From Taxawa tesnikishii (nom. ined.) (lineage: Eukaryota > Ascomycota > Dothideomycetes > Dothideales): a DNA stretch of 64,000 bases. The DNA lies in assembly GCA_030247885.1 (NCBI GenBank), contig JAPDRO010000011.1:558001-622000 (forward strand). The letters are read 5' to 3'. The notes beneath the pieces were generated by a model. The model searched no databases, was not told the DNA's origin, and saw nothing but the letters and a program-made list of their open reading frames with translations. Below are positions 1-64,000 of the stretch, piece by piece. Position 1 is the first letter of the stretch. Each line of letters starts with the position of its first letter. Position numbers and translations under genes: made by a program.

Positions 1-1242
1 TAATGCCCTTCCCTTGACAATAAGCTGCCAGGCTTCGTGGCTCGGCGGTCAACACTGAGAATATTGGCGATTGCGGGCAGTCATCCGAAACGCGCAGCAG
101 ATTCTCGCTGCCAGGATCAAGATGGAGTTGCTGTTGCAGCTGGCTTAACTGATGGTGGAGCGACCTGATGAGGCGCTGAAGGGTTTGAGCTAACTGCACG
201 TTCGAAGTGTTAGGTATGAGAGCAAGGACAAGAGGCGAAGAACATACTGCTTCTGTCTGTCCATCCATCAGCATCGAGTACGAAGCTTTGACCGCCGCGA
301 GCCCTGGAAATGACATAAACGTGGTATATATAAGCGGTCTGGCGTAGTTGATCAGATATTGACGTATCAACGGCCTGCAGAGGATGATTGCTTCGAAGAA
401 TGGTCAGTCAGTACTTCCACTCTCTTCTGATGCTTCTACTCACCCCCGTTGCTGGCTAACGCCTTTCCGAAGGTATGGAGCCGGATTGCCACCCGATCTT
501 CCAGTCCGAGATGGCAAACAAGGCCCCTGCCGTACCGTCCTAGTACGCCAGTGGAGTGTGCCTCGTCCACAACGATGTATCCGTTGCGGCGAGGGAGCAT
601 CTGATCCACTATGTCTGCGATCTGTTTGAGTGGAGCGATATCACCGTCCATGCTGTAAATCGCTTCAAGGGCAACGAAACAGTTGCTTCTGCCGGTGCGC
701 ACAGCCTCGGTGGAGGCAATACAGCTGTTCAGGGTTTCTCTGAAGTGCTCCACCGAGTTGTGTGAGAAAGCTACGCATTTGGCGGCACGCGATGCTCTCA
801 TCCCATCATGCACACTTGCGTGGATATACTCGTCGTATATGATCAGGTCATCGGGCTGCGGCAAACATGAGAACAGTCCCGCATTTGCGTCGAATCCAGA
901 GTTGCACAGCAGCCCGGCAGGAGCGTGGTGGAAGGCAGCTATGTCCTGCTCAAGCTTCTCAGCGTAAGCAGAATTGCCGTCGAGAAGGCGAGAGCCACCG
1001 CTTCCGAGTGTGAAGTCGGCATTGCGAGCGTGAAGCTCGTGCAGGAAGCGGTTGCGCAGAGCCGACGACGTCGAAAGCGACAGGAAATCGTTTGATGAAA
1101 AGTCAATGGAGTCTTTCGCGTTGGTTGTCAGTTTCCTGAGCGTGGACTGCTCGCGGCGGCGATCAAGGATGGCGGCCAGCGTGGTCTCGAGTCCAGTCCT
1201 CTTCCCTTCCATGCCTTGGCTGCACGACGCGATCTTCTGCAT
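1..1242 (-). CDS. bioF: 8-amino-7-oxononanoate (KAPA) synthase, C-terminus cut by window edge
   Basis: A PLP enzyme that condenses pimeloyl thioester with alanine to KAPA, the first committed step of biotin synthesis. The ATG is at 1242. Exon 1 runs 1242-444, a 53-bp intron covers 443-391, and exon 2 runs from 390 off the left edge. The splice is supported because it restores an AONS-like reading (NGAIILCRPLIRQYLINYAR). About 396 residues are visible. Family marks are the glycine-rich GSGGSRLLDG, the DEAHSTGVLG motif, and HTFGKALASNG carrying the PLP lysine. In Aspergillus the enzyme is peroxisomal through a C-terminal PTS1; that end lies outside the window, so targeting cannot be seen. It is head-to-head with bioDA, which carries the next two steps. 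Confidence 0.95.
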
Positions 1243-1596
1243 GTGTGAATGTCAACGCATCCATCTCGCGGGGTTCGTGAATTGATTACCAAACTATCGC
1301 AATACCGAGGATGCGGTCCCTCAACAAGTCGTTGAGAGTGTCATTGATGACCGCCGAAAATGTCTCGCGCGCGGGCCGACCGACCGAGGAGTCGAGGACG
1401 TGTCTCGGATGTCGGGAATCGCGTCGACTGAAGTCTATTTCTGGCTCCTCTTCCGTCCCGATTCGATTCTGCCTTATCGCGAAGGACATCCCCTCCTCGT
1501 CCTTCAAAAGTCCAGAATTATATGCGGCTTGCATCCGGGTCAATGGCTGTGATATAACACTTCCTGGATAGAGGACCCGCCGGCTCATCACACACA
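1243..1596. promoter_or_regulatory. Shared divergent promoter region of bioF and bioDA
   Basis: These 354 bp separate the start codons of the two divergent biotin genes and must hold both promoters and 5' leaders. Divergent placement of consecutive pathway steps suggests co-regulation; that is inference. I recognise no specific operator here. Confidence 0.6.
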
Positions 1597-4221
1597 ATGC
1601 GGCAGGTCGGCTCAGTGCTCTGGCCGAAGCTCAGAGCAGTCCAGATCTATGGCGCGAACACTGGCGTTGGCAAGACCGTCGTGAGCACGCTGCTCTGCAA
1701 TGCCCTCAAGAAACGCCTGCCGGACCATGGAGTACACTATTTGAAGCCCATATCTACAGGGCCGCTCAGCGAGGCCGACAACAGGTAAGGATATCGCCTT
1801 TTGTCTTCCGCATGCCTTGGCCAACACTGTTCTTCTAGTCATCTGTCTAAATACTGTAAGGGCATCCTGTCTAAAACCCTCTATCAGTTTTCTGAGCCTG
1901 TCAGCCCACACATAGCTGCACGATCATCGAAAGAGGTACGGTTCTGGATGACCAAATCACCACGCGCCCCACTGACTCAATACAGCCCATCGATGACCAG
2001 AGCATTCTTAGCCGGGTGGACGAGGAACTCTCTCGTTATGCAAGCGGCAAGGATGGTATTGCTGTAGTCGAGACCGCTGGCGGTGTACTTTCTCCCGCCC
2101 CGTCCGGGACATCGCAGGCCGACTTTTACAGACCGTTACGCTTGCCGGTGCTTCTTGTAGGAGACCATCGTCTGGGCGGTATCGGGACCACTATCTCTGC
2201 TTGGGAATCGCTGCATATTCGAGGCTATGATGTCCAATCTGTGATGATGTTTGAGGAGTCCAGATACGATAATCACACCTATCTCAAGGATTACTTCAGG
2301 GAACGTGGCGTCTTAACGCTCTCTCTGCCAGAACCTCCGGAGCCCAACTCATCCGTGAAGGAAGATGAGCAAGCAATGCAACAGTACTATGACGAGACCA
2401 GCAAGCACTCTAGCCTTGACACCTCCATTGATCGTATGATGGCTTTGCACGACGACAGACTGAAAAAATTACGATCCTTGCCGAAAAGAGCCCACAACAG
2501 CATATGGCATCCATTCATGCAGCACACGGAACGATCGGAAAAAACCATTCTGGCCATCGACTCGGCTTACGGAGACCACTTCCAAACATATCAGTCTCCA
2601 GGCACGAAACCAGAAGGAAAGCTGTCGACCAGAGAACGTTTCCAACAAGAAGAACATGTCCTGAAACCAGCTTTCGATGGATCAGCTTCGTGGTGGACAC
2701 AGGGACTAGGCCATGGCAACCCTGAGATGGCGCTGACCGCGGCCCATGCAGCTGGAAGATACGGCCATGTCATGTTCGGCGGTGCAGCGCACGAGCCTGC
2801 CGTCTCTCTGGCGGAGACTCTCATAGACAATATCGGCAACCCTCGGTTGACGAGAGTGTTCTACACCGACAACGGTAGCACCGGGATGGAAGTCGCTGTC
2901 AAGATGGCGCTGAAAGCGGCCACAAAGCGTTACTGCTGGGAACCTAGCGACAATATTCTAATTCTCGGATTGAAGGGCAGCTACCACGGTGACACCATAG
3001 GCACCATGGATTGTTCTGAACCATCCACTTACAACAAGAAGGTAGAGTGGTATCAGGGCCGGGGTCACTGGTTCGACTTCCCGCTTGTCAAGATGCAGAA
3101 GGGGCAGTGGGTTGTTGAATCCCCTGAGGGAATGGAAGAGGTCTTCGGGCCAACGAAGCAATTCGCTACGCTGGACGATGTGTTCACGCTGGCCGACAGG
3201 AGCAACGACGCTGTTCGTTATGAGAATTTCATCAAACAATCATTGGAAGAATTGACGGCAGCGGGTAAGAAATTCGGTGCGCTGATCATGGAGCCGGTGA
3301 TTCTTGGTGCAGGAGGCATGTTGTTTGCGTAAGTATCTTCCAGACGCTTCCCGGGAAGCAGCACTGACATCGATCCAGCGACCCACTGTTCCAGAGCACC
3401 TTGGTCAAGGTAGTGAGACAGCATTGCCCTGAGATGTACCAAGAGAGCGCTGCTTCGCCCGACTCGAAACTCGCATGGAGAGGAATCCCCGTCATCTTCG
3501 ATGAAGTATTTACCGGACTTTATCGACTTGGGCGCTTCAGTTCATCGTCATTCTTGGGTGTTCATCCCGACATATCGGTACATGCCAAGCTCTTGACCGG
3601 TGGTCTGCTGCCACTGTGTACAACACTCGCCAGTGAAAGCATCTACGAAGCGTTCCTGAGCAACGACAAATCGGACGCTCTGCTGCACGGCCACAGCTAC
3701 ACTGCTCACGCAGTTGGCTGCGCCATCGCGAACTACTCTCTGAACGCCATGATGGACATGGACAAGAAGGGGTCGTGGAACGATTACAAGGACAACTGGA
3801 GTACACCAACTTCGCTCATGCCACAGACTGCAACGAGGCCGGCAGCAGCGGCTACAGTTGCCTCTGAGACATGGAGCATGTGGTCCAAGGACTTCGTTAC
3901 CGACATTTCCAACGAGTCGAACGTCGAGAGCGTTTTTGCGCTGGGCTCCGTGCTGGCGATATCGCTGAAAGATCCAGCGGGATCAGGTAACGTTCCCTTC
4001 AAAAACTCCTTGCTGACCGGCGCGTACTGACACTCGTTCCAGGATACTCGTCAACCGCCGCCACCGGGCTTCGCGACCGGCTGCTCCAAGGCACTGACGT
4101 TTCCGACTCTGTGGTTCACTCTCGCGTCTTAGGCAACGTTCTCTACCTCATGGCAAGCATGACGTCCACGCGAGCCACTCTGGAGACAATCGAGAAGATG
4201 GTAAAGGTGGCCATGAGATGA
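1597..4221 (+). CDS. bioDA: Bifunctional dethiobiotin synthetase / DAPA aminotransferase
   Basis: Two fused enzymes. The C-terminal aminotransferase makes DAPA from KAPA using SAM, and the N-terminal ATP-dependent synthetase closes it to dethiobiotin. Exons are 1597-1784, 1839-1935, 1986-3328, 3379-3986 and 4043-4221, giving 804 residues; all four introns are 50-56 bp and phases agree. The BioD part shows the P-loop GANTGVGKT near residue 20 and KPISTG. The BioA part begins near WHPFMQH and shows the substrate-binding GLGHGNPEM, GSYHGDTIGTMD, IFDEVFTGLYRLGR with the cofactor aspartate, and the PLP lysine in HAKLLTGG. The last exon ends GNVLYLMASM...KVAMR. The gene is intact. This fusion is the usual arrangement in filamentous ascomycetes. 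Confidence 0.95.
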
Positions 4222-4354
4222 ACGCTGTTCCTCTATCCTGTAGAACAACCCAGAACTCCTGTATATGCCGGGTATCCAAGCAAGCACATGACAATAAAGC
4301 AGATTCCGGCGTCCCTCCCCCCTTCTTTCCCCCACAAACACCTGTGCCAATGTC

Positions 4355-5121
4355 TCAACACTTCACACCCTGCTCCCTGGCGACCCTGTAAATCTCGGTG
4401 CATATCTTGTCGACGTCCGTCTTCTTCAACGGCACCCTGTGGGTTCCATCCCACTCGACCAACGTCACCGACTCCCTATCGCAATACTTATCCATCAGCT
4501 GCCTGTGCAAATGCAGGCCCGGATCACTCAAGCCGTGCACATGTATGGTCGGCAGCCTCAGGATGCGATCGCTCTCGCCCGGGTACTGGAAGCCCTCGCT
4601 GATGGCGCCGGCGGGCAGGGTGGCGGGACTGCTGCTCAGCTCGCTGAAGCTGATCAACGGCTGCCTGCCCGCCAGCAGCACGGCAAACCTGTAGTCCGTG
4701 TCGGCGGTGCCCTCGCGCTCGACGCGCACCTGCTGCTCGTGCAGCAGGCTGGCGGCCAACTTCGCGCCCTGGCTGAAGCCCAGCATGCCCACCCACGGCC
4801 CCGTGCCCGCGTCTCCGTCCTTTGCCGTCCGGATCGCGTACATGACCTCCTCGGCCGCGCTGTCGTCGTCGATCTCCGCGTGTTCCGGCAGCCAGCGCAG
4901 CCACCGCCGGAAGGGTCCGCAGTCCTCGTATACGGGCACGATGCCGGGGCCGGCGTCGCAGAAGAAGGCCCGTCGGCGAAGACGAGGCGGAAGGATGGGA
5001 GGGCTTTGATGAGGGCGCGGGCTTGGGCGCGGAACACCTCGCCCGTCACGCCTCCGCCGTGCAGGCAGAGGATGCGCGGGAGGGTGAGGTCGTCGGTCGC
5101 TGGTTTGACGTTGATCGCCAT
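4355..5121 (-). CDS. FSH1-type serine hydrolase with one apparent frameshift
   Basis: An alpha/beta hydrolase of the FSH1 (DUF341) family; the substrate is unknown. The ATG at 5121 opens MAINVKPATDDLTLPRILC followed by LHGGG. The catalytic triad is visible: nucleophile serine in GFSQGAKL, aspartate in HGLSDPGL and histidine in WDGTHRVP. The end is REQGVKC. The frame changes by one base near 4967-4972, between FRLVFADG and FFCDAGPGIVPVYED, two stretches contiguous in this family. No GT-AG intron fits there. Both sides are well conserved, so a one-base error in the assembly is more likely than a true pseudogene. Expected length is about 255 residues. Confidence 0.85.
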
Positions 5122-6464
5122 GGGTCCGGGAATGTGATGGATGGGCGTGTGTGAGGGGATTCTTGCCGAGGGGTTCACCGAAGCTGTTGTTCGCGCGATC
5201 TCGGCAAGCGGCGGCGGCGGCGGCGGCGGCGGCCACTGTGTGTAGTTGGCGGTGATTGTGAGTGTGGTTCTGAGGCCGTCGCAGACAGACGACAACAAAA
5301 TAACGAACGACACAGAGCGAGAGAGTATAAACGCGTGCGCAGAAGTGTCAGATGGTTGAATATTGGACGTCCTAAAATAGAGATAGATGATGGCATGCCT
5401 TCCGTACCTGGAGGCTCGACTTCCCCGTCGGCTCTCCACACTAGAGCGTTTTCGGCAGTACATATGTCGGGTTCGGCACCCGATGGGATCGTGTCGTCGA
5501 TGCCGGCCCGACGCCGCCTTTGCTTGCAATGCTTCTATATGTACGGGCATGCGAGGATCCGATTGGCACTCAGCTGAACTGTCTTTCATACAATGCGGAG
5601 GCTTCGAGAGCCCGTTTATCGATGCTGATGCTGCTGCTGCTGCGCTTCTTTCGGTTCCTTGCGAGTGATTAAGAGTAGCATTTCGTGATACGACTGGTTT
5701 GCCAAGAAGGACTTCCTCATCCGGGAGTGAGCAAGGGGTGCTTGAACCCCCGTTATGAGAGCCACTCACGTTGCCTGGAGGCAGAACATCAATGCGTTGC
5801 TAGGCTAATGCGGTCGCTTGCACCGTAAGCCCTTACAACAACTGGATTGAAACTCTTCGAGACTAGGTGGTCTGCTTGTTCTTCAACGTGCCACTTTGAG
5901 ATTCACATGGAGGGCAGATGTAAGGAAAGGGTCGCCAGCTTCTGAGCAGGGGTGGCGGTGCAACGGGGCGGGTTGTTTGTCAAACAAATGGAGATTGTGG
6001 TCTATTTTGAAAAGAGTTTTATGCGAATGGGTTGATGTCCGCCCAGTTTCGGGTCGGCGAGTAATCTTCCATGGTTGGCGTTCTAGATTACGGATACTGT
6101 AGCACCGCCTCTATGCTTTGGTGTTTTAATGCCTCTATGGAAGCCAACAAATTCAGTTCATAACACCTGATGAATGCTATTCGAGTCCGGGCGACATGGT
6201 ATCACATGGTACAACATCAAGCCCACAATCACACAAGAAAAGCAGAAGGAGCAGTGAGTTGATAGGTATCAATTCTTCGTTGCAAGCTCATAGTTTCATG
6301 GTATCACTAGTGTTACGGAAAAGCAAGGCCATGCCATCCAGAAGCATGCCTGATTGTAGAATCATCCGATCATCCCATTGTCATGTCATCCTCCGGCTCA
6401 CTCCTCCGTCATCCTTGAAAGCTTCGGCAGTGGTCGAGGAGTCGTTGTCGTGACGGGGACGCAT
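5122..6464. other. Intergenic; GGC microsatellite, no gene recognised
   Basis: Upstream of the FSH1-type gene and downstream of the HSP12-like gene. A GGC run sits at about 5209-5232, and shorter CTG and GCT repeats at about 5627-5642. Open frames here are short and show no family features. Confidence 0.6.
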
Positions 6465-6798
6465 CTAGTTGTTGTTACCCATGCCGAGGGCGTTCTTGGC
6501 CTTGTCCATGATGGAGTCGGAGGTACCACCGTGGACGTGCTCGTCCTTGGAGCGGGAGGTCTTGTCGGCGAGGGACTGGCCGGCGGACTTGGAGTCGTCG
6601 GACTGGAGACCACGGGCGGCCTTGTCGGTGGTGTCGGTGAAGGTCTCCTTGACCTTCTCTTGAGTGGACTTGGAGGAGTCAGGAGTCATCTGAAGATTGA
6701 GGTCAGCTCGTTGTGCGCAGGAAAGAGGAACGAGAAGTGGTGGTGCTCACCTTCTCCTGCATCTTGTCGGAGAAATCCTTGCGGCCGGCGTCAGACAT
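6465..6798 (-). CDS. HSP12: HSP12/HSP9-like small stress protein
   Basis: A small, very hydrophilic stress protein; yeast Hsp12 is intrinsically unfolded and stabilises membranes. Exon 1 is 6798-6751 and exon 2 6689-6465, with a 61-bp intron, giving 90 residues. It starts MSDAGRKDFSDKMQEK, the family signature, continues with an amphipathic-helix region rich in K, D and S (STQEKVKETFTDTTDKAARG), and ends KNALGMGNNN. Length and composition match the family well. Two CCCCT stress elements lie about 200 bp upstream. The start was chosen because it is the only ATG that yields the signature. Confidence 0.9.
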
Positions 6799-6990
6799 GA
6801 TTGCGGTGGTTGTTGTTGGTGGTGTAGTGGTTGAGTTGTGGTGTGTATGGCTGACTGAAATCTTGTTTGGTTGTTGCTGGTGAGGAAGAAAGGAATGCCA
6901 GTGGAGGATGAGGGAGTTTAAGTAGTGAGGATTGTGGTGTCGATTCCTGACTACGTCACTGGTTTACATAAAGCTGCTTTCGGTCAGGTG

Positions 6991-7005
6991 CCCCTCTCTG
7001 CCCCT
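6991..7005. promoter_or_regulatory. Two CCCCT (STRE-like) elements upstream of HSP12-like gene
   Basis: CCCCT occurs at 6991-6995 and 7001-7005, about 190-205 bp before the HSP12-like start. STREs of this form activate HSP12 through Msn2/4 in yeast. Conservation of that control in this fungus is inferred. Confidence 0.45.
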
Positions 7006-7061
7006 CCTTCCAGCCATTCCGGCCACTGACACGGCAAGGAGCTCGACTAGCGCCAGGGACG

Positions 7062-7111
7062 AGAACAGGAACAGGAATAGGAACAGGAACAGGAACAGGA
7101 ACAGGAACAGG
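7062..7111. repeat. Hexanucleotide array (GGAACA)n
   Basis: About eight copies of a six-base unit with one variant (GGAATA). It lies in the divergent spacer between the HSP12-like gene and the gene starting at 7521. Confidence 0.9.
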
Positions 7112-7170
7112 CCAGAACGTGCGACACTTCACGCATGCACTTGCGTATCATGTGGCCACAACAGAAGCGA

Positions 7171-7207
7171 TGGCCATGGCCATCGCCAAGGCCAAGGCCA
7201 AGGCCAA
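7171..7207. repeat. Short array of GGCCAA/GGCCAT units
   Basis: Six-base units GGCCAT then GGCCAA, about six copies, in the same spacer as the GGAACA array 60 bp to the left. Confidence 0.8.
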
Positions 7208-7520
7208 TCAGACACGCAGAGGGGCGAGTGCACGAGTACCCCGCCGCTGACACGGGTGCAGGGTGCAGCAGGCACGTGAACGTGAGACGACGTGACGTGT
7301 GGTTGCCCTGTTTGATCGTCTCGCTGCGCCCCGATCCTTTGTGTCTCTCCGCCCATTCCAGTCCCTGTCCTGTGACGTCACGCCAGACTCGTAAACCTGT
7401 GCCCTCCTCACTTCTTTCTCGCGTGACCACCGAAAGCCCCGTGTTTGTTGTGTGCGCAGACCAGTTCTTCCACGTACACTCAAACGTCATACAGGTTTAT
7501 CTTCTGCAAACAACACCGAT

Positions 7521-7901
7521 ATGGACAGCATCAAGAAAACAGCAGACAAGATCCTCGGCACCAACCAGCCCGCGGCACAGTCCGGTAGCGAGCCCGTCTC
7601 AGGCTCGACTGGTGCAGGCAGCGCCGGCCAACCCTACGATCAAGGCAACGGCAAGCGCGTCTCGTCTCACCGCTCCAGTCCTCCCTGCTGACACACCGTT
7701 CGCAGACACCAGCACGCCAAATCGTTTCGGGGCTCGGCAACCGAAGGCGGCATAGCAACGGGAGGTGGTGTACTGGGCGGAAAGTCTCATGCCACCGGTG
7801 ACAGTGTGGTGCCTCAGGGAGTGCAAGAAGCCGTTCCAGAGACTCTGGAGCGCGCCCTGCCGGATACCATCCACGATACCTCGGGAGCTACGTCTTCCTA
7901 G
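7521..7901 (+). CDS. Small hydrophilic protein of unknown function
   Basis: The function is not recognised. The start MDSIKKTADKILGTNQ is followed by a Gly/Ser/Gln-rich stretch to about 7658. The second part reads HAKSFRGSATEGGIATGGG and later GDSVVPQGVQEAVPETLERA, ending TSGATSS at 7901. A GT-AG intron at 7659-7712 keeps the frame and gives 108 residues, but its donor (GTCTCG) is weak, so this splice is uncertain. The protein has no transmembrane segment or signal peptide and is probably disordered. It is divergent from the HSP12-like gene, so shared stress control is possible but not shown. Confidence 0.6.
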
Positions 7902-8390
7902 GCTGCTTGAAGACTCCATCACCAAGCAACGAGAAGTGGACGGCCAAGGCATGCAGGCTATGCATATATAACTTACTGAACGGACAGTACATGCGGGCAA
8001 TGTGGTCTTCCTTTAGTTGTGTGTACGAGCATACTCCCACCGAAACAGCCTCCAACGAAGTCGTAGCAGTGATGCAATAGAAACTATACAATATGGGGTA
8101 TCCAGTGTACGAAGAAACCTCGAAGAAAAAAAGAAAACGAAAGGACAAAGGGAGATAAACCGGCAAGAAACCTCATCCACTCTCCCTCCAACATCAACCA
8201 TGAACCGTTGACCAGGAGAACCCATCGTCCCAACCCAAGCGCCAGAAGGAAAACGTACCTCATCAACCCAAGCTTTTGAACCCCTATACCTCATCCCACA
8301 TACAAAAACATCCAGGTCTCTTCCCCGATGCATTACTGCCGACCCTCGGTCCTCGAACACATCGCCTCATGCGGTGGTTTCTGGCACCGC
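7902..8390. other. Convergent 3' spacer, no gene seen
   Basis: Lies between the tails of two convergent genes and presumably holds their 3' UTRs. Open frames are short and low in coding character. Confidence 0.6.
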
Positions 8391-11300
8391 TCAAGCATCG
8401 CTGTCCGCCCCGCTGGGCCTCCGCTGCTGATCACGCTCGGCATACAGCTTTTCCTTAGCCGCTTGCGCCGCCATGAGCGAATCCATATACGTCCTGAACT
8501 TGACAATCTCCCTGAGCAAGTACGCGCTCTTCTTCTCCCAATTGTTGATCGCGCGCGTGTAATTCGGGTGTCTTGGCGAGAACTGTTTTCATACGTCAGC
8601 AAGCCCGAGCCCCCTTTCCCACTGAGGGTCACCGCAAAAGGAATCCGGGAGGGGGTTAGATCAGAAACTCACGGCCAGCATAACCGCATTCCTCAACTCG
8701 TTGTGCTTCTGCAGCTCGTCCTCGACATTCTGCACGTACGACTTCAACTGCCTCAACTGATCCACCTCCATCAACTGACTGGCCATCATGCTCTGCGCAG
8801 GCGGTTTCCACTCCATGATCGCCGCCTTGTCGCCCGGCAACCGTGCCCTCACACCCCCGAACCCCTGATCAAGACTGCCCCTCAGCGAACTCTGCATGCT
8901 GGGTCGAGGCATCTGGCTGAGACTGTTGCTCGCACTGTGGTGCGCACCGCTACGGCTCGGCGGAGCGTCCGGGTTGCCGACGAGCGCCGGGTTAATGACG
9001 TTGTCACTCCACCCGTACTCGATGTTGCTGACTCCGCCAAAGAGTGGCTCTTTGCTCGAACGCGCGGACCAGTAGTTGGCCGTGCTCATGAATTCCTTTG
9101 CGATTTCGGCGGTGCCGACCTGGAACAGGTGCACCGCGCCGGTCGGCAGCGAGAGCGCCCACACGTGCGGGCGCGTTTTGCTGAAGCCCGGCGGGGGCAG
9201 CGTCGACGCGATGCAGTGGCGCAGGACGAACGAGCCCAGCTGCTCGGCGTTGGCGAGCCAGTTGCCGCCGCCCACGACGACGGGCGGGTTGCTGCCGGGC
9301 GCGCGCCCGCTGCCAGCGCCGCTGCTCTTGGTGAGGCGACGCATCGTGGCCGATTTCGTGTTGCCGGCTTTGTTGAAGGAGAAGAGGCGGAGTTGGCCCT
9401 TTTCGACGACGGCGAAGCACTCGTTCCAGCTGCGTTCTTTGGCTTTCTTCTCCGGTCCTTCCAGGTGGTGTCTGTGCTTGAGGATTCCCTCCTTCGCCCA
9501 TGGCGCGCCGACCAGGCCGAGGCTCTCGTCTTCCAAAAGACCGACGTGCGTGAAGGATTCGCCGTCCCCGGCGGTGCCTTCCTCGCGGATGATGGCCTGC
9601 GATAGGGCGTTGGCGAAGCCGATGCTCTGCTTGTAGTCACCTTGCGTGGCATAAGTACCGAAGCTGTCCACGCTCATGGTTGTCGCCTTACCCGTCGAAA
9701 ACTTGCTCCAGCTGCTGCTGCCTGCCGTGGGGCTCCACATGGAATTGCCGTCGTCGAATGATGTGCGCGAGGAGCCAACGGTCGAGGCCGGGTACGCCTT
9801 GTTTCGAGATCTTGTCTTGGATTGCCAACGGGAGGACATGGAATCTAAGCCGGTGCCGCGCCGCCCTCTGAATGACATGCTCTCTGATGGGGCCTTTGAC
9901 AGCACGGAACCTGTACGTCTCAGTGTAGACGGCAGAACAGAAAGTGTGTTTGCGTGCTGAATCGGCGCGACATGCGGGACAGGGTTGGACTGGTGCAGGG
10001 GCAACGCCTCGGTTTTGATCGAGTTGAAGAAAGATTTGAGAACGTGCTCGATGTCGAACAGCCAGCTGCGTTGCGTTTGATCGGGGTCCCAGACATAGCT
10101 CACCAGTAGGTTCGTCGGGCCGTTTCCGGTGGGCGTGTTGGGAACACCGCCTTCCGAGTTGGTACGGTTCATGGATGGCCTTATGGAGAGTCGCTTGTTC
10201 CTCTTCATGTCTATCGATGGGCGCTCCTCGCTCTCCGCGGGCAGTGTTGGCGACGTAGGTACTGAAGATGCTGTGTCGGTCCAAGGTAGTGGAGGGCGAG
10301 CGCCGACGTGAGGTGCGTTGACGGTTTCGTCAAACGCATGTGGTACAGCATCGGTTACGACACGCCTGATGGTCGGTAATGTGTTTTTAACAAACTGTAC
10401 CCGGGTCATCTTCTGCTCAATGTCTGCAAGATGCAGGTCAGTATTGAGGAGGAGAAGCGAGTAACAGATTGTATGTACAACGTCTGCGACATTGTTAGTA
10501 AACACTTGTGAGGGGCTGCCACGTATTAGCTGCGTACCTGTCGCCTTGAACCCATGAAAAGGATTACATTCACACCATCTCCTTGAGAAAGTGTCCAGAA
10601 TGCGATCCACCTGCTGCGTTTCTGCTTTCAGTATCAACCTCCCGCACAGCTTGCGCATAGCAGTGACCAAATTCTGTCCGGCAAAATCAAAGAGCCCCAT
10701 GTACGCTGTGAGGGTCCTCTTACTGACGGGGCTCTTTTCACCCAGCCAGGATGCAGCAAGTGCCTTGCCCACAAACTCCTCGTCACCATTGTATATCGAA
10801 CGTGCCCGCTCCTTGTCCTCGGCCGTTGGGTCGTCCTTACCGGCCATAGAAGGTGCTGAACTGGTGGGTGTCTCATGATGCAATTCATCGCCCTCGAGCT
10901 GCACGATAGGCAGACTGGTCGCTGAATGATACTCTGAGTTGACTTGGGCGGGGCAGATTGGTGGTGGAGATGGCGAGGTCCGGACACCTTCGAGCGGCAA
11001 CGATATATCGGAATGGGAAGATTTGCGGTTGAGCCTTTCGTTTGAAGGCTGCAGCCACACACGGTTTGAACGACCGGAGCTTGGTTGACTTCTTCCGGCG
11101 TCCCCGTTTGGGGTCGAGACCAAGAAAGTCTGTTCCACGTACCCGGACTCAGGAGTACCGCTTCTGGAAAGATGTATCGGGCTTGGCGAGACCTCAACCG
11201 TATAGGACGAGAGCGTGTCTTTCGACGCCACTCTTCCAAGCGGTGCCTGGTTCTCCTTCCCGACAGCCAGAGACAACGGCGACACCGGGCTGTTCCTGAC

Positions 11301-13316
11301 GTTGGGATTGTCGTCGGGCAAGCCGAAAGTCGTGCTGACTGCAGAAACCATGGAAGACCTGCTCCTGTCGTCCGTTTCACTGTTATCTGCAAGGAAGCTG
11401 CTGTTATGAACCAAAGTCTTTGGTCTGGCCTTTTTACTTTGGCCTTCATCCGGGGACTGTCCGGCGCTGGAGGATCGCCTCTGGGCTCGCTACTTGCACG
11501 TGGCTGTCTGATTTCAGGTACCCTAGGTTCCGATGGCAGAGCCTTGTGCAATGACGCGCCAGGTGGCGGAGTGTATCCAGAATGGAACACGGCTAAATCA
11601 TCGTCATCCTCTGAAGATGTGGGAGGTCTTGATCTCTCCTGTTCCACGGCGGACGCAGCGTCTGTGGTACTCGACGTGTTCAAGTACGGACTCATGACAC
11701 GTCTCAAGCTGTTGGGGGAAGCACTCGCTGTTTGCGCAGCCACCGCGTTGACGATTTGTGGCGGCAATGGAGGTTGCTTCTCACCCGAAACAGACTTCTT
11801 TCGCCGCCTGAAAAAGGACGCTTTCTTGTTCAAAGTCTGTTGCGTTGGATTTGTACCAGGCAAAGGCTCGCTCTTGCTCGTCTTCGGCTCCGGTCTCACT
11901 TGTGAAGCGATGTGCGGTTGACTCGGTTGTGGTCTTGGTTTTGCCTGGTCGTTTTCGTGGATTGATGATCGTCGCGAAAGCTGTGACTGTGTCTGGCTCG
12001 ACGTTTCATGAGCGCGATTGCTGGAGGAACCAAACATCCTCCTAAAGAAACCTGGCCTTTCCTGGGAAACTTCCGGCGGTGGACTGGTCTGTTTTTGCGC
12101 TGCATTGCCAATGACAGAGGCGCTGTGGTTCAGCTGCTGTAGTTCCTGAGCTTGGGTCATAGTGCGCATGCTGCTCGCTCGCACAAAATCGCTGGCCTGC
12201 TCGCGAATTTCGTGAGGAATCTCAGGAGTACTCGCTTTGGACTTGGTGTTGTTCATCGCCTCTGTGGATACCGTCGAGCCTTTCCGAAGCGCGCTTGGCT
12301 TGTACACCAGGGAGCTGTTCGAGTATGATGACTGCAGCTGCGCGGGAGATGAGAGCGGATCAGTCGCTCTTCGTGGCCCAGAAGGTATGGTGGGTTCTGG
12401 GCATGACGCCTCGTAGGGACTGAACACTGAGGGTACCGGCCTCCCCTTGCGAGTATTGAGCCTCCAGCATTGTCTGTCGGCGCGCTGGTGAAAAGGTTGT
12501 CCAGAAAGCGATGATCGTCGCTCGCCGATCGAATCCCGGCACCGAACCTGCTCGTCCCAAGTGGCGCTGCGTAGCCATAGTCGAAGCTGGCGGCCGTACC
12601 GGTCTTGTGTGTCCCGCTTCTCTGTATCTCTGAGCCGCTCCGGCTCAACACCCTGCGACCACTCCTTGCTCCTTGCGTGACCTGCGGACTAACTGTAAAG
12701 TTGGAGCCGCTATTGCTACGTCTGTCTCTGGAAGAGACGTGACCAGAATACTGGCTAGAGGCATCGTCCATGCCATTGCGATCGTAGCCCGACGACAGGG
12801 AGGAAGAGTAGGTGTGTCCACGTGCGCGCTGGTTCAGGCGAGACAGGAGAAGTTGAGGCGGGCTTGCGGCGCCGCTGAAGTCGTCGTGGCTGCTCACATA
12901 TCTCGGACCAAAGTCTCCGAGACCCATTGTTGTAGTTGTGGTGTTTGCGCCTGGTATCCTATCCAGAGACTCGAGAAGATTGTCGACGACCGAGTCCCGC
13001 GTGTCACTAGACCAAGACAGACCATGCGAATGTCTCGGCCGGCGAGCTTCCGCTTCCTCTTCCCCTTTCCAATGCCTCTCGGCGGATGGTATGTCGCGTC
13101 GGGGACCGCGATTCTCTGCTCTCGAGGGCGACCGAGCAGGCTCTTTCCCTTTCGCGCGCCGTTTGGAGGAGGACTGTGGTGTTGAGGGGGCGAGTTGCGC
13201 AAGGCACCCTTTGAGCTGGTGCGCACGCTCAGAGCGGCCGGCGCGATTGAGGGTGAGCTATGTGCAGGGGCAGCAGAGGGTGCAGAAGCAGGAGGTTGAG
13301 GCCTGGTGGGGGCCAT
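8391..13316 (-). CDS. Sec7-PH domain Arf guanine nucleotide exchange factor (Syt1/EFA6-like)
   Basis: Loads GTP onto Arf-type GTPases in membrane traffic. The ATG at 13316 has a good Kozak context. The order is a long Ser/Pro-rich N-terminus, a Sec7 domain at about 10330-10880, a PH domain at about 9080-9500, and a C-terminal coiled coil ending ERDQQRRPSGADSDA. The Sec7 glutamic-finger position is kept in LKAETQQVDRIL, and the core NTDLHLADI is clear. Two introns are supported: 10484-10537 (54 bp, in frame, no stop) and 8583-8672. Predicted length is about 1590 residues. Three apparent one-base losses interrupt the N-terminal half, at a G5 run (13186-13190), a C4 run (12443-12446) and near 11473-11487. 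The conserved domains are intact. Confidence 0.9.
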
Positions 13317-13696
13317 GGCGACGACAGCCTGGGAGACGCTTGGTGTGTGCAACTAGTAACTTGGGTGTACCTGCAGCCTCGCACAGACGGGTGGATTGCA
13401 GTAGGCGCAGGGCGCAGGGTATGCAAGTTTATCGTACGCTGCACACTGTGGGCCGTCTTGATTTCGTCAATGGCTACACTGTGCAATTGGCGTGGGAGGG
13501 TAGTTGGTCGGGATGCGGGCTCATACCCGCGGGCCGTGGGCGGACTGCTTCGAGTGCTGGCGAAGCTGCATCTCAAGGGGAAGGAAGACGCGATGGATTG
13601 AGGGCGAAGGGCTGCGATGCCTCCAACTAGCCTTCTCGTAGAGTTCCGGCAACAGTTGGTGCTACTGTACGAGAGAAGGGAGCTTGATTCAGGGGT

Positions 13697-13731
13697 GGCG
13701 GCGGCGGCGGCGGCAGCAGCAGCAGCAGCAC
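13697..13731. repeat. GGC/AGC trinucleotide microsatellite
   Basis: About six GGC followed by about six AGC units, upstream of the Sec7-PH gene. Confidence 0.9.
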
Positions 13732-13760
13732 CATCGATGCTCGACTGGCTGCTATCGAAG

Positions 13761-13797
13761 CGGATGCGAATGCGGATGCAGATGCGGATGTGGATGC
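13761..13797. repeat. Hexanucleotide array of GGATGC-type units
   Basis: About six degenerate copies (GGATGC, GAATGC, AGATGC, GGATGT), 30 bp from the GGC/AGC run. Confidence 0.75.
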
Positions 13798-14843
13798 TAC
13801 TAAACCTCCGCAGAGGCAAACGCCCTGCATTGATGGCGGTCTGGCTTGTCCACGAAGGAGGGTAGCGCGTCTTCAAAAGGAACGACGATCTGCCCGGCTG
13901 CGCGCCGCGTGCTGCTGCGTGCTTGCCAAGCATAATCCTTCAAGCCTCATCGAGCCGGGATCTTCTTCTTGTTCTTCTTCTTCTTCTTTTCATCGTCTAT
14001 CCACGTAGTCGCTGCGGACGACATATGATACAGCGGAACATCGCAAGGGCCGCAACCTGTAACTCACAAGCCCGAAAGACTACGTGTCTCTTCAACAATC
14101 GACTGACTATCCTCGATATCCCATCCCGCGGACGAGTGTACTAGTTTCTCCGCCACGGACGAGCCGTCTCAGACACTCGACGGCATGTAGAGCACATGGG
14201 CCATCGTCTTCCCCTCGCCTAACAGGTTTTCCCAAACACCTCGCTCGCTATTTTCGTTTTGAGGGGGCGATTGCAGCGAATATCTTCGCTTGACGTGTCG
14301 CCGCGGCGCCTGAGCAGTTTTACCATCCATTGCGACACCTGAAGTTGTCTCTGTACGTGTCGCTTCGCTGTCTGCCAGCGTTCCACCGAAACGGCCCGTT
14401 GCAATTCTTTCTCGACCGTCACGTGTTTTCAGGAACAAAGACGTTGTACGAGCTGTCTACAGTGGCGAACCAGTCGCGCAGCCGCTGCCCCTGGCAGATG
14501 CACCTTCTAGCGCGCGTCGTGTTGTACGCGCGATTGGTCAATGTGGCCCTTGTCCATCTTCCAAGTTTGGACAAAGCCGATTCTTGGCTGCACAAACAAG
14601 AGTCGGCTATCCTTGCATAGCGGCTTCGTGAACCGCTCTGAAGCCACAGTAGTTTTCGTGGAAGAGAGCCTTGAATGAACCAACCTCTCATGCAATTAAC
14701 ATACTTACATACATCCTGGACGAATAAGAAGCCGCTAAGCATCTTGATTCAAGACTTGAATCATGAAGATTTTTAGCGTAGGAGTGCAGATAATTACGCT
14801 CATAAGCGAGCTGGGGTGCCTGTGTTAACAAATCGAGGGGCGC

Positions 14844-16025
14844 TCAATAAGTGGCCACGGCAGAACACCTCCTTTCTTTTGGTGGCACAGGTGATTTGCC
14901 TTCACCGTCCAAACCAGCTATACAATCGTCACCCGGAACAGGAACGTCGTCGCCGGTCTCCGCCACCTCTAGCTCTCCTTCCAGTACGGCGTCGAGGTGA
15001 GCCTGAAGACGAGGATCAGGTACGGCAGGTTCGGTGTGCGTGCGGCGACGATTCCATACCTGCATCACCACTGGCGGGATCTCGCTCCAGTGCTGACTCT
15101 GCGGCTCGTACGGCTGACGTGTTGTGGGATCAGTACCTTCCCATTGCACCAGGTAGTAGCCCGGATTCCAGTCATCTTCCTGCATGATGTAGGCCATTTC
15201 GAACTCGTTGGCATCATCTAAGATCCTGCCATCTGGCAACAGTGCGGGTTGCCAAGACCGACGACGAGTTGATTGACGGTGGGTGGGCGGAGTTTCTTGG
15301 TCCTGCTCACTGTGAGTACTGTCAACGTCGTCGTTGTCGGTCATCTCAACGTCCCCATCATCATTGACGGTTGATTCGCTATGAGACTTACCTTTGTCAG
15401 GAAGATACTCCCCATCATCGTCACTATCGTTATTGTCCTCCATGACAACCCCTGGATGTGAGCCACGCTTTGCGGGAACAGGCCTTCCGCCAGGTGGTCT
15501 GGCAACGACAATTGTGTCTGACATGTCGTCGTCCTTGTTTGCGGCCGACTGATGTGCTTGTGTAGTGGTGTATGGGTCCCGCCTTGCAAAGACAGGCCTT
15601 CCGTGGGGCGGCCGGGCAACAACGACCGTGTCCGACATGTCGTCGTCACTGTCCGTCGGGTCATCTGTAATAACGATGGCATTCTCCCAACTCGAACCAG
15701 GAGTGCTGGATGCCTGTTGGTGCCCAACAGGGGTGTCTAGCGCTTCCTCATCGGTGTCCGTCACTTCTTCTTCTTCGTGCCCATTACACCTGGGATCTCC
15801 GCGCGTGAACGCATGGGCAGCAATCAGTCGTCTATGCACCCATAGCTTCAGCCCAGGTCCATCAAGCGGCTTGGTGGACCTAAGCCTGACTTGGAAGAGA
15901 TTGCTATCTCCTGCCGACTGCGTGATCACCTGAGCGATTCCCCGCTCACGCACCAAGCGTTCTGCGAGCGCCTTCTCACGTACGCTGCACTCTGGAGACT
16001 CGTTACCACTTATCGGAAGCGGCAT
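14844..16025 (-). CDS. Acidic protein with chromodomain-like segment and internal repeat
   Basis: A single exon of 393 residues, ATG at 16025. Residues about 275-325 resemble a chromodomain: FEMAYIMQEDDWNPGYYLVQW, then a Trp/Tyr-Glu-Pro part and the helix EIPPVVMQVW. Before it lies a long acidic region. Two copies of a repeat of about 22 residues (127-148 and 166-187) share DDDMSDT[V/I]VVARPP and GRPV. Each holds a hydrophobic-valine core beside aspartates, as does AIVITDD at 116-122; these resemble SUMO-interacting motifs. A basic patch (TRRRSW) precedes the chromo-like part. The inferred role is a chromatin or SUMO-linked nuclear protein. The exact family is not recognised. The reading frame is intact. 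Confidence 0.7.
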   Translation of the reverse strand: MPLPISGNESPECSVREKALAERLVRERGIAQVITQSAGDSNLFQVRLRSTKPLDGPGLKLWVHRRLIAAHAFTRGDPRCNGHEEEEVTDTDEEALDTPVGHQQASSTPGSSWENAIVITDDPTDSDDDMSDTVVVARPPHGRPVFARRDPYTTTQAHQSAANKDDDMSDTIVVARPPGGRPVPAKRGSHPGVVMEDNNDSDDDGEYLPDKGKSHSESTVNDDGDVEMTDNDDVDSTHSEQDQETPPTHRQSTRRRSWQPALLPDGRILDDANEFEMAYIMQEDDWNPGYYLVQWEGTDPTTRQPYEPQSQHWSEIPPVVMQVWNRRRTHTEPAVPDPRLQAHLDAVLEGELEVAETGDDVPVPGDDCIAGLDGEGKSPVPPKERRCSAVATY

Positions 16026-16657
16026 GGAGTTCGTCTTGTAGTTGGCGTTTTCGGGTGTTGAGAGTTTACAGTACGTGAGAGGAAGTCAGGTGTCCGCGAA
16101 GGAGAGAGTCCAGAGTCTGAGAAGGGGAGAGAATGGGACTGAAGAGGGGTTTTTCTGCCCCTATTCCCGGCAGCACTCGAGGATTTATCGCAACACTTCT
16201 TTGACGATACAAAGGCGTTGTGATCTGAATGCCCCGATCAATGTCATTGTAGTGACAAGGACGACGTATTAGGGACAAAGACCGGGTTACGGAGCCCGAA
16301 AATTGGCTTACGTCTTTGTTGTCAGCCGTCGGCAGTCGCAGAGCTACAGTACTCGTAATCGTGGAGAACTAACTCATACCTTCATTGTATCAACTGGGAG
16401 GCTAAACGACCTGAATATAAAATACGTTGGTTTTGGTCCTCTCTACTCCGAGAACTCCGCGCTATGAACAAAGATACCGGGTATATAAGCCCAAACCACT
16501 CCCTCCCAGAGGGAAGCAACCTGCGATCCTCCACATGCCCGCACATACATACATAAATGCATACATACCCACAGCGAAAACTCTCTTTTCCATCCCAGGG
16601 CCCTCTACCAGCCACATCGTCTCCCCCTGCACCGACCTATTCCCGACACACAGTTCA
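16026..16657. other. Spacer between chromo-like gene and giant gene
   Basis: Promoter side of the chromo-like gene and 3' side of the giant gene. No supported gene or distinctive repeat was seen. Confidence 0.55.
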
Positions 16658-19600
16658 CTATTGATAAGGCGTCCACTCCTGTCCTGGATAACTCGTCCCC
16701 CTCATCTGCCCACCCTCCTCATTCCCCAGTCTTCCTCCCCCTCCCCTCCCTTGCCCACTTCCACCACCCTCATTCCCATACCCACCATATCCACCACGCT
16801 GCTGGCCTCCTCGTCCCTTGACATAATACCGTCCCTCAGACGCCATGTGCAGCGGCGCATCCCTGAACCCCGAATCCCCCTCTGCTGCTGCGGAGAGTAC
16901 GGCGGACTCGGGTATCCATAGCTTCCCTGCTGCTGTTGCGCGTAGGGGTCCCGTTGGCCCCTATCCTGTTGTGCCTGCGAAGAGTACGGGAACTGCTTCG
17001 ACGGCGGAGGCAGCGGTGGGATCCTCTCTCCGCTCTGCTGCGGCGGCGTAGTGTAGAGCGCAGGGGTTGAGGCCTGCTGTGGGGGACCCGGGACCTTGTT
17101 GGCGGCGGCGCTGTTGTTGTTGTAAGGCTGCGCGGGACGCCGTGACGTCGTCGTCGTTGTTGTCGTACTAGTTGTCGTCGTCGTGGTGGAGCGGCGGTAC
17201 GGAGATGCAGATGTGGGTGTGGGAGCGGGTGAGAACGACTGTACTCCGTACATGGCAGGGCTGGAAGCTTGCTGTGGCGCGTCCTTAAATCCCACGTCTC
17301 CACGCTGCTGTGACTGTGACTGTGGCTGCAGTGGCGAAGCGCGTGTGATCGCCTGCCCGATCGAGCCCATAGCATAGTCGTGCGGTCCCGATGAACTGCG
17401 TGAGTGCACAGGGGACACCACGGGAGAGGTAGGTGACTGGCGTTGAGTCGTGTGGTCGTACTGCTGCATCTCATTTCCTCCTTGCGGATTCGCAGGACTT
17501 ATGACACTACCAGTGGAGGACTGGCGAAGATGCAGGAGCGCGGGTTCGCGCGGGCGCGGCTCGTACGACGGCTGGCGAGGGCGGTCGTTGTACGAGGGCT
17601 GCGCTGCTGGACAGGCTGGACGGCGCCTGGCTGAACGCGATACGCTGTTTGCGGGGAATGGTATGTTCGTACTGTCGCGGCAGTTCGTGGTCAGGACCGT
17701 AGCTGTTCCGATACGAGGCTGCTGTCGGCTGAAAGGCTTCTGGCACGTTAGAGTATCTCTGTCCTGGACGGAGTCCCTCGCTGCGTAGTCTCCTGTGCTG
17801 CTGCGCGGATGGATAGGCTTGCTGTGGTTGGGCTTCGTACGATGGCTGGTGAGGATGATCGTTATACGATGGCTGGACGGGTTGATCATAATATGCTGAC
17901 CGCCCATTATACGCCACCTGATCATCATACGCAGTTTGACTTTGAGCCTGGTTGGCCGGGGCGTACCACCCACCAGGCGGGATCGGCATCTCATTCTGCA
18001 CTCTTGCACTCCTCTCTTGCGCTTGCTGCTGCCACTGGGGACCAAATGTCGAGTCCTCCACTCCTCGTGACTGGTACTGTCCCACGGGTAGCTGAGGAAT
18101 GTTAGCGTACTGCTGCCTCTTCGTCGCTTCATAAGCCGGATAAGCAGCCGCAGCGGAAGGCGTGCTATTCCCCGAGCTCGAATTTCTCGGCTGTGCTTTC
18201 ATCAACTTGTTGGGCTTTGTCGTATTTGGGCCCGCGTTTGTATTGGAGCGACCGAAAAGTGACCCGAGTCGAGAGAAGCGGTTCTTCTTGTCGGGATCAG
18301 GCTGAGATGCGGTCGTCGACGATCTCTGTACCTTTTTGAGTGTTATCGGCTTCACCGTGTTATCTCTTGCCTTTTGAGCAGCAATGACGGCGGGGTCTTG
18401 ATCCTCGAACCGCTGCTTCTTTTCATCGCGTGGCAATGCGTCGCCGATGCTGGACATGCGACGAAACGACTCGAAAATGCCGGAGCGTCTTCTCGATTGA
18501 ACCTGGGGTACTGCATCACCAGAGAAAGTTCGCTCAATGTTGATTGCGTTAGCCTGTGGGTTGATCCGGCCGCCGGGTGCGGGAGGGAATCTTTTCGTTG
18601 TCTCGTCGTTGGTTCTGGAGGCCCCACACCAGGCAGTTGATATTCGATGCCTTGCTGGCGGGGATCGATGAGAGGCGCTGCAAATCGCTGGGAGCGGATG
18701 TCTTGCGGAACGTTGTCTTTGGGCGGAGGTATAGGGACGGCTTCATACACAGCCTCTTGCTCAGGCCGTGTAGGTATCTCATACTCTCTGCGCGCAGCAT
18801 ACCGCTCGCGTTCTTGCTGCTCGTGTGTCCCAGACTGCCACCCTTCTATGTATGGAACGTTCTGTTCTGGATACTCGGTTTGTGCAACCAGTGCCGCCCG
18901 TGTCCGCTCAGCAACAACATGAGGTGGAATCGTGTGTGGATAGCCCGGAGGCGTCTGATCGTCAACATCTACGTCCTTAACCTCGTTGTCCTGACGAACT
19001 GAAGTCGGCAACGGTGCTTCTAATCCAGCGTCGTGGACATACGAAAGAGGCGTAGAGTGTTGCCCCTTCTCCGGATTAGCGACTTTGTACCTTCCGTAAG
19101 CAAACCTCGTCTGGTCAGGGATGGTCGGAGAACCCGGCATCGTCTCTGGTGACACAGTCTGGTAGGGGTGAACCGGTGCACTATGCTCCAAGCCCTGCCC
19201 TTCGGGTTGCTCGACAGAAGTTGCTCGCATTTCTTGCTGTGACGGCAGACTAGCACGGCCGACCATTGCAGGTCTCGATGACTCCTCCGAAGTCATCTGC
19301 TCTAGACGAGCGCGTTCCGCAGCCATACCCGCTTCCTCGTCATGGACAGCCGGGGCTTCTGGTTGAGGGAGAGGAGGCATCGGTTCGCGCTCCATACTCG
19401 AAACGGAAGATCGTCGTGAAATCGCCCGACTGATTCCTTCTTCCTCTTCCGGATCGAAAGCACTCACTTCGGACGGCCGATGAGGCTTTTTCCGTCGCAC
19501 TGAGCCGGCACTACTGCTCTTTTCCCACGACTCTGACATGGAATCCCTTGTGAGAGATTCGTCGCCGGGTTGTTCCGCACTCTCTCCTTCATGCGTAACA

Positions 19601-22600
19601 AAGGCGCTGTTCTCGTTCACCGCATGCCGCTGCCCAAGCGCAGTAATGCTCGGAGCCGGAAGCGCTTGCGCCACAGTCTCCGGCGCCGGGGTTGGCACTT
19701 CACTTTCACCTCCTCTCACCACACCGACATCTTTCCCCTCTCGCTCCTCTAAACTCCGAATTGGGTGCCTGCTTTCAGTCGGCGTAACGGAATACAAATC
19801 ATCTTCCTCCTCTTGTGGTGTCAATACCGCGACCTTCGCTTGCTCATTTTGCGCTCTCTGCACGTTTCTTTCGGGTCCGAGCTCTGGAAACGCCTCCAAG
19901 CCCGGGCTGGGTAAGACACCCAACCTAGCTTGAAGGTCGCCGGTCCCGAGTGTGCCTCTGCCTCCCATACCCTCCTTTGCATCGTCTTTGCCATCATCCA
20001 TATCCCAGACTTCCCTTCTCACGGGATTCTTCTCCAGATTTCCGGTGACATCCACGTTCCTCGCGCTACCCACCTCTTCATCCCCGAACCCATGGCCCAG
20101 GACCACGTTAGCTGGCATATCCACACCCATCCCTTGAGCGTCTGTCGAGGCAAAATCCGAGCTCGTGGCAGCCCCTGGGAAAGCGGGATCTCCATCTTTG
20201 CTGCTCATTACAACGCTCGAAGGACGGGTCCCAGAAGCGGATCTGCTTTTGGAACCCTCGCGCAACCGGTTAAAGGTCGCTGACAGTCTGTTACTAGTCC
20301 TCGATGGTGCACGACTCGACGGCTCCGTAGCGGTACGTATTGAGCCATTCGTTGTGGACAGTGCGGGTGAGGCGCTTGAAGCGCGGTCAGGTACGGCGGC
20401 GGGAACTGGAGGAAGGTCGGGCAACTGAGTCGTGGCATGCTGGGGCGTCGGTTCAGGCATGCGAAGAGCATCACTTGGCTGATGCATGCTTGCGCTTGAG
20501 ATCGGAGTGTGATCGGAGTGGGGTTCGACGGGATCGTTGTCTTGATCTACTGCCGCAGTGGGAAAATCAGCGGGTAGAGGTTCGATGTGAGTCGACGACG
20601 CTGCTTCTTGCTTTGCCGGCATTGGTCCTATAAAGGTCGACGATGCTGCTTCTTGCTGTGTGTGTACTGACATGTTCGCATTTCGATGGCCTGACGCTGA
20701 CGCAGCACGCGGGAACACAGTCCTCGAAGTAGCCGCAGTCGACGCGGAAGAAGCGGTCGCAGGCGGCGTTAGGGTTGAAGTAGGAGCCTGTAGCGCGCAA
20801 AGGATCAACACTGAACCTTCTACAAAGTGGTGGACGAGAATAGTAATTGACATTAGGAGATATAGAAGGCTGATGGCCTAGTGATATATGCATATCGTCG
20901 TTCAAAACCCCGAGAAACGTCGGTGCTAAAGGAAAACTGCTGCTTCGTGGTTACATGCGAAAAGTGCGGAAGTGGTCGAGATATCAGTACTGCAAGCGGA
21001 TACTTCTGCCGTTTGAGCCAACAGACGTGGACGAATGGGAGGTTGTGTTGTGCGGAATGAGTGAGACGAAATCAATCTACCTTATCGCCCCTGCTCTGAC
21101 CGAACCTCTGCTTTCCCTTCGCGAACAAGCCCTTCGCGCCAACCGTCGCCTTTCCACCAAGGAGACCAGCCGAATGCAGCAGATCTTTGCCTTTGGCCTG
21201 CATCTTGTCTACTCCACCGCCCTGCTGCGGTATTGTTGACCCGGAAACCGAACGCATGGCCGTGCTTGACCTCCTCTGAGCGGCAGGCATGGGAGAGTCC
21301 ACTGCTTCCGTCGCGGACGAATCCCGGTTCGAGGAGCCCAACTGCTTGGCGATCTTGATAATGCTGGGGCTGTGCTTGTGGCGTACACTGCCGAGAGTAG
21401 CGCTGGGCTTGAGCGTTGTATCAGCGGCAAGATGAGCGTGTTCTGGGTGAGAAGATAAAGTTGTATTGAGCCAGTCGCGTAGACCGGTATCCATAGACGC
21501 GAATTGTTGTCTGGTACTGTTGTAAGTACTTATGCGCTCAGGTGCTGATCTGAGCGCAAGTATTTCGCGGAACGGCGGGATGCGAGCCGTTGCACCTGGA
21601 GACGTTGGGGTTGCAGCAGAAGGCGACGAGGGACGGGCTTCGGTCTGTTCATGGAGAGGCTTCTGAGCTATCGGATCTGGTAGCGGCTTCGAGTTGAGAT
21701 CTGGCATAAGCTGGGGCCCTTCGATAGGAGACGGTGGCGCATCGCCACTTTTGAGCTGACGGGCCCGCTCATTGTGCATATCAGGCGAAGCTATGGGCGA
21801 GACTGGGCCACCGGCGAGGTCTATCGCGGATGGGGTATCTAAGTGCTGGCTATGCAAGCCCGTGACATGCGATACGGCTGCAGCCTCCGAAGGAGCATGC
21901 AGCGGTCCCAATGACTCGGCAGCCGGCTCGGGATCATCGGACTCCTCGCTGACATTAGTGTTCACGACGTGCAGACCAGAAGACCTTGGCCTCTCGTACG
22001 CCTTGGGCAGTTCCGAGCCGGTGACGTCGGGGTCAAAGAGTCCTTTGGATCCGGTTTCCCAACTGAAGCGTTGGTCCAGCATTCCTGGACCGGACCGGGC
22101 ATCGGACTGTGCAGGTTGTGCGGACTCGATAGGCTTGGTGACAGCCTCGGCGGGTGGTTCTGGATGGAAGGGTTTCTCGGATTGGCGGGGCTGATTCAGG
22201 TGTTGATGCGCGAATGATGAAACAGCAGTTGGTGCATATGCATCCAAGCTTGCCTCAAGAGCATTGGTGAGCTTGGACATGACACCGCCCGGTGAGGCAG
22301 ATTCTGAATGATTCGTGGCCAGCTGGGTCTGCGGTTCCGGTGGAAGGGGAGCTGACTCTACAACAGTTGGCGGAGTCGCTTCCCTAGTCTGATGGGACTC
22401 GGGCGCTACTGAACTTGTTGCAGGTTCGGGAGTTGGTGCTTGACCGGTGGTGTGTAGTTTCTCCATGTTCGCTGGCGCATCGATGGCGTCTTGTTCACGC
22501 TGTTTGTCCTCGTGAACAGCTTCCATGGCCCTCTCCGGGCTGAGGCTACGTTCGATCTCCCTTCGGAGACGGTCACTCTCCATGTCGTAAGGCGATTCAT

Positions 22601-25335
22601 CAACACTCTGGGGTGAGAAATCCGTCATTCTTCTAGGTACCGCCAAGTGGCCAAAATAGCCAGATGCTCGATTGGTATACGCTTCCGGCTCTACGGATTC
22701 CGTTACTCGCGGTGTTGATGTCTCGGTGGATGGAAGGGATGATGCTGTCCGTTCTAGTGCGAGCGGACGCATATAGACGTCTCCGACCGACGGCCGAGGA
22801 CGGTCTGGGAACTCGAGGGACTCTGGTTCTGGGTTTGGATTTGCAAAATCCTTTGCTTTGTGCTGAGTTCCCATGGAAGCCATGAGTGCAGCTCCCAGCG
22901 CATCACCAGCACTCTTCAATGCAGCGATAGGACTGCTCTGTTCGCTTGCAGAAGGATCTTCTCTGGGTAATGGGCGCTTGGCTGTAGTGGGGTCAAATCG
23001 AGTTCTTCATCCTTGACGGCTTCTGTCCCAGTCGGGGTTGCAGGTTCACGGACTGGAAGTTCTTCGTCGTGAGGCGTAATGACCACCTGTGGTTCAGGCA
23101 GCGATGTCGCTGGTGTCCTCGCAGGACTCTCCAGGTCTGTTGCCCCAGGCGTGCCGGCATAGGAAATCCATTCGCCGGGTAAATGTGGTCTAAAACTGGC
23201 ACCCCGAGCAGCTTCTGGACGAGGCGATGATTGCTCACCAGAAGCGTAACCGGCAACGGGCGACTCCACGACGTCGTCCTTCGATGGAGATTCCACTTGA
23301 CTGCCCCATGTTTCTGATCGTCGCAATGACCTGTCATCGCCACGTCCCCACGAGGAGAAGCTGCTCTGCGACTTGAGAGAAATGTTCGAATTGCGTCTCG
23401 ATATATCATCAATCTCGTTGTACTTGCCAGCCAACTCGCGAACTCTGCCAAGGCCGGGGCTGTTGCGACCAGACACTGGTGTACCACTGCGTGGTAGCGA
23501 TTGGAAAGTGGGTGAGGACGGCGAGATGGGACTGTGAGCTTTCAGGAACCGTGACTGGGCTGCTAGAGCTGTCTCCGCTACCTCGGCAGTAATGTCTTTG
23601 TCGGGACTTGAAGAAACTGTGTCAGCCAAATCAGCTTCTCTGAGGGCGTAGTTTGCAGGCTTGTTTTCCGCGACTGTTGACGAGGTATCAACATTGAACG
23701 GTAATAATGGTTCTTGCACGGGTTGTGAGTGTTGTGCCAGCTGTACTTCAGGAACGGACTCGGAAGCCATCTCAGCAGACATGGGAGTAGACAGACGTCT
23801 ATTAGCCTCCAGAACTGGTGATCTTGCCGGGCTATTGCTTGGGCTTGGAGTTGCTAGATCGCGTCTATAGCCAGGAGCGAACGAAGCGGGTGGCCCTTCG
23901 GCAGAGACGTTGCGTGAGTGAGAAGGCGACGGTTTCCTAGGAACCTGATGGGAAGCTGGTGTCATTATGGTGGAAGTGGGCCTGGTTGATGGACTGCTCG
24001 GAGCGCTGCCCTCTTCAACGATAGGTGGCACGGACATCTCCCTTGCTTCAGCTGCGCGTGCCTTCGCTTCCGCTGTCGCAGCGCTTGGCACTCTGCTCAT
24101 AATCGGGCTTATGCCCGCAGTGCTGTCGGTATTGCTGCGCGATATCTCGGAACCTCCGTAAGACTGAGAATTATCTCGTGAGACAGGGGTAGGAGGAACG
24201 GAGTCATCGTCACGACGGTCGAAGGCCTGGTGTACTGCTGACCTGAAGCCCATTGAAGGTTGATGCTGCAGTTCCGCATTGCTTGGATCACCTCCTGAGT
24301 CCTGCTCGGCCTGCGCAGGTGCCTGTAAACGCTCGGCAGTAGTAGCCGTAGAAGCAGGTTGCGCCGCCTCATCTGACAAAAGTTCTGGTGGCAATCCAAC
24401 CGAGCCAAAGAAATCCTTCCCAAATCCAGAGGCCACTCGGTTCACAGGAGGCAGGGATGTCGTGGCATTCCTGTTCTCTAGATTATCGGGTCTTACAACT
24501 TGCGCCAAACCTTCATTGCCGTCATCTCTCGTCTTAACAACCGGTAGCGAATCGGAACCCGATGCAACATTTGCACCGAGTGCTCGAGCAAGTGTAGGGT
24601 TATCAACAGCGAACCCTTGGAAGCTGTACTCGTTCTTCAGTTCTGGCAGAGGCTGAAATGATGTCGTCTGCGCATCCGTCGGCTCTGGACCCTCTGCCAC
24701 GGACCCTAAGCTAGGTCTTCGATGAGTGCCGCGGGTTGACTCATCCATGCTAGTTCTCTCTTGGCCCACGGCGGGCGTCGGAGCGGTTTGTAAATGCGAA
24801 TGTCCTTGCACGGGGTCCGTCGAAGGACGCGAAGAGTCCATGGATCGTCTCTCCCTCTCACGTTCCTCTTCCATACGTTTGTAGATATCCGAAGGCCGAA
24901 CAAAAGCGCGCGGTTTCGGCGGCGTCTCTTCTTGCGGTATCCTAGGAGAGGATGTAGCAGGCAGTTCCACGGGAGGTTGGACAGGGGTGTACGGCGGTGT
25001 GCCTTGGCTCAGACTACTTTTTCGAGGTGGGAAATGCGATGCGCCGGGCGATGTGATGTTGTTAGTCGGAAGAGGTGGGGCGATCCCTGCTCCCATTCGC
25101 AGCGGCGGAGGCACATGCGCGGGCTGTGAGAAGTCACGCCGGATCTGGTTGCCCGTTGAAGGTCGGGTGTCATCTTGCGAGCTCCTCGCTGGACTCGAAG
25201 CGTAGGGCGGTTGTGTCGGTGTAAAGTCCTGAAGGGCAGGAGGCGGCGCACCTGCGGAAAAGTCACGGCGCTCATCGCCGGCGTCAAAGGAGTTCCGCCG
25301 CCTAATATTCGTACTGAGAGGTGGTGGTGGTGGTG

Positions 25336-25373
<38 letters not shown>

Positions 25374-25629
25374 GGTTGAGGTTCATCGTAGCTTCCGTAT
25401 TCGTCGTAAGGGTCATATCCTCCCCAGTCATCACCGTCATAAGTGTAAGATTTTGCCTCTACCCATCTCTTTGTCTTGTTGCGGTTGACGTTTGGCTGGA
25501 AGGAGGGGCCGGGCCATTAGTCGCAGGGGGCCGGTCGCTGCAGGAGTGTCAGCTGGTGCGGCGAAGCGGCAGAGAGGTATGGTCGGGCAGACATACAACG
25601 GTGACCTGGCCTTTTCCTCGAACTGCCAT
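16658..25629 (-). CDS. Giant low-complexity fungal protein, function unknown
   Basis: Probably one gene of about 2860 residues. The ATG at 25629 begins MAVRGKGQVTV; a 101-bp intron (25596-25496) leads to a conserved-looking N-terminus (NRNKTKRWVEAKSYTYDG), then poly-Gln and poly-Pro. Most of the rest is disordered Ser/Pro/Glu sequence. Ordered islands are IAALKSAGDALGAALMAS, FREILALRSAPERISTYN with MDTGLRDWL, and IFESFRRMSSIGDALPRDEK. The tail is Gln/Tyr/Pro-rich, then RGG-rich, ending SYPGQEWTPYQ. A 293-bp intron (21080-20788) with matching phase joins two halves; without it these would be two genes, the first ending GQSRGDKVD at 21072. About five apparent one-base losses occur (22989-22992, about 18525, two in 17585-17630, and 16876-16880). 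I cannot name a function. Confidence 0.65.
25334..25371. repeat. Hexanucleotide (GTTGCT)n encoding poly-Gln on the minus strand
   Basis: About six units inside the giant gene. On the minus strand they read alternating CAG and CAA, giving about 12 glutamines followed by six prolines. The mixed codons make it less prone to slippage than a pure CAG run. Confidence 0.85.
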
Positions 25630-26577
25630 GGTCGAGACATGCCGTGTGTGAGATCGAGAGAGAGAAGAGCGAAGGGCGATCCTGAGTCGGCTACGTGGAG
25701 AAGGAGCGATGGGGATGCCAAGGCTATATCCAACCTCTCATCGCGTGTCTGTGGACAGGAAGCAAGGCGACCTGACAACCAGCAGGTAGACTAACCCCTG
25801 GTGAATGAGGCGAGGTCGAAGGGTGCTATTAGTACTTTGGCATTAGTGTGTAGGGGTGGTATAGCGGCTCTTTGCAAGAGTGTCCGCGTCTGAAACCTGC
25901 TTTGGAAAGCAGCTGCTAGCGGTGCCCTGCAAAACAACAAACGCGAATGCTGTCACCCAATCAAAGCTGGCTACTACTGAATGCTAGTAAACTAACGCCA
26001 CTTGCGGAGAAGAGAACTGACTATGCGGCTCTCAGGTAGATTGAGGTAGCACATGCATCTGTCCTGCGCAGAAAGAAGAAACACCAATCCTCGGGTGGTT
26101 GTAAGAAAAAGGATGCACAGCATGCACAGCAAGCTGGCTCTCCGTGGGCCTGCGCCTCTAAACTGACGACGACGACGCTCGCCCTCTTTGCTCAATGAGT
26201 GGGCGGCTGTCGGCTTTGTCTCACATGTCCCGACCGACATGTTCGGACGCCAAGACAACGACATCAACGGGAAAGCCTCCCGTAATCCTCGCAATCTACT
26301 TGCAATAACCCTTCGCTCGACCCTACAGTACCACCGCTGCGTCTCTCGTACATCCGCCTAAAGTCTACGTATCACATTGAACCCGAACCCGAACCCGAAC
26401 CCGAACCTGAACCTGAACCTGAACCTGAACCACAACCACAACCACACACATACGCTTCTGCACCGAACACCTGGCCATCAGCAGCCTACAAGAGCCGCCC
26501 CGTTCTCTCTGGGACACCTCCCACCATCCTTATATCCCCCTCACCCACAACTTTCCCCGTCGTCTTGCCACACTGCC
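25630..26577. other. Divergent spacer between giant gene and SED5, with hexamer array
   Basis: Holds the promoters of two divergent genes. The tandem array at 26382-26432 falls in the likely SED5 leader. No other gene was seen. Confidence 0.6.
26382..26432. repeat. Hexanucleotide array (GAACCC)n grading into (GAACCT)n
   Basis: About eight copies, the first half GAACCC and the second half GAACCT, 145-195 bp before the SED5 start. The half-and-half pattern suggests one C-to-T change that then spread by slippage or conversion. Confidence 0.9.
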
Positions 26578-27697
26578 ATGATGGCGACCTCCTCAATCCA
26601 AGATCGGACACCCGAATTCCGCTCCATCCTCACACAGGCCCAGAAGCGCCTCGCGCACTCCAAAACACCCGCGCAACAAAAGCAACCCTTACTCCCCCAG
26701 AACGGCGCACCGACAAAACGCCAGCGCTCCGAATTCGCGCGCAAAGCCGCAGAAATCGGCCGCGGCATCGGCGCAACAATGGGCAAACTCGAGCGGCTGT
26801 CCCAACTCGCGAAACGGAAAACCCTCTTCGACGACCGCCCGACCGAGATCGCCGAGCTCACCTTCGTGATCAAGCAGGACCTGGCCGGCCTGAACCAGCA
26901 GATCCAGGCCCTGCAGGCGCTGGGGCAGCGGCAGCATCCCTCTGCGTGGGCGGACAAGCAGGGCACGAGCGGGGACCAGGAGGGCGCGCACAGCAAGAAC
27001 GTGTGCACATTACTGAACAAGAACCTGCAAGAGGCGACGTTCAGCTTCAAAGACGTGCTGGAAGTGCGCACAAAGAACATCCAGGCGAGTCGCAGCAGGC
27101 AGGAGAACTTCATCAACAGCGTCGGCAGCTCGGCGCAGAGTAGCTTGGCGCCTGGGAGGACGGACAGTCCGCTCTACCAACCGCCGAGCAGAGCGAGGAG
27201 TCCGGGCCCCTACCAGCAGAACCAGGGGCAGGACTTGTTGACGCTGGAACCGCCGAGCTCGAGTGCTTCGTCGGCGCTGACGCGGGGAGCGCAGTCGGAG
27301 CAGCAGATGTTGATGTTGGAGGAGGGCAATGTGTCCAACAGCTACATCCAGCAAAGAGGCGAGGCGATCGAGGGCATCGAACGCACCATTGCCGAACTGG
27401 GTGGTATATTCGGGCAGTTGGCCCAGATGGTGCAGGAGCAGGGGGATATGATACAGCGTATCGACGCCAATACGGATGATGTGGTGGACAACGTGGAAGG
27501 CGCGCAGAGGGAGTTGATGAAGTACTGGGGGCGTGTGCAGGGGAACAGGTGGTTGGTCGCCAAGATGTTTGGCGTGTTGATGATTTGTAAGTTCTTAACC
27601 TCTCCCACCTCGATTTTTGCTCCCTTTGTTTGTCGAGTGTCTCAGTGCTAACAACGCGTACCCAGTCTTTCTACTGTGGGTACTGATCGCAGGATGA
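26578..27697 (+). CDS. SED5: Syntaxin-5-type Golgi t-SNARE
   Basis: The Qa-SNARE of ER-Golgi and intra-Golgi fusion. Exons are 26578-27586 and 27666-27697 with a 79-bp intron; 346 residues. The N-terminal peptide SIQDRTPEFRSIL matches the Sly1-binding signature DRTxEF. A helical Habc-type region follows, then a Gln/Pro/Ser-rich linker, and the SNARE motif of about residues 260-320 with its zero-layer glutamine near MVQEQGDMIQRID. The C-terminal anchor spans the intron: VAKMFGVLMI then FLLWVLIAG. Two adjacent ATGs open the frame; the upstream one is used here. The gene is intact. Confidence 0.95.
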
Positions 27698-28427
27698 TCG
27701 TACCATATCTTCAAAACAGGCGCAACGGCGTTTTCGGCACAGGTCTGGAATTGGAGCGAGCATCTACAGGCGTTCCCGGAGGTGAAAGAAGATTTGCACC
27801 ACTGCAGGCGATAGACGCATTTTGCATCAACTACTAATACTAGTTTTTCTAATGCTTTATACAGTAACCATCACCTTCCAACAAATACCATCGCGGGTTC
27901 GATTAATCAATTTCTTTACTTTCAGAACGCTCTGAAGGGTTGGCCATACGTGCCGTGTTCATCTCCTACGGTGAGCGGATTGTGCGGACTGCAGTTCTCG
28001 GGATCCCACCGGCGTGCTGGCGCCTATGAGGACGAACTTCTACTCAGTTGGATATCTAAACACTCCCCGAAGACTGATGCGCAAGCCGAATCGCACAGCT
28101 GCTTGCTGTGGTGTATTTGCGTGACGTGCGGCCGAGGTGTTGCTGGGTTCGTTGTGTCCATGTTGACAAGATTGCCAAATCCTATCGAGTTCGGACAAGC
28201 AATCGTGGGACGCTATTGCAAATCCGACACCATTGTGCTGTTGTTCAGGGCCCCATGTGACTCTCTTTGACTTCGTCTATAGTAGACTGACTGTCAAAGG
28301 TGTGTGTATGAGCCTTGTATGGCGTGGTATTCCCACTGAGTGATGCGATGCGCGTGTGGTTGGGTAACGGATTATACCCGTTCTTGGCGCGCCACCAGTG
28401 ACCACGGACGCAGTTTTGGATAGGCCT
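27698..28427. other. Convergent spacer, no gene seen
   Basis: Between the 3' ends of SED5 and NTH1. One open frame of about 106 codons at 27950-28270 lacks coding character and family features. Confidence 0.55.
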
Positions 28428-29534
28428 TCACCAGTCCACCTGATCTGCGGTGACGTTCTCAACCTCCAGGTCCACCTCATTTTTAGTATCTGCGTTTCCC
28501 TCCCCTACTTCACTTTTCCTCTTCTCAGTTGCTTTTTTGACCTTCTTCCCCATTACAGCTCCTGGACACAATCCTTTCTCTGCCAAGGTGCAGACCCCAC
28601 ACTTCCTCCCAACTGGAGTGCAGATAGTCTGGCCAAACCCGACCAACAGCCCGTTGATCTCGTACCATTTGTCCTTCGGGAGCCAAGATTCGAGTCTCCG
28701 TCGTGTCTCCTCGGGTGTTTTGGTAGGCGGGTCGTGCCAGCCCCAGAGGTTGGTAATGCGATGCACGTGTACGTCCACACTGATTCCCTCGTTCCGACCC
28801 CAGGCGATAGACATGGTAAGGTGAGCCATCTTCGGTCCGACACCGGGAAGGGAGATCAGACCGGCGATCGTTGAGGGGATGTCGGATGCGAATCGCGATT
28901 TGAGCACTGAGGCAGTGTTCTTGATGTACTGCGTCTTCTTGTCATGGTATGTCGCGCGAGATATCAATCTGTTGAGCGTCTCTGGCGAGACGGCGATAAT
29001 GGATTCGAGCTTCAGGCCCTGCTGCAGTGGTCAGCACATGCGACAATGGAAGCAAGGAGAACAAACCCCTGGAAGACTCTCATGCAGGTTCTTCATGACA
29101 GCTCCCGTAACCGTGTCTTTTGTCTGGGCCGACAGCATCAGCCCAATAAGCGTTTGGAACCGCCGGTCTCGATCCGAGTCCGTCGTCTTCGCAAGGCAGG
29201 AACTGCCATAACTGTCTACCGGCGCTGGCGTCTTTGCTCGCATTTCCTTGGTCAGATTGTAAACCTCTTCCCAATTCGGTGGTGGCTTGACCTTTACGGC
29301 ATTGCTGGATACTTTGATTCTTTTGGCCGGCTGTCGTTGGGCGGTTTTGGCCCTGCCATTGAAGTTCGCAATTTCTGCCAGGGGTTCTCTCGGCATCGAC
29401 TCCGTCTCTGGATCCTCGACTTCTTTTCCGGCAGACGTCTCCACAGACACTTCATCGTTTCTTTTGCGCTTGCCAGTTGTGATGCCGTCGGGCTTGAAGT
29501 AGGCGTCTATACTGCCTTTGACAGGAGGAGCCAT
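28428..29534 (-). CDS. NTH1: Endonuclease III homologue (bifunctional DNA glycosylase/AP lyase)
   Basis: Removes oxidised pyrimidines and cuts the abasic site in base-excision repair, in nucleus and possibly mitochondria. Exons are 29534-29067 and 29018-28428 with a 48-bp intron; 352 residues. A basic N-terminus carries NLS-like GKRKRND and PAKRIKV. The helix-hairpin-helix [11 protein letters not shown] contains the catalytic lysine, and [10 protein letters not shown] holds the catalytic aspartate. The [4Fe-4S] cysteines are seen in [11 protein letters not shown] and GLC near the end. The acceptor could shift by three bases (GCAGCAG), adding one glutamine. The gene is intact. Confidence 0.95.
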
Positions 29535-30308
29535 TTTGCTGGCAGTGGAAGGTGCTGTGTACAGAATTTACAATGCTGATTTAGATGGTATCTCTGGATG
29601 CGATTGCACAGAAAATCGAAACCTCAATTGGTCACTGACAGGAGGTATGTGTTCTACATGGTTGGAGCATGCGAGGGTTGGCGTGTGAGTGCCAGTCCGA
29701 TTCCCCATGTCGTCATCGAGCTTGCTCGGGAACGCGCTGTCACGTGCATTGCTATATCCCTTCCTCTCTTCGGAATCCGGACTATTCCCGAGTATCGTCT
29801 ATCTAGATAGTCCAAAGAAGATACTCGAGGCTTGAGGCAAGAGGCGCATTTGATGACACGATGGACAGCTTAGAAGGACGGAACGTGGTGCAAGATGGAG
29901 TGTCGTTTGATAAACTAATCTACACCCATTGTAATTCCCGCGTTTTCTCCCATGCTGTATACCATTACCCCATTCCCTTTGCGAGCCTGACCTCAGTGGT
30001 CTTCCTAAGAAGATCGCATCGAAATTGATGCGTAGCTGCCAAGCGACGCTTAGGTATCCCGAGTGCAACAACGACTTTGTGACTCAGCTCCATCACCGCC
30101 ACGGATATGCTCAGGTGTCGACTTAGCCGCGGTTTGTGATCCCTCAGTTTCCTTGTCTTTCTCGATTCCTTGGCCAGGTGAGCGTTTGCAGGCTTCCTTG
30201 TTCTGAAACGCTGCAGATTTCCCGGCCTTTTGAACGACGACGGCGACGTCTTCCCTCCGGAGCTCCGGTGGCTGCTCAACTCCTCATGACGTGGTTTGCA
30301 GGCACGGC
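29535..30308. other. Spacer upstream of NTH1, no gene seen
   Basis: NTH1 promoter side and the 3' side of the next minus-strand gene. A minus-strand open frame at 29965-30312 is basic and has no recognisable features. Confidence 0.5.
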
Positions 30309-31307
30309 TCAAGATGATGCAGGCCGAGGAGCAACAAACTTCACGTTCTTGCTGCTCTGAACGCTGCTCTGTGTACAGTCTGTTGATAGGGCAGGCGCGG
30401 GACGAGGGGCGTTGGTGGTGCGTATAATCCGCTGCGAAGCTGTGTTTGTTTCTAATGCACGAACGAGACTTAGCGACTGCGGCGGCGTGTCAGGTTCGAC
30501 TTCTCTACCCTCACCGTTGTGGTCAGTGACGTCCACAAAACGGACGCGTCGGACGATGCATGATGGAGAGGGAGAGGCTGCCACTGGCTGGGGAGGGTTT
30601 CGCTGGCTCGTTGCCGCAGCAGAAACAGTAGGTGCAGCAGGCGCAGGGCGAGGAGTATTGGTGGCTTTCAAACCCCGCTGAGGCTCCGACATTGCCGTAG
30701 TTGAACGAATGATTTGGTTCCCTTCACGACCATACTCATGGTCATTGCTGTCAACCCAGTGACCACCGCCGCCAGCGCCACCAGCTACGTATCTGACGCC
30801 GGGTGGGGGCTTAGTGCGTTTCGGGTTTTCCTTTGGTCTCGCAGGTGTACCGCCGTTGGAAGAGCGTGCTAGGCGCTTTTTCGTGTCGCCGTTCGCAGGC
30901 TGCTGAAAGTTGTCGCGGTCAGCCTTTTGCGGGCGTCCTAGACGTCTTGCGGGTGCTGGGGTGAGCGCAGCAGCTGGAGCAGGTGCTGGCGTCGTGGCAA
31001 CTGGGCACATTTGGCGGAGGTAGGGAAAGCCGTCACGATCGGCATCGAGGAGTTCTCCATGTCTTGGGCGGATAAGATTGGAAGTACTGGGGTTTTCAAC
31101 CTCCATCGGCGAGACGAACTGCTGCGGTGGATCGACAGGACCTGGACTCTCTCCTCTAAAGATCGTCCTGGCCCAGAGTTCTATAGGCATGTGGGACGCC
31201 CAAACGGTGTGGAGTGGGATAGGAGAAGTTGGTATATACGGTGTGCCCAGCGGAAGGTTGAGGATGTCGTCGAATTGCGTAAAAGGACAGGAGACAATGC
31301 GATCCAT
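30309..31307 (-). CDS. Unknown, Pro/Ala-rich basic protein
   Basis: A single exon of 332 residues, ATG at 31307 (MDRIVSCPFTQFDDIL). The N-terminal 60 residues look ordered. The rest is low-complexity with many Pro, Ala and basic residues. RRLGRPQKADRD contains a GRP core like an AT-hook, and several NLS-like basic clusters follow (RPKENPKRTK). A short repeat recurs: ATNTPRPAPA and TTNAPRPAPA. A nuclear location is inferred only from composition. No domain is recognised. Confidence 0.55.
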   Translation of the reverse strand: MDRIVSCPFTQFDDILNLPLGTPYIPTSPIPLHTVWASHMPIELWARTIFRGESPGPVDPPQQFVSPMEVENPSTSNLIRPRHGELLDADRDGFPYLRQMCPVATTPAPAPAAALTPAPARRLGRPQKADRDNFQQPANGDTKKRLARSSNGGTPARPKENPKRTKPPPGVRYVAGGAGGGGHWVDSNDHEYGREGNQIIRSTTAMSEPQRGLKATNTPRPAPAAPTVSAAATSQRNPPQPVAASPSPSCIVRRVRFVDVTDHNGEGREVEPDTPPQSLSLVRALETNTASQRIIRTTNAPRPAPALSTDCTQSSVQSSKNVKFVAPRPASS

Positions 31308-32046
31308 ATGGTGCAATTTTAGGAGGTCAGGGTGGTTCTAGGATCGTGAACGAGGTTGTCAAGTTGTGAAGGAGAAGTGGGCAATGCGACTTGGTAGTGA
31401 CAGAGCGTAACGGATGCTGAGAGATTTTTGGTGTGTACGCGTGCGTTAATCGTAAAGAAGATGTTTGAGAGACCTGATAGCTCAACAAATTGATGTTTTT
31501 GTTTTAAGGCAAGAAGCGACGTGAAAACTTGTCATGGGTCGGCGCAGTGAACATGAATGAGGTTCATGAGAGGCAACCTTCGAAACACCCACTGTCCGCT
31601 GCTATTACCTTTGTGAAAGCAGCCATCTCTCTTCTCGTGCCCACCTTGAATGCAACGATATTGTTCTTCAACCTGCCCACGTCTACCGCAAGGAGCCTCG
31701 TTAAGATGCGCCCAGTCCCTTCCATCAGACCAGCAGTACGGAAGACTATACATGATGATGTGGGTCCGCCTATAACTCCATCCCTTTGCGGGCATGCTTG
31801 CTAGGATCTACAGATCCGAACAACTCTGGCTGGGATGGGACAAGGTGTCGTACGTCACATTCAGGAGCTGGTATTGCAGGGGTATCGAGTGGTAAAGGAA
31901 AACCAAAGAGAGAAAGGAGAGGACAAAGAAAAGGGGCGTGTGAGCACCATACACAGCTCCAACCAGGCGGCTATGGTCGCTACCCATGGCAGCCAAACAT
32001 ACTGTTGTTGCTCGAGTCCGCAGGACCGGATTGTTCCGCAACAGCA
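31308..32046. other. Spacer, no gene seen
   Basis: Between the unknown minus-strand gene and the 3' end of the dehydrogenase. Plus-strand open frames at 31529-31804 and 31786-32260 overlap the dehydrogenase tail or lack coding character. Confidence 0.5.
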
Positions 32047-32968
32047 TCACCATGGAAGCTGCAAAGGGGTCGGCAGCTCGTCCTTTGGCCCTAGGACATC
32101 CTCGGCTGTTCCTATATCGCTATCGCCGTCAGCAAAAACGCCGCATCTTTCCTTCGATAGGCTCACCCTGGTCCACGCGGAGCCCAGTATTGACCGGTTT
32201 TTGAGATATCAAATTTGTCCACGAACTGTATCAATGATCCGGCAGCTACATCCGGAGTAACAGCTATTTGTGTCGTCAGCAAGATCTCGACCATACTCCG
32301 CTGTTGCTACCGACCGCCTCCAGCGTCCCAGAACTGATCAAAGCCGACACTCTTTGTCATTTCCGTGCGCCTGATTCAAGGTCAGTCATGAGAGGACAAT
32401 CGCAGAACAACCGATTTATGCAGACTCACATAAAGCCTGGGTGTACGATCCCAACAGCAACACCATGCTCCTTCAGGTCCAGGCTCAGCAGTTTGCCGAC
32501 CATGTTGGAGGCTGCTTTGGAACCGTGATGTCCGAAGTTACCACCGCCTTCGCTTTCATGGCGGAGAGCAATGCTTCCGCTCTCGGAGCTTACGATTATC
32601 ACCTTCGATTCCTTCGACAGTGCTCCTGATTTGAAAAGATTGTGAACAACGAATACAGGGCCAATGGCGCTCGTCTTGTACATTAATACTTCCTTCTCGA
32701 AGTCCGGCTTGTCGAAGGACTCTTTGCCGAAATAGCCAGCAGTCAGAATGAGGATATCGACTGTCCGTCCATGCAGAGATTTAGCTAGGTTCTTTCCTGC
32801 TGATTCTTCCGCGATATCAATGTTCGAGATCCAGTTTGTGTCAGAATCGGCATCCTTGGCTGGCTCTGAGCGAGCTGTTCCATACACCGTGTCGCCCCGA
32901 GAGGCGTACTGTTTGGCAAGCTGGTATCCCAGACCGCGCGTCGCGCCCACAATCAGTACGACAGGCAT
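32047..32968 (-). CDS. Short-chain dehydrogenase/reductase
   Basis: An NAD(P)-dependent oxidoreductase; the substrate is unknown. Exons are 32968-32430, 32370-32315, 32263-32167 and 32119-32047, with introns of 59, 51 and 47 bp; 254 residues with all phases consistent. The cofactor motif is VGATRGLG at residues 6-13, and ILTAGYFG replaces the usual NNAG. The active-site serine is in VIIVSSESGS. The tyrosine of YxxxK is a histidine here (GHHGSKAASN), which I believe is typical of this fungal subgroup. The last two exons give DISKTGQYWAPRGPG and end TPLQLPW. The second donor (GTCGGT) is unusual. It diverges from fluG across 198 bp. Confidence 0.88.
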
Positions 32969-33166
32969 TTCCAATGAAGGAGACTTGTGCACTGTGAGGT
33001 CGGTGTCGATTGAGTAGGGATGGTACCTTTCTAAACATCCCCCACTCTGGGCATGGTCCCAACAATGACGCGGTGTGGGGGCTGGTCTGCTGTCGTTCGT
33101 GCGACGTGCTGAACCACCGGCACTGATCATCCCAACGCATTGTTGCGTGCTTCGTTGACAATTGAG
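32969..33166. promoter_or_regulatory. 198-bp bidirectional promoter between dehydrogenase and fluG
   Basis: Start codons of two divergent intact genes are only 198 bp apart, so their promoters must overlap. No specific site was recognised. Confidence 0.55.
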
Positions 33167-36100
33167 ATGATGGCTGCAGAGCAGGCGCTGAGCCTGGAAG
33201 ACCTGAGATCGGTTGTTCGAACGTGTCCGGTCATCGACAACCACGCGCACAACCTGCTGCGATCCTCGAAGCTCAAAACATACGACTTCCTCTCGAGCAC
33301 CACCGAAGCTCAAGGCGATGCGCTGGAAGATACGCCGCGCTCGTTGAGCCACCTGCGAGCTGCGCGACAGCTTCGGGAGCTGTATGGCTGCAGTGATGAC
33401 GCGACTTGGAATGATCTCATGAAGAGGAGGCAGGAGTTGCTGGATGACGACCCGGATGGCCTGATAGGCAAATGTCTAGAGGGAACACATACCATCCTCA
33501 TGGATGATGGAATCAACGATGACCAGACAGTTCATCCGTATCACTGGCATGACCGATTCACCACCGGCAATACACAGCGCATAGTCCGGATAGAAGCGGT
33601 TGCGGCAGACATCATGCGAGAGCTTCACGAGAAGGGCGTGCTGCCCGCTGGATCCGCATCAGCAGACTACGATGACTGCGGTGAAGCATGGATCGCCTTC
33701 CTGGGTGCGTTTGAGGCTGCCATAGCAGAGGATATAAGAGACGACGTCGTGTGTGGTTTCAAGAGCGTATGGCCGTTTCTACCATCGCTTTGCCAATTGA
33801 CTGTGTTGACGCACCGCTCAGGTGATCTGCTACCGTACCGGTCTCGACATAGAGTTGGCTTCAGAAGTGGAAGTTGCATCAAGGGGTCTGTCCGCTTTCC
33901 AGGATATTTATCTACCGAACTGTGTTGCGAGAAACTTCCGAATTGACGACAAGGGCTTGAATGACTGCCTTGTTATATCCGTGTGCAAGCTGCTTGCTGC
34001 TGGATATCATCAAATGGGCATATCAAAGCCCTTGCAGTTCCACACCGGTCTTGGAGACAATGACATCTCGCTGATTCACGCCAACCCAGCCTATCTACAA
34101 CCACTGATCAAACAATTCCCTACGGTTCAGTTCATTCTGTTACATTCTTCGTACCCCTACACTAGGGAAGCGGGTTATCTGGCCACAGTGTACAAGAATG
34201 CTTACCTGGACTTAGGCGAGGTCTTCCCGATGGTGAGCCGGGACGGCCAAATGAGCATCGTGAGACAGTCTCTGGAAATTACTCCAGTCAGCAAGTTGCT
34301 GTGGTCTACAGATGGTCATCATTTCCCAGAGACGTACTGGCTCGCTAACAAGCAATTTCGGGAAGTTCTGGAGGCTGTGCTGGTAGATTATGCCGAGAAA
34401 GGCGACCTTACTATCAAGCAAGCCATCGAAGCTACACGGGATATATTATTCAACAACTCCGTACGCGTGTACAATCTCGATATCCCTCTGGAAGCGAATG
34501 GTTCTTCGGAGACATCACGGAAGGTAAGCCAGCGTTTCCTTTCTTGTGTGCCGCCTCATTCAATTCTATGAACCACCAGTTGCTCTTTGTTTTACATGTT
34601 CGCGGCGACATCGACGATATCGAATCTGCAAGTCTTTCTCTATGCTTTCACTATACTTTGTACTGACGGTGCCTTCTAGGGCCGTCATTGGTCTTGAACA
34701 AGTCATATTATGATAGCATCTAACTGTCCGCTTAGATGCCCTTACAGCTCACGTACAGAGATAATGATAATGAACCTCCCTCCAATCCTTACGACGCCAG
34801 GATTTTGGACTCGTTCAGTCAACTGCACCCAGTTCTTGCCTTTGTATACATACAATGGCTGGACTACATGGCAACGATGCGCATGCGGATAATACCTATC
34901 CAAGAGTTCAAACGTATTGTCGCCAAAGGCGAGCGGATCGGAATCTCCCGCGGCAATACGGGCACATTGCAGAACGATGCTGTCACCCCCGCTGTCCATA
35001 CCACCGGGGTGATCTACGTTGAGCCAGATCTCAAGACCTTACGGCCTACACATTCCAAAGATCCTCTAGCATCGGCTACAGTGATAGCTTCTTTCCGTGA
35101 CGAGAAAGGTCGACCGCTGCCTGCTTGCCCCCGAAGTAACCTCGAAACACTCAGTGAGCGATTCCAACAAGATTACGGCATCGAATTCCTCGTGGGTTTT
35201 GAGATCGAGGTCACTTTCCTCCGCCGCACAGACAGCAAATCTCAACCCTATGAACCTCTGGATACGAACCATGCCTGGGGCACCCTTACGCCAGAACAAT
35301 GGCTGACCTCCTTGCCTGTGCTTGCTGAGATTGTCACCGCGCTCCAGAACATCGGTATCAGCGTTCAACAACTGCATTCGGAATCCGGTGCTGGTCAATA
35401 CGAATTTGTGCTCCCTCCGCTGCCCCCGACGCAAGCTGTGGATAACCTGATCCAAGCACGACAAGTCGTGCATCAGATTGCTGTGACCCATGGTCTGCGC
35501 GCAACGTTGCATCCTAAGCCATTTGAAGGCATCGGCACCGCGGCGCACGCGCACGTCTCCCTCAATTCGTCTAACCTTTCCATGGAAGAGTTGGAAAAGA
35601 AGGAGATGGCTTTCTTTGCGAGCGTGATCCAGCACTTACCATCCCTTTGCGCGTTCATGCTACCTGAGGGTGTGTCGTACACGCGCGTGGCTGAAGATAG
35701 CTGGACTAGTGGCGTGTGGGTGGCGTGGGGGACGCAGAACCGCGAGGTACCTCTGCGGAGGGTCAAGCAAGGGAGATGGGAGCTTAGATGCTTGGATGGA
35801 ATGGCGAATATGTACCTTGCACTTGGCGCTCTGCTTGGCGCTGGACTTGTTGGCGTGCAGGAGGGTTTGGAGATGGGTATGAAGGATTGCGAGAGTACGT
35901 CTCTACCGTGCACTTTGAACATTCGGTTGTGCTATGCTAATCGTCGGCGCAGAAAATCCGAGCCGTCTGTCAGAAGAGGAACGACAGGGGTATGGTATTG
36001 TCAAGAAGCTACCTACGACGCTTGACGAATCTCTCGGCGCGTTGGAAGCGGATGAGGCATTGGAGGGTGTGCTCAGCCCTGGTATCACGAAGGACTTCGT

Positions 36101-36182
36101 TGCGATGAAACGTGCGGAGCAGAAGATGTTGAACGAGATGTCTGATGATGAGAGGAGGGTTTGGCTGATTGAGAGGTATTGA
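33167..36182 (+). CDS. fluG: FluG-type amidohydrolase / type I glutamine synthetase fusion
   Basis: In Aspergillus nidulans FluG is needed to make an extracellular signal that starts asexual sporulation. Exons are 33167-33766, 33822-34523, 34736-35894 and 35953-36182; 896 residues with every phase closing. The N-terminal amidohydrolase half shows the metal motif IDNHAHNLL, FHTGLGDND, ILLHSSYPYTREAG and LLWSTDGHHFPETY. The GS half starts near IQWLDYMATMRMR and carries FEIEVTF, HSESGAGQYEFVLPP, LHPKPFEGIGTAAHAHVSL and a C-terminal SPGITKDFVAMKR. The third intron (212 bp) is longer than the others and might hide a small exon at about 34579; its CTAAC branch site and TTAG acceptor support the simple model. 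The gene is intact. Confidence 0.93.
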
Positions 36183-36478
36183 TTAACGATTGTATAGGTC
36201 ACATGAATAGACGACTGGTTATAGACTCCACCACGGACACAATCTGCGCGTCCCGTAAACCGTTTCGTAACCCGCGGTTATTTCTAAAGAGTACATATCT
36301 GGTGATTGTTGGGCCTTTCGCTACAAGACGGAGACAAAAAGACGGAACCCTCTTGTGTTCTAGTTGGCGTTCAAAGGCTGTCACATCACAGAAGGAACTA
36401 GTTTGCTCCTCCTGCTGCATCGCGCAATAAAAGGTTTGAGCATGCTGCTGCACTTTTCGGTCGCTATCCGCTACAGCA

Positions 36479-36973
36479 ATGTCTGGAGACAACTGCAGAG
36501 AAGACGATTCGAGCAAGCCAGAGGACTATCGGCACGAGGAACAAGAAGACGCAGGCTCGGGGTACGAGGGTAAGCGAATGCTCCAAGGGAGCAATCTATA
36601 GAGCAATCTCTGCCGGAAAATGAGCGCATCTGAAGTTGATGTACGTACAGAGACCAGGAAAGCTCATCACCAGGAGATTCACCTCAAGCTGCTTCGCTTA
36701 CATCAGCAAATTTACTCCAATATGAGTCTGACACACCCATCGAAACCACGGAACGCAGTGATGGTACACATGTAGGCAATTCAGAAGGCAGCTGGCGGGA
36801 TGCGAAGAATGACAGTATAGCAGCAACCTCTTTCCAGCGCGACCGAGTCATGGCTGGATGATCAACTCAGAGATATCCCTGGGCGGTGGTTTGTGGAAGC
36901 ACAGGCAGAAGCTGGCTCCGCAGACGGGGTTGAAAGCGCGGATGTAGAAAGTACCGGAAAAGACGACAAATGA
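36479..36973 (+). CDS. Small acidic disordered protein, three exons
   Basis: Not recognised as any family. It was built from three short exons: 36479-36569, 36653-36771 and 36824-36973, with introns of 83 and 52 bp. All phases match and give 119 residues. The protein begins MSGDNCREDDSSKPEDY, continues DQESSSPGDSPQAAS, and ends with a more ordered part, TESWLDDQLRDIPGRWFVE, then GVESADVESTGKDDK. It is very rich in Asp, Glu and Ser. The coherent chemistry across both splices supports a real gene. The first acceptor uses the second AG of CAGAG. It follows fluG by 296 bp on the same strand. Confidence 0.6.
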
Positions 36974-37140
36974 TATTCGGAGGAGTCTGCAATATGTGTT
37001 GGTGCTCATTGCTTCCTTATACTCGTGCTCGCGTTGTACATATCGTAAAGGTCGTTTTCCCCTTTAACGATCAAAGAAATTACCTGCCAAAGACGTCAAA
37101 GGGGAATTGGGAACAGTATAATGGACAAGGTTCATTCGTC

Positions 37141-37785
37141 ATGCCAGCAAGAAGTAAACAAAGCACAACCATGTCGTTGTGCAACAACAATGGCATTCAC
37201 TCACACGCCCAATACTCTCCTGAGCTTTACATCCCTCATCTACCGTCATCATCTCGCGACTCTCCCGCATTTGTAATCCAAGCCCACAAACGGAATCCAT
37301 ACATTCTCCCATCCCGATCTACAGTCATGCTTTCTGCAGGCCAGAAATGCATGCAACCCTTAGACGTCGTCACCCTCACCTTCAACACCACCTCATCCCG
37401 CAAACCATCCTACCAATACGAGCCCACTCAACCCCTCTCCACTCTACACCCCTTGGCTCGCCGCGAAGTCTACATCCATATTTCTCGGACCCTCCCTGTC
37501 TCAGTCAATCATTCGTTACGCATCCCAATCCGTCTGTTCCCTCCATCAATAACACTGAACCGACAGGTATACGAGGAATTCCTTCTGGTTTATTACAGAT
37601 ATGGCCGGATACGGTTCCGGGATATCCAGTGCTTGAACAATTGGAAAGGAACGCTGACGAGCAGACAGGAGCAGGCCTTTCGGGAGAACAAAAACGTGGT
37701 GGTGATCGAGGAGGAGGTAGGAAAGCTGATGGAACCGCTGACTCCGTCTTCGAACGGCGGGTTTGGGAGTTTAGGGGTGTGCTGA
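37141..37785 (+). CDS. Unknown protein with a short fungal 'NRQVYEE' segment
   Basis: A single-exon frame of 214 residues. The upstream ATG at 36970 overlaps the stop of the preceding gene and gives an unlikely N-terminus, so the ATG at 37141 (MPARSKQSTTMSLC) is preferred. The segment PPSITLNRQVYEEFLLVYY resembles the part of many fungal F-box-like hypotheticals where the chain is called back to 'old' gene units, but the usual preceding LPxElR motif is missing. The C-terminal helix NKNVVVIEEEVGKLMEPL is charged. No function is assigned. Confidence 0.45.
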   Translation: MPARSKQSTTMSLCNNNGIHSHAQYSPELYIPHLPSSSRDSPAFVIQAHKRNPYILPSRSTVMLSAGQKCMQPLDVVTLTFNTTSSRKPSYQYEPTQPLSTLHPLARREVYIHISRTLPVSVNHSLRIPIRLFPPSITLNRQVYEEFLLVYYRYGRIRFRDIQCLNNWKGTLTSRQEQAFRENKNVVVIEEEVGKLMEPLTPSSNGGFGSLGVC

Positions 37786-38172
37786 GCAACCCAGCATAGT
37801 TTTTCTTTTTCTTTACCATTGCGCGTTGAACATGTCTAACGTGTATCCCGCGTTGGTGTGCCATTGACTGTGTCAGGCATGCAAGATATTCACGAGCTTG
37901 ACACGATTCGCGCACCGGTTGAGCTTCCAGAACATGACCGGCTCGAGATAGCCAGAGATCGAGAGAAAAGTGTTACACGCGGGGCATACTCCCGTCCCCT
38001 CGCTATGCAAATGCGCACATGCTGAACCGCTCGACTGAAAGAAAGGCACAAAACTGCTCAGAGATTACACCGCAACTCCTCCTCTTTCTCCAATTCCCCA
38101 ACCGGTCAACCAACCTTGTGAGCTCGGGAAACGGACGCTCCTCTAAATCTAATTTGAACAACAACACGCCGC
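37786..38172. other. Convergent 3' spacer, nothing seen
   Basis: 387 bp between convergent gene ends. No gene or repeat was recognised. Confidence 0.55.
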
Positions 38173-40708
38173 TCACATGATGACCTGTTACTACATTAGC
38201 TTCTCATCTAAGTACCGAAAGTACACCAAGCGTTGTACTTACACATTCACTCTCCTGCTTAGTAGCTGGAATCCCCATCTCAGCAAATGTCTGGGGCCCC
38301 TTCCCGGACGGTTTCCCTGCCGGTTTTTGCGTCGCTGCGGCCTGGCCCGGCGTCGGTGGCTTCTGGATACCAGCAGCTGCTGATGCTGGCGGCTGCGTTG
38401 GGTTGGTTGTCGGCACGCTGGGCGGCCGATTGCTGGGTCGGGAGCTCTGTCTGAGATCGCTCTGGCTCTTCTGGGGTCGGGTGGTTTCGGGACGGTTGAG
38501 GTTGGGCGTGCTGGGCGAGGGCTGCATGCCGCCAGGCTGGCCGGGAGGTAGGGGTTTGTTGTCGAAGGTCTCGCGTCTGCGGGGTGGCAGGGAGCCGACT
38601 GGGGCGGAGAAGCCGATGTCGAGGGCTTGGAGTGGAGCCTGGGGCGGTTGTTGCGATGGCATGGGCGGTTGGGGGGTTGTGGTGCTTGTTGAGAGGGCAT
38701 TGGGGGTGCTGGACCACTGTTGGGGCGGAAGTTTTGCATTCCTGCCGGCCCTGAGGCGACGCGCTGCGCTGGTGCCGGTCTGGGTTGCGAGCCTTCAACG
38801 GTCGTAGCAGGTCGCGGTAAGGGCGCCATGCCCGCTGGAGGCACGGACGGTCGACCGCCGCCGTAGGGTCTGCCTGGTGTGGTTGCGACCGAGGTCGGGC
38901 GAATGCTTGGGTCGAGATGGAATGCGGAGCTTGGCCGGTCATCTGGGTAACCTGGACCCGGGCGAGTCGTTGCGGGACGTGTCGTCGGAGGGCGGAAGTC
39001 GGGGTGGATGAAATCGGACACAGTGGATGCACGTGGCGGGCCGTCGGCGAGAGGGTAAGGTGCAACAGACGCCGGCCTATCCGCTGCAGGAGGAACGGTC
39101 GGAGGCCGATCGTCAACCGGGTACGGTGTTGTGCCACGAGGTGGAGGAGTGTTCCCATTGAACTCACCCTGATCGGCGATCGAAGAAAGTCTCGGGTTTT
39201 GCTGTGACAGCCGTTGCGGTCTCTCTCCTCTCCTCGAGCCATGCGTAGACTTTATGCGGCCCAAAGCGACGTTTTCATGATCTTTGCGCGACAGCACCTG
39301 CTTTTGGGAAATTCCTCTTATCCGTCCAGGCGCATCCTTATTGCCGTTTGCGGCAGCCTTTTCATACCAACTCAGCGCTTGATTGAGGTTCTGCGGCACA
39401 TACATGCCGATCTCGTTGAAGTAGCCCATGGCAAATTCGGCTGTCGAAAGACCGGCCTGTGCTGCTCGCTGGGCATGGATGTAAGCAAGCTCCTCGTTCT
39501 TTGGAAACAACCCCTCGTGGCCGACGAGGAACCACTTGCTGATTGCCATGTCGGCTTCCGGCTCTCCTTGTTTAGCGGCTAAGGCATTGTAGTGCAGAGA
39601 CAAAGCCGGGTTGAATTCACAGCCAAGCGTGCCGAGTTCATATGCTGAACCCATTCTGACCTGCGCTTTGGAGAACTTCAGATACGCCGCCTTCTCGATG
39701 TTAATGCGCGCTTGTCGTTCGTCGTATGGCAACACGCCTTCTGGTAATTCGATCTGAGGCAGCTCCCGCGCAAGCAGCATACCACAAACATAAGCACCCT
39801 GCGGAGCATTTTCGTCTGCAGTCTCTGCCGATTTGCGGATGAGATCCACCCCCTGCGGAGATCTTGCTGTTGCCCATGCTGACCGCGAAGCGTCATCATA
39901 CCAAGCCGGTACAATGAAGCTGAATCGCCCATGTCCACACCCTGGTGGTAGTGTTTCAACGCCTTGATGGGGTCATTCGATGCCTCGTAGAGCATGCCTA
40001 TCCTGTACTCTGCTCTTGCGTATCCTCTGTCTGCCGATCTGGAGTAGCACCGGAAAGCCTCCTTCTTGTCCTGCCTCATGCCAAACCTGCCAAACTCCAG
40101 CCACATGCCGCGCATGAACTCAGCTTTGGGGTGGCGCTGATCCGCAAGAAAGCTGACAATATTCATCGCATCGATCTTTAACTGGTGTTCTATTCTCGGT
40201 GTAGCTGGTCGCGCGGCCTGGGTGGCCTGGAGTCGCTCCTCGTTGTCCATGGCAATGCCCACATATTGCAGCGTATCTTGCGCCCATGCCAGCTGCATTT
40301 CTGGGTCGTTGGAGGTGAGAACGGGCACTCTAGCATTTTCCAGGGTGGACTCGAGCTCTTCATCGGAAGGCGGTACGTTTGGTGGTGGGTGAATAAGTTT
40401 TGGAAACGGCGAGAGGTGTGGTAGACTGCTTCGTCTGGGCGGATAAGCGCTCACAGATGCTCTGTTGTTCAGCTCGAGATTTGCAATGCCTTCCTGGATC
40501 TGGTTCGACATCTCGGGCATGTGTCTGCGCCGAGCAAATGTCAGTCTGGTATCAGTATACCAAATCGGTGGATGCGACCCCGCTCCCCAGTGGCAGCCTT
40601 CTCATGCGATGTAGCTACTGACCGTTCAGGGGTTGGCGCAACCAGCTCGGGGGCTGGAGGAGGCATATAGTAGTCGTCAAAGCCTCCCGGTACAAATGTT
40701 GCGCTCAT
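38173..40708 (-). CDS. SKT5: Skt5/Chs4-like Sel1-repeat protein with C-terminal CaaX box
   Basis: Yeast Skt5/Chs4 activates and localises chitin synthase III at the bud neck. Exons are 40708-40623, 40524-38243 and a 12-bp terminal exon 38184-38173. The first intron (98 bp) joins APTPER to HMPEMSNQIQEG. Tandem Sel1 repeats fill about residues 155-430 (AEYRIGMLYEA, AKQGEPEADMAISKW, ALSWYEKAAANGNKDAPGR). A Pro-rich tail follows, then GPQTFAEMGIPATKQESEC. The last intron (58 bp) adds VIM, making CVIM, the same prenylation box as yeast Skt5. Apparent one-base losses interrupt the frame at a C5 run (39849-39853) and a G6 run (38671-38676); both sides are conserved, so assembly error is likely. Confidence 0.88.
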
Positions 40709-41217
40709 GTTTTGTTGATGCTGGCTGTCCGTGTAGGCGTGGAAGGTGGAGGGTGGAGGGGTAGTTTCGTCGGGCTTGCAGTGTCAGTCGGACTCCAGAC
40801 GACGAAGTATTGCCCTGCAGCGAGACAATCTGTGCTGTGTACACGAGTCGAGCTTCAGGCAACATGAGTGGATAGGGAAAATAAGTGGTGTTTGGCGGTA
40901 ACAGCCTACGGTAGCGTTCACGGGACTTACGGGAAGCTCAGTGTAAACACTACTACTCCACGTGCATGACGCAGAGGCCGAGCACAGTGGCCGTGTTCCG
41001 GGCAAGGATGCGAGTGTATATATAGATTTTGCTTGCACGACACGGTCAAACGAGGCTCTGTCGCATTTCTTGTCTTGTAGCAACGGGTCTCGGCAGTGGA
41101 GACGTACACTTTCCGTGCAAGATGAACCAACACGCACTCCTTACTAAACTCATTACTAAACTCCTCACTAGACTCCTTAGCCGTCCAAAGCTCCTATTCT
41201 TTGCCATACCAGAACGC
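40709..41217. other. Spacer upstream of SKT5, no gene seen
   Basis: SKT5 promoter side and the 3' side of the small minus-strand gene. No supported gene or repeat. Confidence 0.5.
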
Positions 41218-41498
41218 CTAATCTCCATTGTCTGGTTCGTCCGTGTTGAAGCGCAGCATGGCCTCAATCCAAGCCACCGCGCCTGCCAAGCGGGTGTCTC
41301 GGACGTCCTTGGGGGACTGCACAGCCGCAAATGCTCCATGCTTGCTCTTGCTTTGGAATAGATGCCAGTCAAGACAACTTCTCCAATGCTCAGCCGGACT
41401 TTCAGCACCTCACAAGCGTTTAGCCTACAGTTTTCACACCATGTCGAGTGTTGGTTCCGAAAATTTGACCATATCCGATCTTTGCAGTTCTTCAGCAT
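41218..41498 (-). CDS. Small unknown protein with one apparent frameshift
   Basis: The ATG at 41498 opens MLKNCKDRIWSNFRNQ, followed by NACEVLKVRLSIGEVVLTG. The frame then shifts at a C5 run (plus-strand G5 at 41311-41315), and the other frame continues KDVRDTRLAGAVAWIEAM and ends RFNTDEPDNGD at 41218. Both parts look coding and the break has the same form as those in known genes nearby. Predicted length is about 92 residues. More exons upstream are possible. No family is recognised. Confidence 0.4.
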
Positions 41499-42611
41499 CC
41501 TCGAACGTCTACCGTCGTCGAACTTCTCTCAGAGAACCCCTGTAGTCTGTCAGCATACCAATTCACGACCCTAATCCTCGTTGATTTTCATTTTCCAACT
41601 TCGGATTCACCTAGCCCTTCTCGAGGACAACGCGAAAGGCACAGTGCGGCCGGAGGAAGGCAACCAGATACTATAGAGAAGGGAGAAGGTTAGAAGGTGG
41701 TATGATCGTGAGTGGACTAGTGGATCGGGACTGGAGTATAGGGAATAGATCTTTGCCTCTAATAACGGTGAAATAGGCCTGTAATGGTTTGCGAGTTCTC
41801 TTTTCTCCTACAAAGGTCCGCTTCTGTCCATCGCCTAATTGCAAGAACCAAGGCCCTCATACAAGCTTTCAGCTTCCACCTTCTTCACTCTCTTCCGCCT
41901 GAATCAGACAGGCCCAATCATTCCCTTTCTCTCTCACGTTGCCTTTCCACTTTTCGAAAACAGGTTTGCAGCCGCATGCCATAGTACATCGGTATGCACG
42001 AGCAGCGGGCAGAGGCCTGGGAAGTTGGCATCCGCTAAGGAGTGTGTAACAAAGTCATCGAGCGACCGGACATACCGTGGCGAACAACCACTCTTTCTCA
42101 ACAACCCGAGCCCGAAAGGCAAGTCACCCTTTGTGTAACAAAGCCCCTTGGCAATCAGATAGTGGTGGGCAATTCTTCCACCTGACAGCAATCCATCTAG
42201 TTTGTCAGGTCTAGAAGGAGAGGGCCCAGTTGTTTCCAGACCCTTCACAGTTGCTGGTCTTCTATCTTGGCTCATCTGGACAGCGTTCGATGTGCACACG
42301 CGTCCACAAATAACGGAAACGGGATGGATTCGGGTTTAAAGAAGCAAACGCGGTTCTGAAAGAGCTCATGACATACTTAAGAAAAGACTTACCTGCTACC
42401 TACCAGCAAAATTCACCTAACATCCGGGATAGCTGTCTTCCGATGGAGATAGCCATATGCCGTTCAGGAAACGCTACGAGCATTTTTTCCGCATGTTTCA
42501 AGCCAACCACTCCGAACCCCGTGGGGCAGAATCAGCCAGCCATGAGGGACTCATATCAGTCACAAACCATAGCTTGCATCATACATCTCGGAGGTTCGCT
42601 CAACGCTATGC
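41499..42611. other. Intergenic, no gene seen
   Basis: 1.1 kb without a supported gene. Short open frames at 41784-42299 have no recognisable features. Confidence 0.45.
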
Positions 42612-43748
42612 TCACTGCTCTCCTACATAGGATTCTGGGCTATTGTCTGCGCTAGGATCATCGCTTCGGTCGAAAACAGCCTCGGTGGCGATGCTCCAGG
42701 ATCGGGTAGAGTCATCGCGGCGTTCGGCGAGGAAAGAGCGCCAAGTACTGTACGCCTTCCTCTCATGGAGCCTCTCAAGCTCAGGATCTCCCTGGTGATA
42801 TTCCATGGCGGCCAACCACGGCTCCCAGCCATCCTCCCATTGGATGCAAAACATGCTGCCGACGTCTCCAGCATCGAAGCGTCCTATGCTGAGCTTGGAT
42901 TCGGTGTCGAAAGGGAGCTCGAACCAGTCCGTTCCAAGGATCTCGCGGACGGCATTCCGGAAGTTTGGATACGACAACTCCAGAGTTCCGCGACTCCGGC
43001 AAACTGCCCAGGAGAGCAGCACGAACAGGCCATCGGCGAATTGTGCAGCTGCGGCTACCAGTATCTCATGGTACAGCTTCAGCCACGACTTGAAGAACTC
43101 GGTCTCGACGCGAAACGTGTTGGTGAGAGCGGTGTGGTCCGTAGGGATGCACACCAAATATCCGTCCTTTGGCTCGCCCACGAAATTGACGTTCTGGACT
43201 AGCGGCCTATAGACGCCATCCCCGAACTTGAATGGGCTCAGATCTGCGTTCCAGACGCGGTGTTCGCACACCTTACCCTCATGGAGGACCAAGTTCTCCA
43301 TGGAGGGGAACATCATCATCTGAAGGATCTTACCGGGCCAGGAATCCGGGCTGAGCTGCCTTGGCATGCACGTCAGGACGTCTCTGATCAAGAGGAAATG
43401 CGGCATGATGCGATCGATTGCGGCAAGGTCAGGCGTGGATCTCAGATCCCTCAGTACTTCTCTTAGCCACACCTCCACGATTATCACGCAGTCATCATCT
43501 GGGTGTGGTCTGTTTGTCTCGGACTCTAGCCTCTCAGGCGAATCGACGAGTCGTGGGAACGTGAAGTTGAAAAGCCGACGACACTGACCGTCTTCAAACA
43601 CGGGTCCCGAGTTGGCTGCCCCTAAGAGATCCTGGGCGCTAGGTCCTATGTATGGCTCCTCACCTAGCTCGGTAGCCTCCAGGGCCGCACGGAGGTAAAT
43701 GCTTTGCATTTTGGGGTTAGCAGATCCAGGGAGCTGTTCTTGACACAT
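42612..43748 (-). CDS. Unknown protein, single exon
   Basis: An open frame of 378 residues from the ATG at 43748 (MCQEQLPGSANPKM). The frame stays open to an ATG at 43982, but that extension is rich in hydrophobic and Thr residues of leader-like character, so the inner start is preferred. The protein looks globular: CVIIVEVWLREVLRDLRST, GDGVYRPLVQNVNFVGEPKD, and FCIQWEDGWEPWLAAM near the end. Many Trp and acidic residues are present. It has no signal peptide, membrane segment or known domain. It may be a lineage-specific fungal family. The frame is intact. Confidence 0.6.
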   Translation of the reverse strand: MCQEQLPGSANPKMQSIYLRAALEATELGEEPYIGPSAQDLLGAANSGPVFEDGQCRRLFNFTFPRLVDSPERLESETNRPHPDDDCVIIVEVWLREVLRDLRSTPDLAAIDRIMPHFLLIRDVLTCMPRQLSPDSWPGKILQMMMFPSMENLVLHEGKVCEHRVWNADLSPFKFGDGVYRPLVQNVNFVGEPKDGYLVCIPTDHTALTNTFRVETEFFKSWLKLYHEILVAAAAQFADGLFVLLSWAVCRSRGTLELSYPNFRNAVREILGTDWFELPFDTESKLSIGRFDAGDVGSMFCIQWEDGWEPWLAAMEYHQGDPELERLHERKAYSTWRSFLAERRDDSTRSWSIATEAVFDRSDDPSADNSPESYVGEQ

Positions 43749-45304
43749 CGTGAATGTGAGGCGGATCAAGTACGGCAAAGTGAGGTATATCCCTCGTTGG
43801 CGGATGAAGTAGGTTATACGACTGTCCTGCAGTCGTGTTGTCGGGCGAGGGTGTCCGGGAAAGAAACAACAGAGAGCAGCAAGGGGAAAATTATGGGTAA
43901 GCGCTATGATCTCCTTTGTTGTTTTTGTGGTAGTAACAAAGAAGTGTTTGCTGATGGGGACATTGTCATTGTAGGGAGGCATAAAGCCGCCTTCTGCTCA
44001 ACAACGGCTTTGTCTACTCGGGCATGGACGAGCGTACTCACTCGAAGTCTTGCCTTGGGTAGCAAAGCAAGACACAAGAGCGTGCCTTACCAGACTTCAG
44101 AAACATGGCTGCCTATTGTCTCCCGAGCAACGCCTTGCTGAAGTGAGAGGCTCTCAGGCGCCCTTCATGAAGAGCCTTCAACTCTAGGGAGTCTTAGTAG
44201 CAGGCTATCCGACCCTGCCCATGCTGGGCAACTCCGAACGGGTGCTAGCACGGATGTCCTCCTGCTGCTGTCGGTCTAACACCGTATCCTTCTGCAGTGG
44301 GCAAAAGATGCTTCATTCACAAGATTGGGCTTAAGCACGTTGTACTTTGAAGTTGTCCCAGCCACCGCAACATGGACTACAGTCGGATGCCGCCGGGATG
44401 TCCTGCACGCCTGCAAGTGAGCCATGTGCACCTTCTCTACTCCGTTCCCTCTCAAACACCACTCCATGAATGATCTCCTGCTTATCACCAATGCACAGCT
44501 GAGCAAGCAACGATCATTCTCATACTAACTACGAAGGATTTCGCGATTCTGGCGGGGCCGTTAACATCGATGAAGCAAGTCCCTATATTCTCACCACCTT
44601 TCTCTAGCTCCAACGCCAAGCTTCGACGATTGGAGCTGCCTTAGGACGTTCGTCAGAGCTCTGTCCTACTTCTACACCACCACGTTCTTTCCGCACACAT
44701 CTCCTTCCTGTGTAGTTGCAGTCTCTCTACACTCCCGTTACGCTCCCTAACCCCTACTCTTTTCTGCAGAACAGCATTGTTTTGAGAGTAGTGAGTAACG
44801 TCCTTGTTTACTTGCGCTTCCGTCCGAGGGCTGCTGCGCTTCGGTACAACCTACAACAGAGTTGACCAAATGACACTGACACCTCTGGCACGTCTAGCAA
44901 CACTCTTTTCTGACCTTCCTCCACTCCTCGACCGTTTGTGCGCGTTCAACATCGCGCTCCTACCTACCTCCCCAGACGCGGTTCCATCGTCAACCGGCGC
45001 AAGCAACTCACCTGCGCGGACTACGCCCGCTTCTCAACCCACCGTGTCTCCGATAAGTTCGCATAAACACACTCGGTTCTCAGAAACAAAGCAGATGTAT
45101 GCACTCCATCTATCCTTAAGTGCCTTGCTGCATCTTCCCCATCATATCAAACGTAATCCAGACTCTTTAGAGTTCAAGCTCACTTTTTCACAAAGCCTTC
45201 GTCCACGTCATTCTCCGCTAGTCTTGCCTCTTTCCAACCATGGCGGTACATATGCGTCACGTATTTCGAGACAAAGCCAGTCTTCAAAGCCAGAGCTGCC
45301 GAAG
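43749..45304. other. Intergenic, no gene recognised
   Basis: 1.5 kb between divergent unknown genes. A plus-strand open frame at 44804-45409 runs into the first exon of the next gene, but its own sequence shows no coding character. Confidence 0.45.
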
Positions 45305-45889
45305 ATGGCTTCCCACCAGTTCCAAGTTCAGTGTGGTCAACCAAATGGTACGTGTGCGCCGAAATTCGATGGTAATTCATCTTTAACCCTGCTTTGCCAG
45401 TTCCTCTAGGCACCATGCAGGTCCCTCTTGACTTCGAACCAAGAAGTAAGTGGCATCTTTCCCCACTGAAAGCTCGGAGAACAACGCTAATGTACGCAGT
45501 TGGCGAAAAGTATTGGGGATACCGGCACAGAATATGCGCCGAGCTATTCGAGAACGCAACATGTGCAGCAGATCTGCGTGGTCATCACCAACCCGCAGCT
45601 GTTTCCCGCTGTCAACAAGGCGTGCCGCGCCTATGAGGCGCTGGAGGCCCTCCGGGAGGACGACGACGCCTCGCCGCAGTCCTTCTCGCGCTTAGAAATC
45701 CGTTTTATAGATCGCTACAAGGCGGGCCTGGCTGCCCTAAAGGCCTGGCAGCACAACCGCAACAAGGTCGCTAGCGACACACCAGGACGTCCGTCGAACG
45801 GTTCTCGTACAAACAGTGATCCCGCCGATCCGGCTATACCAGTGCAAATATATGGTTTGGGTAGCACAGAGCCTGGTTTAGGAAACTGA
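45305..45889 (+). CDS. Small unknown protein, three exons
   Basis: Exons are 45305-45347, 45401-45445 and 45531-45889; introns are 53 and 85 bp and phases agree; 148 residues. It starts MASHQFQVQCGQPN, then VPLGTMQVPLDFEPR, and the third exon reads YAPSYSRTQHVQQICVVIT, then FPAVNKACRAYEALEAL and FIDRYKAGLAALKAW, helical and charged, ending IYGLGSTEPGLGN. Several acceptors exist before exon 3; the CACAG at 45526-45530 is the one that keeps this frame. No family is recognised. A TA-rich stretch follows about 170 bp downstream. Confidence 0.5.
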
Positions 45890-46062
45890 ACGCCATCGAA
45901 TGTGTCCTCCCGCAACGCTGCTCACCTCGCTAGAGCGCCGTCTGACGGCTCTCTCGGAGAGTCACCATTCTTTCCAGAACAGTTCATCTCGATGCCCGTC
46001 GGCATTCCGGAAACCGAGGAGTCAAGTCTCGATCCACGCCTTCGCGGATTAGTATATCGGCT

Positions 46063-46275
46063 GCTTCTTTAAGGACAAATTAAACCCTTACCTAGATATT
46101 AGCGTCTCTTTTACCCTTTTAAGAGCCCTTACTACTCGGAGTAGTTATACTTGGCCTTCGAGGACTCGCGCTTCGATTAGCGTTACTTAAACGAATGCCC
46201 CTACTAACAATATGCTTTACTTTATCGATCCCTTTATTGAGTATATTTTCGAGCTTATGCTACCCCTTTTAGCGG
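46063..46275. other. TA-rich stretch, possible RIP-affected relic
   Basis: Composition changes sharply to frequent TTA, TAG and CTTA words with few CA or TG steps, unlike both flanks. This is the pattern left by repeat-induced point mutation in many ascomycetes. No element can be identified in it. Confidence 0.35.
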
Positions 46276-46972
46276 AAGAAGAAGATATTGTGCATACTTC
46301 AACGGTCGTGGCGGGAATGGTAGGTCTGGGTTATCGGGCTGCCTACATGAGGTTCTATCGCAACAACTTCTATGCAAGGGAGTCAGTTAGATCAGGAACA
46401 GCGTGGTGAAAGCTTCAACTGGCCGGCCCATCGTATATACCGCTCGTATACCACAAACCGTCTCCTCTTCTTTCCCAGACACTGGCTCCTTGACCAATGA
46501 CCGATTGCCAGGTTCCACCATGCGCGACCCGAGGACACACCTCTCCCTACACAATCCACGCCCTTTGGCCCGCGTGGTGAACAGTAGACCCGACAGAGAC
46601 GTGCCACAACATGCCCCTGTTTTGCAGAAAGCTCGCAGTGCTGAGCGGTCATCTGCGCGTTAGCGGCGCTGTTCCCGCGTACGTTCGCACATCCATGTTG
46701 CAAACAACAATCTTCTGCCCCCTCGGGAAACTAGACTCCGGTCCGAACAGTAGATTCGCGTTTTGTGTGGTGATCTGAGTGTTGTCTGTACCCCCGAGCG
46801 AGTTTGCTGTTTTGCTCAGGTATTGGGGGTCTCGTGGTAGTTCCCTATCAGCAAGCGTGGAGAGTGGATAGATGAGCATGGTACTGAGGAGGGCTTTGGG
46901 CAGCGCTGGTGAAGAGGATAGTAGGAGCAGGAACTTGGAGGATAGCAAATCTCCACCTAGCCCGACGCGTCC

Positions 46973-47011
46973 AACACATACACACACACACACACTCTCT
47001 CTCTCTCTCTC
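46973..47011. repeat. Compound (CA)n(CT)n microsatellite
   Basis: About nine CA units followed by about nine CT units, in intergenic sequence. Confidence 0.9.
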
Positions 47012-47827
47012 GGCTCCATGAAGATACGCAAAGCTCTGCAAAGCGCTAAGAACTGCCTTATTATTCCATGCAAGCTCACTATTTAGACGTGAGCAGGAAA
47101 GGAGTGAGATATGGAAAGCCAACTGGAGAGGCACCCCATGCCTACTACGTCAGGGCATGCTTGTAGAGAACAGCGGCACAGAACGGTCATCCTTACGAGT
47201 TATACAAGCGTATGCATATCAGCAGATTTATTTACACGGTCGGTAGAAGGGGCCGGCTTGACGGAGGCCAAGAAGCCCATGGATCGGCTCTTCGGAATCC
47301 CCCACGGATCCCGGCCGGAAACCTTCATCTATCTCTCTTGCTCACGGCGCAAACCCAATTCTCCCTGTACAACGCTTGCGCCTTCAGAAAAAGCATGATG
47401 CTGCACCTACCTTGTGTAACTGCTTCAGGATTGTTTTTTTTGTCTTGTCGAAAACGGTCATGCTGTTGCTTTTTGCCCCGGGTGATTTCAGATCTGACTG
47501 TGCGCTATTCGGGTTAGGAATCTGAACTAAAATAAGATTGTCAGACAACGCCCTCAAGTCCAGATGCCGGATGCGCTAAAGCGTAAACGGAAGGGCTTAT
47601 GCGGGACACTAATAGTTGCCTGACTATCAGATAGATGCGTCTTCCTATCGTTTCATGATGCTGCGGGAATGGATCCTGCTATTTCGAGAATACGGACACG
47701 AGCTGCGAGCCGGGCTTGCGTCTGGATTGGCGGTCACGACTCCACACATTTCGGTGAGAAAGATACTGAATGATGCCACATTATCAAGCACATGACCAGA
47801 GATGCCTGCGTATTATCCGGTTAAGGA

Positions 47828-48715
47828 TTAACTATCAGTCGTCAAGATGGCTGCGTTGTTTAGCCGTCGCAATACCTTACAGATAGGAGCATTGTCTGTC
47901 CTGGTTTGACGGTTCAGGGAGCTCGAGTCGTCGCGCTTGCACGGCGACTCGTGAATCAGCAACGACTCGTACATGCTGGGATCATGGTCAATATCAGAGG
48001 CAGACGGTTGGGTCCGCAGGTCATTGACAGTGGTAAAGGCCGCCATCTGGGCTCCGAACGGAGCAGCCCTGGCTACAGGCCCTACGGACATCTCAACAAC
48101 GTCCTCGGGGTCCCTGCAGTCTTATACACAGCCCAGTTGTCAGTAAAGGCCGGGAATGAGGGCCCGTCCCAGGCCCTTGGTTCACCCCTCGTCTCCACTT
48201 CCGACGTGATGTCGCACAAGAGCCGGAGGTAATGAGCACACGGTAGCTTCGGCAGCCGTATACCGACAGCGTGCGCCATCCTAATCCTGATCAAACCCTC
48301 TTGTGCCGACCGGAGTTGCGCGACTAGCGGCCGCGCATCAGTCAACTAGGCAGAAGGGGATCCTCAGGTGGCTGTTGTATAGGCGGTCCAGGTAGGAGCA
48401 CTCGTACGCAGGCCGGCGGGTTTAGTTACGGTTAACAGGCAGGCTTGCGAGAGCGTCGTCGAGGGAAGCCGATATACGATTGCCCTTTTCGTTGCTGTGC
48501 CTCCAGGATCGTCCAGACCATAGCTCTACGGGCAGCCGTCGCGGTCGTGCCATTACGAACTGTATCACGGACACCGCCGAGCAACCTCTGAGGAAATTGC
48601 CGTGACTGTAGCATGTAGGCGCCAGCGCTGTGGACCGTCCATCGCCCGTCGCTATCCGGTGTGGACCCTTTCTTCGGCACCCCAATGGCGCGCGTTCCAT
48701 GCCCATGGGGAACAT
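47828..48715 (-). CDS. Unknown protein, at least two exons, apparent frameshifts
   Basis: The ATG at 48715 opens MFPMGMERAPLG. After a C4 run on the plus strand (48680-48683) the frame continues VPKKGSTPDSDGRWTVHS, then LLGGVRDTVRNGTTATAARR. A second exon begins near 48345 after a CTAG acceptor: TDARPLVAQLRSAQEG, then LPCAHYLRLLCDITSE and AFTDNWAVYKTAG. A one-base loss near 48107-48114 joins it to DPEDVVEMSVGPVARAAPF, and the end is LRRLNNAAILTTDS. The boundary between the exons is unclear. No family is recognised. The coherent protein character across breaks is the main support. Confidence 0.4.
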
Positions 48716-49662
48716 GAATGGAAATCCAGGGACGAGGAAAGGAAGGAGGAGAACCGTGGCCGCGCAGAGGATGCTGTTGGCAATTGTTCGTGAGTCAAAG
48801 GAAGAAAGAAGCCAAAGCGTCTCGCATGCGCAGTCCAGTTAGCGGGCTTCCGTGACGCAGGAATCCGGAGTACGAAGTCCGTAGTCCTGTCCGTAGAATA
48901 AACAAAAACCACGAGACCTCGGAAGACGTGGCTCGATGAGTGGATCTGCCCTCGTATGGATAAAAGAGAGCACAGCGCGCACTTTCTGTTCGTGCCCAAG
49001 AAATCCGGGTTGCGGGAGCGAGAGCAACAGCAACAACAACTTTGTATTGGTTTGAGCGAAACTGGGAACAGCAAGAACGCCAGAAACAAGGGTCCACACG
49101 CCTAGCGAACACCTGGAAGGACACAGAACGAAGAACAAGCCGGCCGTTAAGAATATTGAAAGACAGCAGACATTACACGCACAGCAGAAAGAACGCCCAA
49201 ATGTCATCAACGTCGTGAGAAGAAAGAGAGAGTGTGTGGATGTGGACGTGGATGTGTGAGCCCGGGGACGATTCCGGCCCTACAGAGGGATTTGCTTGCT
49301 TGCTTTGCCTGCTTTATCATCGCTGGATCGGAGATGGATATCCAGCTGACACTGCTCGCTCCCTCGCCCACCCCGCCTTCTGGTACAACACAGAAAACCC
49401 CCCAGCACGTCTATTTGTTCCCCTTTCCCAATCCTTTGCCCCTTGCTGTGGTATCAACGAACATTACCCATTATGTTCAATCCGACCCGAGATCCTTGGT
49501 TACTGGACAACGCCTCTAAACACCCATGCTGAAAGAAAAGAAAAGACAATATGAACGACGGAAGGTCTGGGCCCCACTCGACCCTAGCTGACCCGGAAAG
49601 TAGCCGCCGCTTTCGCAGAAACGGCTTCGAATAGTAGTAAGAGAAGGTAGGAGAGAATATGT
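48716..49662. other. Spacer, no gene seen
   Basis: Between the unknown gene and the 3' end of the transcription factor. Open frames are short or Ser/Cys-rich and unsupported. Confidence 0.5.
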
Positions 49663-52600
49663 TTATCCTCTGGCAAGTCTTTCGAGCTTGCCTCGGATGC
49701 CGTCGGAAAACCTCGTCGCCGCTCCCTCGTCGATGACTTCGATGCAGTGCGACAGAACCGTGAAAGCGTGGTCCATCGGAACCTGAGTGCCGTCGCGCTT
49801 AGAAAGGCAAGGCACACCATCGCGCTTGGTGAGGTATCGCACGATCGATGGGTGGTCGGCTGGGAGGAGTCCACCGCGAAAGATGGTCCGGGGAACATGC
49901 CGTTGCTGTTCGGTGTCAACGACTCCTTGTGCGTAAGGCTGTCGGTCCAGAGGATCAGTGCCACACGGTAGATGGCGCCTGCCCACCAGGGAGGACGAAC
50001 GCCCCGGGGCATAGACCGGATGATACGGAACACCTGGCCGCAATGGAACACCGCCTCCTCAATGTCGGAGATGCAGCGCTTGTGTATCCAGACGAGTTGA
50101 GCGTAGGTCCCATCGAAGCCCTCGCGACGTGCGAGTCGCTCGATTTCAGGGAAGTTTGTCACGGCGTTCAAGCTGATGAGGTGAAACATGACCAGGTTGG
50201 CCTGCATCATCGCGCACATAGGGTTCGACTTGCAATACCTTTCCGCCAGTTCGTACCACCTTTGCAATAAAGATTGCACCTCCTCGAGGCGCACCTTTGT
50301 AGATGCCGCCGTGACGGCCCGGCCAGTCTTGTTCCTCGACTGGATAGAGTCGGAGAAACAGCTGATGAGTTGGCTATAATGGTGTACCATCGACTGCAGA
50401 GGGTGGAGCAAAAGGCGAAGTTGCAGTGCGGTCATTTCGATACCGTGGGACACCATCTCGTCGTCAAGGAAGTGGCGGAACAGATCGCGGAGAGAAAGAG
50501 GACGAACACCGGAGCCAACGGAGGACATGCCGTTGCCGAACTCGTGGACGTGCTCGAAAACGGAGGACCACTCCGCTGCGCTCTTGGCCATCCATAGACG
50601 GTCAGCATCTGGCATTGGCGCGCCAAATTCGGTGACGGAGAACAAAGGAGCCGTGTCGTGGAACAACGCAAGGTCCTGGTCAACCATCACCCATGAGTAA
50701 ACCAGTCTGCTCCTGCTCTCATGTTGGATCCAGTCGGTCCAAAGGTGGTCTGTATTCGCACGCTGATCCATTGTCGTAGGAGCGACCGGCTTGTCGAGCA
50801 CGCCAGAGTGGCGCAACATGTACGAGTACATGCCACGCTGACCCATTGCAATGTCCATTTGCCATTTGTCTCCGCTCCACGCGGCCTGGACTGTAAAGAG
50901 AAGGGCTGCGTGCAGGACAATGGGGTCTCCAGACATGACAATGTTACGCTCGATCAAGTCGAACAGCGAGATACGGCAAGCTTCAGTGAGCCCACCAGTG
51001 AGCCACCTCGCCTCTACGGATGGGATGTTCATCGCGCCTTGGGCGATCATCATAAGGATGAGAAGGCTGGACGCCCGATCGTTGTAGCAGTGCATGAGCT
51101 CATTGGCATCCAGAATACCACGCGACGTCAGGGAGTAGTAACGCTCGAAGCCGTTGGCATACGATCGGAGGAAGTACTCCAAGACGCGGGCGGGTGGCAG
51201 AAGAACAAAGTTGAATCCGGATTGGTGAATTGGAGAGCCTCCGTGCGGAGGAGTGTACCATGCCTTCACGGTGGATTTCGAGAGCCTTGTGCAGGAAGGT
51301 CTGCGTGATGGCGAGCAGCTTGTCGCGAGTACTCTCATGCAGCTGCATCACGGTCAAAGACTCTGCACCAGCGAAATCGCTCTCGTCCCAGTTTGGTGTC
51401 CAGTTGCTCCAGCTCTCGTGGTTGCGAAGCGTGTGTTCCAGTCGTTCCAGATTCATCTTGGCTGTGGTGGGACACGAGCTCGAAGGAATGGTAGGTGTGC
51501 AACGAAACACACTCCAGCCGTCCTGTGCAGCGATGATGGCTCCGAGGTCTGACACACCGCTCGCGGTCACAGAAGTCGTCGACGTATGCCGGCCATGAGG
51601 ATAGAACATCGCTGCGGAGCTACCGATCTCCAGATCAGAAAACGCACGCTCCACCTTTGGTGTCTCAATCGGCGTGATCATTGGACCAACACCAGCATTT
51701 GCGATGTCAGGCATGATAGTCAACATGGGATCTCCACTAGGTCCAAGGGGCATGACATTCGGGTCGAACCCAAGGTCGGGTCCCATCATCAGGTCGGGGC
51801 GAGCCATGGGGTCAAAGCCCATTGGCATCTGCATCTGCGTCCAATCGAGCATGAATCGCGGGCTTGACTGCTCCGAAGGCTCCTTGCTCATCTGCGCGAA
51901 CTCATTGTATCCGGAAAGCGGTGTGCTCTGGACGAAGCCATTGGCGGGTGTGGGAAGAGGTGAGAGGGTCTGAGGGTTTGGAGGACTCGGTCCGCTGGTC
52001 GGCTGCTCGAAATATGGGGGTGGTGGGCCATCGACAACGGGTTGTTGTTGTTGCTTCTCCTCTGGGATTGTGGGAGGCACTTGGGGTGCGTTGGCATTGG
52101 GGCTGCCTGCAGGTTTGATCTGCGCTGGCTGTTGTGGAGGAGTTCCACTTGGCTTGCCCGGAACGTTCTCTGCTGCAACGGTCACATCGGTACCGGGGAT
52201 GACGCCACCGTTGGCAGCGATTGTCTCGGCGGTGATGAGTCCCATACGGTTGGCATTCTTCGATGATCGGCGTGTTGGTCGGAGTGTACAACGGAGGTTA
52301 CGTCCTGCACATCGACTGCAAGGGAACTTCTTATCACACTTGGTCTTCGTCTTTGCACAATTGCTGCACGCAATTGGCGTCCGACCGGCAGACTTTGGAA
52401 TCATGCCATTGGCGGCAGGTATGGGCTCCTGGTTCTGATCCCTGCCGTGTACTGTGTAGTGCCTCTGGAGGAGGTCGCTGACTGAAGTCAGCTTACGGTA
52501 TACCACGATCGAGGTCGAAGTAACCTACCGCCGAGCAAACGACATGTGGCAGGTAAAGCACTTGAACGGCTTTACATTGGTGTCTGCACAGAAAGAGCAT

Positions 52601-52720
52601 GGTCAGCACACACGCACGACGGGGTAGAGAAGGCGGAGAAATGCACATACGAGTCAAGATATGCCTCTCGAGGTGTTCGTCTCTGGTGAAAGAGTGGCCG
52701 CAGTAGGTGCAGAAGACCAT
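49663..52720 (-). CDS. Transcription factor with two C2H2 fingers, a Zn2Cys6 cluster and a fungal-specific domain
   Basis: Exons are 52720-52651, 52583-52529 and 52477-49663, with introns of 67 and 51 bp; about 980 residues. Finger 1 is CTYCGHSFTRDEHLERHILTH; finger 2, CFTCHMSFARR, is completed across the second intron by DLLQRHYTVH. A Zn2Cys6 cluster follows at once: CSNCAKTKTKCDKKFPC and CAGRNLRC. A Pro/Met-rich linker comes next, then the helical fungal-specific regulatory domain (LLILMMIAQGAMNIPSVEAR, LFTVQAAWSGDKWQMDIAMG). The same finger combination occurs in the melanin regulators Cmr1/Pig1, but orthology is not claimed. Apparent shifts lie near 51256-51270 (plus one) and 49861-49872 (minus one). 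The end is GKLERLARG. Confidence 0.85.
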
Positions 52721-54573
52721 GATGGCCGGGGAGGAGAGGTAGTACCGCTGGTATGGGTAACTACGTATAAGAGAAGGGGAGGGATGAAACGAAACAACGG
52801 TATATGAAACGGGCGGGGAGCAGAGAAGGAGGAGAGAGCAGAGATAAGAAGGGTTGGAGGTATCGGAGGATTTAAGGTGGCACGGGAGGGAAGGCAGGTG
52901 TATAATTATGGGTGTTGGTAGGAACACCAGGATGGGGCTTATTTACTCAGCTGCGGATCCATTCGCGCGTTGATGACTTTCGGTCGACCTCAGCACTTTC
53001 TGACTGTGTACGAGTGGATTTTGGGGAAGACGGGCTACCCTAGACGTACTAGCACCGTAGCGAGACAAGCGCATGCGGGTAGGCAGAGGCAGGGCCGGGA
53101 CCAGCGCTTGAGCCAGCGTGAGCCAGGGGCTAGAGTTGTGCATAATCAAGATATCATGGAGGTCCCGTTTCATGCGGGCGCAGAGCATGGGCTCCAGCGA
53201 AGCATTGTCTTGGATCTCACTCGTGCTCAGACGGACCTGCTCGTTAACCTTGGTGTGCAATCAGGCCTAAGCTGGCACCCCGGCTCGTCTTCGCACCGCT
53301 TCCTTCATCCACATCAGTCCTACGCAGATCGCGTCAGTGGTGGTGTCAGTGCCACAGCGCCAGCCAAAGCCAAGCAAACCCACAGACACGAGGCGGCCGT
53401 GTACCGTCTTCGCACCGCTGCACAGGCTCACTATTGGGGTTAGGTACATGGTGCGAGTGCCGCAAGTGGTTAGCCCCCTCGGAGCCTCTGGTGCTCGAGC
53501 ATCTCACGTCTCGTTCCATTGCATTCCATTCCCGCCCGCTCCTGGCCCGCCTTTGCATAGGGAGGGAGCTAACTGACCGCGATGTGCGCGTGTTGCTGCT
53601 GGTGCTGGAGCGCTCCGGCAGTAGAGTTGTTCCTCGTTACTTGCGGCGCGGCGCTCGTTATCCATCCGGGAGATTGGACATGGCCGCGCTAGGAACGGGG
53701 TCGCAGCGCTAGACGGCGGGCGGAAGGCAGCGCGTCCTTGGCATGACGAAAACAGGAAACGACCGCCCGTCGAACCTCCCTCTTTTGGCATGCCTGCTCG
53801 CTCGTCGCTCGCTTATCCGAATACAGGCAGGCTCTGCCACAGCAAGGCGCCCAGTTCAAGCCGCATCAGCCCCTCGCGTCCTTCGACCAACGTGATTTGG
53901 ATACAGTGGACACAGTAGATAGAAGCAGGTCCTCTAACCACATGCAGCACACAGGCCGATAAGACGACGGGAGTATTCGCAGGGGACCCATAGACTTGGA
54001 CGAGCCAGATCAAGACCGCGTCCAGGCCGCGGCTGTGCCGTGCGACCCCCAATCCTTCAACACAACAACAACAACAGCAGCAGCAGTAGGGATCCTTGAA
54101 CCATACGCGTTGTAGAGTACATGGGTGATGCAGCTAGCTCATAGCAAATCACGTAACCCGCCTGTAGTTGTGAGGGCAATAGATAGGCTACTACCTGCAC
54201 GGCGCGGTGGCGGTCTGACGAGCCAGCGCAGCACAACCATCACAACCACCACAACCTGACACGATTGCACAATCCACGATCTCTTGGCTGGATCTGTAGC
54301 ATGCTGGTAGCTGGTAGCTGGTAGCATCGCAATGCTAGAGGCCCGAATTCTTCCCACTGGCAGGAGTGTAACTGAGAGTAGGTTAGCAGCATACTGTCTC
54401 GGGGAAATCAGATCGAGGATCATCAAGTTTGTGTACCATTGACCTTACCCCAACCGGCAAGTATCCACATGTGCATCTCTGCCTACCAGCGCCCTGGTTC
54501 CTGGACGTGGCCCGTCCTTCTACATAGTGACTTCGTGACACAAGCGCCAAAGATACACGGCTACACGAGCACA
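52721..54573. other. Long spacer upstream of the transcription factor, no gene seen
   Basis: 1.85 kb. Long upstream regions are common for regulators. It holds a short AAC/AGC repeat at about 54060-54090 and a GCTGGTA repeat at about 54302-54325. No supported gene. Confidence 0.5.
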
Positions 54574-55055
54574 TCAATGGCTGGAGTGCTGATGTCTCTG
54601 CCCCTCGCAATCACGCACCACAGCGCCAGCCACGTTCGCCGACTCCTCTTCTTGGGAGCGCCGATCCTCAGGAAATTCTCCGAGATGCAGCACCGTTATG
54701 CGTTCCTGTTGGCCCGGTGTGAGTCGTCGCGTCGCACACCCGTGTTTCCAGCACACCCCTCGCGGGCGCAAGCCATTGCGTTGCCAGCACAAGCAGCAGG
54801 AGGAGTCGCGACAGGCTGACTGTCGTAGATCGATTCGCTCATCGCGCCAGCCTAAAAATGGACCTTGGCAGATCCTGCAGGGGTCATGCGTGGGCAGATC
54901 TACCGGCCGGTGCTCTAGACGGCCTAGCGTGCCTCGACTTTCTGCTCCATGCAAGTGCTTGGCCGCTGCGATAAGATTGTCGTGGCGACGGAGACGATTC
55001 CATTGGCACGGAGAGAATACTCTATCTCAATCCGCAGAGTCCATTGCTCATCCAT
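54574..55055 (-). CDS. Small Cys-rich protein of unknown family, one apparent frameshift
   Basis: The ATG at 55055 opens MDEQWTLRIEIEYSLRANG. The frame shifts by one base between about 54940 and 55015. The second frame reads HDNLIAAAKHLHGAESRG, then the cysteine-rich core DPCRICQGPFLGWRDERID, SACRDSSCCLCWQRNG and GVCWKHGCATRR, and ends LGEFPEDRRSQEEESANV and further to 54574. The CxxC pairs and CWKH suggest a metal-binding fold. I believe similar small proteins occur in other dothideomycetes, but this is memory, not a search. Predicted length is about 160 residues. Confidence 0.5.
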
Positions 55056-57306
55056 CTACTGTAATCATGTCGATCATCTTACGACGCCCCTCTGTTCATG
55101 TACCGCTTCTCCCACGGGGGCTTTCGCGTGTGGCACGCATCAATGTATCATACATCTCACTACCAGTACGCCTACGCCTACGCCTACGCCTACGCCTACG
55201 CCTAGCACACATCCCCACCGCGGAACCGAATCATGCAAACGTCTCCTCAACGGGCCTTAACGCAAAGCATGTCCTGTCAAAACACGAAACAGGTTCCGAC
55301 CTGCCACGGTACGCTAGACGACTAGAGCAACTGCTCGCTGGCGCAATTTTCGATCTCTTGCAGACACGGCATTGTCACAAAAGCCGCTTGTCACAAAACC
55401 GCTCCTCTGCCACAACGGCGCTTCAGCGCCAGAGACTTCAGCCGTAACGTCACAGATCGAGCCAGCACCCAGCACTGAGAGCCGGCTGGTGTATTTTCTC
55501 CTAGTAGCTACAGTAGTCAGGTATTCAAGTCTCGTAGTGGGCACCACCACGACCGTCACCCAGTTAGCCCGAGCGAGGGAACGGCCCTGGCCCTGGCTGG
55601 CTGCGAACCTTCAACGGGCCCTCGTCTCTCACCGTGCAGACGAGCCATGCTCTGGACGGGGCATTCACCTGCGAACGCTCGATCGAATACGGAGAATTGT
55701 TCGTGTGAGGGCGACTGCAGCGGCATTGAGTGGGGACGACATGGAGCAAGGTCCGGCTGTGCTTCTGGAGAGCATCGTGACGACACAACAGGCCTGGCAG
55801 CCCTTGTCCTCAACGCCACCTGGGTATCGCAACCCTGCCCATCTGAAGGACACTGATCCACAGATCTGTCATTGGCGTTGTTTCGGTGCTCGATGGTGCG
55901 CTGTTTATCGTTCATCTCACAAGTCGCCAATCTCACGGATGATTTGTGTTGAGTCCAGGGTCAAGGGTAGATGCAGATGTGGTGAGGTGGTCCAATACAT
56001 CCTTGCGTACCGCACCCAAAGATTGCCCATCCCTGTACACAGGGGTTATCTGCAGATCTCTCGGTGGAGGTGCGTACATACATAACGAAACAATGTACGC
56101 AAATCCGGGACCGCAACACACCCTTCTTGTTTGAAGCAACGGTGTTGCATTTCAAGTCGCTGTTTCGTTGCGACATGGCGCATATAGCAGTCGTAGCCGT
56201 AAATTGTATTGCGCAATGCTCACGTTTACACCTTCCCTGTTCTGCTCACAGTCGTGAGGGTTCTTGTTGTTTGTTTTTCCAAGTTCCCCGTAGGGGCCCG
56301 TACCCCGTGCTGACTTCCCACTCCCTGCAAAGCCACATCGGAATGCATTTGGCGCCTCATATGTACGATATATTGGCCGACGAGCGCTGGTCTAGGCCAA
56401 TAGAAGCGGCACGGCAATACGGCCAATATCGTGTGACCGCATGTGATAAGTAAAAGTGAACTGCAGAGGAGGCGTGAGGCACGACCCTCTACTGGATTGC
56501 ACATGTCAAGAGGGGAGCGTACGTCAGCTGGGTGTCGCTCTGTAGGGGCATGGCATTGGCATGGCAAAGCGGCCTGCTGTAGTTCACACGAGACGCAGTT
56601 CGAGGATCTTCATACAAGATCGTCGGCGCAATGAGAAGGTGTGTTGCGTTGCCTCGTATGTACCAAGCAAATATGCTCTGCCAATCCGCCAAAATCGGTC
56701 AGAGATCAGCCTTTTATCGCGTTCAACAAACGCAATCAACCAAGAATCCTTCGACTGCGTGTCAGCTCACCACAAAAGGCAGACAAACAACTCAAACAAG
56801 CAGGAGAGCGACAGTCAATCACTGCGGCATTACCTTGTCCGAGCCATCTGTCTATGCTCGAGCATGCGGAACAAAAAAACCTGCCGCCGCCGCCGCCCAG
56901 AAACTGGAATCCGTTCATACGAAGCCATGGCACGCCTCCGCATTTCCAACCTGCATTTCCTGCCTTGCTGACTTCGCTCCCACCCTTCCCGCGGCGTAAC
57001 ACAGTATTTTCGGGTGCTGCAGAAGCGACGGATTTGTTCATCTAATCGCACGCCTACAGAGCTTCTGAGCCGTGTGTCCCCCACCCGCAGAGTCCTGTTT
57101 ATGCGGCTTGATGAGGGGCAGTCTCTGCTCAGCTGCGCCCGACGCAGCCCGACAAGGTTCGCTTAAGGATTGCGCCTCGCCTGCCTTCTGGTATAGACAG
57201 CTTTCGTCGCCCAATTGGTATCTGCTCGTCCGTTTAGGGATAGGCCCATGCAGCTTGTCCAACCGAGGTAAGAAGGATTGAGCAACTCGTATCTGCACTC
57301 CACTTC
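55056..57306. other. Long gene-poor stretch with hexamer array
   Basis: 2.25 kb with no supported gene. The (CTACGC)n array lies at 55167-55203. Two long plus-strand open frames (54698-55447 and 55372-56085) have irregular, Arg- and Cys-rich translations and are judged spurious. Confidence 0.45.
55167..55203. repeat. Hexanucleotide array (TACGCC)n
   Basis: About six perfect copies of a six-base unit in a gene-poor stretch. Confidence 0.9.
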
Positions 57307-57877
57307 CTACTCGCCCAAAATGTTCCTTCCCGCTATGCAGTAGCGGCACATGATCGGAGACCCTTTGTCATTCCAAACCTCTCGGGCATTTTGTTGCGCA
57401 AATCGCTTTGCCTTGTTTTGTGCTGGTTCTGTAGCAGCTCTTCCAAATTTGGCCTTGGTGGTAGATCTTCTGTGTACGTACTCGTTTTTCTGCATCAGCG
57501 CCAGTGTTTCCGCCAGCCTTACTCCCGTTCGGAGGATTTCTTACGAGCTTCCCCGGATGAATGGCTCTCGTGACCATCCGGGACGTTGCTCTCGTTCCAC
57601 TGCCTTGGCTACCATGCTGATCGGGACACATCCTCGATCCCGGAAGCATGGGACCTGAGGAATTCTCGCTTGATGATCCGGATGTTCAAACCAATGGCCT
57701 GAAAAAGAGCACGAACAACAGAATGAGTTATCGGGTCAGTCCTCCCACTCGATGCTCGTCAGCAAACCGCATGATGAGCTGATGCTGCGGGTATGCGCCT
57801 ATGTGCCTATGCGAGACAAGGACATGGATGGCCGCAGTATGCAGATGTGAGACTCCGCGAGTGGTGTTCTCACCCAT
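57307..57877 (-). CDS. Unknown protein, two exons, downstream part disrupted
   Basis: Exon 1 is 57877-57749 (43 codons, MGENTTRGVSHLHTAAIHVL to FADEHR). A 50-bp intron with a strong pyrimidine-rich acceptor leads to exon 2 at 57698: AIGLNIRIIKREFLRSHASG. A one-base loss near 57620 would connect to PISMVAKAVEREQRPGW. Further on, after one in-frame stop, a coding-like stretch reads RLAETLALMQKNEYVHRRS and AKRFAQQNAREVWNDKG, ending CRYCIAGRNILGE at 57307. The splice is convincing; the rest may be decayed or misread. No family is recognised. Confidence 0.4.
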
Positions 57878-58354
57878 TTTACTTTTGAGGGAAGAGCTGG
57901 CAATGTCGCGACGAGAGCACGCCTTACCTATGCATAGGAGAATGTAAGTAAGACATGCACGAATGACACGATCTACCCTCTTCCCGTAAGGGAACCCCGT
58001 GAAGGAAACCCAGCCTTGTCAGCCTTATGGGGACTCTCCGTACGCTCTCCATGAGGTCTCCGGTCTGACATGTGAGACGGAACAAATCCGTGTGCATCGC
58101 ACATCACTTGTTCTCGGCGAACGTTCAGGCAAGTCGTTCCTGCTGTCTCACAGCTTGCTGTTCGGGTGAGGGTGATTTCAGGTGAAGACTTACTTTCTTC
58201 CACCACTCCATCAGGATTCGTACTTCATCCCACCCTCACTGACGGTATGCCTGTCGCACAGGACGGCAGAAGAACGGAAGGAAGAATCCCATCATGTTAT
58301 CACGACTCAAAATACATAGAACACTCTTCATTTCAGGCCCACTTGCTTGAGTTT
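57878..58354. other. Spacer, no gene supported
   Basis: A minus-strand open frame at 57973-58206 has no ATG and uncertain coding character. Nothing else seen. Confidence 0.4.
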
Positions 58355-58780
58355 CTAGGAGAATTGGGGGCACATTTCACACCACCACTGTCTATGTCCG
58401 TACGTTCCCTCCTCAGTAGAGCTCCTACGGAGTAGCACAGATCTCGCATTCCGCATGGCTGGCACATTCCCACAGGGGTGGGTGTATAACACCGCCACCA
58501 GCTGACCGCCGACTGTCGTCCACGCTACCGTATCTCGGGTGCTTTGCTGTATGACAAGCAAGGGGTGAAGCGACCCTGTACAACAAGCAACATCCCGATC
58601 CCGCCACATGGTTGCACGGCAGCCGACGTACGCATCATCGTCCCTCGCCGCGCCCTCGATCTTGCACAACACATCCAGTCCTCTCGGTTGACAGCGGCGA
58701 CGTGCAGTCACGATTATGCAGTGTCGTACTAAGAGGTCGTACGGAATCTTCACTGTTGCCATGTGTGGGCGTGGGTCCAT
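58355..58780 (-). CDS. Unknown small protein
   Basis: A complete open frame of 141 residues from a true ATG at 58780 (MDPRPHMATVKIPYDLLVRH), ending HRQWWCEMCPQFS. The middle is cysteine-containing and hydrophobic (RDRDVACCTGSLHPLLVIQQ). No signal peptide or known domain. It stands alone in a gene-poor stretch, so chance cannot be excluded. Confidence 0.35.
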   Translation of the reverse strand: MDPRPHMATVKIPYDLLVRHCIIVTARRRCQPRGLDVLCKIEGAARDDDAYVGCRATMWRDRDVACCTGSLHPLLVIQQSTRDTVAWTTVGGQLVAVLYTHPCGNVPAMRNARSVLLRRSSTEEGTYGHRQWWCEMCPQFS

Positions 58781-59030
58781 ATATGGCGTCGTCCTTGTCC
58801 AGGCGTAAGTCGTTCAGCCTGGATCAGATCTGTGTTACTTTCGGAGACCTCTCCTAGACTTGCTCCTGCTATACAGACATCTGTCTTACATAGGATCATG
58901 GTTGCTTGAATCAGTGAGGGAGACTGTATATCGGTAGGTATCGCAAAGGAGGAGTACTACCACGACACCTATACGCTAGGCGTCGATTATACAGTTACTT
59001 GCCTCCCACGGTAAGCTACAGTGCGAAGCC

Positions 59031-59574
59031 ATGAGAACCCTGACAAACAACACTCTCTCGTTACGGCCATGTTGTTGCTGCCACCTTGCATTCGCCGCGG
59101 GACAGCTACTCCGAATAACCGCTGAGAGCCGTGTTTGGGCTTCCAGCCGTCTTCCACCACGTGAGTACTGTTTCGAGCAGCCACGATGTTGATTAAGGCT
59201 GTTTCACGTCGCTTTCATCCGATGTTTCTCTTCCAGGCCTCCTTCAGTCCAGCGCGGTGAAGGTCACCATTGCACTATGCAATCGGCAAGTGCTCCGTTC
59301 TCGTCCAAATCGACGATTCGCATGCCCGAATCCAAATTCGGGATACAGCTCCACACACCACACGGCTCCACTGGGGCTTAAGGTCTGATATCCACCGGGT
59401 TCACCGGGCGCATACGGCGGAGCAAACGAAAAGGAGCTTGTGATGTCGCAAAACGAGAGCCGTTCGAGCTACTCAGGTTTCCGAGTAACACAAATTTCTC
59501 CGCCGGACTGGAACGAAATCGAAGAAAACCCTCGAGCCGCAGCGGTCTCACCCACCAACAGCACCATCCTCTAG
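59031..59574 (+). CDS. Unknown protein, two exons
   Basis: The ATG at 59031 opens MRTLTNNTLSLRPCCCCHLA, then QLLRITAESRVWASSRLPP. Exon 1 ends at 59160 with a GTGAGT donor. A 76-bp intron ends TTCTCTTCCAG at 59236. After the splice, coding-like stretches lie in two frames: KSTIRMPESKFGIQLHTPHG and, further on, GAYGGANEKELVMSQNESRS, then SGFRVTQISPPDWNEIEENP, ending at 59574. A stop and frame changes between them resemble the base losses seen elsewhere. The intron is strong evidence; the exact protein is not settled. Confidence 0.4.
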
Positions 59575-59651
59575 TCCGCTCTCTCCGCCGTTTGCTATTC
59601 GTTGGCGTTTTCCCATCGTTCTAGAAACCGTTCCGGTTCTCGTCATGCCCG

Positions 59652-60095
59652 TTAGCTGGGTAGGTTGTAGCCGTTTTGTCCGAGATCAAAATTCCGGCAA
59701 CGGTGCGAGACACCACCCCTCCCGCTCAGTAGTGCGATATTCTGGACTTCGCCGAACCGTGGGAACTGTTCTTCGTTTGCTGACCGTCCGGCTTCCGGCA
59801 GTCTCGGGTCAATGACGGAAGAAGAGGAGGAGGAGGAGGAGGAGGAGGAGGAGGAGGAGGAGGAGGAGGAAGAAGAGACGTTTTGACCGTTTTCCCCAAA
59901 GACCTTCTCGACCGGTGTGACTAACGTAGCATGCGGCCATCGCGATACAAAGAGTGGTTCGGAGGATTTAGGCAAAGTGTCAGTAGGGAGATTTTCTTTC
60001 TCCGGGATTTCTTGTCTAGCGGACCGTTGCAATTGTTTTGCTGCATGTTTTTTCTTTACGAGGAATCGGAAAGTGCGAATGTCACTGTCGTTCAT
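59652..60095 (-). CDS. Unknown protein with poly-serine tract
   Basis: A complete frame of 147 residues from the ATG at 60095. The N-terminus is basic and helical (MNDSDIRTFRFLVKKKHAAK), then PLFVSRWPHATLVTPVEKVF, a run of about 20 serines made from TCC repeats, and GRSANEEQFPRFGEVQNIAL to the end YNLPS. No domain is recognised. It converges on the locus at 59031-59574, with 77 bp between stops. The serine run should vary in length between strains. Confidence 0.45.
   Translation of the reverse strand: MNDSDIRTFRFLVKKKHAAKQLQRSARQEIPEKENLPTDTLPKSSEPLFVSRWPHATLVTPVEKVFGENGQNVSSSSSSSSSSSSSSSSSSSSVIDPRLPEAGRSANEEQFPRFGEVQNIALLSGRGGVSHRCRNFDLGQNGYNLPS
59819..59878. repeat. (GGA)n trinucleotide repeat
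   Basis: About 18-20 GGA/AGG units on the plus strand, reading as poly-serine (TCC) in the minus-strand gene that contains it. Confidence 0.9.
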
Positions 60096-60882
60096 GCAGA
60101 AATCACGTAATGCTAAGAACTATTCTATGTGCTGTCGTGTGCTATGCGAGATGTCGCATTAAAGCGATTGTCCGTGTATACAAACGGCCGAGGGTAATCA
60201 TGTAGCGTGAACACAGAACCAAGGCTCAACAGTGTTCGACAGCAGAAAGCAGTGGGGACCCCGAGCCCTCTGCACACCGAGCCAATTCTGCTGTGTAAGA
60301 TCAGAATGTGACAAGATAGCCTGACCAGCTACAGGCTTTATGTCAAATCCCCTTGGTATCGGGTACGATCTGCCAATTGGAGGGCAATAGCAAAGCAACA
60401 ACTCTCTTCATCTGGCCCAACCTGCGTTTGCAAGACGTTTACTGGCCGACCGCGCTACCATTGCTGCTCGATTATAAGTGACATGTCCTATTCGTCGAAC
60501 CCGAAACAAGAGCGCACAACAAGATCACAACGAGAACATTCATGCTAGGATAAGACAACATTGTTTTGTGAAAACCCTACGAGCAACCACTCTATCCTAC
60601 GGACGATTGAAATCGAATGGCTAAGTGAGGCTGCAGTGAGGCTAGAGTGAAGACCGAGTGAAGCCAACATGGAACGAGAGTAAGGGTTAAGAAAGGCTCG
60701 AGTAAAGTAGAAGTAAAGTGTTCCTATGCCTGCCAGCCACGATTCGCTCTCAACAAGTACCGAGGGAAGAAGGTAGTATCTCGAGTGCTGAAAGATGTTA
60801 GGTGTACGGAAAGCAGACGTGACGCGTCACGTCGCCCACACACGCAGGAGATAGTTTCCGGTCCGCATCTTCCACAGGGAAG
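60096..60882. other. Intergenic, no supported gene
   Basis: A minus-strand frame at 60198-60401 looks partly coding but lacks an ATG. The part at about 60620-60720 carries loosely repeated GTGAGGCT/GAGTGAAG words. Confidence 0.4.
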
Positions 60883-61170
60883 ATGCAATCGAAGAGAGAC
60901 GCGCAGCTATCGCAGATCTTCATGAGAAGCAAGGCTAGCACAGTCTGCTCGTCAATGAAATCGGATTCCTACCTGAGGTTTACTGAAGCGAGCAAACGCG
61001 CGTTAGGAGTATCACGATTGGGTCTGATCTCAGAAGTGCATGAACCATGCATGAACACATGCACAATGGAGTCACCACAGAGGCCCGGGCCTTGCCACAT
61101 GGCGGGAGAGAAGAGCGGCCAACTATCTCATCGTCGCCTCCGCAGAGATGCTCTGAAACGTCCAGGGTGA
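60883..61170 (+). CDS. Unknown small protein
   Basis: A complete frame of 95 residues from a true ATG: MQSKRDAQLSQIFMRSKAST to RLRRDALKRPG. It is basic and Ser/Arg-rich. An overlapping frame at the same place (AIEERRAAIADLHEKQG) is also coding-like, so the correct reading is uncertain. No family recognised. Confidence 0.3.
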   Translation: MQSKRDAQLSQIFMRSKASTVCSSMKSDSYLRFTEASKRALGVSRLGLISEVHEPCMNTCTMESPQRPGPCHMAGEKSGQLSHRRLRRDALKRPG

Positions 61171-61508
61171 ATGGGTGTATAGACTACTGTGCCACGACGT
61201 AGAGCGTGAAGGCAGCTACAGGTCATGATAGAGACATTGCGCAATGCCACGGATCCAGAGTATTCTAGGCTTCTTCCCAAAAGTCAATAGGGAGGCGGTG
61301 ATAGCCGTGATCGTGCAGTCGACGAAGCTCCCGGAAGCTGTAGTGCGTAAAGTAGTATGGACCGGGGCTGGAGAGGTTGTCGGACGCTTGTCCGAGATGC
61401 TAGGGTGTCTAAGAGGACTAGTGTTCCCATTGCATGCACGAAGCGTTGGGTATGTGGCGATTTGAATGAATTCTCCGCATTCAGTGGAGCGCAAGCATCT
61501 AAGTCGAA

Positions 61509-62074
61509 TCAATCGCAGGCCTCAACATGGATGATTGTGAGATAGGCATCATCGGAGCATATGGAGGCGATGGTAGGGCCGCTCGACGAATGCACGATGC
61601 AAGTTGATCTGATGGCGCTCTTCAATGTGTCATCATCGTAGACTAGCCCGTTTGGCGTGCTGCAGGGCATGGGAATTTTCCGAACGGTGTCCCTGTCGCG
61701 TAGGGAGTTGAGAAATGTGCAGATGGAGCACAACCCGACGGCAACGGGCAGGGTGATGATGGTGTTGTCGATGGATGTGATGGAGTAATGTCGATGCTTT
61801 GCGCGTCAAGGGCACGAGTTGCGGTGGGCGGGCACAATTCAACGTTTGACGACGACTTCCAGCCCGCGGGATGGTGAAAGCCGTTGCAATGGCAGGGGTA
61901 GTCCCCGGTAAATCTCCCGCAATGTTTACGGGGATGTTGAGACTGAGATTTTGAGTTCCCAATCACGTCGATTGATCCCAGCCTGCTTTGCTCATGAAGA
62001 GTGACAACGACGCGCGATGAATGAATTGCCACCACGACACGCGTGCGACGGGAGATGGCAGGAACAGGATGCAT
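61509..62074 (-). CDS. Unknown protein, apparent frame change
   Basis: The ATG at 62074 opens MHPVPAISRRTRVVVAIHSS. A clearly coding-like C-terminal part in another frame reads SIDNTIITLPVAVGLCSICT, LRDRDTVRKIPMPCSTPNG, and ends AYLTIIHVEACD at 61509. One base lost near 61780 would join them, giving about 190 residues. Directly downstream (61216-61512) a further open stretch, GSFVDCTITAITASLLTFG, ends AQCLYHDL and may be another exon. Several cysteines are present. No family recognised. Confidence 0.35.
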
Positions 62075-62494
62075 GCTGCACTGACCAAGGTTTGGGATGG
62101 GCGATTCTGCAAGGCAAATCCAATATTGCGGTGATTACTTAGATCCCGTGGTGTGGAGCAATCATGGGCATGGGCATGGGCATGGGCAGGGCGGCAGGGC
62201 CTCGGATAAGCTCTATACTGTACGAAGATCGTGTGCGGTTGTTGAGGATCACATGCAATTGCTCCATACCGCTCGTCTCCGTGCCCGAAACACTGTGTTG
62301 CTTAACGACAGTCAAGCAATACGAGCATCGCTTATCCTGCATGGCGTACGAGCAGAGCCTAGAACGCATTGGACGACGGGGAGAGCATAGCAGCACCGGT
62401 AGCGACAGGAATCTATCGAAAGCTCGCTATAAGCATAGTGCTTGATGTTGCTTACTCACCTTCACCGGCATTAGCATGTCAGGCGGCAGAATCG
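62075..62494. other. Spacer with hexamer array
   Basis: Contains the (ATGGGC)n array at 62164-62190. No gene supported. Confidence 0.5.
62164..62190. repeat. Hexanucleotide array (ATGGGC)n
   Basis: About four and a half perfect units. Confidence 0.85.
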
Positions 62495-62782
62495 TTATGG
62501 CACAACAGTCAAGCGTTTAATTGTGCATTTGCCGGCGCAGGGGACAAGCGCTGTTTCAGCATCGCTCAACAACAACGTGGTTCTGTTTGTAGCTAGAGAT
62601 AGAGCCGTTTTTCTAAGATAAGGTAAGTCGACGCCAGACGGCCAGCCGAGCACCAAACCCGACCGAGACAACGAGAGCCAGTGCGCTACCGTGACTGAAT
62701 CAAGTAAGCGGCAGGCGGGAGCCTCAAGCAGAGCACGGAGGCTCGCCAGCGCCATTCTGTCTGTTTTGGGCGTTGCGGCCAT
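62495..62782 (-). CDS. Unknown small protein
   Basis: A frame of 95 residues from an ATG at 62782: MAATPKTDRMALASLRALLE, then VTVAHWLSLSRSGLVLGW, ending CTIKRLTVVP. Moderately hydrophobic with no clear signal peptide. Coding status rests only on composition. Confidence 0.25.
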   Translation of the reverse strand: MAATPKTDRMALASLRALLEAPACRLLDSVTVAHWLSLSRSGLVLGWPSGVDLPYLRKTALSLATNRTTLLLSDAETALVPCAGKCTIKRLTVVP

Positions 62783-63734
62783 CGCTTTTGATTTAGCCTC
62801 TGTCGCAAGATGCACATGTGCGGGTTGAGCGAGTTTCGTTCCTGATATAGACGTGTCGATCCATGGGTGCAGTGTCACACTGTGGCTAAAAATGCTCCAG
62901 GGCTGTAGGAGCTTCACAGTACGTCCCGCAGCAATGCCACCGCTCCTGCTTTGCTCCTACTCCTTACTCCTGGCCATAAGGCTGAAGGAACGAACACCAG
63001 ATTTAGGCATGTTTGCACACAGACACAGAGGAGTGGGAAGCATGATTGAAATGACATAAGTGACGTACGCCACAGAACAGGTGGCTGGACTACTGGCCAA
63101 AGGGCAGAGAAGAGAGGCGGGCAGTTGAGGCTTGTGTGTTGTGTGTAATCAAAAATAAGGTAGGCAACGGCGCGAGGAACGGCCGGGTGGGAGGAGAACG
63201 GGCTTGGCAAGCGTGGAGAGAGTCAGGACTCGTTCTGTTTTGCGCCCGCACTAGCTGGCAACAGCGGGCTTTGCCAGTCGACGATGAAACGAAACGATAC
63301 GATACGATAGCAAAGACGGAGCAGGCTCAACCCACACGACTACTGCGCTATCCTGAGTAGAGTTACTCACTAATACCACGGACGAAGAGCCAAGCAGCTG
63401 GCGATCCCGTTAATGTCATCCGGCACCTCTCCAAGGCACAGCCAGGCGCGGCATTGCTGCGCATCCTCGCCTCGTCGCGGGCAGGATTCACCTCCCCAGG
63501 AGTGCGGTGACGGATCCGTTCAACAGAACAGCGGGACGTGGCGCGGCTGCCCTGCTGCTCGTACTGCAGCATCTATTTGCAAAATACGTGTCAGACAGGA
63601 GCATCTGGGTCGTGTTGTGCAAGGCGCATAATAGGCATTAAACACTCCGGCTTCGATGACGCAGAAGATCAGGGTGTGCACGTGTAAGGAATACCGCACC
63701 CACGACTGTATGCATCTCCATTCTCCACTCACTA
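62783..63734. other. Intergenic, nothing supported
   Basis: No gene or distinctive repeat recognised, apart from a short ACGATACGATACGAT repeat near 63290-63310. Confidence 0.4.
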
Positions 63735-64000
63735 TTAGACACGCCCATGTACATTCGGGTCTATGACGGGGTCGGCCGCTTCTCCCTCGTTTGTGCAAAC
63801 GATTCCGTAAAATAGACTGCCGGCACCACACGCTTTTGGAGATCGAGGCTTGCCGTTTCGAGCTTCGCCCGCAAGGCTGGTACACGGACTTCGCTCAGCG
63901 GCTCTCCACTCAAAGAGATCGCTCCGCCCTAGCATCGTCTCATCTCTGTTATCTGGTTTCGTGCACCACGCTACCCAGCCGTCCGAACTCAGAACGAGCT
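63735..64000 (-). CDS. Partial unknown gene at right edge
   Basis: Open on the minus strand from the window edge: VLSSDGWVAWCTKPDNRDET, then MLGRSDLFEWRAAERS. A second frame in the same place is also coding-like (SEVRVPALRAKLETASLDLQ, then VVPAVYFTESFAQTREKRP). The gene seems to start beyond 64000. Which frame is used, and whether an intron or base loss links them, cannot be decided here. Confidence 0.3.
   Translation of the reverse strand, partial: LVLSSDGWVAWCTKPDNRDETMLGRSDLFEWRAAERSPCTSLAGEARNGKPRSPKACGAGSLFYGIVCTNEGEAADPVIDPNVHGRV

What the first reader, a model, noticed from the sequence alone, without database searches (positions are those of the whole stretch)
4355..55055. Recurrent one-base losses at G/C runs break otherwise conserved genes
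About sixteen frame breaks in eight loci need one added base to restore a conserved or coherent reading: 4967-4972, 11473-11487, 12443-12446, 13186-13190, 16876-16880, 17585-17630 (two), about 18525, 22989-22992, 38671-38676, 39849-39853, 41311-41315, 48107-48114, 48680-48683, 49861-49872 and about 54940-55015. Roughly ten fall in or beside G or C runs of 3-6. bioF, bioDA, SED5, NTH1 and fluG are clean. One sign and one context point to homopolymer under-calling in a long-read assembly. If the breaks were real, this would be a burst of pseudogenisation in essential-type genes, which is unlikely.
Basis: partly seen in the sequence, partly recalled or inferred. Interest (0 to 1): 0.75.

Follow-up and report, generated by a model that had tools for sequence, protein, structure and literature searches.

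The report
Nanopore run-length errors break fungal genes
Many genes in this soil-fungus genome look broken only because the long-read assembly dropped single bases, often in short runs of the same letter; the genes themselves are very probably intact, so this is a data-quality problem and not biology.

Summary
The window lies in the genome of Taxawa tesnikishii JES_119, a desert-crust black fungus assembled from Nanopore reads (194.6x, Guppy 3.4.4) plus 25x Illumina. Its paper reports 97.4% complete BUSCO genes for the Illumina assembly and 92.9% for the Nanopore one. An independent public protein, otherwise identical to the window, runs unbroken across two of the claimed sites. Homologues or domains support six of the sixteen claimed breaks; one of the six is misplaced by about 45 bases and sits at an A run. 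A coding-sequence HMM supports five more, two of these only as a net shift. Five have no support here. In 314 kb from eight stretches (window included) the HMM apparent one-base losses and 6 events of the opposite sense, together one per 2.6 kb of coding sequence; G/C runs of 4 or more lie within 12 bases of 17 of the 50 losses, three times the expectation. The window is no worse than the other stretches taken together, so there is no local burst of pseudogenes. Interest is low.

The parts
4358..5121 (-). FSH1-family serine hydrolase gene (start codon chosen by eye; the HMM segment is 4358-5463), frame break at about 4964-4975 beside a GGGCC stretch
   Evidence: PF03959 matched in two frames: profile 5-50 in ORF 4657-5799, profile 72-211 in ORF 4358-5347; frames read by eye; HMM del at 4902
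8394..13316 (-). Sec7 + PH_9 gene (Arf exchange factor type by domains), three frame breaks; span is the HMM segment
   Evidence: PF01369 and PF15410; homologue matches run through frames -3, -2, -1, -3
13186..13190 (-). break 1 of the Sec7 gene, at a C5 run (minus strand)
   Evidence: 18 of 119 homologues matched in both frames, 11 with adjoining query positions; HMM del 13205
12430..12448 (-). break 2 of the Sec7 gene, at a G4 run
   Evidence: P0002 is continuous across it; 90 of 119 homologues; HMM del 12368
   Evidence: P0002 is continuous across it; 71 of 119 homologues; HMM del 11455
16705..20853 (-). long gene with low-complexity stretches (deposited model H2203_005503), HMM events at 18614 (del) and 17948 (opposite sense, or two dels)
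21075..25629 (-). unnamed long gene, HMM del at 22955 (reader: 22989-22992, C4 run)
38207..40520 (-). Sel1-repeat gene, break at 39849-39853 (G5 run) and HMM-only break near 38671-38676 (C6 run)
   Evidence: PF08238 in both frames, PDB Sel1 hits for one frame, HMM dels 39924 and 38791, frames by eye
49666..52720 (-). Cmr1/Bmr1-type transcription factor gene, likely true intron at about 52582-52633, breaks at about 51250 and 49866
   Evidence: 120 listed proteins; Zn_clus and Fungal_trans domains

Best explanation
The frame breaks are consensus errors of a Nanopore-based assembly. Base calling of that age tends to shorten runs of one base, worse for G and C than for A and T; residual errors survived assembly and cut genes into frames one base apart. 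Shown here: the breaks, their sign bias, their enrichment at runs, their presence in most sampled stretches, and a continuous independent reading at two sites. Inferred: that the independent contig comes from short reads of the same strain, that the same cause applies at the sites without such a reading, and that Illumina correction was missing or incomplete.
For: Organism and data type. BUSCO complete 97.4% (Illumina) against 92.9% (Nanopore) for JES_119. P0002, 1330 aa, matches the window at 924 of 924 and 338 of 340 residues in two frames and over about its first 70 in a third, continuous where the window changes frame twice. Homologues in successive frames with at most 30 bases of extra DNA between them in 17 of 18, 60 of 90 and 62 of 71 cases at the three Sec7 breaks; median extra DNA -11 and -31 at the two Cmr1 breaks, against 52 at the Cmr1 intron. 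50 del against 6 ins in 314 kb at penalty 1e-4; 24:4, 41:5 and 67:17 at 1e-6, 1e-5 and 1e-3. Planted events were found about equally: 105 of 114 del, 119 of 132 ins. A G/C run of 4 or more within 12 bases of 17 of 50 dels against 11% expected. Runs of 5 or more extend further in 3 of 80 cases for G and 8 of 86 for C, against 23 of 122 for A and 23 of 129 for T. Literature passages: in reads, deletions are the most frequent error, run length is underestimated above about 5, C and G are worse (PMC8486125); systematic Nanopore errors are mainly homopolymer indels that shift frames and inflate pseudogene counts (PMC8011154).
Against: The methods name a MaSuRCA hybrid assembly, which should carry Illumina accuracy, and for sister strain JES_115 BUSCO goes the other way (Illumina 90.2%, Nanopore 92.6%). 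6 of 56 events have the opposite sense, among them the well-supported one at about 51250, which is not at a run. Only 23 of 50 dels have any run of 4 or more within 12 bases (18% expected). In PMC8011154 unpolished Flye drafts have more insertions than deletions (14,394 to 439; 18,718 to 5,039), and deletions lead only after some polishers. No error-free fungal sequence served as a false-positive control, methylation-linked errors were not tested, and no reads were examined.
Confidence: 0.95

Rival explanations
1. Real, recent pseudogenisation, or a mutator lineage (for example loss of mismatch repair) that shortens homopolymers in the living strain.
For: One-base changes at runs are a signature of mismatch-repair loss (recalled, no call); the assembly as deposited carries the breaks.
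Against: P0002 has no break at two sites; the Illumina assembly of the same strain has more complete BUSCO genes; the pieces on both sides of the breaks still match their homologues; 35 of 92 coding segments of 500 bases or more carry a break, which a free-living fungus would hardly survive (inference). Mismatch-repair genes were not examined.
Confidence: 0.02
2. Unrecognised introns: the frame changes are ordinary spliced introns that a reader without tools took for breaks.
For: The deposited models skip DNA near breaks (P0001 at about 18512-18594; P0122 at about 51177-51258). At about 18525 an intron cannot be excluded. At 12446, 30 of 90 homologue pairs leave more than 30 bases between the two matches.
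Against: In most homologue pairs at the five breaks checked in Sec7 and Cmr1 the two frames meet or overlap with little or no extra DNA, in contrast to the Cmr1 intron with a median of 52 bases. P0002 translates straight through two sites. The stretch skipped in P0122 encodes a block kept with small changes in all seven homologues printed.
Confidence: 0.02
3. Programmed -1 ribosomal frameshifting at runs.
For: The sense of the shift and the run context would fit a -1 slip.
Against: A contig of apparently the same organism encodes the protein without any shift at two sites. Several genes carry more than one break, and the contexts listed differ and include A, C and G runs; no motif search was run.
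Confidence: 0.01

Closest known systems
Systematic homopolymer errors of Oxford Nanopore reads and consensus sequences (PMC8486125, PMC8011154, PMC6591954; passages seen)
   Same: Runs of about 5 and longer are shortened, G and C runs fare worse than A and T, coding frames shift and spurious pseudogenes appear.
   Different: Nothing in kind; here the assembly is described as hybrid, so errors at this density are more than its description suggests.
Gene-fragmenting errors in long-read assemblies (Kastor, PMC12007338; start of the abstract seen in the listing only)
   Same: Frameshifts and premature stops that appear to pseudogenise genes.
   Different: That work is on small genomes; this is a 29-Mb fungal genome.

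Membership tests
Nanopore homopolymer under-calling artefact | Assembly built from Nanopore reads | tested here: met
Nanopore homopolymer under-calling artefact | Strong excess of losses over gains | tested here: met
   50 of 56 events, similar power for both signs on planted events
Nanopore homopolymer under-calling artefact | Events concentrated at homopolymers, G/C worse | tested here: met
   G/C run of 4 or more within 12 bases: 17 of 50 against 11% expected; A/T 6 of 50 against 8%. Under half (23 of 50) have any such run that near
Nanopore homopolymer under-calling artefact | Spread over the genome and not local | tested here: met
   11 events per 31.7 kb coding in the window; 33 per 91.4 kb on contig C12; 12 per 21.9 kb over five other contigs, where two stretches had none and one had seven
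Nanopore homopolymer under-calling artefact | Independent accurate sequence of the same organism lacks the break | tested here: met
   P0002 at two sites; that its contig comes from short reads of the same strain is inferred; other sites could not be tested this way
Nanopore homopolymer under-calling artefact | Reads themselves disagree with the consensus | not testable with these tools
   No reads available
Real pseudogenes | Break present in independent sequence of the organism | tested here: not met
   P0002 is continuous at two sites; the other sites were not testable

The most novel reading that the evidence does not exclude
A minority of the breaks is real. The best candidate is the break at about 51250 in the Cmr1/Bmr1 homologue: its net sense is opposite to most others, it is not at a run, and 115 of 120 listed proteins match both frames around it. 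If real, this black fungus would carry a disrupted copy of a regulator that is linked to melanin in other fungi (recalled).
Probability: 0.04. Interest if true: 0.35.

Novelty: not a real feature. Interest (0 to 1): 0.1.

Why it matters
It is a warning about one public reference: about one apparent break per 2.6 kb of coding sequence, in 35 of 92 sampled coding segments of 500 bases or more, and at least one deposited gene model that skips a conserved block as an intron beside a break. Gene-loss, pseudogene, intron-count and selection analyses on this assembly would be misled. The authors' own short reads should suffice to correct it.

Tried and rejected
Introns as the cause were tested by homologue spacing and rejected for five breaks in two genes (three in Sec7, two in Cmr1), though at 12446 30 of 90 homologue pairs leave more than 30 bases between matches; not excluded at about 18525. 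A local burst was rejected by sampling other contigs. The first protein search found only the deposited model of the gene at 16.7-20.9 kb, so breaks there could not be checked against relatives. The PDB search with one FSH1 frame gave nothing; the one with a Sel1 frame gave Sel1-repeat proteins. Rfam and ARAGORN found nothing in the window. The rarity of long G/C runs lacks a fungal control genome here, so I use it as support only. The HMM intron at 10516-10647 is doubtful, as P0002 matches straight through it.

Full report
What the window is. The window is G000:C3:558001-622000 of a 29.37-Mb genome in 34 contigs. Two stretches of it are 100% identical to deposited proteins of Taxawa tesnikishii (P0001 = H2203_005503, over 63% of the query; P0122 = H2203_005514, over 90%), a fungus of the Dothideales from desert soil crust. 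The describing paper (PMC11195213; I saw the abstract, the section list and twelve search passages) gives strain JES_119 with 38 scaffolds and 29,383,553 bases, 194.58x Nanopore, Guppy 3.4.4, 25.38x Illumina, a MaSuRCA hybrid assembly, and BUSCO complete 97.4% for Illumina against 92.9% for Nanopore. For its sister strain JES_115 the order is reversed (90.2% and 92.6%). That JES_119 is T. tesnikishii I take from the matching assembly size. The word homopolymer does not occur in the paper's main text.

Are the breaks there? I checked the list of sixteen in three ways. First, by homologues and domains. The FSH1 domain is matched in two frames, which by eye meet at about 4964-4975. For the Sec7 gene I used 119 of the 120 listed homologues (886 found; P0002 was kept apart). 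They match the window in successive frames, with both frames seen at about 13188 in 18 of 119 (11 with adjoining query positions), at 12430-12448 in 90 (65 adjoining) and at 11429-11435 in 71 (68 adjoining). At most 30 bases of DNA lie between the two matches in 17 of 18, 60 of 90 and 62 of 71. The likely true intron near 52600 shows as a median of 52 extra bases (35 of 120), against -11 and -31 at the two breaks. Sel1 repeats occur in both frames around 39849-39853. Listed homologues are related to each other, so these counts are not independent.

Second, by an independent reading. P0002 (1330 aa, source code 'lgn', one 6,653-base contig) equals the window at 924 of 924 and 338 of 340 residues in two frames and over about its first 70 residues in a third, and it runs without interruption across the frame changes at 12430-12448 and 11429-11437. 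I read 'lgn' as the Logan assemblies of public reads; this is recalled and comes from no call. If the contig is from the same strain, these two breaks are not in its DNA.

Third, by a coding model. I wrote an HMM with coding phases on both strands, short introns and equal penalties for a missing and an extra base, trained on the window and 200 kb of contig C12. In the window it calls nine apparent losses and two events of the opposite sense. Nine of the sixteen claims have a loss to about 115 bases away; for six of the nine that is more than 32 bases. The pair at 17585-17630 has one call of the opposite sense about 330 bases away, equal to two losses modulo three. Five claims (16876, 41311, 48107, 48680, 54940-55015) have no call at any of four penalties, and no Pfam family was found in the frames tested there.

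Is it more than chance? Over 314 kb (window, 200 kb of C12, five 10-kb stretches of other contigs that were not used in training) the HMM losses and 6 gains in 145 kb of coding sequence. With looser or stricter penalties the ratio is 24:4, 41:5 and 67:17 (1e-6, 1e-5, 1e-3). Planted controls were recovered about equally: 105 of 114 losses (2 called as gains, 7 missed) and 119 of 132 gains (1 called as a loss, 12 missed), with a median placement error of 5 bases and 90% within 32. There was no error-free fungal sequence to measure false calls; the few gains bound them from above. The losses lie near runs: a G or C run of four or more within 12 bases in 17 of 50 against 11% expected; an A or T run in 6 of 50 against 8%; any such run in 23 of 50 against 18%. 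In the 264 kb, runs of five or more extend further in 3 of 80 cases for G and 8 of 86 for C, against 23 of 122 for A and 23 of 129 for T. No fungal control genome was available for that comparison.

Where? The window has 11 events in 31.7 kb of coding sequence, C12 33 in 91.4 kb, and the five other stretches 12 in 21.9 kb, two of them none and one seven; 35 of 92 coding segments of 500 bases or more carry a break. So the density is a property of the assembly and not of this window.

Interpretation. Nanopore reads of that age have deletions as the most frequent error, shorten runs above about five and treat C and G runs worse than A and T (PMC8486125, passages). After Dcm motifs, wrong run lengths made up most consensus errors in a 2019 benchmark (PMC6591954, passages). 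Such errors shift frames and inflate pseudogene counts (PMC8011154, passages). In that last paper, however, unpolished drafts have more insertions than deletions, and deletions lead only after some polishers, so the sign bias here also depends on how the consensus was made. The deposited model P0122 skips about 51177-51258, a stretch that encodes a block kept in the seven homologues printed, and its C-terminus runs on in another frame past 49866 than its homologues do.

Against this reading: the stated hybrid assembly should have removed most such errors; 6 of 56 events have the opposite sense; under half of the losses have a run of four or more within 12 bases; methylation-linked errors were not tested. 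The paper's discussion says that depth allowed different programs for the two well-covered strains, which leaves room for a long-read-led assembly, but I have not seen which assembly was deposited.

Verdict. Eleven of its sixteen sites have support (two of these only as a net shift), one place is corrected, one missed break is added, and the one-sign claim is softened.

Noticed in passing
49666-52720 (-): Homologue of transcription factor Cmr1/Bmr1 (names from database hits) with a break at about 51250 whose net sense is opposite to most others and which is not at a run.
   Followed up: partly
about 51177-51258 (-): The deposited model P0122 (H2203_005514) skips a conserved coding block, and its C-terminus follows another frame than its homologues.
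   Followed up: yes
32429-33475 (-): Short-chain dehydrogenase frame (PF00106) about 16 kb from Cmr1; a melanin-pathway role was not tested.
   Followed up: no
L031 (C18:100001-110000): Seven apparent losses in 6.3 kb of coding sequence, nearly three times the sample mean, while L032 and L033 have none.
   Followed up: no
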